Of a stretch of 64,000 nt of DNA, positions 1-64,000 are shown in pieces. A program made the position numbers and the translations under genes. The notes under the pieces are model-generated. The model ran no database searches. It was not told where the DNA came from and saw nothing but the letters and a program-made list of their open reading frames with translations. Source of the stretch: Heliocidaris erythrogramma (taxonomy: Eukaryota > Echinodermata > Echinoidea > Camarodonta > Echinometridae). Where the stretch lies: the NCBI GenBank assembly GCA_025617745.1, contig CM046868.1, positions 19,720,615 through 19,784,614 of the forward strand, read 5' to 3'. Within the stretch, counting starts at the first letter, position 1. Each line of letters starts with the position of its first letter.

Positions 1-790
1 AAATGGACAAAATGATTTTGTTAATTCTATTTTGTAACAGAATGAATTATTATGTTTAACAGAATGAATTCTGTTAAACATAATAAATTCTGTTATAAAA
101 TGAAAATGAACAAAACCGTTCGGTCCTGGTCCTGTGCGTAAGGAACGAATTCTGTTACAAAATGAAAATGGACAAAACCATTTGGTCCTGGTCCTGAGCA
201 TACGGAATGAATTCTGTTACAAAATGAAAATGGACAAAATCATTTAGTTAATTCTATTTTGTAACAGAATGATTTTGTTACGAAATGAAAATGGACAAAA
301 TCATTTTGTCCTATACATTTTGTAACAGAATGATTTTGTTATACGTAATGAAATACGAAAAAATCATTTTGTCCTTGCAATTTTGTAACAGAATGATTCT
401 GTTACAAAATGAAAATGAACAAATCATTTTGTCCTGTCCATTTTGTAACAGCTATAATTTGGTTACAGAATGAAATGGACAAAATTATTTTGTCCTGTCA
501 ATTTTGTAACAGAATGATTTCGTTACAAAATGAAAATGGACAAAATTATTTTGTAATGTCAATTTTGTAACAGAATGATTTCGTTACAGAATAAAATGGG
601 AGTGTAAAATATTTTGTCACAAAATAAATTTTTGTTACAGAATGAAAATGGTCAGAATCATTTTGTTACAGAATAACCTTTCCAAATTCATTTTGTAACA
701 AAATGAACCGTTGTTCAATAATTTTGTAACAGAAGACAGTTTTGCGGGAATTTTGTCACGAAATGAGGCAATTTTGTAACGGAATAGGCA
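1..790. repeat. palindromic tandem satellite, unit about 61 bp
   Basis: About a dozen degenerate units built from the words ATGGACAAAAT, ATTTTGTCCTGTC and TTTTGTAACAGAATGA repeat head to tail. Each unit is itself near-palindromic, because TTTTGTAACA meets its reverse complement TGTTACAAAA and GACAAAAT meets ATTTTGTC. Either strand could therefore fold into serial hairpins. The array starts before the window and decays by about 790. Short open frames here are by-products of the repeat and are not called as genes. Confidence 0.85.
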
Positions 791-911
791 CTTTACACTT
801 GGCGCCCCATACACACCATGACCACACTGAAACCAAATACATACAGTGAACTTAATGTGCAGGTTCCTTTTGTACATATTTCAGTGTGAATCACTATTAA
901 GAGAAAGAGAG

Positions 912-952
<41 letters not shown>

Positions 953-1892
953 CACAGAGTCTTTACAGACAGGTGGCCTTTCTATGCAAGTGGTTGCTAA
1001 AATAGGTTTGACTGTATCGACTAAGAAACCTGTATATGAGGACCGCCCAGGGGAGACATGACATGGTCTTTGTGCATGTATATAGGCAATTGTATTTACA
1101 TGTATATATGTTACCGGTTATCATGTTTCAGTGAGATGCACTGATCAATGGAAGCATCTATGTGGTCTGTATAAACAGGTGGTCTTTCTATACAGGTGGT
1201 CGCTATTAAAAGCAAGTTTCCTCTGCCTATATTTCTAATTCCGAATTCGGATAACCATATAACACAGTAGTTCTATATACCAATTGTTTCTAGTATAATG
1301 TGCAAAATCACCATCTTCATAAAAAGAATGGAAGTTTGGATGGAGTTTTGTATCGATGCAATCAATTTGCAAATAAGGGCTTCACATAGTAAATGAAGAG
1401 GCAATCCACAGCAAACTTAATAGATTTTTATTTCTTGTGTTTGGGAATATAAAGTAAGAGGAGTCGAAGATATTTTTCATGCAGCAATTGCTTACGACCA
1501 ATACAGAGTGAAACATGTAGGGTTAGTTTTAGATAAGCTTTATATATAAAAATGTGTTTTGTCCATGGAATCTTTCTTGTTTAGTGAATTTTTCTTCTTC
1601 GTAAATCCTTTTAAAATTCCTAAGCTTTTAGAGACTGATGAAAATATTCGTCAGTCCCGAGCTTAAAAGAACTAAATCGTCTTATGCACGGGTGATTTAA
1701 ATGAACCATTCCTTAAATCAAACAAAATGAATAAGTCGCTATAATATTTTGTGATATTCCCGAAGTGATGTTCCTGTTATGTACAATAAGTATCTTCTGT
1801 CGTAACACTTACGATTTATTACATTTCAATGGCAACTTGATATCACTAACTATGTACTATCATGACTATAGAGGTCTGTAAGATTGCAATCG
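791..1892. other. non-coding stretch with a GA microsatellite
   Basis: No gene is visible. A GA run lies near 900-950. A short motif resembling CAGGTGGYCTTTCTATRCA occurs twice, near 970-1000 and 1170-1205, suggesting a decayed repeat. The rest is AT-rich and featureless. Confidence 0.5.
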
Positions 1893-1900
1893 GTTGGAAG

Positions 1901-3158
1901 CAAGGGTGTCGATCCGTGTTCACGAGTGGGGGATGACCGGCGAGGGAGCAAAGCCAGTGGCGTATCTAGGGATTATGGCGCCCGGGACAAGAAATGAAGT
2001 TACGCACCCCCCTAGTGCCCAAATCTATTTACGTTAGAGAGGGAGCAAAGCGACCGAGCGGAAAATTTTTAACCCTAAAAAACGCAATTTCTTGTGCATT
2101 TTACCCAGGAAATTTTGCAATTGACCACGCAAGTGAGCGGTAGAGAGGCTCGAATTTTATACATTGATAGACGGTTTTCTATTCACTCACTTCTACAATC
2201 GGGAGCAAAACTAACGAAAACCCTATATAGGCTTGGGAAACAGCGGATATTTCTTTCAAAAGTTGAACCTTTGCAAATGCTGTTTTATACACTTTATCCT
2301 ATATTGGGGGCCCAATATTTAGCAAGAGTCATATTAAACTTACATGATATAGCTAGCAAAGCAATTACATCTTTATTTTTTCAAATTTTGAACCCTTTAA
2401 GTTATTTAAGAACTATATAGGCCTACTGGGGGCGCAAAGTTACGAGATCCTGAAAATAATTATGCGAAGGAGCAAAGCGACCGAACCTTGGAAAGTTTTT
2501 GCATTTCAAACCTTCAAAAACTAGATTTCTTTTTTTAAATTTTTTTAAATTTTTTTTATTCATTTATTTATTTATTTATTTTTTGGTTGGGGGGGGGGGC
2601 ATAATCTTTATTATTATTATTATTATTATTACTGAGCGAAGCGACCGAGCGGGGGAGGATGTGGGAGGGAATATCCCCCCTCTCACACCTGGACCCCTCA
2701 GAAGAACAGCCTTTGGCTGAAGAGGGTGATCCAGCCCATGTGTGGAAATAATTTTAAAAAGAAAGAAGAAATTTTTTTAAAATCTGTCTATAAAACTTGC
2801 ACTTTAGAGCATCCCAAAATGTTTTTTTAATGAAAAGAATGAATACACGGATCTACGCCAATGGACGGAACCCCTAAAATGAGAATAGCAATGCGAGCGA
2901 ACGAATTTTCTTCGATATTTTCGCATTGAAATTATGGATTTTCGTATTTCCTTACTTCTAATCATTAAATAATGTGATGGTATTTCAAGATCAAACATAA
3001 TGGGTTTGGATAATTATTAGTTTTATATTAATGTATCATAATTCTTATTTATTGTATCCAAAAATACTGGGGGATGATAATACAGGCCATCCCCCACCTC
3101 AATTTTTTTTTTGATATATACGCCCATCCGCCCCCCCCCCCCCGGATCGACACCCATG
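1901..3158. mobile_element. non-autonomous hAT-like DNA transposon, 1.26 kb
   Basis: The left end CAAGGGTGTCGATCCG and the right end, read inverted as CATGGGTGTCGATCCG, form terminal inverted repeats with one mismatch. They are flanked by a perfect 8-bp direct repeat GTTGGAAG (1893-1900 and 3159-3166), the target-site size of hAT elements. The interior contains several copies of a GAGCRAAGCGACCGAGCG motif, G and C homopolymers, and near 1950 a second hAT-like end (CAGTGGCGTATCTAGG), which suggests nesting or composite origin. No transposase frame is visible; the 108-codon frame at 2094-2420 has no recognisable domain. A similar motif recurs in the element at 26598-27977. Confidence 0.85.
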
Positions 3159-3166
3159 GTTGGAAG

Positions 3167-6100
3167 ATTTACGACTAACCTCGACTAATCTCAACCATTT
3201 ATAAGATAGGACCCTGCATTAACTTTATATTAAAATTATCAAAATTAAGCCAAAGACAAAACAAAAGCAAACAAAAAAAAAACCAAAAAGGTATTTGTTG
3301 TCGTGAATTCATATCAACTTTGAAACATTTACCAAAGGTTTGCAAGGTTATGCCTCAGCTTTTACTGAAAAAAATGAATCTTTACTCTCTTAATAAAGAA
3401 GGTATGCATGGAATAAGAGACATGAATCTTGTATGACAGTAGTTTCAGAAACGAAGTTTTAAAAAAAATCATTACTTGAATACTTACTTTAAAAATAACT
3501 TGTTGCAGTGGCCTGCGGATAAGCGTTGATTCATGTGCTCTCTATAAGACTAGCCCCAAAATGCCCACTATTCTTCAGAATTTATTTCATTAAGAATTAT
3601 TGTTCATGTGCTGGCAGCGATAACCTAGCATCACATAACGGTCTGGACTGATTTTGTCTCATTGTCCAATTGATAGCCTGCAAATGGTTTATACTAGTTT
3701 TGCTTGATTGATTGATTGATTTATTTATTTCAATTCTTTATCCAGAGTAGCCTGTTCAGTTACAATCATTATATAAAAGTACAGAATTCGTATAAAATAA
3801 AATGAAATAGAAGATACATTAAAATGATAAAAACGGCACTGGTCTTCCACAGGGCTCTGCGTAATGCAAAAATAAATATATACATACTTCATGAACACAA
3901 TGACATATCGTTTACGTAATAATATTTTTAATTCATTCACTTTTAAGTATATTAATTGGAAAAGAGGAATTAAAAAGCAGGTTCTTTAGGAATAGAGAGA
4001 GGAAGATAAAGAGAGGGAGAGAAGAAATACATGGTGAGCGAGAGTATAATAAGAGCAAAGGAAGGACTGACCAGAAAAAGGAAAAAAATGAGAAATAGAC
4101 TTAGTGGCAAGGGCAGAGAACAATGAAGAGAGAGAAATTAAACAGAGTAGGCTCTAAAAAAATTGCCCTACATGAGAGAAAATAATGTGTCTGACAAACT
4201 TATGGAGATTGAAATTTCGTATGCGAAAATACAATCACATTTTACTCCACAAATTCGGCAAAAAGAACATGATTTGGGCACACAATATTGCTGCAAATGT
4301 TGATCGGACGCATAATTACCTTCAAGTTGTGCAATTTTGTATCCAACATTTATTTTTAAGTGTACAAAAACATGAATGAAAATGAGATCACATTCATTAA
4401 TTTTATCAAAAACGACACGCCATTGCAATATTTCATGGCGTGATTCAAGGCAGCGGACTTGAAGGTCGAAGTTAGCGAGCAAACACTGACCGTACCAGTC
4501 GGTTACGATGGCTCTCGCTGTGTATAGCGCTGAGTGGCGCTGGTAGTAAGTATATAATCATCAATATGCAAATTATTAGAAGTAGATTCGTCGTTCTTGA
4601 TGCATTTGTGGTACATCAACATCTTACTCAAAAGGAATATTTGTTGTTCTTTTCTTGATTTTATTCGAAAACATTTCTCTTTAATAAAGCCAACACTCAA
4701 GCGCTTACTTCATAAAGATTTTATAGTGCTTATTTATTGTGCTTCTTTATTGAGCGTTTTGGAGTTATGCCTAGATAACTCCATTGATTGTAGGATAATT
4801 GAAAAAAATCTCTATTTTCTCGTCACCTTCTCACACCCCCCCCCCCCCCTCTCTCTCTCTCTCTCTCTGCTGTTTTACGCTTAATTATTTTTTTAGGTGC
4901 TTATATTTTGGTGCACTCTTGAATACGAGTGTACGGTCTGTAGGCCTGTAAATTTTCCAGTCTCCCCTTCTCTCTTTTTATTTCTCTCTTTCCCTCTCAC
5001 TCTCTCACATCATCTCTCAATTACATCACGTCCACAATGCTAAGCAAATACCCTGACGTTATATGCAAATTCATGCAACAGTTTTAATTTTAGAAAGCTT
5101 TCCTATTATTGTGGAGAACAAATAAATGGTGACGATAACAGAAGGTTTCATTTTCCTTGCTTGTCGGGATAATTAAACATGCAAACTTGTTCTCTAGAGA
5201 CAAGAGCTAGAGCTGTAGTGGCATTACATAATAATTGCCAGGAATAATAGCTTTCATCAGTTTTGAATGAACGCGTCACCCAATTCTTGCACGTTCCGGT
5301 CGATTGTCTGTAAAGATATGCCAGTTGTACACGAGGCGTCATTTGCCTGACGCAGGACTGCGTCAGCACATCGCGGTCTTTGACGCACCCTGTGATGATG
5401 ACGATATCGTACAAAACTGAATGCAAAATGAACAGTGCAAAAATTGCTTTAAAAAATTACTGGTGTATGGGCTAAAACTCGGCTCACACGAGGTCTTTTG
5501 TGTGTCACGAAAGAGCAATATCGTTTAAAAAGTGATTGCAAAATGAACAAGGCAAACAATAACTTTAATAACAAAATGTCGCCACGTGTGCAACGGACAT
5601 TATGAATTGTGGTCGAGATACGATTATAAAGGTTGGGTCAAACTATTGCCAGATGAGTCATTTTGGTTTATGAAGATGATTTGAAGGTTGGCCAGATGAA
5701 ACTTGTTAACCCACAAAATATATGTATTGCGAAGGTTTAAACGGTTTGAAAGTAGTACTATGGATGAGAATTTGGCAGGAAGAAAGATATTCTAAAAAAA
5801 AAGGGGGGGGGGTAGAGAGAGAAAGAGAGAGAGCGAGCGAAGAAATTGAAAGCGATAGAGACATGTAGACACGGGAATATTACTCCTTATGCATATTATG
5901 GAGAAAGCTGCTTTCTCTTTAAAGGTTTATTATAATTTGGAAGATTTTTTAAAGTAAACAAAATAGTTCCTTTCATGGTATGGATCTTATTTAAACATGA
6001 TAGAACACTCATCATCAAACTTGTACATTATTAGAGTAAGAGTTAATGTTTTCAAATGAAATTATTTTGATGAGGATCGCTTGATTCCTTGCGCCGGTAC

Positions 6101-6525
6101 ATAAATTATTACCCCCTTCGGATCCATAGTGCTTTATGCTGTCTGCTATTGCTCTGTATTACTCTTTTCGTTAGTTTTGCTCAGTCTTGGGCAAGACCTA
6201 TAATTATCTCATTTAAAAAGGCATTATGCTGTACCATTTCTTTTGAAATTATAATGTATATCGGGTAGTAGCTAAGTTTTTAACAATTAAAATCTCATTT
6301 TAATTTTGATATATATATATATACTTATCAAAATCAGATTAGTATCTTTAAATAAATACAGGTATGAAGGACATTCGATATATTGTTGCTTATTTGTGTC
6401 TGTATCTGTGATTGCTTGCCCCTTTTACTTCATTTTTATTCATGTTATAGATTATGGCGATATTTTGAAGGAAATAGACCTCACATCCAGTATTCACAGG
6501 ACAGGGCCACGCTCAGTTGGATCTC
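3167..6525. other. AT-rich non-coding region with simple repeats
   Basis: No gene is supported. A TGAT tetranucleotide run near 3706-3725 is followed by TTTATTTATTTCAATTC, resembling the tails at 28076 and 37220 and probably marking an old retroelement end. A C run passing into a CT run lies at about 4838-4868, and an A/G/GA run at about 5794-5840. Near 5400-5440 and 5530-5570 a short stretch containing GCAAAATGAACA is repeated. Open frames here are short and of unbiased composition. Confidence 0.5.
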
Positions 6526-6533
6526 GTTGTGTT

Positions 6534-6689
6534 CAGTGCCGTATATAGATAGAGTCTGGCCAACTCGGCTCCAGTTGGGTAACAACATGGCGCATATTCC
6601 TTTGTTACAAGCATACATAACAAAGGAATATACGCCATGTTGCTACCCAACTGAAACCGAGTTGGCCAGACTCTCTCTATACGGCACTG
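6534..6689. mobile_element. foldback hairpin MITE, hAT-like, with 8-bp target-site duplication
   Basis: A 156-bp near-perfect palindrome. The left arm starts CAGTGCCGTATA and the right arm ends TATACGGCACTG. The arms are about 72-75 bp each with a few mismatches, closing on a loop of about 10 bases near 6610-6619. It is bounded by a perfect 8-bp duplication GTTGTGTT (6526-6533 and 6690-6697). The CAGTG terminus and 8-bp duplication fit the hAT superfamily. It cannot code for protein, and its transcript would fold into a long hairpin. Confidence 0.92.
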
Positions 6690-6789
6690 GTTGTGTTTTT
6701 AGTGTAGCGTCCCCTCTCGTTTAAAACAGTCGAGGCGAACTCACGTAAACCGATCTTTCTACTTTCTCTTCTGAAAGCATTACATTTCG

Positions 6790-7640
6790 TTGAAAATTTC
6801 ATATTCAAATAACTTATTACAATAATTTTGAATATCCAATTTTAATGAACTTTCCAAATTAAATCTCGTAGTCTTGCATTTACAACAGTTCAGCTTTTCC
6901 CGCTTGTCCGAGGTCAATACTGTCAAGAATACGCACTCGATCACGATCACATACCCATCATATTCCCTAACACACAGAGATCCCGAATTGGGCTACATTT
7001 ATATAAAAATAACAATTGAAAACAGTCGGTTATATCCATATTTATTCAAGCAAACACATTAAACGCATACAGTTGAAAACTTTCACCAAACAGGTCACTT
7101 GTTCACGAACTATGCAGACTTTACTACAAATTGCTTATCAGCTTCGAATCTTTGTTGTTTTACCACGCACCCAACCTTTTCTGTCAATATTTGAATAACT
7201 TTTATAAGAAATTATTTGTTGAAAGGAAATCATCGTGGTTTTCCGTTATTCAAGTTTTCTCTTTTCCATGATATGAAATGTTTTTGAGGGATATTGTAAA
7301 TTACCGATTTTTCTTCAAAACATACACGCATAGGCTTTTATTTTCTACTTTGAATTAAACATAAACGACTCATTCCCCCCTCAACCAATCATAGTACAAT
7401 TATCTTCACAAATCCTACATGTCATCTTGACTTTAATTGTTACAATGATTTAATTCGTTAAAGGAAGCTTTTAAGCTTCTAACCGAATTTTATTGCACTT
7501 TTTATTTAACAAAAAAAATCATTTTAGTATATTATCACATATAGCTCTTTCGGGGTCTATTTCTTTCCTTTAAATTCTTTGGCAATTCTTATTTCCTGTA
7601 CCTAACCAAGATGAAATAGAACAATATATAAATACAAGAA
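6790..7640. repeat. segmental duplication block A, copy 1
   Basis: This stretch aligns in direct orientation, with substantial divergence, to 28240-29090. Shared words include TACAACAGTTCAG, CTATGCAGACTTT or TTATGCAGACTTT, AGTCCTACATGGCAT or AATCCTACATGTCAT, and AGGAAGCTTT. No conserved reading frame connects the two copies, so it looks like duplicated non-coding DNA. It is the outermost block of the duplication that also carries the two paralogous genes. Confidence 0.6.
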
Positions 7641-7884
7641 TACAGTAAGAGAACAGTTTTGATGGTGCATGTACAATAGTCATGATAGAACAATCACCAA
7701 GCATTACAAAGTCTAAGCACTGATTCACAAGATACATTGGCCCAAAACACTTTCTTTTAAAATTCAGTTTTACCTTACACAAAAAATCCCCGATGAAATG
7801 CACAATCATATAGTACACAGTAAAGATTACTAAAAGATGAACTACAGAATGAATACTAAGACAATCTTAAACTCTTTGTCTGAA

Positions 7885-8590
7885 AGGGACACATTCATGA
7901 GAGAAAAAGTTAGAGAAATAGATCAGTAAAAGAAAAATCCGACAAAGAATAAGAGAGCTATGAAGTTTTAAAATTCTACGGAAATCTCAAACTGGCAACT
8001 CCGGGTCATGTGACTGTGATACCTTGAGATGTCATGGATTCACTACTTTCCAATTTGTTTTTGTACATGAAATGCCATTATTTATATAGCAATTTTATTC
8101 CTGTGCTCGAAGTATAGTGAGGGTAACATGTTTTTGTATATCATCTTGTAAAAACTAGGCATATTCTTTCATTAAATTGACCAAAAGAAAAATGATATTT
8201 GTATATTAAAAAAAATATCAAATCCTATCAAGTTTCATTTTTCTTTGGTGCACAACATGTTCCTTATTCCTATGCTCGAGGCATTAAGGGCGGAATGTTT
8301 TGGCATGTCCTCTTGTTTAAACTAACTCTATTCTTTTACTATTTCGAGAAAAAAAAAAAAGATATTTGGGGTCATTTTTGTGTACAAAAACAAATGTAGT
8401 GAATCCATGACATCACAGGATATCACAATCACATGACCCGGAGTTGCCAATTTGGGATTTCTATAGAATTTTAAAAAAAAACCATAACTCTCTTATTCTT
8501 TGTCGGATTTTTCTCAAACTTGCATTGATCTATTTCTTTAATTTTTGTGCGTTTGTTTAAAGCAACTGTTTTGCTCACGAATGTGTCCCT
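7885..8590. mobile_element. TTAA-flanked MITE with long inverted arms
   Basis: The ends AGGGACACATTC and GAATGTGTCCCT are inverted, and the arms pair over more than 150 bp (7885-8060 with about 8400-8590; both contain CCGGGTCATGTGA or its complement and a CCGACAAAGAATAAGAGAG word). The right flank is TTAA (8591-8594); the left is TGAA (7881-7884), one mutation away. This TTAA-targeting, AGG-ended structure fits piggyBac/Kolobok-type non-autonomous elements. The interior has no recognisable transposase. Confidence 0.8.
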
Positions 8591-8594
8591 TTAA

Positions 8595-9110
8595 ATCAGT
8601 TCAGAATAATCTCTCAAGATAGAGGGATGAAAAGAGGGAAAAGTATTTGCACAAAATCCATAATCGTAACATAATATATGAAAGGAGTATCATATTAATA
8701 AAGATATAACTTGTAAGAGGAAAAGGCGAGATATCTGATATTATATGATACAACAGAAAACATAAAAAAGTACAATTTTATTTTGTGTTGATTCACACAT
8801 TTTGTGTATCGAAAAAAAATTGTATTACACTAATATGTACACTTCTGTTCATTATGAAAATACATATGAACAGAAATTATATTGAAAGTATATGTTATTT
8901 TTTACATGATTCATTAACCCCATGCTTCTCAGCAATCTTATCTTTTCTTATATTACCTTTATTGCGTTCTAGGAAGTGATGAATGTAATATGAATAATAT
9001 ATGATTCTGTTTACGTGGCTAGAAATTATATATTAGTAGTAATTTTTCAGGGCATTATTTGTAGACTTCTCAAGTGTTTTCAATACAATAATGCAACATC
9101 TGCTTGCACA
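8595..9110. other. AT-rich spacer
   Basis: I see no gene, repeat boundary or RNA motif here. Confidence 0.45.
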
Positions 9111-9112
9111 TA

Positions 9113-10425
9113 GACTATTGGAAATGAATGTATGTACACCCAAAGACTGTTCTTTGGATTCATATATTTTATTAAAAAGACCTCAACAAGAAAGACTGGA
9201 GGCCATTAAATCAGGCACCTAGGTAATCAGTACAGGGGTTACAAAGGGTCGTGTTTTATCTCCAGTCCTGTTCTCCCTGTATACCAGTAGCTGTATCAGT
9301 GACAATGAGACCTGTACTATCATTAAATATGTCGATGATGCGGTAATTACTGGTCACCTCACAGAGGAGAAAGCAAATGACTATTTTTCACTTCAGTAAG
9401 AACATTCACCGAATGACGTGATGTGCATTATCTTCACTTATATGTAGCCAAAACAAAAGAGTTAGCAGGTTAGTGTTCGATTTTTCGGAGGAAATCGAAA
9501 CTATAATAATGAGCACGAACCGCTCGTTCTGCATAATAATAATAATAATAATATTCAGCTTTTATATAGCGCCTAATACATCGGAGATGTCTCTAAGCGC
9601 TTTACAGATATATTATTACCCTGGTCATCGGATTCTGGCATGCCCGCACACAATGTATGCACATTCTCCGCTCCCTGGGGAGTATTCCAGCCAGTCGCCT
9701 GTTAAGCGCACACATGCTAAGCAAAGGACATTAACTTTCGCCATCCTACCGGGTACCCATTTAACACCTGGGTGGAGAGTGGCAAATGTAGATTAACGTC
9801 TTGCCAAAGGACGCTAGTGCTGCGGTGGGATTCGAACGCCGGACCTCGTGGTTCACAGTCCAGGGACTTATCCACTGATCCACAACACCTCTACATGACA
9901 AGGAGGTTGAGCAGGTGAATGAGTATTTATCTGGGAACTCGGGAAGTCTAGTTACAAATGCAGTAGATTGGACAGAAAACGTACAAACACTGTGCAAAAA
10001 AAGGAAACCAGAGATTAGACTTTCTGAGCGTAATGAGAAACCTCCATGTCGACAAAACTCTCCCGATATTGTTTTACCGCTCTTTAATCCAGAGCATACT
10101 CACCATGCTCACGTACAACCTGGTATGTTATTATGGGAATGGTACACAGCAAAACCAAGATTGCTTAGACCGAGTGAGAAGAGTGGCTCAACGAATTATA
10201 TGAAATGACCTGTCTTCTCTTAGTTGTTTCTTTGAAGAGAGAGTACGGTCAAAAATCAACAAAATTATAAACGATCAGAGTCATCCTCTTAACGAACATT
10301 ATACATTTAATCGCTCTGGTATCAGGTTGCGCGTGCCCCGTACAAATTATCTGTATCCAACTCAATTCACATGTTCAACCAACGTGTCAGAAGGGAGTAA
10401 AGGCTCAGAGTATAGGCCATCGTTC
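9113..10425 (+). mobile_element. 5'-truncated L2/Rex-like LINE remnant, split by a SINE
   Basis: Translated with stops and frame changes, 9181-9400 gives a reverse-transcriptase palm: a STGVTKGRVLSPVLFSLYT segment followed about 20 residues later by IIKYVDDAVITG, the YVDD catalytic box. After the SINE at about 9519-9893, the downstream part of the same ORF continues: KEVEQVNEYL near 9903, and the C-terminal region with DRVRRVAQRII near 10165 and INDQSHPLN then FNRSGIRLRVPRTN near 10250-10350. These are hallmarks of the 3' half of L2/Rex-type LINEs. The element is 5'-truncated, interrupted by several stops and frameshifts, and dead. Confidence 0.8.
9519..9893 (-). mobile_element. tRNA-headed SINE inserted in the LINE, minus orientation
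   Basis: Read on the minus strand, the head contains AGTGGATAAG (A-box-like) and GGCGTTCGAATCCC (B-box-like), typical of a tRNA-derived pol III promoter. It ends in AGGCGCTATATAA and then an ATT trinucleotide run, a tail widely shared by SINEs that borrow L2-type LINE machinery. It interrupts the reading frame of the surrounding LINE, so it is younger than the LINE. A clear target-site duplication was not found. An older copy of the same SINE lies at 40590-40790. Confidence 0.85.
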
Positions 10426-10429
10426 ATTT

Positions 10430-11585
10430 AATTAGACTTTACTGCACACCTTTATTTCGGTACGTAAAGTTTATATCAGATTTCTGATTTATACAATATA
10501 ATGAATGTATAATATCAAAGATGCATTGAAAATTGATGTATGTTTGAGCAGTAGGCTTATATGACGTATATAGGATTATGACAAGAAACGATGGGTACAG
10601 AAGATAAGAAATCAGGAGAAGAAGGACATAGAAGTTGGAAAGAATAAGAGAAGGAAGCAAACTCAACTATTATTTCTCAAATAAGTAATAAGTACATATA
10701 TATACACTTGAGCACAAGTTATGATTAGTTATGTAATATGAACATGATATACAGTCAGAAATATGATAAGAAGAAGGAAAAGATGATGAGAGGAAGGAGA
10801 AATAAGCCGAAATGAACGAATTAGAAAGCAATAAAACGAAACAGACTGAATAGATAAAAGAGGGAAAGGGGAATAGGTTAATACATGTAATTAACTAGTA
10901 AACCATGAATGCAAAATCAATGGGCAAAGTTAATGCCGTGCAGAGAATTTCTTTGTTTTATTGTATTTACATGAATGTTATGTCGTATTGTATTGTACTA
11001 TATTTCATTTTTCTTTCTGTAATGCTGGTGGAAATCAAATTTCTACGATTTTATGAGGATCAGACTGAACAAAATTATAAAATTATCAATTATGTATTTT
11101 CCAACGGCAAAAAAATATGAACGAAGAAGCATTGAAATTTATGAAATAGGGATAAATCAGTAACAAACTTTTGGTACATATGCAAACAAATTAAAAAGTA
11201 AAGTAAAGCAAATACATGTATTTGAAAGTTTGGTAAACAAAAAAGGAAGTATTTTTTCAAACCAAAAACCAATAAACACATTTGCAAAAGATGAATCTCT
11301 AATAAATCCCATTAATTCCATATGTTTCAAAATAATACCGTTAAAAACATATAAATTATATTCCACTTAAGTACATTTATGTGTAGATGATTATGGCCTG
11401 TGATTACGTCCATAGGATGATATCACAAAAATCAATGTACATATGTGTTTTAGCATATTAAAAAAAAAATAAAAGAAGTTTGCATTGTAGCCTATGAAAG
11501 GTTACAACAGATACGCTTTGATCATATTTATCATAGATACCTTTGAGATCTTCCCTTAGGAATTTCCCTTAGGAATTGAAATTTA
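10430..11585. other. AT-rich intergenic stretch downstream of paralog 1
   Basis: No gene or bounded repeat is visible. Frames of 65-75 codons at 10439-10666 and 10905-11366 have AT-biased composition and no domain signatures. Confidence 0.45.
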
Positions 11586-11880
11586 AGGCACCAGAGCCTG
11601 TAAAGAAATTAAACTTTGGGCAGGAATGCCGGTAAGTTAATGAAATTGTACCCAGCAATTCCCGTAAAAAGTGAAACTTTAAGCAGCAGCAATAAATGGA
11701 ACTTTAGCCAGCAATTCCCTTAAAGAAATTAGATTTTAACCAGCAATTCCCATAAAGAAAGGGACTTTTTCGGCAGCAACCCCCAGTTAAGAAATATAAC
11801 TTTGGACAGCTAAAAGAAATGAAACTTTTAATAGGCAGCGATCCCAGTAAATAAAACAATTCCCGAAAAGAAATTGAATT
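11586..11880. repeat. degenerate 30-35 bp tandem repeat in the 3' flank of paralog 1
   Basis: A loosely conserved unit reading CAGCAATTCCCGTAAAGAAA plus a variable AACTTTA segment repeats about eight times directly after the stop codon of the gene. The same degenerate repeat lies at the matching place beside paralog 2 (39060-39375), so it predates the duplication. It probably forms part of the 3' UTR or immediate 3' flank. Confidence 0.75.
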
Positions 11881-13256
11881 CTAACCAGCAGAAGGTGTGT
11901 GGTTAGCAGTTGTCGGAACGGTTATAGGAGGTGGAGTGGTTTCTTCAGAGGAGATTGTTTTAGGAGTGGGAGAGGATGTTGGAGTTGATCCGGGAAGGGT
12001 AGTCACTACAGACGTGGTTACAGATTCCGGCTTTGGAGATTTATTACCGATTCCCACACCAAGACCAATAGCTAAACCAATGACTAAAATCATAACAATT
12101 GTCAAGGCTAGCAACCACTTTGGACATTCCTGAATCATGTCCACGACTCGTTCCACACAACCTCCGTCAGAAGCCGGCATGGGAGAGCTCGCAGCCTTCT
12201 CCACGAAGTTCTTCAAGGCACTCCAGTCTCTTTCCTGCAGCTCTACTGGCCCTTCCAGCTTGCCACACATGATTACAAGGCCAGCATTCATGAACGTTGT
12301 AGGTTGCCTGCCCTCAAAGATCCCTATCTCTGCCTCGTACTTGTCTTGTCTGTCCAAGCCCTTATCTTGCGGGAAGTCATGTGCTATCACACAGATTCTG
12401 TCATTGCCTGAGCAGATTCATAGGTGCAGAAATGTTTATGCAAGTCATTGATAAGAAAATGAAATAAATATCAAGATGCCACTCCTCCAAAGCAGCAATG
12501 TATTTCCCCCAATCTATTTACGTGTATGTATACAGTGATGTACATGTACATGACAAATAAGCAAAATAAGCTTTTCACAATATCTGCAGCTAAGCCCTTT
12601 TCTGAAAACACGTGCGTAAATATAATTCTATTTAAAAATGATAATTAGAGCAAACCCTGAATTTCCTCCATGTACAAAGAAATAAATGTTACAGATCTCA
12701 TCAAAGCTTTTTGCTGCCCACTTTTATTTTACGCAAATAAAGGTCTACTACATGTCCCCGTATGACATGGATACTCGACATGCTCCGGCCACAATTGTTA
12801 CAGGCTTTATTTCGTCAAAGTTTTGGGTAAGGGCTAAAACCTATGGCTAAAAACTGAGTTTTAAGTTAAATTTAGGTATAGTGTTTGGTACGGGTATTAA
12901 GTTAAGAATTCGGTTGGTGTAGGATAATGACCGCAGAGCAATTATCACCGAGCATGTGTCATACAGCCATGACGTGAACTTGTGAACAAACCTAAGATTT
13001 TGGCAGAGTAGGGCAAGAACTTGTCGTAGAGGGCGTCCATGACATCAGTGATGGCGAACCTTCTGTTGTTGATAGAGTGGCACAGTACCATGATGTTGAC
13101 ATCCTCGCCTTTGAACTTGAAATGATCGATGTCGTTATATGGCAATTCAAAGTACTGGACGTCCAGGGTCGGGTCACTGAACTTGGTGGGTAGGTCATCA
13201 ATGAATCCCTGTACGTTGATGACATTGGCAGACGTACATACACTGACCCTCACTAG
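11881..13256 (-). CDS. paralog 1: membrane-anchored alpha/beta protein with mucin-like C-tail (partial)
   Basis: I do not recognise the family. Two exons are supported by comparison with paralog 2: 13256-12992 and 12407-11881 (stop TAG). The intron, 12991-12408, runs GTTTGTTC to CTGCTCAG and is phase 1, falling in a Gly codon. A 3' splice site with a long C/T tract lies just upstream of 13256, so at least one 5' exon with the start codon is missing. The visible product is about 263 residues. Residues 1-180 look like alternating strands and helices: VSVCTSANV, DVNIMVLCHSI, ITDVMDALYDKFLP, RICVIAHDFPQD, ADLAIMCGK-like GLVIMCGKLEGP and LQERDW. A hydrophobic, Gly-rich membrane segment follows at about 186-209, then a 54-residue Ser/Thr/Pro-rich tail with one NHT glycosylation sequon. 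This suggests a surface protein with the globular domain inside and a mucin-like stub outside, but topology is inferred. Residues conserved with paralog 2 argue that both were constrained as protein. Confidence 0.72.
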
Positions 13257-13274
13257 CTGTTGATTAAACAGAGA

Positions 13275-13310
<36 letters not shown>

Positions 13311-13340
13311 GAGAGAGAGAGAGAGAGAGAGAGAAGTTTT
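13257..13340. repeat. poly-G and GA tract abutting the paralog 1 splice acceptor
   Basis: About 30 consecutive G, interrupted only at their edges, pass into a GA run. On the gene strand this is a CT/C tract directly before AATCAACAG, so it acts as an unusually long polypyrimidine tract for the 3' splice site. Its length is probably variable between individuals. Confidence 0.7.
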
Positions 13341-13344
13341 TTTA

Positions 13345-13677
13345 AAAGGTCTGTCACTCGACTGCAATCAATGGAACCAATTTTCCATGGGATTCAGATG
13401 GTTGGCGTTTCTAGTTGTGGTATGCTCCATAAACAAAATAACATCAATACACTACAGCAGGGGCGTCGGTCCGTTTTTTCGGATTGGAGGGGGGGGGGGG
13501 GGGATTGAAGTCTGATCGTGTAATTCCCTTTGTATTTCAGTGTTTTGAAGGTTTCACTTTCCGAGTTTTGCTTCATTTTTCCTTATTTTATTTCACACCT
13601 CCGGATTTGGGGGGGGGGGGGCAACATACCCCAATATTTTCATCTGGGGCAATTGTACCTTGAACAACTTAATGTCC
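13345..13677. other. paralog 1 upstream intron block and G-rich repeat remnant
   Basis: Around 13352-13407, words such as TCTGTCACTCGACTGCAATC, GGATTCA or GGGATTCAGA, and GGTTGGC are shared with the matching place beside paralog 2 (40532-40595). From about 13459 a GGGGCGTCGGTCCG word followed by G runs at 13490 and 13608 resembles one end of a hAT-like element, with no clear partner end. Confidence 0.5.
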
Positions 13678-13680
13678 CTG

Positions 13681-16367
13681 GCCCGTATTCTGAACTCCGG
13701 TTTAACTTAAACTCCAGTCTAAGTTAAACCAGAGTCTAACTAAACCAGACTTAGACTGCATGTCGGGTTTAACTCCATTTCTGTTTCGGAAAGTCCAGTT
13801 TAGTTACACTAGAGTCTAAGTCCAGTCTAAGTTAAACTGTGGTTTAGTTGCCATGGAGATGTAGTCTGCTGCTACTGCGCATGCCCAGTAGAGCTGAATT
13901 TATCTTCAAGAAGACTGAAATTTGCTTATTCCTTTCATTTTTAGGATGTTTAATCAAGAAATGTCATGAAATACTCTATACACAAATTAAAGGCATACCA
14001 TTTGGCACTTCATTTGTCATGATTAGCCTACTGGAGTTTTGTGGATCATAGTGAACGACTATTTAAGGTTAGGTTGGTCGGTTTATGCATGTATTACTAT
14101 ACGGATACCTAGTCCCAGGGAAGATATCGAACGCAGGCACTACGCCTCTGTATTCAGCTCCTTCTTCCATTTCAAAATGGCTGGATCACTAGCGTCGGCT
14201 GGGGGGGGGGGGGGGGGGAACCCGGCAAGAACCCCCCCCCCCCTTTTTTTTTTGCTTGTCGGATAATTATAGAGGAAAACATCTGATAACCACTGCCCCC
14301 ACTGAACAACTTTTTGAGGGCTGGCGAAAAAAAAAATCATGGTAGACTCTAGATCTAAAACTAAAGTTAGATCTACATGTATCCAACAATTAGGCCTGCA
14401 ATGTCCATCATGTGGGAGCAGAGCGGATGAAGGATTTTGTATTTTGAAAAGGGGCTCAATTAAGTAAAGTAATTGACACACAACAAAAAGTAAAACAAAA
14501 ACAAAAAGCTTCAGATTTGGGGGTTGATTTCAGGGAAATAAAAAAGTTTGATGACTTAGAGTTACGTCCGACAATTAAAGCAAAGCAAAAATGAAAAATA
14601 AAAAAATGGGGGGGGGGGGGTGTCCGCACCTCGAGAACCCCCACCTGCCACTGATTGGTGAGGCAAACGCATCACCGTCAGATTCAGAGCAAAAGGAACG
14701 GACCCAGGCTATAGACCTCTTTATAATTTATAGCCTGAGAGATTAGATATCAATTTTGTTATGAGGCACAGGGGCCATTTTGAAAACAACAAAACAAACA
14801 AAAAATAAGATATACCGTATCTAGATCTAGGCCTAGACTAGAGGTAATTAATTAAAAAAACAGTTAGAGCTAGACTTATACCCTATACAGTAGGCCTAGG
14901 CCTACTTTTAGACCAAAAAACAAACTTGTTCGTTTCATTTCATTGAAAAGTCAATACGGTTGTACACTTTACCGTGTAGGCCTGCCATATTTATGAAGGG
15001 CACATTTTCGGAGATAATGTAGTACGCAATTTGAATGCATGTAATCAAGAGTTAGGCCTAGCTAGATCTACTTCAGACATCTATAGATCTAGGCCTATGT
15101 CATTGATCTATAATAAAAAAGGGCACTGTGTTGCTTTAGAACCTGACGTTAGTTGCTATTAGCTGCTGCATGGCCTACAAAAATAATCTGGTGACAATGC
15201 ATTGCCAAGTTCCTGGACTAACTTTATTATTAATGTTTCTCCTTTTTCCAAGACAGCATCTCGACTCTAAATATACATAACGTCAGACATACTTTATAAA
15301 TGGCTTTAAACAGTAACATATTAAAACATTAAAACGATAACAAATTAAAATGATAACGAAGCTTTTCGATCTGCAACTCATCAGGTTATCACGCAGATAT
15401 GAACAAATAAACTACTTATACTGAAAGCTAAACTTTATAGTGAAAGTTGTAAAGACTAAACTACGTTTGAATATTAGTCTAAGACTAAGTCTACTGTACT
15501 AACTTATAGGCCTATATAGATTCTAAAAGTTAGACCCTATTTTAGTACGATCGAAGGTTGAACTTGAAGTAAGATATTGGCTATACTAGAGGTCGAGCAG
15601 GGACCAGGGTTGAATTTTAACGTTACGGTTAAATCTGAGCGAGTCAGCTGTCAAATTTTGAAATTGCAGGCGGAATTGCAATAATCTCTGGAGCTGAGCT
15701 CTTATTGATCTAGGCCTATCTGTTTTTCTAGCTTCGTTTAATTTTTTTTTCTGTAGCTGTAACCTCGGAACCCAACTTCCCAACAACAGTCAGCTCCGAC
15801 TGCCTAGCCTGGCTCAGCTAACTAGCACAGCACTGCATGGGATGAGATAAAAGGGTATCGGTCGCGTCGGCTGGGCCGGCCGGCCCGGCTCGGGTTAGGG
15901 TGTAAAGAGCTATGCTTGCTCGCGCGCGAGCGCGGAAGATTGTTGCAAAGTCAGTTCTGCGATAATGACAGCGCTTGTCATGAATACTGCCGGTAAACGT
16001 TAAATCTAACTACGATTCTAGATCCAGCTAAAAAGAAAAAGAAAAAGAAGATTTTCCTCTTTACGAAGGTAAATTTACCTTTCTCTAAGCTGGTGCCAAC
16101 AGACTTTAAAACCTTTCGTAATAACACTCTTCCGCCTCAGTTGCAAACATTACCCTGCGGTGGCCATGCATGAAGAAAAGTTAAACCGGACTTAAACTAC
16201 CCCTAGCTGCAGTCTAACTTTCTGTACAAAGTTAAACCACGCTTAGACCGGAGTTTAAGCTAAACCGGAGTTCAGAATGTGATTTTCTTAAACTCCGGTC
16301 TAAAGGGCAGATTTAAGCCACACTTAGACTCGAGTTTAAGTTAAACCGGAGTTCAGAATACGGGCCC
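13681..16367. mobile_element. 2.7-kb PIF/Harbinger-like element with subterminal repeats
   Basis: The ends are inverted: the left reads GCCCGTATTCTGAACTCCGG and the right, reverse complemented, reads GGGCCCGTATTCTGAACTCC. A CTG triplet flanks each side (13678-13680 and 16368-16370), consistent with the CWG targets used by some Harbinger families. Both terminal 200 bp are packed with short inverted words such as AGTCTAAGTTAAACC, GGTTTAGTT and AACCGGAGTTTAAG, likely transposase-binding sites. The interior has G/C runs near 14202 and 14608 and an AT-rich unique part with many GGCCTA words. No transposase is visible. The superfamily call is tentative; the inverted ends are clear. Confidence 0.7.
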
Positions 16368-16495
16368 CTGTATTTACTGAGGGGGACATGTTCATTATTC
16401 TAAGATTTGAATCAAGAGTCAAAGATTTTAGCCAATACAAATTATTATTTTTTTAAATTAATATAAAGTCAGACAGGTAATTTAGATCAGATTAA

Positions 16496-17648
16496 AGGGT
16501 AACTAAAATAGAAAATTAATTGCCCATTTTTCGTAGGCAGGAGTCATCAGGAGCCAAAAAATATCTATCACACACTTTTTTATGCATTCAGTCGTATTTC
16601 ATAATCATTTGAAAAGTACATTTTTGCTGATTTACACAGTCATAAGCCCCGCCCCTAAAAAACCATCGAAGCGACATCGTGATCACGTGATCTGTGACGT
16701 ACGAAAAGTAAAGGAAAATATTCCACCCACCTGTATACCGTGCATGCCCGCAGGCCTGGCAGGCCCAGCCCGGTACGGTGCCGAGCGCGAGCATGATATT
16801 CACCGCATCGACCATTTGCATTGCATATTTTCGTTTAATTCCTCACAATTTAATTCCTTATAATTCCTCGTTTAATTCCTCACAATAACGTTGATTTGGT
16901 GTATAGGTGTGGGCTTTAGCAAGACCCCTAAAGATGATTTAAGCCTACATCTTTTTCCTAAAGATGAAAATCTACGGAAATTGTAGGTCGAATTCCCCTT
17001 GCCACTCGAGCTTCTTTGCCGTCCGGATCTGATAAATCATCTGATAAATCAGAGTTCGTATCTGCATGGCTCAATAAAGTCCTCCAACTTGGAATCGCGG
17101 TCACTTTTCATCTCTCTATATAAGTTACTCGAATTCAGCCAAAATCTAATTCAGTACTACGGTAACTGTACTATGTAAAGCGAAGTAAAAAAAAAAAAGG
17201 CCCGTAAGTGAAATAAACAAAACAAAAGCGTTCACCAGTCGGCAAGCTCAGATGGATTAGAACAAGAGTTGTATTTTGTGGGCAAAAGTCTTTGCTGATC
17301 TTGTAGAAAATATATTGATAATGATTATTCACTCCTAAGATTCTATTGATTAATTTCCTTTTTTCATAAATTGTCCGTTGAACAGAGGGGTTGAATATCG
17401 CATTGTGTGTACAATGTTATATGCTGCAGCCTGCAGATCTTGTGCCTCTTACTCTTCATACGTCACTTGGGGTGTGACCTCAATCAGCCAATCAGCTCAC
17501 GAGTTTTAAAGAACGGTCCCAAAACCTCTACTTTTCCCCCTTGTTCGCCAAAACGGGACATAATTTGGGCAATCGATTGTCAGGTTCATGATTAGAAGGC
17601 AAAAATACATGGAAACAGCACCCATTTTCTCTCTAATTTAGTCAACCT
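16496..17648. mobile_element. TTAA-flanked MITE, 1.15 kb
   Basis: It lies between TTAA at 16492-16495 and TTAA at 17649-17652. The ends AGGGTAACTAAAATAGA and, inverted from the right, AGGTTGACTAAATTAGAGA are related, and the arms meet again further in at a GTGACGTAYGAA word (about 16695 and, inverted, 17455). It belongs with the other AGG-ended TTAA elements in this window. The interior contains CCAATCAG and CGCCC words but no coding frame I can support. Confidence 0.65.
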
Positions 17649-17652
17649 TTAA

Positions 17653-17772
17653 ATCTCCGGACCAGACAATGTACATGTTCGGAACTTAGTGGAACTCGAG
17701 TGGATTACATTTTCTTGACCACTTATTACCCACGCCGATGAAATCGGCAAGGTTATGTAAAGGGCTCCGTAT

Positions 17773-17805
<33 letters not shown>

Positions 17806-19350
17806 TACAAGATAACAAGAGAACGGGTGAACGGATTTGCACCAAATTTTCAGGGAATGTTCAGAAAGTGACAGGAAAGAATCGATTAGATTTTGGTGAT
17901 GATTGGTTGACCCTGCACATTCTATGTGACCTTGAAGTTTTGACCCTGTAGTAAAGTATAGGAACTTCAGTTCACTTTATTGTGACAGGAAAGAAACTAG
18001 AAAGATTGATGACCCCAAACTTCGCCTGCAGATGCAGAAATATTTTGGCCAATCAAAACACTCATTACTTCGTCTCACCAAAAGTCTATTTCAGGTTTAT
18101 GAATTTTAGAAGACTTTTAGACCCATTATTTGCCATATTTCACTTCAAATCCGTACGAGCCTGCAATGAATATTCAAAGCTAGCTAGCTATCGCGCGCGA
18201 AATTCATTTAGATTCAGGCTACCCTAGCCCTACGGCTTCTCCTCTATTTCTTATCTTCTGTGCATTTCTGTTTATTTTCCCCGGTTCTTTCCACTTTGTT
18301 GTGGAAGTTTTTGTGATTTATTTTATCCTGGTGGACGTGTAGTACGTGATTTTAATTGTTTTCGGTGAAAATCTGGTGAGTTTGTTCGACGTGAGTGAGT
18401 CTATCGCACTCGCGAGCGTTCGCGTGTGTTGATCTGAGTGAGTGGGCTGTGTAGCTAGCTGTACGTACATAACTATACACAGCGCTGTCGCGAAGTGACG
18501 GCGATCTGGTCGGGCTAGGGCCGGAGTACATAACCCCAGGGAGTGCAGTGCAGTGCCTGGCTGACTGTAGTAGGATTGAACTTTTTTTCTTTGGGTTATA
18601 ACGGTCCTGTCATTTGAGATTTGAGTTAGTTTATAACTCATTTATGTCTGTTTGAGTGGATTTCGTAGTTGTAAAATATATACAAAAACTGTATTTTTTT
18701 TTTAATTTGTGTGGATTTGCAAAATTTGGTGGCTGATCGAGGTTCGCCGAATACATGCACGCCAAGTATCCACTTTGACTTTGTTGATGGGTGGTGACTG
18801 AGCTGAGTGAGTAGGCTCTGTGCCTCGCATGCATGTCATTTTGAAGTCGAGATCCAACTTGTTTTGTCGTCATATTTATTTTATCCAAGCCCGATGAAAA
18901 AAAAAAACAACCCCAATTGCAATGTAATTTAAAGATAGAACATGAATACATTTACTAACACTTACATGACTGAACACTGAATACAAATTGCTAACATTTT
19001 TTTCCTCACCACGCCACGCTCTCTGACATGTCTAATCAATTACTTTTAGGGGAGAGATGTTTCAATACTAACATATCTTTTTCAGAAGAATTTTTTCAAG
19101 GGTGGGGACACACAAAGCTATGACCTGGATATGGCAAAATTTATTGGGGGGGGGGGGGTAGATGTGCCTCTTGTTATCCCCTTTGAATGGCTACTGCTTA
19201 CAAAAATAATCGCAACAAAACAAAACCTATATTGGGTTTTTTATACACGACAGGGGAACCAACCAGTAAAAATATATCTGCAGTTTCAAGAATAATCGCT
19301 CCGCTAAGGCGTGGGTCTGCCGCCTTTGACGGCCTTTCTAGTTAGTTATG
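17653..19350. repeat. dispersed repeat beginning CCCACGCCGATGAAATCGGC
   Basis: From about 17731 the sequence CCCACGCCGATGAAATCGGC leads into a T run at 17777-17804 and a stretch mentioning ACCAAATTTTCAGG. Near 19310-19340 a related GC-rich word (GGTCTGCCGCCTTTGACGGCC) occurs, possibly marking the far side. The internal 18.2-18.9 kb is richer in GC with GAGTGAGT words. I find no transposase or host exon. The boundary calls are weak. Confidence 0.4.
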
Positions 19351-19635
19351 TTCACACGTAGTACATAGCATCGATGCTATCTAAGTTTCGAAACTATTTC
19401 CAGTACGTTCAGATAGGCCTTGATCGATCACCCATGCACTCGTGACTATTCTCTGCAAAAACAATAATTACTGCGCCACACAGAGTGACCCGACAATTAT
19501 TTATTCGCCAGACCTTCAAAATTCGCTGGTGGGGGGGGGGGGGGGGTTATGGGGGTCCACTTTCCCTCCATAATTCACAGACGAGCAAAAAAAAAAAAAA
19601 AAAAAAAAAAAACCCTGGATCCGCCACTGACATTA
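19351..19635. repeat. hAT-like terminal fragment with G and A runs
   Basis: A G run near 19531-19546 and an A run near 19589-19612 precede CCTGGATCCGCCACTG at about 19614-19629, which inverted is CAGTGGCGGATCCAGG, a hAT-type terminus. The opposite end was not found. Confidence 0.5.
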
Positions 19636-19639
19636 CATT

Positions 19640-20740
19640 ACAGCACCAGATGAAACACTGACAGAATGATAATAGAAAAAAACTAGGGAAGAGGGTACAT
19701 CACATGAATACATACATTACATTATATTATAGCACCACATGAAACAGACATAATTATAATAGTTGCGAGTGAAGATAGCAGCGATTGCGCTCACATTACA
19801 AATAGTCACAAGCGCGGTGGGTGGTCTACCGCAAAGCGTCGATGCTGATATAGCGAAATACATAGAGACAAATAGACTGTTTTCTGACCAACAAAAGTAA
19901 GGCATACGGCATAACTCGTCAACTGCTGAACTGATTCAGTCGTTTCTAAGTGGGAGAATCAAACACGAAAAAAATGGTTTCAATTGTGTTTCATCCAACG
20001 TCATTAGCGGCCTCCCCCAGGGCAGTATTTCATGACCGACCTGTTTCCTGCTGTACGTTAATGATTTGCCTGACATCATTCAGAATATACATGTAACTGT
20101 CAAACTTCTTGCAGACTATAGCAAGATGTATTCACATGTCCAAAATAGAAATGCTAGTGAATAGTTGGCCAGAAATAACTCCCACTATGACCATGGTTGC
20201 ACTTATATGAGTGACGTATTCCACAAGCAAGTAACAAAATTGATCGTGGGGATACATTTGGTAATACATTTAAAACGTCTTTCTCTCATCACGTTGACAC
20301 AGTGTCTACTGATGCAAATTACAAGCTTGGAAATATTAAACATACGTTTACTACCATTTATGAGAATGGTTTTCTGCAACTGTACAAGTCAATAGTCAGA
20401 TCGTCACTAGAATACGGTTAACCTGTGTGGCATCTCTGCATGAGGATCTATACTTCTTTAAACCCTCAGATATCTCCAGTATGAGTCCCGGCTCAAACAA
20501 CTTATCCTCTCTTCACTGGCTTTCAAACATCAGAGAACAGATTAGAAACAGGTGCACACAATTCTGCACAGAGTAGAATATTTTTAACCATAAACTTCTT
20601 TGACTTTTCATCTGGCTGTCGAACAAGTTGACATAATTTGACATCCATTTAAAATACTGAAGAAACATGGAAGGTATATATTGAGGCAATGCTCTTTTTC
20701 ACAAAGAGTGCATGATATCTGATGTAGTAGAGAGGCCATG
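19640..20740 (+). mobile_element. LINE reverse-transcriptase remnant (CR1/Jockey group)
   Basis: Conceptual translation around 19960-20130 gives ISGLPQGSIS, then LLYVNDLPDII and VKLLADYSKMYS, the RT palm with a degenerate ADD box. Further on, YKLGNIKHTFT and LYKSIVRSSLEYG near 20325-20420 match the RT thumb and C-terminal region of Jockey/CR1-group LINEs. Several stops and frameshifts are present. A matching fragment lies at 40800-40900 in the duplicated unit, so this insertion predates the segmental duplication. Confidence 0.7.
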
Positions 20741-20879
20741 ACTGAATATATCCAAGACAAATCTGAAGAAAATAAAAAATAAGGCCAAAATTAATAATTC
20801 AACTGTCCATGTTCTTCAACAAATGCACATATTTTTTCACACAGAAATTAATTTATCTTCATGGTTGCAGGGGGATAAA

Positions 20880-20960
20880 TAACTTTGGATAACTTTAAGC
20901 CTACTTCCAACATGTCCAAGGTATGAATATTGCCCATTTGGCAATTTTCAGGGGAACCAT
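20880..20960. repeat. segmental duplication block, first part, copy 1
   Basis: The phrase TCCAAGGTATGAATATTGCC with CTTGGCAATTT-like words matches 42905-42950. The matching sequence then resumes at 24140, so the LINE and its companions (20961-24140) interrupt this copy. Confidence 0.6.
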
Positions 20961-21111
20961 TAAGATGCGTGGATGTAGAGGTGGTCTTAAGATACAACGC
21001 AACATTCCGGTGCATGTAACTTCATGTTGCAGACCGAGAAAATCACACCATAGAAAGTTACCTTATGACTATGAGTATAGGAACTTAAATCATATTCGTA
21101 GAGTGAGTTCT

Positions 21112-21450
21112 ACTAAATAATAATAATAATAATAATAATAATACATGGTATTTCGAAAAGCACCATTATCCATTTTAGTTAAATGCTCAAGGCGCTTCAG
21201 ATCAATGAATTGAAAAGAAGTTGACGAGACAAGAAGTGGGATGTCTGTGTTCAATAAGCACCATTGAATAAATATGTCTTTAGGTTGCCCTTGAAGGAGC
21301 TCAAAGAATTTGAAAGTTTGATAGTATTAGGAAGAGCGTTCCACAGGACGGGCCCCGCATGAGCAAAGGCCCGATCCCCCACTTTTTCCTAGACAATGGA
21401 ACCTGCAGCAAATTTGTATCAGATGAGCGTAGGGTACGTGAAGGAACGTA
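21112..21450 (-). repeat. SINE/LINE-tail repeat ending in an ATT run, minus orientation
   Basis: On the minus strand it ends in a run of ATT trinucleotides preceded by a GGTGCTTTTCGAAATACCATG stretch. Inside, AAATATGTCTTTAGGTTGCC and GAGCGTTCCACAGGACGGGC words resemble the repeats at 43260-43520 and 32650-32830. It overlaps the first codons of the LINE frame that follows, so one of the two junctions is an insertion boundary. Confidence 0.55.
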
Positions 21451-22382
21451 TTTATGTAACAAATCCAAATTATATTTTGGGGCCATTACCATTACCAACC
21501 ATTCTACTCTCTAATGTACGCTCTATGAAAAAGAAGATTGATGATCTGAACAGTACACTATCTGTGAATAATTGTGATATTGCTGTCATCACTGAAACTT
21601 GGCTTCACGATAACATACCTTCCAATTCACTTGGTATACCTTGCTATGACCTATTCCGTAATGACCATATTGGGCGTGTAGGTGGAGGTGTTGCAGCATA
21701 CATTCGTTCTGATATCAAAATTGAAAGACTTGAGTTTCTTCATGATGTAGATTTTGAGATTCTCTGGTTAAGAATGACTCTATCAAAAAAACAAACCATC
21801 TTCATGGCTGTTGTGTACTGTCCCCCTCAGGTTGGAAGAGACTTTGAACAGCGCATTATTAATAAGCTGATCTTCTCTTTTGACATTCTTAAAACACAAC
21901 ACCCTGTTAGTAACTTTATCATCTTGGGTGACTTCAATGATGTAGATACTTCACCACTTTGCAATGACCTCTTACTGAAACAAATGGTTACGCTACCCAC
22001 AAGAGGTGATAACATCCTTGACAAAGTTTTTACTGATATATCTGACTATTACCATGTTCCTATTGTGATTAACCCAATTTCCAACAGTGATCACAAGACA
22101 GTGATTGTCAGAGCTTGTGCTTCCATTCCGAAGGAGACTTCAAGAGAAATCGCTTTCAGACCCTTCCGGCAGTCCAGTGTCCGCGCTTTTGGAGAAGAGA
22201 TCACCTCTGCCTGCTGGAGCCACCTCTTAGAACATCCAAGCGTGAACAGAATGGCTGCTGATCTTCAGGAATCTCTCCCTGAGCTATACCATCTTCATTT
22301 TCCTGTTATCTCTGTAACACGAAAAGCAGATGATAAACCTTGGATCACCAATCGTATTTTGTCGCTGATCAAAGAAAGGTAA
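21396..22382 (+). CDS. LINE apurinic-like endonuclease ORF, truncated before RT
   Basis: The frame spans 328 codons; the first 25 or so lie in an adjoining repeat and probably are not LINE protein. From PTILLSNVRSM onward it follows the exonuclease-endonuclease-phosphatase fold of LINEs: a SNVRS strand, ITETWL with the catalytic Glu, GGGVAAYIRSDI, the MAVVYCPP strand, LGDFNDVD with the Asp/Asn pair, and SNSDHKTVIV ending in the catalytic Asp-His. These are the residues expected of an active nicking endonuclease. After about residue 230 comes the linker containing PWITNRILSLIKER, which normally precedes the RT. The frame stops there, and residual linker sequence (ARYKSLRNQVKRE) continues in another frame to about 22490. 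The enzyme would nick target DNA but lacks its polymerase. Confidence 0.82.
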   Translation: MEPAANLYQMSVGYVKERIYVTNPNYILGPLPLPTILLSNVRSMKKKIDDLNSTLSVNNCDIAVITETWLHDNIPSNSLGIPCYDLFRNDHIGRVGGGVAAYIRSDIKIERLEFLHDVDFEILWLRMTLSKKQTIFMAVVYCPPQVGRDFEQRIINKLIFSFDILKTQHPVSNFIILGDFNDVDTSPLCNDLLLKQMVTLPTRGDNILDKVFTDISDYYHVPIVINPISNSDHKTVIVRACASIPKETSREIAFRPFRQSSVRAFGEEITSACWSHLLEHPSVNRMAADLQESLPELYHLHFPVISVTRKADDKPWITNRILSLIKER

Positions 22383-22484
22383 TGTGCCTTCAATTCCAAT
22401 AGTTTGGCACGTTACAAGAGCCTTCGCAATCAAGTTAAGCGTGAAGTGCAGTTCGCAAAGATGTTTTCTATACTCAGAAGGTGA

Positions 22485-22844
22485 AGAATCTACGAAAATG
22501 TATTGTGGTCATCTTCTCTTACCGCTCAACAATCGGATAGGATTGAACGAGTCCAAAAAATAGCATGTCGTATAATGCTAGGATATAGTGACTATGTTGA
22601 TTATCTTCATGCTCTTGAGTGTTTAGATATTCCCACCCTTGCAGATAGACGACAACAATTACTTATGAACTTTGTTAAGTCATTCTTACCATCTAGGCAT
22701 GTGTCCATGCTTCCCCCACGTAGGGATTCTCCAGCCAACTTTCGTCAATTGAGAAATAGTGATTCCTTACGCCAACCACCTTGCCGTACTTCCAGATACC
22801 AAAACTCTTTCATACCACAGGCAGTGAAGATAATCAACACTTGA
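22485..22844 (+). pseudogene. C-terminal segment of a LINE ORF2
   Basis: The frame contains WSSSLTAQQSDRIERVQKIA, then RIMLGYSDYVDYLHALECLD, then IPTLADRRQQL, and ends near PQAVKIINT. This is the segment after the RT domain in CR1/Jockey-group LINEs. It is fused to the upstream linker by loss of the whole RT, so it has no start of its own. Confidence 0.8.
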
Positions 22845-24140
22845 AAACTTGTGTAAGATGCCACTCCTTTCAAATTATCATACTTGTATTCCGGTTTCAG
22901 TGCAATAATAACTACAAATTTGATTTTGTGTAATTTCAAATTATACAAATTGTATTGTTATTCCTCCTTTCTCCCCCCCCCCCCTCTCTCTCTCTCCATT
23001 CCTCTTTCTTTCTTACCCTGATTCTATTTTCTCTCTTAATACGTTACTCCTTGGGAATTACATACATTGAACAGGGTATGCTATATCTTTGCAATATATT
23101 TATTTCTCCCCTTCTCATAATCTTTCAACCTCTTGGGGTAGCTTAATGTAAAGTACAAGTATAGTATGACATTAATTCAGTACATGTACTATAATGTACA
23201 TATTTTTTTTGCAATATATATGGTAAATACAGGTATGTTGATTATCTGCAATATTTTGAGTACTTGAATGTCCCCACACTTGTGGATGGATGACAGCAAT
23301 GTAAGATGCCACTTCTCTCATGTAATCATATTCATAATTTCATTTGGGTTTCATTGCAATATTATCTACAAATTCAATTTTGTGTAATTTCAATTTTTAC
23401 AGACTGTATTGTTATTCCCCCTCTCTCCCCCTCTCCATTCCTCTTTCTTTCTTATTCTAATTATATCTTCTCTTCTAATGCTTTACTCTTATATGGGGAA
23501 TTACATACATTGAACCTGGTATGTTATATCTATGCAATATATTAATTTGCTACTGAATGTGCTACTTAACTACCCCCCCCCCCTTCTCTCTCTCTCCCTC
23601 CTCCTCTCCCCTCTCCTCCTCCCTCTCCCTATTTCCTTCTTGTTTTGCTATTTCTTCCCTTCTCATAATTTTTTGACCTCTTGGGGTAGCTTAATGTAAA
23701 GTACAGTATAGTATGTATAGTATGATATTAATGCAGTACATGTACTATAATGTACTACAATGTATACATGTTCTCCTTGCAATATGTTATGGTATACTAT
23801 TTCGGCATGAAATCTCAGTGTGTGCTTTGGTTCCAACGATTCCTTTTATAGTAAACACTTTATACATATACTTGTATTTATCTTTTTTTTTAATTACTTA
23901 GTTACTCCCCTACTTCATAGCTTGTGTTCTCTTCTCCTCTCTTTCTTTCTCTATTACTTGGGAGTAACTCAATGTACTGTCACATGTTATAGCTATTTCA
24001 TTTACTGTAATTCATTATTTTTATTGTATTTACCATATGATCTTCATTTGCACATGTATGCAATTTTAATTTGTACACAAGACAAATATCGGCCTTTGGC
24101 CGTTTGTCCATATAGTTTTTAGCTCAATAAAATCCGATAT

Positions 24141-25030
24141 ATATATTTCCCCAAAATTATTGCGGTACCTAAAAAACTTAGCTTTAAATTATTTTGGATA
24201 TTACATTGCCCACCATAATTTAATTTGTGTAGATGTCAGGTACTTTCAGCTACCTGGAAGAAAATGGAGTCTATTTGACTAATTAGGATATAAACAGGTC
24301 ATTTATGACACAACTCAAAAGGATGATGTATTAAAGTGGCCCTATTTGATTGTACCCTCACCCCACCCCCCCCCCCCCCCCCCGCCCACACACACACACA
24401 CACACACCCACACACAGGTCAAATAACGGGTTCTTCACTCCTACCTTTGCGGCGTTACTCGAAAACGTTTCGTAACCAGACATCTCTTCTGTCATAATCA
24501 ATGTCAGTATCCAGAGATTTGAGGTTTTTTAGTCGTGATCATTGATGTCTGCAAGCACTGTTAACATTAGTATATTGACCTAATTTGCCTTCACAGTGTT
24601 GTCTGAACTCCGAACATTAACTTGGCGAACATTAATGTGGGAATTCCCGCATACCCATTGTAGTGCAAACAAAAGCTTGGAAACATACTTTGACCCTTGG
24701 CGTACGTCGGCTCACGCTCGCGCAGCGTGACCTGGGGATTCCCCAAATCTCCGGTCGACCTCGCAGAGAGTGAGAGTGAGATGATCTGATGCTGTTGCCC
24801 TGTGATGGTGCAAAGTACATCCCCCCCCCCCCGTTTTTGCAGTAATTACAGCTGCACATATTGATCAGATGTGTTTTTTTTAATATTAGAATAATCTAAT
24901 GTTAAACTGATGCAACATTATGTTCCCATTTTTCATAGTGCAGTTTTGTTTATGACGAAACAAGACTGAGTGGGCCTCTTACCTCTGTTTGTAAAACAAT
25001 GAATAAAATTATGTCCACTTCCCTTTGTTC
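24141..25030. repeat. segmental duplication block, second part, copy 1
   Basis: It aligns in direct orientation with 43000-44540. Shared words include ACCTGGAAGAAAATGG, GACTAATTAGGA, CGTTTCGTAAC, ACATCTCTTCTGTCAT, GGGGATTCCC, GTACGTCGGCTC and TTTATGACGAAACAA. A C run and CA microsatellite lie at 24367-24416. It lies on the 5' side of paralog 1, as its partner does for paralog 2, so it may include a shared promoter or first exon. No frame conserved between the copies is convincing. Confidence 0.65.
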
Positions 25031-25048
25031 AATATCGCCTGATACAGT

Positions 25049-25530
25049 TGTGTTTGCAGGCGCGTAGCCGGGGGCGGCGGCTGTGGAGGCGGTGCCCCCC
25101 CCCCAAAAAAAAAAAAAAAAAAAAAAAAAAACGCCAACTAAACGCCAACTCCCCTTCCTGCACCCATCCCTGTTACATACAGTGCAGTATTGCGTCCATA
25201 TAACTGAAAAGTTGACTTTGAAAAGTGCTACGATCGAGCCGTTGTGTTTCTTTCAAAATGTGCTATAAAACTTCAGAGCTTTGGCGCTTTGCGCGGGAGG
25301 GGGAAAACTCCACCTGACCATCTCCCTGCACCCACCCCTAATACATACAGTGCAGTATTGCGTCCAAATAATTGAAAAGCCAACTTTGAAAACCTTCCGC
25401 CTAAAAAAGGGTCCTACGAGCTGTTATCTTTCTCTCAAATTTGCTATAAAACGTCAGAGCTTTCGCTCGAACAAACCCCCCCCCCCCCCCCGGTTGGCGA
25501 GCAGAGGTCCGCTTTAAAAAAAAAGATAAA
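25049..25530. repeat. dispersed repeat with CACCCACCCCTGTTACATACAG words
   Basis: It starts at CAGGCGCGTAGCCGG, a hAT-like terminus, then C and A homopolymers. The words CCCATCCCTGTTACATACAG and GTGCAGTATTGCGTCC occur at 25164-25200 and 25330-25365. The same family occurs at 35040-35420, where it ends in an inverted CAGGCGTAGCCAGGATT. Confidence 0.6.
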
Positions 25531-26590
25531 TAAAAAAAAAAGCTAGGGGAGAGATGATGGAAAGGGAAAATAACGTGATAAAATATCGGTCTTTCCGTCT
25601 ATTTTAATACATTTTATTTTGATTTTGTCCCGTAACTTCCTAATCTGGCGAATCTATAATTAATCAATGTCGTTTTTCACCATTCATTTAATTTTGAATT
25701 TTGTATATTATGCCATGTTGCAAAGCGTCATTAAAAAAATTCCTTTGTAGTATCGCCCAAAGCTGGCGAGCAGAAATCTGCTTGAACAACAACAAAAAAG
25801 AATCATAAGGCGATAAAAATTATCCAAAGTGACATCAGAATAGTGATTTTTAGGTTAAATTTTTAAAAACATTTCCATACCGACTGGCTTAGATATAGGG
25901 GATGGGCGCACAAGGGGGTCACGTGAAAGGGGAAAGAGGAAGGAAAGTGGAAAATAATGTGAGATAATAGAGTTTCCAGTCGGGTTTCCAGTCAATTTGA
26001 ACACTTTTTTATTTGCTTTTGTCCTGCAACTTAATAATAAGGCGTAGTCAATATACGTCTTTGGCCATTCATTTTCGGAATTTATTTTTCATTTTGCTAT
26101 CAATTTTGTCAAAGACTGAAAGAGTTCAAAGAGTTATTCAAAATCGTCACCCGCTCTTTGTAAGGTCTTGTATATGTGACGAATTTGAATGATAATTTCG
26201 TGAAATCGACTTCCCAAAGATGGATTAGATGATAAAATTTTGCAGCGGATTGCCAGGTCGGACGAATTAGTATGAAATCTGACGAAAATGAATGGAGATA
26301 TGTTGAAGTTGATTGACCATTGAAACTGTTGAATGACATTTTTAATTATTAAACTATCTTTGACATCTGACATTTGGATGATTATTGATTCCTATCAGCC
26401 TATATAGGACGAAATTGAAGTGCATTTTGATATTTGAGAAGTGTTAGATTGGACAGGAAATCCTGACAATACAAGAAGATAGACTGCTTAAAGCACCATA
26501 CAAAGATAACGTAGGAAGATAAGCAGTGATAAGCATGAGAAGACTCCAATGAAACCTGTGGTAATGGAATAGAAAAGTGAAATATAGAAA
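25530..26590. repeat. pair of about 180-bp direct repeats, otherwise non-coding
   Basis: The stretch 25545-25715 (with GATTTTGTCCCGTAACTTCC and CACCATTCAT) recurs as 25930-26095 (with GCTTTTGTCCTGCAACTT and GGCCATTCAT), roughly 385 bp apart. Nothing else is recognisable up to 26590. Confidence 0.5.
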
Positions 26591-26597
26591 CCATACT

Positions 26598-27977
26598 CAG
26601 GCCCATAACTAGGATTTTTGCGGGGGCAGGGGGGGGGGTTCAACATTGGAAAAGTGGGCCTTTCTGAGGGAGCGAAGCGACCGAGTAGGGGTGTTGGGTC
26701 AGGGGGTGTGCCCCTCCAAGAGTATGGGCATGAGCGTAGTCAGAATTATTTGACAGGGGTGGGTCAAATGTGAATCCCGAACATAAATATCCTACCACTG
26801 TGTAGGATTCCAAATATTACTGGAAAAGTGAGAGGGGTATTTAATGTGTCTGTTCACTTTAAAATGGAAAATTTTCCCGCTCTCAAGTTGCAAGGAGTAC
26901 TCCTAATACAGCCTGTTCAACCGGAGTGCCATGAGAGTATTTTATAAAACATCGACTTCTTGGAAACTATAATCAGAAATAACAAGATTCTCCAATCAAA
27001 CACTTGGGGTGTTTTGGAAACATTTGGGAGATAGTAAAGTGCGTTTTCCGTTGCTCGCTTCGCTCATTCACAAAACTCTGAGACGAGATAGTTTCGGGCA
27101 GCGAGAATATTTCCATAGTATGTTATTGTAATATGTCCATGAATATTCAATGTTATGACAATTTTCGGGCACAGAAATTAGGGTCACCTTACCTTCTATA
27201 TTGAAATGGGCAACAACAAATTAAAGTGAAGTTTTCTTCGCTCGCTCGCAAATCTTAGAAATGAGATAATTTCAGGCAGCGAGGTCCATGAATATTTCCA
27301 TAGAATGTTATTGCAATATTCAGGCACGACGCTGCCCTATCGCCATGGCACCCGAATACTTCTTAGGTCCACTTTCTATATTGAAATGCGCAACACAAAG
27401 TAAAGTGCATTTTTCCTCGCTCGCTTCGCTCGCTCGCAAACCTTATAAACGAGATGTTTCATGCAGTGAGGTCCATGAATATTCAATGTTATGACAATTT
27501 TCGGCACGCCACTGCCCTATCGCCATGGCGCCCAGATATTAGGGTTACCTTTCTATAAAAGAACAGCAAAGTCCCCCCCCCCCCCCCCCCCCGTTCGCTT
27601 CACTTCCTAAAAACTTTATTAATATGAATGATTCCTGCCTATGGCAGCTAAATGACCAGTAATATAGCTTTACATTTCACTTATTGGTGACTATTGAAAT
27701 AAAATTTTGCCATTTAAAAGTACATTTTTATTTTTCTCTAGCTCGCTTTGCTCGCTCGCAGTATTTGGAATCCTACACAGTGGTAGTATATGTTCGGGCT
27801 TCACATTTGACCCACCCCCTGTCAAATAATTCTGACTACGCTCATGCCCATACCCTTGTAGGGGCACACCCCCTGACCCGACACCCCTACTCGGTCGCTT
27901 CGCTCCCTCAGAAAGGTCCACTTTTTCCAATGTTGAACCCCCCCCCCCCCCCCGCAAAAATCCTAGTTACGGGCCTG
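26598..27977. mobile_element. 1.4-kb DNA transposon with about 215-bp inverted ends
   Basis: The left end CAGGCCCATAACTAGGATTT and the right end, inverted, CAGGCCCGTAACTAGGATTT begin arms that stay inverted for about 215 bp (26598-26815 with 27762-27977). Each arm contains a G or C run and the GAGCGAAGCGACCGAG motif seen in the 1901-3158 element. The middle contains about three degenerate direct repeats of roughly 180 bp, each with CTCGCTCGCAAA and a TCCATGAATATT word. No transposase is visible. No flanking target duplication was found, so the superfamily is open, though the ends resemble hAT elements. Confidence 0.78.
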
Positions 27978-28069
27978 TCGAAATTAACTTTGCCAGATTT
28001 TCGAGGGTAACACAATATACAAATCAGTTTAGATACTTTCTTTCATGCAAGCATTACTATTCATTACTT

Positions 28070-28235
28070 TCAATCAATCAATCAATCAATTCATTTATTT
28101 CATTCTCCATAAAAATACACAAACAAATTATGATACATGATACATGAGATATATAAAACAAACTTAAGGTACATGATTATAATATTATGATAACATGATG
28201 TACATTAAAAATAAAACCATTAAACGAGGGACATT
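28070..28235. repeat. CAAT run and retroelement-tail-like sequence
   Basis: CAAT tetranucleotides run into TTCATTTATTTCATTCTC, then AT-rich sequence. This resembles the tails at 3706 and 37240 and probably is the end of a decayed LINE or SINE. Confidence 0.4.
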
Positions 28236-28239
28236 TTAT

Positions 28240-29090
28240 GGGAATTACTTTTCATATCAAAAATAATATGCAAACACTTTATTACCATAATCTTGAATAC
28301 TCAACATGTTCAACTTTCTATGGAACTGACGAATTTAGATCTCATCGTATCACTTACAACAGTTCAGGTTTCCCCGCTTATAAGTTTAAAGTTTATAGGT
28401 ATTGTCAAAACAAAAAAAATAGTTAAATGTTATATTCGGACAGTTTGGTACACAAGTACAAAGGAACAAATACACAGCAGCCATGACGTACCCATTCACA
28501 TTCCCTTACAAAGGGACCCACATATCATATGAAAATAGCACTAAATGAACAATAGCATACTTCGATATTCATTGAATGAAACACATCAGACATATACAGC
28601 CGTATATACTTCCACGAAAGGGTTTTACATACAATTCTTTCCCAATTATGCAGACTTTTGTAAAAATTACTTTTCAGAATTGAATCTTTACCCAGGTTTT
28701 ACTGTCAATATATGACTTTGATGAATTATATGATCGAAGAAAAACATAATTTTTGCCTAATATCATCTTAATTATATTTTTTTTCCAAAATATGACACTT
28801 TTTGAGGGATAATGTAAAATACCAAGTGTTCTCCAGAACCTATATGAAGGACTTGCATTTTCTGCATTGTAAAAAAATACATGAAATTCCCTCCCCTTGA
28901 CCAATTATGGTATTGTATTGGTTACAAGTCCTACATGGCATTTTCGTGTTTATGTGATCTTCGCCTCAATCTTACGAGGAAGCTTTCAGGAAGTTGTCGC
29001 ATATTGTACTTTTTAGGGGGGGGGGGGAAATAATCCTACAGTTTTTTGGCAGTTCTCAATATCTATTTTAACCAAGATGACATAGAAAAA
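28240..29090. repeat. segmental duplication block A, copy 2
   Basis: This is the direct-orientation counterpart of 6790-7640, carrying the same order of words (TACAACAGTTCAGG, TTATGCAGACTTT, TACTGTCAATAT, AGTCCTACATGGCAT, AACCAAGATGACATAGA). A G run lies at 29018-29029. No gene is visible. Confidence 0.6.
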
Positions 29091-29130
29091 TTACAAAATT
29101 TACAAAGAAAAGGAAAAAAAACAGTATATA

Positions 29131-30013
29131 CTGAACTACAAAAGAAACGTCGCACATGTATGTATTAAAAAAATTTTTTTTACAATGAAACATATTCTTT
29201 ATTCAAGAGTGAAAACTGAGAAAATGTTTTGCTTTGTTTTGATTAACAAGTACAGATGTGCAATAACGACTCTCGTCGTTGATAGCGCCAGTTCTGACGT
29301 TGTTGGTCCCACAGGAGACGTTCCCGACGATGTCGAACGGTGAGGATAGGGCCCCGAGCAGGACGCCGACAAGACAAGTTGAAGCTTCTCAGCCGACGAC
29401 GAACAGTTGCTACAGAAATTGGTCTGTTGTGTGTGCCAATAGTCTGTAGAGCCGATTCTGTTGCTCTGCGGAAGCGATCCTGCAAGTGGTCCCGGTGAAG
29501 ATGGCGATCTTGACGTGCTGTTGTCACCCTGGGACGACCACTGCGCTGACGATCGTTGGTGCCGTTGGTTGCATTATATTGCTCCCGCATTCTCTCTACT
29601 GTCCGAACGCTGCATTGAAGTCGTTGACAATGACTCTAGGACGTTGGCCAGCATGAAGACGTCCGATGGCTTGTTCCCTCTGGTTTCGAGTCAGACGTGG
29701 CATGGTGACAGCGCTCAGGAAACGAATGACAGGATGAAGTTTTTGGGTCCCTTTTAAACCCACTGGATAGAGGATGTGCATGTGCATCGTGCTTTTCAAA
29801 AAGCTGCGCTCGAGTGCACTACCATGTTCACGGAAAGGATATGAGTTTTAATCTTACACAGAAATCACATTTTTTTATGATGATGTGTTATGGACGGTCA
29901 ATGCCATATCTGTGATGTTAAAAAAGCATAAAATGTGATTTTACGTATCAAATTCCAATATCATGTGTAAAAGATATCAATTTGAAAAGTGCGACGTTTC
30001 TTTTGTAGTTCAG
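29131..30013 (-). mobile_element. internally deleted Tc1/mariner element
   Basis: The 25-bp ends at 29131-29155 and 29989-30013 are perfect inverted repeats, starting CTGAACTACAAAAG and running to GTCGCAC. TA-rich sequence (TATATA) lies outside both, consistent with TA target sites. The element is 883 bp, about half the size of a complete Tc1 element, and lacks the catalytic half of the transposase gene. Confidence 0.9.
29243..29700 (-). pseudogene. Tc1-like transposase, N-terminal DNA-binding half only
   Basis: The product starts at MPRLTRNQREQAIGRLHAGQ (ATG near 29700), a typical Tc1 helix-turn-helix. A single frame change near 29595 separates NDFNAAFGQ from VERMREQYNATNGTNDR. The second helix-turn-helix and linker follow with the GRPRVTT and RQDRHLHRDHL segments, then RPISVATVRRRLR and RHRRERLLWDQQ. 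It ends at about 155 residues, just where the first catalytic Asp of the DDE domain should occur. With no catalytic domain it cannot transpose, although it might still bind the intact inverted ends. Confidence 0.88.
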
Positions 30014-30179
30014 TATATATATATATTTTTTTGCATTTGAAGAAAAAACTGAATCACCTTGTCCCTAGTAAGTTTCATTTCCAATGCAATATTAATTTTT
30101 TTTAAAGGAGAATATTGGTAATTACATGTATATCACTCCTCCATTTACTTGACAGCAATTTTGTAAGTTTTAAAAATAA

Positions 30180-30660
30180 AATTTGTTATCGATGTTTTTC
30201 CATAGACATGGGCACATAATCGAATACCAATAAGTAAAGTATATGATGCTCAAATATTGACCTAAGTGATGTTGAAAACAGTTGGACATGTTTAAAAGCA
30301 AAGCTTATATATTACATGTCCAGAAACTTATATAACTTAATAACGATCGGGTCGTTTAATAATATTAAATTCATAAAGCATCATTACGAGAAGCGAAATA
30401 TTGATAAAAGAGAATTGATAAGTGAGTTCAGGTAGAAGGACAATTGCCTCAACCCACAAGAAAACTGAATGTGAAAGTAAAGTGAAAGTGCAAGACGGTG
30501 TAGAAACACAAGAGAATGAAGAGAAGGAGGATGGAGGAAGGAAGAAAGTGTAAGAATGTGTGTCTGTGTGTGAGAAGAAGGGTGAGAGAGGGCAGAAAAG
30601 GGGCGAAAAGAGGTAAGACAGAGAAGAGAGAAGGAGATTGATATAGAGAGATAGATTAAA
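30180..30660. repeat. 480-bp direct duplication, copy 1
   Basis: It matches 32108-32585 at clearly over 90 percent by eye, including the stretches around GTTGAAAACAGTTGGACATG, AAATTCATAAAGCATCATTA and a purine-rich 150-bp run with GGAGGATGGAGGAAGGAAG. The two copies lie about 1.93 kb apart, and MITEs occupy the space between them. Confidence 0.85.
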
Positions 30661-30738
30661 TGACACACCATATCCGGGGTTTCAGATTCCGATTCAAATT
30701 CATATTCAGATTTATTGACTGTTATATTAATATATTAA

Positions 30739-31000
30739 AGGCCAAGTCCACCCTAATATCAAGTTGATTTGAATAAATAGAGTAAAATTAAACAAGCGTA
30801 ACAGTGAAAATTTCACTGAAATCGGATGTAAAATAAGAAAGTTACGGCATTTTGAAGTTTTGCATTATTTCATGAAACAGTGATATGCATAACATGGGCG
30901 GTATGCAAATGAGTGAACCGATGATGTCATGCACTCACTTTTCCTTATGTATTTTATTATATGAAATATCATATATTTCATTTTTTTGTTGCTTCAATAA
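30739..31000. mobile_element. solo arm of a TTAA MITE
   Basis: TTAA at 30735-30738 is followed by AGGCCAAGTCCACCC and about 200 bp of arm-like sequence (GAAATCGGATGTAAAATAAG, GATGATGTCATGC). The inverted partner end is not found downstream. It resembles the ends of the 51816-52346 element (AGGAAAGCCCACCCTG). Confidence 0.55.
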
Positions 31001-31160
31001 TGTAAAACATGGTTTGACTCCATATGGAAAATGTAAAATCATCATTATTGTAACTTATTTTCATACAAGGAAGGGATTCTTTATTATCACATCTATAAAA
31101 ATTGAAATATTGATATATATTATATAATATATTATATATCATATAATAATATCGTATTAA

Positions 31161-32063
31161 AGGAGAATTAACCTCAAACAATAAAGACGATAGTGATCAA
31201 AGGTGTTATTTATTCCCACTTGTTAGACTATATGGCTTCGCGTCAAAATATACGAGATCGATACGAATCAAGATTTTCTGAGCAAAATTTATCATCTGCT
31301 AGCAATATGTATCGTCTGCTAGCAATACATGGGGGCTGCCATTTTTTTATGTGTACAAGAAGATTTTCTTAATCCAAATGCCCAATTGCCTTTTTCAAAA
31401 TTAAAAACCCATTTGAGATTAAAAATATAGAATAGATATGTCAATTTATTTTTAAACTGAAGATTTCCTTATATATTTCTGTTGAAAATCGATATTCGCT
31501 TAATATAAATCTATTTTCTAGATACTGTGACGCAATGGACGGAGCAAATTAATTCAAATTTTATGAATGCTTCTTCCCTGAGCATCTATAGCGGCAAACT
31601 ATGCATTCACCTGCTTTCGGATAATGGACTTCAAAAGTCAGAATGCATGCTGCATATATTATGTTCTGCTCTGTTTGGCAAACCCAAGAAAATAGATTTT
31701 TGTTAAGCAAAACCAGACAATTTAAAAGTATCATTATAAAGATTTAATTTTTATAAATCATGTAAACACCCACTTTATATTTTTCGTCACATATGGGATT
31801 TTAGGTAATGAAGAAAATCAATTTAGGTCTTGGATTCAAAATATCTTCCTGACCGGAACATTTTTCAATGGTTCATGTACAAATCCAAATCAGCAAGAAA
31901 ATGGCAGCCCCCATGTAAATGAGTAGGAGACGATACCGGGTGTTGGAATATCTTTATTTATACCCTTTTCTAATATCTTATTAGAAAATGATTTAGGCCA
32001 ATAAGTAGGAATATATTACACCTTTCAATATAAGTAAATTTGTACTCAGGGGTTAATTCTCCT
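31161..32063. mobile_element. TTAA-flanked MITE, 903 bp
   Basis: The perfect inverted ends AGGAGAATTAACC and GGTTAATTCTCCT lie between TTAA (31157-31160) and TTAA (32064-32067). A second inverted match further in, ATGGGGGCTGCCATTTT near 31330 and AAAATGGCAGCCCCCAT near 31898, shows extended arms. No coding capacity is visible. Confidence 0.85.
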
Positions 32064-32107
32064 TTAATATAATACTGTAGTGCATAACATAAACTGAATA
32101 CAATAAT

Positions 32108-32585
32108 AATTTAACGATGTTTTTCCATAGATATGGGCACACAATCGAATACCAATAAGTAAATTATATGATGCACAAAATTAATATTGACCTAAGTGAT
32201 GTTGAAAACAGTTGGACATGTTTAAAAGCAATATATATTACATGTCCAGAAACCTATATAACTTAATCACGATTGGGTCGTCAAATAATATTAAATTCAT
32301 AAAGCATCATTACGAGAAGCGAATTACTGATAAGAGAGAATTGATAAGTGAGTTGATGTAGAAGGACAATTATTGCCTCAACCCACAAGAAAACTAAATT
32401 GTGAAAGTAAAGTGAAAGTGCAAGACGGTGTAGAAACACAAGAGAATGAAGAGAAGGAGGATGGAGGAAGGAAGAAAGTGTAAGAATGTGTGTCTGTGTG
32501 TGAGAAGAAGGGTGAGAGAGGGCAGAAAAGGGGCGAAAAGAGGTAAGACAGAGAAGAGAGGAGATTGATATAGAGAGATAGAGAA
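32108..32585. repeat. 480-bp direct duplication, copy 2
   Basis: This is the counterpart of 30180-30660, with small indels. It runs into a GA/G run (32580-32635). Confidence 0.85.
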
Positions 32586-33590
32586 AGAGTGAGGGAAGAG
32601 ATATAGAGAGAGAGAGAGGGGGGGGGGAGAAAGAGAGAGGTGGGTCCTGCTAGCTCAGTTTGAATTCATTGCATATTTTTGAAGAAGATGTTTAACTTGT
32701 TTTTTAAACAGTTTAGAATTAGGGAGTTGATTATATCGCTACTAAGTGATTTCCAATATTTCGGGCCGTAGAAAGAGACGGTTTTGTGTGTGCCATTACC
32801 ATTGGCACGTGCATAATTTTCTTTTAACCAGAAATTTGTCCTTTATTCTGAAAATCCAAGCGATATACGTTAATAATACTTTCAAGAATTAGAATGAAAT
32901 TATTTTCTATTCAATTATGTTGTTTTAGATATTGAATAAAATAATTTTATTTAAGATACACACAATTTTTAATTATTATCATGGACATACGGGCACAATT
33001 TCGCGAAGGGGACTAACGCCTTTTGCCATTTTGTAGTTTCACAATCTTTGGGGGCAAGCGAAAATGTTGGCACTTTTTGTAATTTCATCATCAAAATTAC
33101 ATATTCGGGAACTTCGATGCCCAAATATGAGGACATACATTTGGACATCTTGCTGCCTGAATATAGGCGATTGTTGCAGCGTACGCCGTATAGTGTAATT
33201 TTGATTATCACTAGACGCAAGCAAAGTACAATTTAAAGTAAAGTATATCTTCTCATGTTTGATCTTGATTACAGATTTTAAAAAAGTACAAGAGGCCATG
33301 ACAGTCATTCTTGTGATATGGATTTCTCATATACTACAAATAGTTTTGCATGCTTTAAAATTAACTAGACAATTTATTAAAAGGGCAAATGAAATTTCAA
33401 GTCATTCTGCTTTGAACAGAGTGAATACTTGATTGTTTTCTTTTCTTAGAAATAAAGGATGACTTATTTCATCCAATATAAATACCAGATGTAGCTGACT
33501 TGACCAGTGAATAAGTATCTAGAATTATTTATAAGAAATCACATAAATTGATGTAGGCCTATCGATATTTAACAAATGGTGTTTTTTAAT
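32586..33590. other. GA run, retroelement-like fragment, then unannotated sequence
   Basis: A GA and G run ends near 32640. Between 32650 and 32830, words such as ATGTTTAACTTGTTTTTTAA and AATATTTCGGGCCG recall the repeat at 21250-21360, probably a decayed LINE 3' region. From 32830 to 33590 I see nothing I can name. Confidence 0.45.
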
Positions 33591-33635
33591 TGCGGCTTAA
33601 AGGGGAACGAAAGGCAACAAACATTAGCCTATAAT

Positions 33636-33829
33636 CAGTGGCGTATCCAGGGGGCGCAACAGGCGCCCCCCCCCCCCTCTTGGCCGTCGTAAAAAAAATA
33701 GCACTATATATATAGCACTATTTTGCATCTCAGCCCGTCTTCAGAAGCAAAAATTTTTCCCCCATGACGGCGATCAATAATTCCTGGCGCCCCCCCCCCC
33801 CCTATTGGGAAATCCTGGATACGCCGCTG
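33636..33829. mobile_element. 194-bp hAT-like MITE nested in the foldback left arm
   Basis: CAGTGGCGTATCCAGG and, inverted from the right, CAGCGGCGTATCCAGG are its ends. CTATAAT lies directly outside both (33629-33635 and 33830-33836). C runs at about 33664-33677 and 33789-33801 lie inside each end. It breaks the outer unique part of the foldback arm, which has no such insert on the right. Confidence 0.85.
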
Positions 33830-34068
33830 CTATAATCATGTATATTATTGTCAGCATATTATAAATATCTTGAAATTACTCCTATTTGACTATTTATGAA
33901 GGAGAACAGTGTCTCAAAAAGTTTCAGTTTCCTTGCTAGACATTATCCCATGGGGCTGCCATTTTCTCTACAAAATAATGTCAGAGCAGTTGCTATTTGT
34001 GAGATACCCACTGACCTATAGACTAGCTACAGTGACACTCATGATCACCTGTGGAATGCAGGGGTAAC

Positions 34069-34797
34069 CTCGCTAGTCATAAGGACCGCTAGTCATAAGG
34101 ATCAGTGGCTCATAAGGACCGCTAGTCATAACGTGTAATTTCCTATACCTGTAGGGTCGCTATTCATAAAGCGAAAAGGGGTCACTATTCATAAACTCAT
34201 AAGGAGCATTATTCATAAGGATTGCTATTCATAATATGAGAAGAGGGTCGCTATTCATAATCGAAGAAAAGGGTCATTACTCATAAGGGCCGCTATTCAT
34301 AATAAGTCATAAGGGTCGCTATACATAATACAGATACAGGGTCGCTATTCATAATACCAAATCGGGTCGTTAATCATAAGGGTCGCTATTCATAAAGGTC
34401 AATATTCATAAGGGTCGCTATTCATAAAGGTCGCTATTCATAAGGGTCGCTATTCATAATCGGAGAAGAGGGTCGCTATTCATAATCAGAGAAGAGGGTC
34501 GCTATTCATAATCACAGAAGAGGGTCGCTATTCATAATCAGAGAAGAGGGTCGCTATTCATAATCGAAGAAGAGGGTCGCTATTCATAATCAGAGAAGAG
34601 GGTCGCTATTCATAATCAAAGAAGAGGGTCGCTATTCATAATCACAGAAGAGGGTCGCTATTCATAATCGAAGTAGAGGGTCGCTATTCATAATCACAGA
34701 AGAGGGTCGCTATTCATAATCGAAGATGAGGGTCGCTAATCATAATCAAAGAAGAGGGTCGCTATTCATAATCACGAAAGAGGGGCGCTGTTCACAA
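34069..34797 (+). repeat. 27-bp satellite array, left arm
   Basis: About 20 units in the main block of the form GGTCGCTATTCATAATC plus a variable GAGAAGAG spacer, preceded by looser units CGCTAGTCATAAGGAC. Inner units are nearly identical to each other, and units degenerate outward, suggesting recent expansion from the core side. Confidence 0.92.
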
Positions 34798-35640
34798 TCG
34801 AAGAATAGGTTAGGGTTAGGATTATTTGTCAAATATTATAATATGATTTTCATTGTTCAATGAACACTCAAATATGAAAGAACAAAAATAATAATATTGG
34901 ATGGGATCTAGACACCCCACGGCTGTGTCGAGCCAATATGGGGACGGGCGATGAAACAAATACATCCCTTAAAAACAGGCGAGAGCGAAAAAGCGTGAGG
35001 AAGCGGAGGAAGAGAACGATAAAAGCTACGAAATTTGCGTCAGTATTCGCGCTTCCCGTGGGGAGGGGGAAGTAATTCCCCATCCATGCATCCACCCCTG
35101 ATACATGCAGTGCAGCATTGCGTGGGTGTCGAACTAACTTTCCGCCTAAAAGGAGGTGCTAAATGTACGAGCCTTTATCTTTCTCTCAAATTTGCTACAA
35201 AACGTCTGAGGGACCCCCCCCCCCCCCCCCTCTCCATGCACCCACCCCTGTTACATACAGTGCAGTATTGCGACGAGCCATTATCTTTATCTCAGATTTG
35301 CTATAAAACGTCAGAGCTTTCGCACGGGAGGGGGAAAACCATATAGTTACATACCCCTAACAACTCTATGGCACGCTTCGCGGGCTCACAAACGCCCCAT
35401 ATTGAAAAATCCTGGCTACGCCTGTGTCACCGCCCCCCCCCCCCCCACCATCAGTCCGATCACGTTGCGCTATTCTACCCATCTTGTTTCGGTACAAGCA
35501 CATAGTACTGACAATTTTCGTCAAAGCAATTCATAAATGGCATAGTCTGTGTGCGGGTGGCGGGGGGGGGGGGGGGGGAGGGTGCTGTAGTAGGTGTTGC
35601 CACCAGGTGTTGTTCTATCATGTCCATAATCCTCAGAGAT
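34798..35640. repeat. core of foldback element: assorted repeats and C/G runs
   Basis: A repeat of the 25049-25530 family occupies 35040-35420 (CACCCCTGATACATGCAG, GTGCAGTATTGCG words), ending CCTGGCTACGCCTG. C runs lie at about 35214-35230 and 35433-35447, and a G run at 35562-35578. No gene is visible. Confidence 0.6.
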
Positions 35641-36520
35641 AGGCGAGATAGCTCAGAGGTCGAACAGTGGCTTTGTAACTGAAGGATGCGTGTTTGAAAC
35701 CAGGATGCACTCATGTCCTTTGGTAAGGCATTAACCTCAAGTCCCTCGGAGAGGACTTAACCCTAATAGGCCCGGGGGCGGATTCCCCCCCCCCCTCGAC
35801 GTTTCGCGTAATATGTTCGCATTGCGAAAAGCAGTCACCACGCCGCTTCACTACTTTTTTCTTTCAAGTCTTGCGCAACTTTTGAGACCAAATTTGTGAT
35901 GTCCGCGCGTGCGGTTCCGGAGTTACCCAACATTTCGTAAGTGCATGTCAGACCCAAAATTGTTCAAAAACGTGATTTCGTGTACAAATCCAATCCAAAT
36001 TGTGTTTCCAGCTAAAATTCATAAATGTTTCATTATTTTTACTTTTACTGTTTAAAAACAATTAATTTTATGTTGTTTAGGATTAAAATAGTGTCGCCGA
36101 CAAATTCCATCAAAAAACAATAAAAAACATAAGAAAAAAAAGGATTTTTACCGGTTTATTTGATCAGAATCTGACAAAGAGTCTCTATACCAAATATTAG
36201 CAATTAGCAATTAATTAGAGCAAATTAATTTTATGCATAAATTAGCATAATTAATTAGTTATTAAATTTTTCGGAGAAATTGACTATACAGTTTTGTAGA
36301 TTACGTGGTCGGCGACGTGTGTGCCGATTTTCGTTGCGAATGCGCGGTGGACGGCCGAGATCTTAGGGGGCGGAATCAGCCCCCCACCCCCGGCTGTGAG
36401 ATGGGTCTAAAATAACCCGGCTCTGTTAGGGTTAAAGCCGTTGGTCCTGTGGTTGTTTACATACAACCAATATGCTTTACAGTATAAAGAAATGGGAATA
36501 AATTTGATAGAATTCAATTA
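35641..36520 (+). mobile_element. tRNA-headed SINE, split by a MITE
   Basis: The head at 35645-35705 has GAGATAGCTCAGAGG (A-box region) and GTGTTTGAAACCAG (weak B box). The body runs through CTTTGGTAAGGCATTAACCTC to GAGAGGAC, is interrupted at TTAA by the element 35761-36431, then resumes as AAGCCGTTGGTCCTGTGG to about 36520. It is a different family from the SINE at 9519-9893. Confidence 0.75.
35761..36431. mobile_element. 671-bp piggyBac-like MITE inserted at TTAA in the SINE
   Basis: Ends CCCTAATAGGCCCGGG and, inverted, CCCTAACAGAGCCGGG are flanked by TTAA on both sides (35757-35760 and 36432-36435). Removing the insert joins GAGAGGACTTAA to AGCCGTTGG, an uninterrupted SINE body, so the insertion is precise. 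The CCCTAA start with a TTAA target is the piggyBac signature. No transposase is present; the 671 bp are AT-rich in the middle and GC-rich at the ends. Confidence 0.88.
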
Positions 36521-37525
36521 AGATCAAACAAACATAGAAAATACATGATGCGCATGCCCTTGTAATGGGGGGGGGGGGGGGTGGGGGTGGCCTGTAGGAT
36601 TGGCTTGTATCATCCCCCCGCAATAATTCACCTTCAATAAATGACATGATCAAATAATATGATCAGGAGGAGGAGGATGACCACGATGATTATTATTCAT
36701 AGGATCACGACATGGTGATAATTTTTGTCATGATTTTTGTTAAGATTATGATAAGGAAGACCGAAATAAAGATTTCAAAGAATATAATGAAATAAATAAG
36801 TTAGTAATTACCATGAAAGAACATGCACTCAAATGCTCTGAGAGGTGATTTTTAACTCGGGGAAATTTGAAAGTCCCAACCGTGGGAGGGCATACTTCAT
36901 TCCCATCCATGCCCATAAACAGGGGCACACTGTAAAAACGGTAGATGCTAATGAATTGTACGTTACTAAAATCACGTATTATGAAAATATTACTATCCCA
37001 CCCCAAAATAAAAACGAAAACAAATTTTTCGCGGCAATTTCTAAGCCCCTATCCGGACAACTACCCCTACAACTAATCTCCAGGACAAATACCCCCTACG
37101 AGAATCCCACCCCCCCCCCCCCTCCCCGCCCAACTTTCCCCTCATCTCCCCCCAAATGGACGATTGCTGGAACTTGAGATAAAGGCTAAGGATTAGGTCT
37201 TCACAGGAGTTGAGAAACGGGAGGATCTGGATGATTCAGTGATTCATTTATTGTCATGCAACAAGGATACAAATTGTGTTACAATCTGATTTCCCAATTT
37301 CAAAAAATTGCACGTGATGGATAAGAATGAATACAGAAAAATATATTAATGCACATGTATCAAAAATATATTAACACATTGAGAAAGAGGCATGACAATA
37401 ATTATTCCATGATAAATCTACGTAAACAGTATACAAAAGGAAATAAGAGTACAAGCAAGAGGTCCATGTCTTGCAGAAAACCATGCAGAAACAAAGAAAC
37501 AAGAAGCTGGAAAAGGAAGGAAAGA

Positions 37526-37563
<38 letters not shown>

Positions 37564-37945
37564 GAAAAAGAAAAAAGAAAGAACGAAAAGGGTACATAAA
37601 TAGACAACCAGTACTTCCCCTAACTCTAAAATAGGTGTGGCAATGACACTCCAATATTCAAAACAAAGCACGTGTCTGCGTGTATGTGGGTGTGTAGATG
37701 GGGGGGGGGGGGGGGGTCCTCTCCTCCCACGTAGATGTATGGATTAGACATCGTTTTTTTAATTATTAAGGCACTGGCAAAGCGCCTTTCAAAGTGTGGG
37801 GAGTATTGATAAATATAGTTCACTTTTTTAGAAAATAGGGATATATTTGACAAAAACCGGAAATGCATTGTATAGAGCTTTCTTAAATACAATACCGTTG
37901 GGCCTTGGGTTGTCCTTCCTCCATATCCCTTTCTTATTTGATTTA
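36521..37945. other. core of foldback element, right half: simple repeats
   Basis: G runs occur near 36568 and 37701, a C run near 37110, and a GA run at 37531-37560. A tail-like stretch at 37230-37320 (GATTCATTTATTGTCATGCA) resembles other retroelement tails in the window. No gene is visible; frames here are compositional artefacts. Confidence 0.5.
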
Positions 37946-37949
37946 AATG

Positions 37950-38470
37950 ACAACCCTCTTCTGTGATTATGAACAGCGACCCTCTTTAGTGATTATGAAT
38001 AGCGACCCTCTTCTCCGATTATGAATAGCGACCCTCTTCTGTGATTATGAATAGCGACCCTCTTTTGTGATTATGAATAGCGACCCTCTTCTCCGATTAT
38101 GAATAGCGACCCTCTTATCCGATTATGAATAGCGACCCTCTTCTCCGATTATGAATAGCGACCCTCTTATGTTATTATGAATAGCGACCCTCTTCTTCGA
38201 TTATGAATAGCGACCCTTATGAATAGCGACCTTTATGAATAGCGACCCTATTTTCGTATTATGAATAGGGACCCTTATGATTAACGACCCTGATTTGGTA
38301 TTATGAATAGCGACCCTCTTTCCATATTATGAATAGCGATCCTTATGTCTTATTATGAATGGCGGTCCTTATGAATAATTACCCTTATGAATAGCAACCC
38401 TTATGTCTTATTATGAATAGCGGTCCTTATGAATAATTTTTTTATGAATAGCGGTCCTTATGACTAGCGA
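37950..38470 (-). repeat. 27-bp satellite array, right arm (inverted)
   Basis: Units GATTATGAATAGCGACC plus CTCTTCT spacers are the inverse of the left array at 34069-34797. They end at GACTAGCGAGCAGACC near 38462, where the unique outer arm begins. Confidence 0.92.
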
Positions 38471-39059
38471 GCAGACCCCGGAATGCATGACGCTTAATTT
38501 ACTCATAATACCATTTTTGTAGTCATGTACATTCAAATGAAGATAATCCCTTTTTATCCTGTCATATAACCTATTTGTGTCAAGATATTTGGTTCAGCTG
38601 TTTCTTTTGTTAAGCAGGATTTGGCATGCACAAGTTGTTGCTTGGTCAGACAAAGGTTTGTCAATTCTTCAAAGAAGTGACAAAGACCTACAACTGCTCT
38701 TAGATATCACCTGTGCAAGACAATGGGGGTACCGAGATGGCTGCCATTTTGCATTGGTGGCTTTAGTTGTACAATAACTATTCATTAAAATCATATCCAT
38801 TGTGTACATGTAAATGGCATCACTGTTTTTCAAAATGGCAGCCCCATGGGATAATATTTAGCAAGGAATCTGCAAACTTTAGAGAGATTGTTCTCCTTAC
38901 GGAGTAATCCAATAGGAGTATTTTCAAGGTGTTTTGAACAGGCTGACAATTTTCCACATGATTATCAGCTGTTTGTTGAGTTTCATTTTCCTTTAAGTAA
39001 ACTTACAACAGATAAGTTTTGATAAATATTCAAACAACCTTAACACTGCAAACAAGATT

Positions 39060-39375
39060 AGTCCATTCCCGTAAAAATGAAACCCCTAGCAACTTTGGTC
39101 AGCAATGTACGCTAAGAAATGAAATTTTCAGGCAGCAATCCATGTAAAGAAATATAATTTTAGACAGCAATTACCGTCATGCCTGTAAAGAAGTAAAACT
39201 ATTTGGGAGCAATTACCGTAAAGAAATGTAAAACTTTAGTAATCAATTCCCCTATAACAGAAATGAAGCTTTAGGCAGCTATTCCCGTAAAAGAAATTAA
39301 ATATTAGGCAGCAATGCCGTAAAGAAATAACACTTCAGACAGCAATTCCCGTAAACTTAGTAAAGAAATGTGACT
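39060..39375. repeat. degenerate tandem repeat in the 3' flank of paralog 2
   Basis: Units around GGCAGCAATTCCCGTAAAG with variable AAATGAAACTTTA spacers, about nine copies, run up to the stop codon of the gene. The same arrangement is seen at 11586-11880. Confidence 0.75.
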
Positions 39376-40478
39376 TTAGTCATCTTTTATGGCATCTCTA
39401 AGTGCCTGATAGATGAAGCCAACAGCCATTAAAGCAACAAGTAGTAGGGACGGCCAATTCTCTTTGCAAAACATGAAGATTAAGTCCCGAAGATGCGGCA
39501 TGGGAGACTTCACAGCCTTCTGCAGAAATTTCTCCAAGGCATTCCAGTCTCTTTCCTGCAGCTCTACTGGCCCTTCCAGCTTGCCACACATGATAGCAAG
39601 ATCAGCCTTCTTGAACGTTGTAGGTTGCCTGCTTTTAAAGATTTCCATCTCTGCCCAATACGTCTCGGGTCTGTCCAAGCTCTTATCTTGTGGGAAGTCA
39701 TGGGCTATCACACAGATTCTGTCTTTCCCTGAGTATATTTTAAAGTGTAAAATAAATTCAATGTAATTTTCTATATCATGCATGGGTAGGCCTGTATAAT
39801 GTTTTACATGGATATGATAAATCAGCAAAATGAGCTTTTCACAACATCTGTACCTAAGCCTTTTTCTGAAAGATTGAATAAAATATAATTTTGATAAGGT
39901 TTGATGAAGGCAAACTCTGAATATTCTTATATACAAAGGAATACGTGTCACAAATCCCGTCATAGCCACTTGCTACTCAATTTGCATTCCCTTTTGACGT
40001 GAGTACTCCGACATGCTTGGGCCACATTTTGCTCCCGGTTTTATTCATCCTTTGGTTAGGGTTGAAACTGGGTTTTAGGCTATGTTTTTAGGTTACGATT
40101 AGGGTTAGGTGTAAGTAAGTTGGTGCGGTGTTAAAGTTAAGAATTCGGTTAGTGTATAGATTGTTGACCACAGAGCAATTGTCGCCGAGCATGCGTCATA
40201 CAACCATGACTTGAACTTGTGAACAAACCTAAGACCTTGGCAGATTGGGGCAAGAACTTGTCGTAGAGGGCGTCCATGACATCGGTGATGGCGAATCTTC
40301 TGTTGTAGATGGAGTGGCAAAGTATCATGATGTTGACATCCTTGCCAAGAAACCTGAAATCATCGACGTTATTGTATGGTAGTTCGTAGTACTGGAAGTC
40401 CCAGTTGGGAAACCTGTCGCTTAGCTTATCGATAAATCCCTGTACGTTGGTGACATTGGCGGACGTACAAACAGACAC
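39376..40478 (-). CDS. paralog 2: membrane-anchored alpha/beta protein, short tail (partial)
   Basis: I do not recognise the family. The exons are 40478-40229 and 39728-39376 (stop TAA). The intron, 40228-39729, runs GTTTGTTC to ATACTCAG and splits the same Gly codon as in paralog 1. An acceptor (CCTTTGAAG) precedes 40478, so the start codon is on an upstream exon not identified. The visible product is about 200 residues. Matches to paralog 1 include VSVCTSANV, DVNIMILCHSI, NRRFAITDVMDALYDKFLP, RICVIAHDFPQDK, RQPTTF and CGKLEGPVELQERDW. A single hydrophobic segment lies at about 175-192 with a short charged end (RDAIKDD), so the protein looks tail-anchored or single-pass with almost nothing beyond the membrane. 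The Ser/Thr/Pro tail of paralog 1 is absent. Strand-helix alternation suggests a Rossmann-like or TIR-like fold, unproven. Confidence 0.75.
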
Positions 40479-40544
40479 CTTCAAAGGATGGAGAACAAAC
40501 AGAGTCGAGATAAAATAAAAATAATAATGATATCTGTCAGTCTG

Positions 40545-40790
40545 TTACAACCAATGGCATCCTTATTGTTTTCAGGGGATTCAAGAGGTTGGCTTTACCC
40601 CTGTCATCAGATTCATGGCTTGCCAGCACACAATGTATGTACTTTTTCCACTCCCTGGGTAGCATTCCAGCCAGGCGCCTTCCAACAGACGCTCAAAATG
40701 CTGATCAAACCACAATGACTTTTGCATCCTTCCGTTTACCCATTTAGCACTTGGGTGGAGAGAGCAATGTAGATATAATGTCTAGCTTAA
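40545..40790 (-). mobile_element. old SINE fragment, same family as 9519-9893
   Basis: CAGCACACAATGTATGTAC, CACTCCCTGGGTAGCATTCC, CCCATTTAGCACTTGGGTGG and AATGTAGAT align in order with 9650-9790. Both the tail and the tRNA head are missing or too decayed to see. Confidence 0.75.
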
Positions 40791-40799
40791 GCACATAAG

Positions 40800-40905
40800 T
40801 GACGTGCCCACCCGTTTCCTGGTTACGCTAATGATTTGCCTGACATTATTTAGAAAGGTAACTGTTCAGTCAAACCTCTTGCACACTGCAGTGCGTCCCC
40901 CTAAA
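40800..40905 (+). mobile_element. LINE RT fragment matching 19.96-20.13 kb
   Basis: Translation gives ANDLPDII followed by CSVKPLAHCSA, matching VNDLPDII and VKLLADYS at 20060-20125. It is the counterpart of the same LINE in the duplicated unit. Confidence 0.6.
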
Positions 40906-40929
40906 GTTAATACACAGAAAAAGTCTCCC

Positions 40930-41265
40930 TAAATAAATATTTCAAAATATATATGTATAGGTTGGGGTGGGCTTACGTAACTTCTGGTTAGCAATCCTTA
41001 GAGCGATGAAAACATTATTCGTGCTTGCTCGAATCCTGCTCGAATGCTGATCACACAACCTGGTAACAGCTTTTGACTCTTTATCAGGCCCATGATAGCC
41101 TTGGCATTGTGCTGGTCGATGATTCGGGTCGAGCGAGCCATGTTTGATGGTTTGCTCATCATGCAAGAATCTCTGTGTTTTCATCGGTTGTCAATGGCAT
41201 GACCGCCCCGGCCTATATAGCTTAGGCTGCTCTATAGAATGACACCAAACAATCTGGTGATGCAT
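40930..41265. other. unassigned stretch with a minus-strand open frame
   Basis: A minus-strand frame of 80 codons (41184-40942) reads QTIKHGSLDPNHRPAQCQ near its start; another frame there opens with MARSTRIIDQHNAKAIMG. I cannot match either to a family. Position near other repeats suggests a decayed transposon. Confidence 0.3.
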
Positions 41266-41269
41266 TACG

Positions 41270-41965
41270 TTCGAGTGCGCGAAGGCCACTTTTGTGAAAG
41301 GGTGCAAAATCCAGACTTGACAAGAATTTGTCTTTGTTCTGGCTGGTATCAACAACTTTGAGAACTGTTAAAAAGTTGACAAAAGTTGGAAAAAATCTCG
41401 CTACAGGAACATTTCAAAATATTTTAATGAAATTTTCACATCTATGGACAGCTTAGGGTCTCTCTTATCAATGACACCAAAACATCGAACGATATTAATA
41501 CGCTTGAGGGAGCAAAAGCCATTGTTGTGAAATAGTGCAAAATTCATTGCTGACAAAAAACTGTTTCTGGTTGGTTTCAGCAAAGATGACAGTCTTAAAA
41601 AGGCTTAGAAATTTTCATATTCTGATCATTAAAAGGCAAATTATGAAAGAGTAGGCTTTGTTTGCTGTGTGTCCTGAAACATTCGATTATGGTTGACCGA
41701 GAAAGCCAGCTTGAATTAAAACTTGCCAAAATTGATATTTCAAAACACTCAATAAAGAAGTTAATTCCTCACTGAAGCATCAAAATATCGATGAAATACG
41801 TACTAAGTAAATACAGAGGAAAACTGTCTATGATTTATAAAAATAAGAATGTTTCTAAGCCTTTTCAGACTCTCAACTTTGCTGATACCAGCCAGAGCAA
41901 ATACCAATTCTTGTCAAGTCTGGATTTTGCACCTTTTCACGACGGACTTTCTTGTATTTTAGGTA
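41270..41965. repeat. three-copy repeat of about 110 bp, two direct and one inverted
   Basis: The segment 41275-41385 (GTGCAAAATCCAGACTTGAC, TTCTGGCTGGTATCA) recurs in the same orientation, more diverged, at 41500-41610 and inverted at 41855-41960. The outer two form a foldback. Function unknown; probably a decayed DNA element. Confidence 0.7.
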
Positions 41966-42220
41966 TTCTATTGTTTATATGCACATATATATCTGATTGT
42001 AAATTGACCCCTTCAGCCCCTGTGCTGCTGGTCAATCATCATAAACCATAATAAATAAATAAATCTGTTGTACTTCATATATAATTCATATATATATATA
42101 TCATGCATTTAGTTATTTTATGTTTACAGGGCGTCCTTGTAAAGCAGTCTTTTATAACTGAACGCACCTACCCTGTATTTGAATAAAACTCTAATAAATA
42201 AATAGTAAATAAATAATGTA
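41966..42220 (+). mobile_element. CR1-like LINE 3' tails
   Basis: Two tail-like pieces are seen. GATTGTAAATTGACCCC to an AATAAATAAATAAAT run ends at 42054, and GGGCGTCCTTGTAAAG to TGAATAAAACTC and AATAAATAAATAG covers 42129-42215. Such tails of repeated AAATA-type units are typical of CR1-group LINE ends. No coding part remains. Confidence 0.6.
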
Positions 42221-42895
42221 TGTATATGAATGTATAGGCGTGCATATTCTTTTGTTGACGTTTTGACTTGATTGACTAGTCTGAAGCATCAGACTCAGCT
42301 TGTTAAATTATATATTTTTACAGAAATATTGTTAGAAATGGTAAATCCATACTGATACTTTCATTTTCATGTACCAGTAGCCACTGACATGACTGATGTG
42401 GAAGTGTTTTTACCAGTTTCAGCCTAGTGTGATTGGCATAGCTGAGATGATGTAGCTTTCTCTATCCTTACACTTATGACATATTCTGACTAGGGTAAGT
42501 TTGGTCAAGTTATTACAATGTTTATAACCAGTAATTTATCGAAGTCGGAATATTTAATATTGATACATGTATTTCTTATTTCCGGAAATTCACAGATGTT
42601 GTTTTAAAATCTATGTATTTTTGGTCTATGAATTGTATGATGATTGAACTTACGAAAACTGCATTTTGTTTACAGAATTCTAAGCAATTTTTATAAGATG
42701 ATCACTGTCTTGCATGATTTCATGTTAATATGATCATGTATATGATGCTTTTTGTTTATCTTCTGTACAATGCAGGGGGTTTCTGTTTTCAAATATTTTT
42801 ATCAAATAAACAACGAGCATCCAACTAACAGTGTCTGCAGTAATTTTCTGTTGTCGGCCAAGTAGAGTAAATGGTGGTGGTGCAGCCTCACATTA
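42221..42895. other. AT-rich spacer
   Basis: I see no gene or repeat boundary. Confidence 0.4.
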
Positions 42896-43252
42896 TAACT
42901 TTGAAGTCCACTTCCAAGGTATGGATATTGCCCTCTTGGCAATTTCCAGGCCCACCATCCCCGAAATTCCGAAATATCTCCCCAAAATACACCCCACAAA
43001 ATAGTATATAGTTATATCAAGAAAGTTTAGCTTTGATTTATTTTGAATATTAAACTGTCCACCATAAATTTTTTTAGATGTCAGGTACTTTTTGATATAA
43101 CCTGGAAGAAAATGGGAGTCGACTGGACTAATTAGGAAATTAACAGACTCAAGCCAACACAACACAACGGAATGATTATCAAAATCACCTTGTTTTATAA
43201 TCCTCACCTCTTCTCTCTCTCTCTCTCTATCTGTCTCTTTGTCACTATAATA

Positions 43253-43520
43253 GGCCCTAATAAGATAATAATAAGATGCTTATATAGCGCAAAATACAAA
43301 ATTGTCTCTATGCACTTAACAAAGTAAACGTAATTTATAAACATATCAAATTAAGGTTCAATATTATAGTGATATCAGAAATTGAAATTAATGTAATGAC
43401 AATAATTAGAACAACATGATAGATGTATTCAGAAATTATCTTAACATTTCAATAACCATAACTAAAATTACTTCATTAAGGTAAACATGTATGTCTTCAT
43501 AGATTTCTTGAAATTGTGAA
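43253..43520 (-). repeat. SINE/LINE-tail repeat, minus orientation
   Basis: On the minus strand it ends GCGCTATATAAGCATCTTATTATTATC-like and contains a long AT-rich body with TATGTCTTCATAGATTTC. Related to 21112-21450. Confidence 0.5.
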
Positions 43521-44182
43521 CAGATGGTGCATCCCGGAGCTGGAATTCCGGATCTCTCCCTCTCCCTCAATTTCTATTGCCCCTGTATATACTGTATGTT
43601 TCCCTGTTTTTCTCTCCACCCCTTCATGTATTTATCTTCTATATCGAAAATACGCTTTGTTTTCATTCTCTCTTCCTTTAACCATAAAACAAATACTGCC
43701 ATTGCTTTTTTTTAACTCCTACCTTAGACTTAGTGGTGTTACTCGGAACCGTTTCGTAACTCGACATCTCTTCTGTCATTATCAAAGTAGTTATCCTGGG
43801 ATTTGAAGCTTTTTTTTGTCGTGGCCGTTGATATCCGCACGAACTGTATGTTCATACGCCTAATGTGCTGTTACATCGGTTAACGCAGGACTCCAGTTCT
43901 GTCTGATCTAAACATGCAAACGTGCGAACATGAATGTGGGTATTCCCACACATTCATGACAGTGCTAACAAAAGCTGGGGAACATAATTTGCCGTACGTC
44001 GGCTCGCACTCGCGCAACATGCGATCTGGGGATTCCCAGAATCTGCATGACCTCGTAGAATGACGAGAGTTCTTCGAGATGTGAAACAGACATGCACGTG
44101 CAAGGTAAGATGGTAATATTATATTGATGCACCTCTGTGCTAGCTATCATGTGGTAAATCATGTTTTTTTTTATGTTACAGT

Positions 44183-44372
44183 CAAGGCCCTACGCAGAAA
44201 TTTTTTCCTGGGGGGGGGGGGGGGGGGGTGGGGCAAGATGATCGCTTTTTATTATGGGATCATTTAAAAGTCTAAAACCCGATTTAAAAAAAGTATGATT
44301 TTGAAATTTCTGGGGCGGAGGGCAACTGCCCCCTGCCCCCCCCCCCCCCCCCCCCCGCTGCGTACGGCCTTG
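44183..44372. mobile_element. 190-bp hAT-like MITE with perfect 8-bp duplication
   Basis: Ends CAAGGCCCTACGCAG and, inverted, CAAGGCCGTACGCAG are flanked by GTTACAGT on both sides (44175-44182 and 44373-44380). A G run follows the left end and a C run precedes the right end. The absence of this insert in the matching block at 24.8 kb dates it after the duplication. Confidence 0.92.
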
Positions 44373-44589
44373 GTTACAGTTATTACAGTACCTAGATGTT
44401 TATTTTTTTATTGTCGAACTATCTGTTGTCAATGAATACACCCTGGTGTTCAGCATTTTCATTGCCTTTATTTTTATGACGAAACAAAGACTGGGTAGAC
44501 CTACTCTAGTTAAATGTTATATCACGTCTCCGATAAAAATATTATTATATATGTTTATTATTTTGTACTATTATGTTTCCAACAATGAG

Positions 44590-44770
44590 ATTGTATATCG
44601 TCTCTGTTATAATAATAATAATAACAATAATATGTCTTGTTTACCCAGGGTAGCCTCATCAGTACTAAATACTGTTCTCCCTGAGGGCCCTACATATTAT
44701 TACCCCGGCTTTAGCATGGCAACCGTAGGGCTCAGTGCATTCAAGGAATAAATCCTATCTGTTGAGTATT
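44590..44770 (-). repeat. short repeat with an ATA run at one end
   Basis: AATAATAATAATAACAATAATA is followed by TGTCTTGTTTACCCAGGGTA and GAGGGCCCTACATATTATTA, resembling a SINE body in minus orientation. No pol III box is clear. Confidence 0.4.
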
Positions 44771-45240
44771 CTCATATTTATCGTGTGCGATTTCAAAATG
44801 ATATAAAATTAACAATTACCCAATATGATTTTGGATTCATCTTGGAGTATCCTAAAACTTTCATTCAGTCAGTAATTTAAATGGTATTTATTAAAAATAA
44901 TCATGCGTCGCAACATAACGTTGAACTGTGCACAATTTACAATTATAGAAAATAGTAGATGATAACTGACGAGCATAATTTTTTCATTTCGAAAATTTAA
45001 TCAGTAGCTTTATCAGAAATTGTAAAACAAAGTCTTACAAGATAAATTATTTTTAAATTTGGCTTTATGCTTTATGACCTTATTTGACTTTAGGCTACAG
45101 CGCGTCCCCGAAAAGCAGAGACGGCGCACATGCATCCCGGCCAAGTTGGCATATCGCCTAAGTAGGCCCTTCACATCGCGTGTAAAAAGGAAATGTACTC
45201 TCGTTTTACTCACTTCCCCCCCCCCTCAATCCGGCAGCTA
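44771..45240. other. AT-rich spacer
   Basis: Nothing recognisable. Confidence 0.4.
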
Positions 45241-45550
45241 ATTTAGATCCTAAACCCCCCCCCCCCCCCAAAAAAAAAAAAAAAACAAAAAAACAAAAAC
45301 AAACAAACAAACAAACAAACAAACAAAAAAAAAAACAAAAAACAAACAACAAACAAACAAACAAACACAAACAAAACCAAAAACAAACAAAAACAAAAAC
45401 AAAACAAAAGCAAACAAAAAAACAAAACAAAAACAGAACAAACAACAAACAAAACAAAACAAACAAAAACAACAAAACTTTAAAGAACACAAACAAAAAC
45501 AAACAAACAAAACAAAACAAAACAAAACAAAAAAAGAAAGAAAAGAAAAT
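45241..45550. repeat. CAAA/CAAAA low-complexity tract
   Basis: A C run, then about 280 bp made almost entirely of A with regularly spaced single C. Long Phe/Cys/Leu-rich frames on the minus strand are artefacts of this composition. Confidence 0.95.
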
Positions 45551-45903
45551 CAATGTCTTGACATATTTTGTTTGTTTGAACACTACTGTGTATATTGCCA
45601 TCTACGGCAAATATGAGAATAGCTTTATATTATGACCAGGACACTTGATTTTCTACAGTAACTCGTTTATTCTTCCAAAAATAACAAAGAGCTAGCTAGT
45701 TAGGATTCCAAATTATACTTTAACGACATGAGCGTACGTGATTCAACGTTACACGCGGCAACGTTATATAGCCGCATTATTTTGTTTAATAAGAGATGAC
45801 TTGTGACAAGTAATAAACATAACTGCGATATATTTTTATGAAACGTGAACATCGCAACCAAATATGGAAATGGATCGGTTCCCATGACAGCACAGAGGTG
45901 TGT

Positions 45904-45934
<31 letters not shown>

Positions 45935-46245
45935 TTATAGGTTTATAGCCGGACTGCCTTTGTACGCCCATTCCAGTTTTTATGCAGGACACCCTCCCCG
46001 GCCTGTTTAATTAGCCATATCTATGGTTTTTAGCATATTATGATGATATTCATTTGTTCAGCAAATAATTGAACTATGCACTTACAAACATTCTCATGGG
46101 GAGGGAGATTATCCCCTTCGCTCTATCAGCAATAACGCAAATAGCCTTGCAGTAGGCATATCGTCACATATGAAGGCATTATAGTTAAATGATAAGCTAT
46201 TGTGCCTTTAATTTCTATTGAATGATATGTCAAGAGTTGAAACAT
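45551..46245. other. spacer with a 27-base C run
   Basis: A C homopolymer lies at about 45906-45930. No gene is visible. Confidence 0.45.
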
Positions 46246-46249
46246 CTTA

Positions 46250-46626
46250 ACCCTAACATGTTCAGATAACTTTAATATTCTTCTAACTTGATACTTGCTA
46301 TTTCAAGTGCTGAACTTAAAATGTCTCAAAAGATTTCCTTGATAATACATTACAGGGGCAATACATTTACATGTATTTGTAGATTGTGCATATACATTGT
46401 TTGGTATGTTGCACAATATCAGGCCTAATATTTTATTAAACACGTATGGACCTTTCCATCAGAAGATATCGCCGGTGTACAATAGTTCAAACATATATAT
46501 CAGATAACACTGTCATTGATAGCTGAATAGTGTACGATTTAGGTGGAGGTGATTTGAATATGAAAGCATAAATAAGTTTCATTAAATCCATGATTAATTT
46601 TAAAGTTAGGTTCAAGATTTTGGTCC
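46250..46626. repeat. rearranged repeat, copy 1
   Basis: The part 46288-46485 (GATACTTGCTATTTCAAG, ACACGTATGGACCTTTCC, ATATCGCCGGTGTACA) recurs in direct orientation at 49425-49583. The following part 46495-46620 (AGCTGAATAGTGTACGA, ATGAAAGCATAAAT) recurs inverted at 49255-49370. Confidence 0.7.
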
Positions 46627-46853
46627 AATAGACCTGTTTACTAATTTTATGCATACTTCTTGGACAAAAGTTGCTCTTGACGACTCAAAAGCTTGCCAGA
46701 GGCTTGCCCGACATAGCAACAACTAATTTATGCAAAGTGGATTCCATCCATAGATATGCTATTATGCATAGCAGATGCACTAAATAGTTGGTAGCTAAGG
46801 ATTCTGGAGAGAAACATGCATAAATTTAAATACACTTAGTAAACAGGCCTATT
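46627..46853. mobile_element. small MITE, AATAGACCTGTTTACTAA ends, copy 1
   Basis: Inverted ends AATAGACCTGTTTACTAA and TTAGTAAACAGGCCTATT enclose 227 bp. Copy 2, at 47053-47287, shares the inner words GCTTGYCAGAGGCTTG and ACATAGCAACAA. The TA just inside both ends could be a TA target duplication. Confidence 0.8.
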
Positions 46854-47052
46854 TTAACCCTCTGTACAAAACTTGAACTTTACACAGGAACCAATGATTT
46901 TTATGTGAGTGTGTGCTTACAATGACCCTGAACAATGGACATGAATACCACCTTTTCAGAGCTCTGCTGACCAAGCTTCTGGTCTCTTGCTCCAAGGCAC
47001 ATGAATGCTTTATTAACAATTCATGATGATTGCCTTGGGTACTGCTAGTCTG
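46854..47052. other. spacer between MITE copies
   Basis: It starts with AACCCTCTGTACAAAACTT, whose inverse lies near 49215-49240, showing it belongs to the same local rearrangement as 46250-46626. No gene is visible. Confidence 0.5.
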
Positions 47053-47287
47053 AATAGACCTGTTTACTAAGTGATTCAAATTTTATGCATACTTTTGAAA
47101 AAAAGGTTGTTCTTGACAACCTGAAAGCTTGTCAGAGGCTTGTCAGACATAGCAACAAGTAATGTATGCAAACTGGATTCCAAGTATTGTAGTTCATTCA
47201 TTAATAACAGGTTAATAGAATACCTCGTTTCTAGGTCCCCAGGAAAGAAACATCCATAAATTTGAACACTTAGTAAACAGGTCTATT
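47053..47287. mobile_element. small MITE, AATAGACCTGTTTACTAA ends, copy 2
   Basis: Ends AATAGACCTGTTTACTAAGT and ACTTAGTAAACAGGTCTATT are perfect inverted repeats. The size of 235 bp and the interior match copy 1. Confidence 0.85.
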
Positions 47288-47326
47288 CATGGTAAAGGGT
47301 AAAATGCATGCACATGAAAGAAGTAA

Positions 47327-47513
47327 CTGGGCGTTGTGGCGTGCGACTGTAATCCAGCTAACAGTGGAAGTTATAAACTGATTCAGCGGACCCAGGTTCG
47401 AGACTGAGGTCACGTCTTTCGGATGGTGACGTTAAAGGTCGGTCCCCAGACGTAAATAATCATATCTGATTGATACACGTCTCTGTAAAAACCCAATTAC
47501 ACACACACACACA
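47327..47513 (+). mobile_element. SINE with a 7SL RNA/Alu-like head
   Basis: It is flanked by a 16-bp target duplication differing at one base (47311-47326 CACATGAAAGAAGTAA and 47514-47529 CACATGAAAAAAGTAA). The 5' end reads CTGGGCGTTGTGGCGTGCGA and then CTGTAATCCAGCTA, strikingly like the 5' domain of SRP 7SL RNA and of Alu. About 60 bp on, AGGTTCGAGACTG matches the Alu-type B box. A body with GTCTTTCGGATGGTGACG follows, then a CA-repeat tail. A chance match is possible, but the position at the exact 5' end, as the target duplication defines it, supports a 7SL-type promoter. Confidence 0.7.
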
Positions 47514-47529
47514 CACATGAAAAAAGTAA

Positions 47530-47770
47530 GCACATGTTTCCATGTGCTTGCAACATCATCATCATCACTATCATCATCATCATTATCACCATCAATATCA
47601 TCATCATTGTCGTTATCATCATTATCATCATCATCACTGTCACTATCATGATCATCATTATTAGCAGCAGCAGCATTATCATCACCATCATATAATTATC
47701 ATCATCCTCATCATTGTTATCATTATCATCATCATCATCACTGTCACTGCAGCGGTCTGCAGTGAGAATA
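47530..47770. repeat. ATC/ATT trinucleotide microsatellite
   Basis: About 200 bp of TCATCA, TTATCA and TCACTG units. Asp/Met-rich frames here are artefacts. Confidence 0.95.
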
Positions 47771-48850
47771 TTATAGCCATATTTCATATAGTTTTTGTAA
47801 ATCTTAGATTTTGTAATATTTTTAGTTATGGGACCTTTGTTTATCTTCGCCTATCTCTAATCCCTTTGTACATGAAAGCCAATAGGAGGTGCTCTGTGTT
47901 ATAGTATATGGGGAGAAATACTAAGTTGTAATGCACACAGTGGGCACACCTCCATTGTTTTAAATTGTATATGTTGGCCAAGTTCATTGTCTACTGGGTG
48001 CTAAGCCCTGGCTAGTACCAGCACCCTTTTAGTCCGTGAACAATAACCTTTAGGTCTGCTTGGTGAGTCATCTTAGTCCGCTCAGCATCTATGCTCTTCT
48101 TAATATATAGAGAGAAAAAGCTAAAAGCTATCAGTTCAAGTTAGAGTAACCAGAGAGAGAACTCAAGTTGATTGTCATAAAAGTAGTTTCTTGCAGTTCG
48201 CACAAGAGTGCAAAGGTGTAATCTGTTCAAAGCCTCCAATTGCTGAGTTTTCCCTTAATTTATACTTTCAACTTTTCCGTATATAATTTAGAACTGCATA
48301 TCATAAATAACATATTCATGTCATGTAAGAGTTCACAATAATAATAATAGATAATATGTACATTGTTCCCCTTTGAAAGATGAAGTGAGGTTGTGATATA
48401 TATGTGTTACATTTTGTCATATGCAGGACTCTACTGTTCAGGTATTATTTTATACTAAGTTTTCACTAGAATTTAGTTGATATAGTTATACATTATATGT
48501 TTACATTACATGTGCTTTGTTTTGGCAGTATTTGGTTGTAGTCATTTGATGTAATATCAATGTTCCTTGGTAGTATAGTAAGGTTCCTTGGTAGTATAGT
48601 AAAGTTCTTGATAGTTTAAGACCAATACAATCAGAGTCTTAGATTTGTACCCATTATGTCTTTGTGGAATTGTATATCTAAATATGTATTTTCTCTTTTG
48701 TTTTATATTTCAGTATTTCATCTTGGAACTTGGAAGTTGGGAATGAATAAAGTTATTTCACACAAGCCAACACCGGTTCTATGAATATATTTCTGTTGGA
48801 GAACTTGGAGTGTATATGAGTTCGAAACTCCGGCCTGTTTGCCAAGAGGC
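47771..48850. other. unassigned AT-rich sequence
   Basis: GGTTCCTTGGTAGTATAGTA is duplicated at 48565-48602. I see no gene. Confidence 0.4.
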
Positions 48851-48865
48851 GCAGGGCGGCAGCCA

Positions 48866-48962
48866 CAATCACTATCATTGTCATCATTATCATCACTATC
48901 ATTGTCATCATTATCACCATCACTATCATCTTCGTCATCATCATCATCATCATCATCATCAA
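48866..48962. repeat. second ATC trinucleotide microsatellite
   Basis: TCATCA and TCACTA units over about 95 bp, similar in make-up to 47530-47770. Both microsatellites lie inside the rearranged block 46.2-49.6 kb. Confidence 0.9.
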
Positions 48963-49139
48963 GGACAACATCAATATTCCTATCCTTTGAATGACTTAAT
49001 TCACTTCGCATTACTTTGATTGCTTCAAAATCATTAAAATGACATCTCAGTGAAATGACCTTACACAGTTAATGCCAGAGGATGAATAAAGACTAGCTGT
49101 GATAGTGGAATTCCTCATGAATAAATAATAAAGCATTCA

Positions 49140-49600
49140 AACCCTGGCCATTGTCCAGGACCATTGTCTGGGTGTTAACCACACACTCCCATACACACCA
49201 ATTGACCCCTGTGCAAAGTTAAAGTTTTGTACAGAGGGTTGAATATAAAAAATTAATCTTGAAATTAGTGAAACTGATTTATGCTTTCATTTTTAAATTA
49301 CCTCCAACAAAATTGTACACTATTCAGCTATTGCTCATATCAATGTCAGGGTTATCTGATATATAGTTTTTGAACTATTAAGGATCAAAAGTGGGAAATG
49401 TTTTAGTAGATACTTGATACTTGCTATTTTAAGTGCTGAACTTGAAAATACATTACAAGGGCGATACATTTACATGTATTTGTACATTGTACATGTACAT
49501 TGTTTGGTATGTTGCAAACTATCACGGCCTAATTTTTTAAAACACGTATGGACCTTTCCATCAAAAGATATCGCCGGTGTACATCCTCCCCCCCCCCCCC
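49140..49600. repeat. rearranged repeat, copy 2
   Basis: 49215-49370 is inverted relative to 46495-46620 and 46853-46875, and 49425-49583 is direct relative to 46288-46485. The segment was therefore duplicated with one part flipped. A C run follows at about 49587-49604. Confidence 0.7.
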
Positions 49601-49604
49601 CCCC

Positions 49605-51811
49605 TCCCTCCAATGCCTAACTTTCTTCTCTATTTTCTCCAATAATCGATTCCTTCTGTATATGCAAATCTCGTTCTCACAATCATGTTCTTTCAGTAAT
49701 TTGTGTTTAAGGGCGTTCCCAACACAATCTTTGCTTTCCGGGTTTCCGCCTGCTATTTTCTGAATTATTCACTGTATTATACTCTATGTTCACCGCATTG
49801 CAACACATGTATCCTTTGTATATAACATTGTACCGATGAGAAGGAAATAAATGTTAATTTCAATCAATAAAAAATGTAGTATTTGTGTTGTAATTGCCCA
49901 TATAGTATGCTTAAAACTTTATGGAAAAGAATAAAATAGTACAGTCTTACACGACTTATCATATTGGTTTGAGGAGCCCCCCCCCCCCCCCCCCCCCCCA
50001 CCAGTTCGGGACAGCATATATAAATGACACGTACCCTCCCCGTTAATTGATTTCCGGATATGCCATTGACATAATATTTAGTATAATATAACACGAATAT
50101 GATGATTCCAAAAAATACAATCATTAAACATTTGTTTTGTATGAATGCATCGACAAAGTCGGCTTTTTTAATTCACTCAAAGCAAATATTAACATTTGCA
50201 ACCGTTTATACAAATATTTCAGCGAAAAGAAAAAGACAGCACAACATTTCGTTAGTTTCTGATTCATAAATACCATGGATTATATAACAGTTAACATTGT
50301 CGCACACAGTCATTTCATGCAATATAAGAGTACTGAAATACCGACAGTATAGTGAAACATCACAACAAAAAAATACGTTACAGATAGATTATGTCCTTTT
50401 ACTTATTTAGATAATGTTTCATCAATACCAAGGTTCATGATATAATAGCTCAGTCAAACCGCCAACTGACTCTAAACTGATTCCAAATCGATCTTTTTTT
50501 TTGTTGTTTTTTTTTGTACCATGTTGGTGTAATGTAGTTTTCGGTTTTGTTTGGTATCGGTCTCGTTGGTGTGACCAAGGATGTGTGACTGAGGTATAGA
50601 TGTGTCTTCAGCTAGTGATTGCACAAAACGATTAACAAATAGACATAACACAGTTCAGAGTGAACATCATAATATAAAAAGACAACAGTGTAGCCACAAG
50701 GTGGGGTAGAGGGAGCTCCCTTTCATAATTTTGCCTTTTAAACATTATTTCCGATACATATTAGAATTCAGCAGGCATCCCCACAATTTCATCACATAGA
50801 AATGTTGTCAACGAGTGTGTATACAAATTTGTTTTTAAAATATCAATGACAATCCTACAGCTTTTATTCGAAATTAGCTTCACACAGATAATTTTACTCC
50901 CCTTGAAAAAATAAAATAAAATGGAATTTGAAATTTTGATTTTATTACTTACAGCAGTATTAAAGGCTTCAGGGTTTTTTTTAAGTACATGTATTACTAT
51001 AATCAAAAATAAACTTCAGAGAAAAAAAACAAACAATATTATTGTACATATGATTAGATTAAGGATATCGCTTTTTTCCTAATCTATGCAGATAAATGTA
51101 GTTTGTTTTCTAGATCAAAGAAATTACACATAAGTTTGTATCCTTTTGAAAATGAACCCTCTCTCTCTCTCTCTCTAATAAAACTATGAAGCGCTACATC
51201 ATGTATCACGTTCAGTGATGACATAGCGCCATCTGTTGTTAATGTAGGAAACTGTTATCTTGTGACGTAGTTGGGAGGGTTTATTTTTTCATTAGAAATG
51301 CATTCGACTTTCATTTTCTATACCCAATCTAGAATTCAATAGTATGAATACATGTACAGCGTGTATTCTAATGAAAAATAGAGCATTTTCACGGCAAATA
51401 AGTTGCTACATATCGGTAATTTAAGAAAATCACCGTATAGAACATACCCGTTTTCAGCTGTATAGACCTTTCACCACTCGCAAGGTGCAGAGAATTTTTT
51501 TGGTGCTTTATTATTTCAAACCGCCAAATTATTGTGCATGAGTAGAATTCACGTAATTTGCACAGTCACTTGAGCAAAAAAAATACAATAAGGGTTAAAA
51601 TCACACTTTTAAGAGCAATACGTTAAAGAATTTAACATAATACTTGTAATGATCATTGGTCCTTGCGATAAAGAATAATGCAAATAAAGATATTAGATAT
51701 TAGATATCAGTAATCTCAAGCATAAAAAGCTATCGTATAAAACATTCCTAATAAGCAATGAGATAGCTTACACTACCAGCCCAATCTTTTTTGTACGAGG
51801 TAAAATCATTC
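49605..51811. other. AT-rich intergenic region with a hAT-like terminus
   Basis: A C run at about 49978-49999 and GATTTCCGGATATGCCATTG near 50048 suggest one end of a hAT-like element. A CT run lies at 51161-51176. No coding region is supported. Confidence 0.45.
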
Positions 51812-51815
51812 TTAA

Positions 51816-52346
51816 AGGAAAGCCCACCCTGATTACAAGTTGGTATTTAAAAAAGCAGAAAATTTAGAGAAACCAAATCAATTAATATTATTTTGAGCAA
51901 AATACGATAAGAATCAAGAAAGTTATGAATTATTAAAGTTGTAATCAACACAAATTGGCAACTGCGTGGCTTATCTTGCGAGCTCCTCTCCAAGTTGCCC
52001 TGTACCCCAAAATTCATTAATTTCCAATTTCTCTAAAGAAAATATTAAAACATACATGGACCTTAGATATAATCATTGTTCATGTTTTACACAAAACATG
52101 TGTGAATTAAATCTATTCCTTTATCAGAAACTAAGAAAATTAAAATTATGAAAGTTTGTGTAATGAGTAAGTGGGAGTGGAGCTCGCAAGATATGTTAAC
52201 GAGTTGTCAATTTGTGTTTGATTGATTTCAGCTTCAAAAATTTATAACTCTCTTACTTATCCGATTTTGCTCAAAATATTACTATTCTGTTTCTCTCATT
52301 TCTGCTTCTTTTGAAACCAAACTTGTAATCAGGGTGGACTTTCCCT
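51816..52346. mobile_element. TTAA-flanked MITE, 531 bp, arms about 200 bp
   Basis: TTAA lies at 51812-51815 and 52347-52350. The ends AGGAAAGCCCACCCTGATTA and, inverted, AGGGAAAGTCCACCCTGATT begin arms that remain inverted for about 200 bp, nearly the whole element. It is non-coding and would fold into a long hairpin. Confidence 0.92.
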
Positions 52347-52350
52347 TTAA

Positions 52351-54310
52351 CAGAACACAAAAAGGAAATAAATCTTTAAAAAAAAAATCAATTTCCATAC
52401 GTTAATGTAGACAATGCTTGCAATTACAGAAAGGGCACTACGGTATACGATTTTTTTTCTAAATGTGGCAACATTATGAATAACCCTCTCTCAAAATAAA
52501 AAAGCTTGATAATAACTATGGAATGACTCTATACACTTTGTACATGGAGATATAAGAAAAACACAGTGGACACTATTTCATAAAATACAATTTCCCAACA
52601 CACGAGGTGAAAATTGCACATAACACGCGAACAAACCTCGTCCCAGTTGTGTCCTGATATTTCAAGAATGCATTACTCCCCTCCAGCATTATTAACCTAT
52701 GTTCTCGGAGGAGGACAACCCACCCAATACAAACAAAAATAGAGAAGGGAACAATACCAGATTCTCCACACAGATTAGAACGATATTAAAACTTCTTAAA
52801 TAATTATTTTCACTTGACAAAATAAATGCAATAAGCAACAATTTACTGTGGAACTTATCGAGCTACACAAATGTCGTAATATATACATGTATTTCATTTT
52901 AATATTTCAAGAATTTATTTCAAAAGAAGTAAAATGATTATTTAAAGATGTGAATATTTACACTTCCGGTTGACAGTTTTGTGCGAAGCCATATTATGTA
53001 CATGTAGTTGATTGAGGAGTATTGGTTATGCACCGAAAAACAATTACCTGCTGTTTGGTTCATGAATAGTCCCGATGTCTCATGATGAGATGACATTCTC
53101 GAGATAAAGAACAGAGTTGTCATATAATTCTAATGTAATCTTTGTTGCATTACATCACCTTTCTTTGAAAGGTACGTAATATATAAAATAATGAATCACT
53201 CCTTGACTTTCTTGAGAAGAGAAGGGGATTGACCCATCCTAAGTTGGTTTGAGTGGAAATAGAACGTCAGAGAAACATATTATCCAAAGCTTTAAAAAAA
53301 ATAGAAAAATAAAGTTGTCATACACGAGAAACTCTCCCATTTGCTAAGTATACGATATTATTCAACATCTCTCTCTCTATAAATTTTGAAGATGATGAAG
53401 ATAGAACAGACTCTTTCCATCTTACATAACGGGTAAAATTGATAAAAATGACAATTTCTCTAAGTTTGACTTTCGTAAGGATTGTGAAAATTTAAACATC
53501 GACTTATTTGGGTAAAAATAAATGGAGATTTTCTCCCGTGTGAAATTACACATGCATGGCCGCATTGCCGCATTGCCATTCTGAGAAACACAATACCAGT
53601 AATGACCCGATGACTCTAAAGATATCTTAAATTGAAATCAAACCTTAATAGCAAGCTGTTCTGAAAGAAAGCGGAAAAACCAAAGAAGCAGATTGGTGAA
53701 GGTTTGAACGAAATCGGACAAGCAATGAGAAGGTTTCGAATGTTTGAATGTTATCACTATACATATGGGAATTTCAAATTGGCCGAATCTGAAATGTCCT
53801 GTGATTTAGTGGCGGGCAACTACCCCATTTGCTCCATCACACAAAATTAATAAAATGTTCTTCTCTTTTTGCAAAATGTAATAATCAGTAGGATATTTTT
53901 CTTTTATAAGGATCTATAAGAGTATGCTTTCTACAATATATTTTCAGTACTGCCCCGAGGTGAAAAGCAGTGAGGAGAAAACCTCGGATTATTGATATTT
54001 TAGTATACAACAGACAGAAGAGTTGACCGCAAACATGTCACAATCAACTCAACATCCGTAACTTTCTTTCGTATTCCTTTTCCGATTTTATTTCAAACTT
54101 TCAGCATGCTGTTTTTATTATCTGCTTTCACACAAATCATCTTATTACTTCATTAATCTTTGCCTGATTGTTAAAAATTTCCTTTATCCGTATATCTGAA
54201 TTCCACCCGAGCAAACTTTCTATGAATTATCATAATTGCCCTTTAGCTTATTTTATGGTTTAATTTAAATACATTCACAAGATACTTTTCCTTCTACCAG
54301 TAATGAAAAT
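52351..54310. other. 3' flank of the receptor gene, with a decayed MITE
   Basis: Between about 53620 and 54150 the words ATTGGTGAAGGTTTGAACGA and CCGTAACTTTCTTTCGTATT are typical of arms of the TTAA MITE group, but ends could not be fixed. Possible minus-strand AATAAA signals for the receptor lie at 54114-54119 and 54087-54092, within that remnant. Confidence 0.4.
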
Positions 54311-54319
54311 TGACTTTAA

Positions 54320-55726
54320 CTATAAAGAATGATCACTCTCGTCTTCTTCACGCATTGTTACTTTCTCACCCTCATTTCCTCGATTGGGTGAGCCATTTAA
54401 GATTTCATCCTCTGGTAAAATTTGGCAAGGCATCTCATTTCTCCCGCCATTTCCACCACACGAAATCCTGGCTTCTGACTGGCGCTTCATCGGGTTCAGC
54501 TTGATGCCGCTCGCACAAAGGAGTGGACTTCCGTTTGGATGTCCGTTTGACGATGTAGAAAAGCGGTGGTGCGACGACGCATTCTTGGGGAACACACCTT
54601 TTTTGTTGTCAAAGTAGCCGAAGGTAAGGGCTTTGAGGATCGTGTGTGCGATGACCCGGAAGGCATAACGAAAGTCGCGGTTCCTGAAGTTATAAATGAG
54701 TGGGTTCATGAGGCTGTTGGCATAACCAAGCCACGTGATGGCGTTCTCCGCGTGGAACGAGAGATGACATGTGGTGCAAAAGTTCATAATAAGATACATG
54801 AGAAAGAATGGTAACCAGGAGAGGATGAAACAGCCCATGATCAGTCCCAGAGTTCGGACAGCTTTGTACTCTCGCGTTATAGACCTCGATCGCCTTCTGT
54901 TTGGCTCGACAGGAGGGTTTTCACAATTTTCAGTTGTTGGCATTGATGCCCTCATGGATTGTGAAGGAGACGATCTCCCCAAGTATTCTGTCCTATTCAC
55001 CTCTTCCTTGATTCTAATAGCTTGCGATCGAGCGATGAAATAGATGTGACAATACGTAAATATCATTACAGCGAGGGGTACGTAAAATGACGTCATACTC
55101 GATACGACAGCGTAATACCTATTCACAGAGAAGTTCACCCCACAAATGTCATCCGTGGAGATGTTCTCTCTATTTTTGGCATAAAGACCGGTGAAGATCG
55201 GCACGAAAGATATGATACCAGAACAACCCCAAACAAAGGTTACCATGTAACCTGTCCTCCTCCACGACATATCGGTATGATACGAGAGAGGTCGTGTGAT
55301 CGCCCAGTATTTGTCTAATGAAATCATGCAAAGAGTTAAAATGGACGCCGTACAACAAAGTACGTCCATTGACATCCAGAACTTACACATGAACTTCCCC
55401 AGTAGCCAGTGGCCGTCGCTCAGTAATCTCATCGTTGAGAACGTCATTACGAATACCGATACAGTGACGTCGGCGATTGCTAGATTCAAGAGAAGTGCGT
55501 TCGCGGGAGTCCTCAGTCTCCTAAACTTCGCAACAGCAACCACGACGAACGTATTTCCCACGAGGACAACCAGTAGGAGTATTCCACATACGATTCCCAC
55601 CAGGACCTTTCCGGATAGGGTCATAATTAACCCGTCTTCCGATAAGTCTGTATCATTGGCGGCGTTCATTTCGGTGGATAACGACGCATCGCGATACACC
55701 CTCCGATGATATAAAGAAGACTCCAT
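54320..55726 (-). CDS. biogenic-amine GPCR (class A, octopamine/adrenergic/dopamine D1-like)
   Basis: An intact single-exon frame of 468 residues, ATG at 55726-55724 in the strong context GAGCCATGG, with an in-frame stop upstream at 55826-55828 and stop TAG at 54320. Seven membrane segments lie at about 40-68, 75-102, 112-137, 159-182, 204-231, 291-317 and 327-347. Amine-receptor marks are Asp121 (3.32), which binds the amine, Ser209, Ser210 and Ser213 in TM5 (5.42, 5.43, 5.46), which bind catechol or phenol hydroxyls, the TM6 WLPFF motif and the TM7 NPLIY motif. Asn58, Asp86 (2.50) and Trp166 are in place, and Cys114 can bond Cys195. N-linked sites are NDT at 24, NIS at 188 and NFS at 198. 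FVPIFTGLY in TM4 and NRDFRYAF after TM7 recall beta-type octopamine and adrenergic receptors, usually Gs-coupled. Odd point: the DRY motif reads DKY (138-140), although Glu286 (6.30) is kept. The exact ligand cannot be told from sequence. No neighbours suggest an operon or cluster. Confidence 0.93.
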   Translation of the reverse strand: MESSLYHRRVYRDASLSTEMNAANDTDLSEDGLIMTLSGKVLVGIVCGILLLVVLVGNTFVVVAVAKFRRLRTPANALLLNLAIADVTVSVFVMTFSTMRLLSDGHWLLGKFMCKFWMSMDVLCCTASILTLCMISLDKYWAITRPLSYHTDMSWRRTGYMVTFVWGCSGIISFVPIFTGLYAKNRENISTDDICGVNFSVNRYYAVVSSMTSFYVPLAVMIFTYCHIYFIARSQAIRIKEEVNRTEYLGRSSPSQSMRASMPTTENCENPPVEPNRRRSRSITREYKAVRTLGLIMGCFILSWLPFFLMYLIMNFCTTCHLSFHAENAITWLGYANSLMNPLIYNFRNRDFRYAFRVIAHTILKALTFGYFDNKKGVFPKNASSHHRFSTSSNGHPNGSPLLCASGIKLNPMKRQSEARISCGGNGGRNEMPCQILPEDEILNGSPNRGNEGEKVTMREEDESDHSL

Positions 55727-58700
55727 GGCTCGGTGTAGGAGGTTACGTGAATAACACCCAGTACATATCCATTGCTTACGACACCGTGACACAAATGAAT
55801 GTTGCAGTTCACAGGCTGTTTGATATCATGACGAGCTGTCTTTCATTCCACGGGTTCTGTATAATGTCAAATAAAGAACAAAATATTAAAAGTAATGAAG
55901 GAAATCATAATTATTCCCGTAACAATAACACCACAATCCTTTATATTGAGCAGACGTTGGTACTTCAGATATTGAAGAATTTGTACGTTTCGTGAAACAT
56001 ACATGAGATAACATGGATCAGATATGATAATCTTTTTCACACTTTCACACCATTATTTCCAGTATTGAAGGAAGTAGACTTCACCGGGTAATGGATGCCA
56101 GTAGGCTTCCAAAGGTCCCTTGCGAGCATCATAATGAGAAGCAAAATTAATGATGGAAGAGGGGCGTGAGAGGGAGCACAGATACAGAGAGAGGGCCGAA
56201 AACAAGAGCAATGGCGTGAGCAGGTGAGGTGTATACTTCAAATGCGCAAAGTACAAAGAAGGGCTGAGGTGACCCAAGTTCAATCTTTTCTTCATTCTGC
56301 ATTTATCACAAAACTTGACACTTGATAGGAAGAAACCCCTGCAGACTAGGTGACCCCTAGACCTTTAAAAGAACTCGGATATCGAGATATCGACCCCACT
56401 TTGGAAAAGGTCTTCCTTGGTCATGTTGCTCCCGCTCGCGATGTCCCTGCTTGCCCATCCAATAATTTTTTTTCCCAAGACATTATGGTCAAAATAGTGA
56501 AAGTTATTGAAATTGCAGCTGCTTCACTCTTATTCCATTTTATTTGTTAAAAAGGAATGTTTGCCTTTTTATACACCTAACTACTGATCTAGTGTTGTTT
56601 CTACTGCTTATGACAATTGGCCTGCCTTTTTTAACAACAGAATCTATCTCGCCTTCTCCTTTAAGTAACTGTTTGATGCGTCATTGTATAGCTCCTCATG
56701 TTCCATTTGTTATTTATAGATTTTGAAATACACTGTATATTGATTAGGTGTTTTTCTATCTACTGGTAAAGCAATGATCTTCTTATAAGCTCTTGAAAAC
56801 GATGTCCGATAATGACGATGATTACTTTAAGCCAATCTGGTATTTAAAAACAATTAAAGCACAGTGTAAGTAAACAAAAAAAAAATCGTTAAATCAAAAC
56901 CAGTGAACATTCTCACATAACATTTCCCAGCTTCTTTTACATCATCAGACGCACATCTTGCATGGCCAAACATCAGTATGGGTGCATACAGCCGGCTCAC
57001 TCAAAGCTGTGTCATCACGCACCCACCCTCCCTCTCTCCCTCAGGTTTAAGAACAAATCCAGGGTTTGTTTGATCTACTTTTAACGGCTTGAACTTCAAA
57101 GGTTTTGGGTGGAAAACAGAAATGCCGGCTTTCAAGGGGTTCGATGTACAGTGAAGAAAAGAAATCTTATTTTCACCGACAAGGTTAATAAACAACGATC
57201 AGCATGCAGGCCTTTCAGCTCCGGTGTCTTGGATGGCAGGGGGTATTGATCAGAAACCCTAGCAGACAGGTGGGATCAATTCCCAAAAGTACAAAGCCAT
57301 TAGAACATCCTAACTTGGGTAGCATCTCAAGAAATTGTCATAAGTACAAGTTCACCGATATTTCATTGCAGTGCAGGGGTTAAATTAACATGCGTTTCAA
57401 TGGGATGTCGGCGCATTTATACAAATGAAGGTTTCGTGAAACGATGCCTGGAGGTCCAGGCAAAAAGTTCAGAAGAACGATCGATTTTATTCTTAGCCAT
57501 CTTTTCTTCTGCAAAGCAATGAAAGTTTATGGAACTCTACATGTAAACATTTTTGGCAGAAAATGTTTGTGTCCTGAAAATGCTCGACATTCATTTGTCA
57601 TAACTGGACGATGAGAAAAAAAATAATCATTGACCTATTCGTTATATCATATTTCTAAATTCCATGTCACATAATACATTTAGTATATATCATAATCATA
57701 AAATTGTTTAGTTGCAAGTCATATAAGCGTAATGTGTGTTAAATAATTATTTAATTCGTATAAGTTTAGACCACTTTGTGATGTCACCTGCTGGAGTCTA
57801 CCCTACCCTACCCAAATAGGGGCCGACATCCCAATAACCTGCACAATGATTGCACATAATAATACTGAGATAAATTCATGCATACTTTGATATTACAGAA
57901 ACCTCTTAAAAAGGTGTTACATGTTAAATGACAGCTTTCACGATGTGAACTTTTAATAACGATAAGTATCCAAAAGTCGATGAACTGATGCAGTCAGAAG
58001 TTCATTACCCAGAAAACAAAGAGATCTACAAAGAATCCATCGCCTTGGATAGTCAAATTAATATTTGATCCACCACATTCACCAATAATAAAGAAAACGG
58101 GTACGAGATTGCGAAGCTCATGGACATACATCCACTCAATTACTTTCAGCAATCCATTCCCGTAATATTTAAATCCACTGGCAAGTCTCCAGAGAGGATA
58201 TAGGTAGTCTATCGGTCCAGTGCAAGCAAGATCCTCATTTATCAATCGTGGAGATGATCAAGAACAATCTTTCAGTAACCGTTTTACGAGTCCCTTTGCT
58301 TTCATGATCGACGACCACAGAAAATGGCTTCTTTTCTGCTTCGTTGTGCATATAGCAACAATGATTTTTATTTTCGTGCGATGAGATGAGGCAGGGAATT
58401 GTCATAGGATGAGGTAAGCGTGACCATGTGCTTCCCGACAAGATTAAGATACAGCGCGATTAGAGCGCATCAAAACATTGAAATTATGGACTACGCTTGT
58501 AGGACAGCAATATCAATTGCCGGTGGATCAGATCATAGTTTTGCCATGTTTGTTTATGTGTTTGTGTGAGTTCGTGTCATCGTGTTTGTTCGTGTGTGTT
58601 GGAGGGGGTTGCTCATTATTCTGGGGAAAATCATATTAAGCCTTCAAATGTATACCAACTCCCCCCCCCCCCCTCAAGTAAGAAATAAATACAAATTGGA

Positions 58701-59094
58701 CTGCAATCCCCTGCCAACTTTCTGGTTATTAGAAAGTTAACTTCACGTTAATAGTACGTATCCATTGCATATTATCTCATTTCGAAAACGTGATGACATT
58801 GTATCGTCCTGAATGACACCTTTATCACTACATTGTACTTTAGCGGTTAGCATGCCCTTTCAAGGATTTCTGTTTATCTTTTCTTTCTCCTTTTTGTTTA
58901 CCCAAAAGTCAGGTGAAAATGACTTTCTATTTCTGCTTGTCAGATGCCCCTCCTCCTTTGATGAAATTCTGGACCCCCGCCAAGTTTTTAACGATTTGAA
59001 CCCCCCCCCCCATAAAAAAAAACAAAAAACAAACAAACAAACAAACAAACAAACAAAAAAAACAAAAACAAAAACAAAAAAAAAATATTATGTA
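55727..59094. other. 5' flank of the receptor gene and intergenic sequence
   Basis: No gene is seen. Near 57405 and, inverted, 57826 the word GGGATGTCGGC occurs about 420 bp apart, perhaps a small decayed inverted element. A C run lies at 58661-58674, and a C run then CAAA tract at 58999-59085. The minus-strand frames at 57001-57195 and 57994-58245 have no domain signature and are not called. Confidence 0.45.
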
Positions 59095-59227
59095 CAGTGG
59101 CGTATCCAGCACTGGACAAGGAGGCTTAAAAGCCTTTATAATGCAAAAATAATGAAAATACAATCATATTCCTATTCACAACTCTGTAGTAGATTGAGTG
59201 ATGCAACCGGCCTGAGACCCCCCTGTT

Positions 59228-59440
59228 GCAAAAATCAACCACAAATGTAAAAATAACCACAAATGTAAAACCATTGCACCCGCAAATGTCAAAATGACCA
59301 CATATGTCATAACATGTCAACCACAAGTGTAAAAATAACCACAAATGTAACAAAAATCGCCCACAAATGTCAAAACATGTCGCCTACAAATGTAAAAATA
59401 TATCCATTTTTACCACAAATGTCATAACATGTCAACCGTA
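59228..59440 (+). repeat. satellite array of CCACAAATGTAAAAATAA units, outer left
   Basis: About ten units of roughly 18-20 bp, of the form CCACAAATGTAAAAATAA or CACAAATGTCAAAACATGTC. Its inverse is at 62185-62610. Confidence 0.9.
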
Positions 59441-59449
59441 TATTACGTA

Positions 59450-59945
59450 AAATGTCATTGCCACTTCGTCTAATGTCAATTGGTCTAATAGCCAAGCGTT
59501 CTAATATCATTCGATGTGACAACAATTCGTCCATCACCAATTCGTCTAATCAACATTTCGTCTAATAACCATTTGGTCTAATAATCACTTCGTCTAATCA
59601 CCGCTTCGTCTATAGCCAATTCGTCTAAAACCAAATTTGGTCTAATACCCATTTGTTCTAAACCCATTTGGTCTAAGCACCACTTGGTCTAATAATCACT
59701 TGGTCCACTATCTCTGTCGGCTAAAACCAGTTGGTCTAATAACCAAATGGTCTAATCATCATGTCGTCTAATAGCCATTATGTATAAACCCAGTTGTTCT
59801 AACACCCACATCGTCTAATCATCGATTCGTCTAATTACCATTACGTCTAATCATCGTTTGGTATAATTCTCAGTTCGTCTAATAACCGTTTGGTCTAATG
59901 TTCACTTGGTCTGATATCCGTTTGGTCCAATACTACAGACAAATA
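59450..59945 (+). repeat. satellite array of TTCGTCTAATAACCA units, inner left
   Basis: About 28 units of 16-19 bp with the core GTCTAAT and a variable ACCATTTG or ATCACTTC spacer. Its inverse is at 61180-61850. A preceding hAT-like CAGTGGCGTATCCAGC lies at 59095. Confidence 0.9.
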
Positions 59946-61179
59946 GGTTAGCCTGTCATAGTTATATATACATTGCATGGGCCGTGGAACCGGTGTAAGA
60001 GTAATATAATGAAGGACGGAAGTCACGATTAATCGATGAATAACATGACAGTAGGGAGGATAGAACCTTATGGGATAGAACGATAAAGACATAACGTAAA
60101 GATAGAGAGTGAGAGAGAGAGAAAAAAAAATTGTAGAAGGATAAAGAAAACCATGGCAAAAGATGGAAGAGAAAAGGTCAAAAAAAAAAAAAAAAACTTA
60201 ACGAAGTTAGATGAAAAGAAAAAAGAAAAATAAAGATAAAAAGAAAGAATAATGCAAAATAGGCAAAATGATAGAAAGATAATCCAAGGAATAAAGAAAA
60301 AAAACCCACTTAGAGAGAGAAAGAGAAATATGAAATAAGAAATAATATAAATATTGATATACGGAAAGATGAAAGAGGTGAGAGAAGGAATCGAAGATTA
60401 ACACAACTACAGGAGGGATGCAAAAATGAAAGGATAAAAGCAAAGGAATAACATAACAAAAGATAGATAAATGATAGAAGGTTAAAGATATACATAAGAG
60501 AATACAGCGAAAGAATGAAAGGATAAAAAACAACAAAAGCGAAGTGCAATAAAACAATAATTGAAAATTCACTAAAGTATTAATTGATTAATTAATTAAT
60601 CAGTCAGTTTATTCATGAGATAATTAATTAAGCACATGCCATTAATTCATGCCATGCTCCATCAGGTCACTTTTTTCCTCCTCTTTTTTACACCCCACCC
60701 CCAATAAAAACCAACTAAACATACAATTACTTTAAAAAGTTCGAAAAGTTACCTTTCAATTTGACGTCATAAAAAATGAGTATGTATATGTGTCGGGGCA
60801 ATGTGTACCTAGTCTTGGTTGAAGTTTCTCTCGCCCCGGCAGCGGGGGTTAGTGAAAATGTCGACTCTTGGGCACCACCCCCTCCCTTTTCTCCAGTTCA
60901 GGTAATTGTTTTTAAACGTATAAACAGTGCATCGATCATGTGGAAAATATTCAGTGGCTTAGCTATATTCCAGCTGTTGGGGGCACTGGCATCATGGGGG
61001 GAGGGGGGTAGAGGAGGGGATTAGGCGAGGGACCCTACACCTAACCCTAATCCTAACCCTATTTCATATTCATGAGCATGCGCCATTGTTATTCTCCGTG
61101 GACCCGTTTAATGATCTCTCTCAATGCAATGGTCAGAGGGTGGTCCGTAGTCGTAGCAAGAGGGCAAACAAGAAATTAG
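59946..61179. other. spacer between the inverted arrays
   Basis: A purine-rich minus-strand-T-rich region (60080-60580) and an ATTA run near 60585-60600 are seen. CCCTAACCCTAATCC near 61040-61060 is telomere-like but short. No coding frame is supported. Confidence 0.5.
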
Positions 61180-61850
61180 CCTAGTTGGTCGTTCGACGAA
61201 ACGATGATTAGACCAAATGTTAATCAGACCAGACGGATATTAGACCAAATGTTATTACACTGCAAAAACCAGGGTGTTAATTTAACACCATCTCGGTATC
61301 TATATTGGGCTACACCAGATAAGTGTTAAAACAACACCAGTTTCGAATCAAACTGGCGTTGTTTTAACACTAACTGGTGTTGTTTTGACACTTATCTGGT
61401 GTAGACCAATATCAAACTGGTGTTGTTTTAACACTTACTGGTGTTGTTTTGACACTTATCTGGTGTAGCCCAATATGGATACCGAGATGGTGTTAAATTA
61501 ACACCCTGGTTTTTGCAGTGTAGACTGAATGTGTGTAGACTAAATGATGATAGACAAACTGAGGTCAGACTAATTGACAAATGGACCAAATGATGTGTAG
61601 ACCAAATGGGTATTAGACCAATTGGGTTTAGACCATTTGATTAGACGAATGGCAATTAAAACAATTGATAATGGATCAAATGGTTATTAGACCAATTGAC
61701 GATAGATCAAATGGTAATTAGACGAAATGACAATTAGACTAATTGGTAATTGGAAATGATGATTAGACAAATTGTTTATTAGACCAACTGATAACAGACC
61801 GAATGATGTTAGACCAACTGGTTGTAGACCAAGTGGCAATGAACCCTTCA
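61180..61850 (-). repeat. satellite array, inner right (inverted), with a MITE inside
   Basis: Units such as AGACCAAATGGTTATTAG are the inverse of the inner left array. The element 61258-61520 sits inside it. Confidence 0.9.
61258..61520. mobile_element. 263-bp mariner-type MITE inserted in the satellite array
   Basis: The ends start CACTGCAAAAACCAGGGTG and stay inverted for 43 bp, finishing at GGTTTTTGCAGTG. TA flanks both sides (61256-61257 and 61521-61522). Removing the element joins TTATTA to GACTGAATG, restoring a TTAGAC satellite unit, so the insertion is precise. The middle contains three partly inverted copies of AACTGGTGTTGTTTT. Confidence 0.9.
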
Positions 61851-62184
61851 TTTTTAGTCAAAACAACATGCAACGTGCGCTGTATAGTGTACATTGTGTT
61901 ATATTTGATTATCACTAGATTGAAACGATAACATGCAGGTTTCAGGCATTTCTCAACCATTAAATATTTCATCATTAAAAATCGCGTAAATGAAAAAGTA
62001 AAAATTACGTTCAAATTCAATTTATATGAAGGGCCCTCTTGAGACTGATAAAATAAATTGTTATTCTATGTAGAGATCAATGGATTATGTGAATTTTCAG
62101 CTCCTCAACACCCCCCCCCCCCCCCCTCCTGTCTCTGTAAACTGATCATAAAAAGGGAAACCACTAGTAAACCACTAGTTTAAT
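61851..62184. other. spacer between the two right arrays
   Basis: TGTATAGTGTACATTGTG and GATTATCACTAGA words recall 33185-33215. A C run lies at about 62110-62126. No gene is visible, and no match to the left arm was found, so the right arm holds an extra segment here. Confidence 0.45.
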
Positions 62185-62610
62185 GAATTTTTACATTTGC
62201 GGTTGACATGTTTTGACATTTGTGGTAAAGGGTGTTTCGATATTTTAGGGATTTTAATGGTCAGGAAAACCTCATACACACGCACACCCCCCCACACACA
62301 CACACACATACATATCATCATAACCTATCTTACAGAGGTGCATTATGAAAGCAATGAGTTTTTACATTTGCGGTTGACATGTTATGACATTTGTGGTAAA
62401 AATGGAAATCTTTACATTTGTAGGCGACATGTTTTGACATTTGTGGTTAAACATATTTTTACATTTGTGGGCGATTTTTGTTACATTTGTGGTTATTTTT
62501 ACACTTGTGGTTGACATGTTATGACATTTGTGGTTATTTTGACATTTGCAGGTGCAATGTTTTTACATTTGTGGTAATTTTTACATTTGTGGTTGAATTT
62601 AAATTTGTGG
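62185..62610 (-). repeat. satellite array, outer right (inverted)
   Basis: Units TTTTTACATTTGTGGTTGAC and TGACATTTGTGGTA are the inverse of the outer left array at 59228-59440. About 20 units are present, interrupted near 62270-62345 by a CA/C-rich piece. Confidence 0.9.
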
Positions 62611-64000
62611 GCTCTACACCCCCCCCCCCCCCCCCCCCCTCAACTAGCATACCTTGAGTACACATCAACAAATTGTCCTCTTAATCGTGTATTTTTTCGG
62701 AATTGTGCACCGCCCCCTGCTTTTACAAAATCCTGCATCCACCCCTGTCACAGCTCATTAGAAATAGAAAGAGAAACAGTGACAGACAAGAGGACGAGAA
62801 ACAATAGATCAAAGAGCATTGTTATGTGGGTCAATTGTGCTTAAAATAGCAAATAATGATTCTGAATTCTACAGAAACATAAATCACATATAGGTCATCT
62901 CAGGTACCTGGGAGAGTGAATATAATGCTCGTTAAAAAAGAAGACCTCACAATAACCTTATCGGCATTCCGGTAATGAAATCAACACTACAAACTGGCAT
63001 TCTTTAACAATTTGTAAACAGCTCAGGTAATCACTGTACTGATGATGGATTACATCCGTTTCCACCTGAGAAAAAATGAGTTCAATTGTTTAGGAGAGCA
63101 TAATCATTTATGAGTCTCGAATATTATGTCCGAAACTTTTAATACCCTTCTTATCTTAGAATAATATAAGCACAAGTATTCTCTCAATTCTCTTTAATAT
63201 TCCTGAAAGTTTTCTTGCACGCTCTTGAATCATTTAGGAAGCAAGAGGTTACAACGCCCCCCCCCCCCCCACATTTTCTCGATCTACCAAGATCCTCACA
63301 CTATGTAGGCAAGGGGGTACTGCACCCCTCCCTCACATCTTGAGCTCACAAATAGAATTTTGTGCAGTTTGATCCCCTCCACTGCTCTATCGGGGCAGTT
63401 TTCATGGACACGCTTGGAGTGAAGGGAAAAAGCGCCCCCACCCCCGCCCCCGAGCAACATGTAGCACATGGCGTCTTCGCAAAAAGACTTCTATATTTCA
63501 AATCCCTTTACTGTTTCGATCTGTTTTAATCCACACATAGGAGGAGAGGGGGTTTTAAGATTGTTCCACCACCCCTCTCCCATATTATTTGGCAAAGCTT
63601 GGTAAGCGCCATACATTATACATATCGTTGATACATGATTAGCCTTTATTCCTCCATGATGCGAATCTTGGGGCTGGTTTGTGCAGGAAAGCCGAAAAAC
63701 GAGAAGCGTATGCTTTCATCACTTATTAACGAGCAGATTGGCTTACCCACATTCTGGTCTGGTCAGTCCAATTAAGGACTCCTTGGTCCAATCCATGCAG
63801 AAATAGATTGATTTTTATGAGAATACACAAATAAAGTCATCTCTTATATTCATTCCCTTTTGTCAGTGCCAAGCAGTCTATTACGGAGATTATTCACCTA
63901 TCTTCACTTATGTAGATGTGAATGAAATCATTCCATTACAGAAATACAAACGGGTTCGCATTCACCCTCTAAATTTAAACAACTTCCAAATTACTGGTTA
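62611..64000. other. intergenic sequence with a hAT-like end and C runs
   Basis: AAATCCTGCATCCACCCCTG near 62729-62748 inverts to CAGGGGTGGATGCAGGATTT, a hAT-like terminus without a visible partner. C runs lie at about 62621-62638 and 63257-63270. No gene is visible up to the window end. Confidence 0.45.

Follow-up and report, generated by a model that had tools for sequence, protein, structure and literature searches.

A lineage-expanded gene family of Heliocidaris erythrogramma with a predicted Rossmann-like, often membrane-anchored domain and a homologue in Endozoicomonas elysicola

Two genes in a 64,000-nucleotide stretch of Heliocidaris erythrogramma DNA (contig CM046868.1, positions 19,720,615 to 19,784,614; hereafter the window) belong, in tandem, to a large multigene family of animals; in the copies read, purifying selection acts on the domain of about 165 residues that the two have in common. 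The original prediction had presented them as a system of two genes, which no longer holds, as the family occupies at least 64 places in the same genome. The reading that best explains the evidence as a whole, to which we assign a probability of roughly 40%, is that of a membrane-tethered Rossmann-like defence or cell-death family with a ligand pocket, from which a bacterium captured a copy from an animal.

Architecture and relationship of the two window copies

Both copies lie on the minus strand, at 13256-11881 (copy 1) and 40478-39376 (copy 2), exactly where they had been placed. Exon A of copy 1 (12992..13256) encodes the first half of the domain, b1-a1-b2-b3-a2, as assigned by comparison of paralogues and homology to the fold model, and has a phase-0 acceptor (CAG|CTA) on its upstream side. 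It is followed by a GT-AG intron of 584 bases in phase 1 (12408..12991), positioned from the paralogues and from an intronless bacterial homologue over the junction, and by exon B (11881..12407), which holds the domain's second half as far as about position 12175, then a predicted transmembrane segment (12055..12111; 19 residues, mean hydropathy 2.8), a Ser/Thr/Pro-rich tail C-terminal of this segment (11884..12054; 57 residues, 60% S/T/P) and the stop codon. Similarly, copy 2 comprises exon A (40229..40478), which encodes the first half of the domain and has a phase-0 acceptor (AAG|GTG) upstream, a GT-AG intron of 500 bases that interrupts the same codon in phase 1 (39729..40228) and exon B (39376..39728), in which the domain's second half reaches about 39496 and is followed by a predicted transmembrane segment of modest mean hydropathy (39400..39456; 1.76) seven residues before the C-terminus, a short tail and a stop codon. 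The Ser/Thr/Pro-rich tail is confined to copy 1 of these two.

Paralogy of the two segments was confirmed by tblastn, with 74% identity over 88 residues for exon A (E 1e-41) and 73% over 77 residues for exon B (E 1e-36), a similarity far beyond chance. The predicted common phase-1 intron with an identical donor word was also found: both introns begin GTTTGTTC and, since they are 69% identical along their full length (342 of 494 aligned bases), this identity represents common descent. Homology between the copies at the DNA level ends after SPMP, beyond which the membrane segments and tails are unlike. A dN/dS near 1 between the copies, combined with absence of spliced transcripts, had been named in advance as evidence against the prediction; the value computed for the domain is 0.39 (bootstrap 95% 0.23-0.70), with 0.29 for exon A and 0.65 for exon B. 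The open frame 5' of the domain contains no Met in either copy and each gene must therefore have at least one additional 5' exon; comparison of the upstream stretches of paralogues yielded no recognisable exon, the matches being to the domain, to repeats and to recently duplicated close copies.

A family distributed across the genome

Searching for further copies in the 1.06-Gb assembly, as had been suggested, revealed at least 64 places for the first half (A) and at least 52 for the second half (B), forming 49 ordered A-B modules, on the six contigs C1, C5, C9, C16, C20 and C21; these counts merge two genome searches (33 and 101 matches), with the A and B labels assigned by hand. The family signature, CHS-x2-NR-x4-T ... 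Y ... HD ... Q combined with a phase-1 intron at the Gly preceding strand 4, is present in both window copies. All 33 paired modules retain the intron, which interrupts one and the same Gly codon in phase 1 and is GT-AG in 32 of them and GC-AG in 1; together with the intronless bacterial homologue that spans the junction this argues at the sequence level for the spliced structure originally proposed.

Of the exons read, 35 A and 35 B, none contained an in-frame stop, and dN/dS exceeded 1 in none of 90 usable A pairs (median 0.30) or 147 usable B pairs (median 0.39), the others of the 595 possible pairs per exon being saturated or almost identical. For the domain taken in its entirety, these ratios make strong diversifying selection unlikely. 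They also bear on whether this is an ordinary expanded family of metabolic or structural function, or a set of partly decayed segmental-duplication copies, without a role in defence. Several copies are almost identical and lie in mirrored arrays at the C1 end; the 78-Mb C1 cluster is mirrored in part, and the assembly could have inflated it. Moreover, some halves are unpaired (64 A places against 49 complete modules), and stops occur in 18 of the 101 matches of the larger search, at least some of which read past the exon into the intron; the places beyond the exons read may include pseudogenes. However, the purifying selection across all usable pairs, the 70 exons free of stops and an invariant pocket retained from animal to bacterium make an ordinary or decaying family an unlikely explanation.

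Predicted fold, conserved residues and membrane anchoring

The AlphaFold2 model predicts a Rossmann-like core with confidence, 117 of its 259 residues having pLDDT ≥90, and places the elements in the order b-a-b-b-a / b-a-b-a. Of the fold originally suggested, "Rossmann-like or TIR-like", the first part is therefore supported by the model, whereas the second comes down to one middling structural match among many, without sequence support. The top structural matches are Rag, IRGQ and Rho-type GTPases, though the P-loop is missing, and Foldseek against the PDB gave no significant match (best E 0.12). The domain might be pictured as a small GTPase (Rag/Gtr, IRGQ or Rho-like) in degenerate form which, deprived of its P-loop, switch I and strand 2, serves today as a non-enzymatic membrane scaffold. 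We regard this as improbable. In the 18-row alignment and alignment A7, no P-loop GxxxxGK[ST] follows strand 1, where the loop reads CTSAxxxNVxGF or variants of it, no Ras/Rho-type Pfam model is listed for 18 members at E values up to 10, and a Ras-type relation was not significant in hhalign. In contrast to the Rag/Gtr GTPases and the quasi-GTPase IRGQ of the P-loop GTPase superfamily, to which no sequence relation is detectable, the family has neither a P-loop nor an NKxD motif, carries its own invariant Cys-His-Ser/His-Asp set and often has a C-terminal membrane segment.

TIR and SEFIR domains are lineage-expanded in invertebrates and often membrane-linked, and they resemble the family in size and in strand-helix order. 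A divergent membrane TIR or SEFIR domain, acting as an adaptor or an NAD-cleaving enzyme, is nevertheless somewhat less probable again than a former GTPase. TIR ranks 46th among the structural matches, under dozens of GTPases and three response regulators, Pfam lists no TIR or SEFIR model for family members, and hhalign against four TIR sequences stayed at shuffle level (34 of 100 shuffles scored as high). The conserved residues differ, with no Glu, the catalytic residue of TIR domains, in the columns conserved at ≥90% in 37 rows, there is no sequence or profile match, and the family domain stands N-terminal to the C-terminal hydrophobic segment.

That the domain was called "unrecognised" is borne out by the absence of a convincing match in Pfam, NCBIfam, PADLOC or PDB sequences. 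Pfam returned chance-level names only for family members (DUF5380, E 0.05-0.08; B277, E 0.29) and, for the bacterial protein, DUF5729 (E 0.024) and two others, all below their cut-offs; NCBIfam and PADLOC, queried with copy 2 only, gave no match, PDB sequence searches none better than E 0.6, and phage and plasmid collections and viral-contig scans none. The family was likewise not met in literature searches made by text rather than by sequence. The further description "undescribed" agrees with these searches, which do not establish absence from print.

Eight residues (Cys-His-Ser, Thr, Tyr, His-Asp and Gln) are the same in each of 37 animal rows, 35 of which are distinct, and in the bacterial protein, and the signature Asn and Arg are each kept in 36 of 37. 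In the model, Cys-His-Ser closes strand 3 and His-Asp closes strand 4, a predicted placement at strand ends that resembles an active site; the geometry of this putative pocket is insecure because the model carries an intron-derived insert of 94 residues and its most conserved loop has a pLDDT near 54. One row, on C21, has one additional residue in the first stretch.

The residue pattern had also prompted a reading as a pseudo-caspase, that is, a caspase-fold domain without the catalytic Cys: by eye, CHS sits as the His of the caspase SHG does, and GKDRICVIAHDF resembles GKPKLFIIQACRG. However, PF00656 yielded 68 listed matches in the same genome, with none at family places among these best candidates, and it was not listed for 18 family members in the Pfam search. 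Comparison with three caspase sequences in hhalign remained at shuffle level (local 13 of 100; global 56 of 60 and 50 of 60). Furthermore, all 37 rows carry the invariant His-Asp where the caspase Cys would stand, as strand 4 closes, and none has the His/Cys dyad (SHG, QACRG). We dropped this very improbable reading on the hhalign and PF00656 genome results.

Membrane anchoring, as originally predicted, is supported by the C-terminal hydrophobic segments of both window copies. At a threshold of mean hydropathy ≥1.6, at least one such segment is present in 17 of 22 C1/C16 exon-B frames read, compared with none of 13 C5 frames. Location of the domain on the inner side of the membrane agrees with the arrangement in six C1 paralogues, where an ATG lies immediately 3' of the acceptor, a dozen codons ahead of strand 1. 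This falls short of proof: 3 of 13 rows of the same C1 group have no Met at this position, and the ATG could be internal if an upstream exon is coding.

Bacterial homologue and proposed role

A prokaryote scan with an 18-row alignment (18 of the 33 modules) retrieved a gene of Endozoicomonas elysicola among six pattern-bearing stretches, while an earlier scan with a two-row alignment gave no match; as the scan detects only genes that keep the pattern, more distant bacterial relatives may escape it. The gene is intronless and continuous over the predicted splice junction, and in a pairwise test its product is 40% identical over 141 residues (E 1e-27). No homologue was found in 11 other congeners or in 292 other genomes sampled from the order, and a sample of the phylum gave 2 matches in 398, E. 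elysicola itself and a weak one (E 4.5e-4 for one genome, 63 positions, internal stop) that we took as chance. GC3 of the gene is 0.30, compared with 0.44-0.53 in four neighbours. In the tree, the bacterial branch is long and without support, and the direction of transfer is not settled by it. Endozoicomonadaceae took up apoptosis inhibitors from animal hosts (PMC11521996); those IAPs are similar in being animal-type genes of patchy distribution in marine-animal-associated Endozoicomonas genomes and differ in belonging to another protein family. Likewise, in the invertebrate DEDD2/TRADD-N expansions (PMC8195603) one domain has expanded lineage-specifically with changing flanking parts, whereas the domain here is alpha/beta and predicted to be Rossmann-like, and was compared on its own.

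The family is best read as a signalling or enzyme domain that has expanded, is cytosolic and often anchored in a membrane, and by analogy probably acts in innate immunity or cell death. The membrane-tethered defence reading favoured above envisages an N-terminal cytosolic Rossmann-like domain in a protein whose C-terminus would tether many members to the membrane; C5-cluster members may be soluble, as no hydrophobic segment follows in the exon read, and swapping of the C-terminal part would determine location. A conserved polar pocket, with Cys-His-Ser and His-Asp at the ends of strands 3 and 4 and Asn-Arg, Thr, Tyr and Gln close by, might bind or turn over a small ligand, possibly a nucleotide, and the family would act in self/non-self defence or cell-death signalling, a role that TIR and further expanded domains of Rossmann type have in invertebrates. 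E. elysicola probably obtained its gene from an animal, and the product might serve it to disturb the pathway. The proposed immune role stands on analogy (clustered expansion, bacterial copy). A bolder version is doubtful: an uncatalogued enzyme of animal innate immunity or cell death, often membrane-anchored and encoded by about 50-60 genes, would synthesise or cleave a small signal molecule in its Cys-His-Ser/His-Asp pocket, and the Endozoicomonas from a sea slug would have captured an animal copy of it to act as mimic or decoy.

That the copy of Pfam used here contains no entry for a domain that has active-site-like residues, is conserved and under selection and has expanded within a lineage leaves a blank on the map of signalling in animals. 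An immune enzyme would form a new class alongside TIR, cGAS-type and caspase effectors, while a quasi-GTPase scaffold would illustrate a route by which a G-domain becomes something else. Because the intronless gene belongs to a bacterium associated with marine animals, it directs attention to the interface of host and microbe; its product, a small version of 259 residues whose C-terminal hydrophobic stretch (1.39) lies under the threshold, suits biochemistry.

The gene pair in the window

The original prediction held that two paralogous segments encode the same alpha/beta domain on the minus strand, at 13256-11881 (copy 1) and 40478-39376 (copy 2), and both exist at exactly these coordinates. 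Each consists of exon A and exon B, encoding the first and second halves of the domain, separated by a phase-1 GT-AG intron and closed by a stop codon; exon A of copy 1 (13256-12992) comprises 88 codons plus one base. The copies are 74% identical in the exon A half and 73% in the exon B half, and are mutual closest relatives in a tree of 33 modules (A then B, with the intron between), with support of 99/97. Their dN/dS across the domain is 0.39 (bootstrap 0.23-0.70, 161 codons) and is higher in exon B (0.65) than in exon A (0.29). Since the introns (12991-12408 and 40228-39729) share descent, being 69% identical over 494 aligned bases, they carry the same donor word. Homology of the coding DNA stops just past the domain, at 12175 in copy 1 and 39496 in copy 2, and the C-terminal parts beyond could not be aligned with confidence.

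Downstream of both copies (11596-11810 and 39114-39355) are short GGGAATTGCTG...AAATTTCATTTCTTTA-type repeats that match one another with 68-79% identity. A 200-base repeat, 77% identical and on the same strand, is found downstream of copy 1 (9616-9812) and just upstream of copy 2 (40595-40794). The sequence between the copies contains an endonuclease-type (LINE-like) fragment at 21393-22382 on the plus strand (PF03372, E 3e-10) and a Tc3-like transposase HTH at 29246-29635 on the minus strand (PF01498, E 2e-8), and a Rhodopsin-family GPCR gene occupies one open frame at 54320-55825 on the minus strand (PF00001, E 8e-66).

An expanded family under constraint

The paralogy of the pair stands but its number does not, as the assembly (1.06 Gb in 26 contigs, the window being C16:19720615-19784614) contains many more members. 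A search with exon B gave at least 33 matches among the best candidates scored, and a search with a divergent joined domain gave at least 101 half-matches, 18 of them with internal stops, at least some of which arise from reading past the exon into the intron. Merging both results with the modules from fetched loci, and assigning the A and B labels by hand, we counted at least 64 exon A and 52 exon B places on contigs C1, C5, C9, C16, C20 and C21, with A followed by B on one strand within 4 kb at least 49 times; members may be absent from these counts because the search scores only the best candidates. Clusters lie on C1 (4.2, 53.2-53.4 and 78.05-78.50 Mb), C5 (6.96-7.22 and 24.8-25.1 Mb), C20 (13.56-13.80 Mb) and C21 (11.1-11.3 Mb). 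Members within C1:78.05-78.50 Mb (L009, L010 and L012-L022) are in mirrored orientation: the coordinates of two identical modules, 78112064(+) and 78480123(-), add up to nearly the same value as those of the places 78095755(-) and 78496468(+). This points either to a large inverted duplication close to the end of the chromosome or to an artefact of assembly there.

The frame is free of stops in all 70 exons read, 35 of each type. Of 595 pairs per half, those with dS of 0.1-1.5 were usable (saturated pairs left out, 482 for A and 425 for B; nearly identical pairs, 23 for each), and dN/dS exceeded 1 in none of the 90 usable A pairs or 147 usable B pairs, with medians of 0.30 and 0.39, respectively. 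The copies read are working, not decaying, genes, and their domain is on the whole conserved rather than diversifying; family places outside the fetched loci may include decayed copies.

Gene structure and protein ends

Within the fetched stretches, 33 of the 35 exons of each type are paired, and two of each have no partner. All 33 pairs interrupt the identical Gly codon in phase 1 and have an AG acceptor, the donor being GT in 32 and GC in one (for one pair, L016, the donor was read from the sequence context), and the halves are likewise apart in four more modules on C20, C21, C5 and C9. The upstream context was read in detail for the two window copies, a pair of genes at C1 4.2 Mb, C1:53.24, C1:78.11, C1:78.13 and C1:66.9, and in each case allows a phase-0 acceptor ahead of the domain. 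In the C1 66.9/78-Mb group of 13 rows, an ATG follows this acceptor directly in six, so that the protein can start there without a signal peptide; it lies some codons later in four and is lacking there in three, and a coding upstream exon may also exist in this group. The start codon of the window copies must lie in a further exon upstream.

Hydrophobic segments (mean of at least 1.6 over 19 residues) occur in 17 of 22 exon B frames from C1 and C16 versus none of 13 from C5, reading exon B frames alone. A Ser/Thr/Pro-rich tail follows the segment in window copy 1 (60%) and at C1:4.18 Mb (55%), and seven of the nine other single-segment members end no more than eight residues past it, a position resembling that in tail-anchored proteins. 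C-terminal parts are unlike between otherwise close paralogues, both in the window pair and in the C1 78-Mb group; the gene thus evolves rapidly at this end.

A bacterial homologue and the putative pocket

Scanning 84,980 prokaryote species genomes with an alignment of 18 modules gave a single relative, in Endozoicomonas elysicola DSM 22380. This open reading frame of 259 residues (L051:4842-5621) has 40% identity to the spliced window protein over 141 residues (pairwise E 1e-27) and a C-terminal hydrophobic stretch of 1.39, under the threshold. Its frame runs unbroken through ALYNKFLPVAARILGKENVGVIVHDF, the exact site of the intron in the animal genes, and at the sequence level it is independent support for the predicted splice junction. 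Contamination is unlikely because the gene is embedded in a scaffold of 5.57 Mb and the frames around it look bacterial on reading. No homologue was found in 11 other Endozoicomonas genomes or in 292 others sampled from the order, and one further weak match among 398 genomes sampled from the phylum was counted as chance. GC3 is 0.30 in the homologue, 0.44-0.53 in four neighbours and 0.36-0.37 in two flanking frames; these large low-GC3 frames, on either side at L051:18-1526(-) and L051:5932-9603(-), may be other host-interaction genes. In a tree whose rows include no other animals, the bacterial row has no supported place (branch 1.76). The gene is most simply explained by horizontal transfer from an animal, the copy in this marine-animal-associated bacterium probably being a captured one. 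Animal apoptosis inhibitors are reported to have been transferred into Endozoicomonadaceae (PMC11521996).

Numbered on the spliced domain of L012 (C1 78-Mb cluster), Cys53, His54, Ser55, Thr64, Tyr71, His92, Asp93 and Gln123 do not vary between the bacterium and the 37 animal modules compared, 35 of which are distinct, and Leu32, Pro33, Asn58, Arg59, Leu75, Gly83, Val89 and Phe127 are kept in the bacterium and 36 of the 37. According to the predicted structure and the alignment, strand 3 ends in CHS and strand 4 in His-Asp. Rossmann-like folds have their active sites at this edge of the sheet, where the strands end. Because CHS and His-Asp lie at these strand ends, we favour a pocket for binding or catalysis over an inactive scaffold, and infer that the putative pocket may be that of an enzyme.

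The family is real, expanded and conserved, and the family libraries searched contained no match to it; its domain is Rossmann-like, probably cytosolic and in many members probably membrane-tethered. By analogy, we consider innate immunity or cell death its likeliest field of action. The family does not fit GTPases, TIR domains or caspases as defined, lacking at least one tested defining feature of each; it may still work like one of them. Separately, the assembly contains at least 68 exon-level matches to PF00656 (caspase family), many clustered and some with internal stops, for example at C13:20.26-20.78 Mb and on C4, C7, C11 and C19, and the caspase set of this animal seems expanded.
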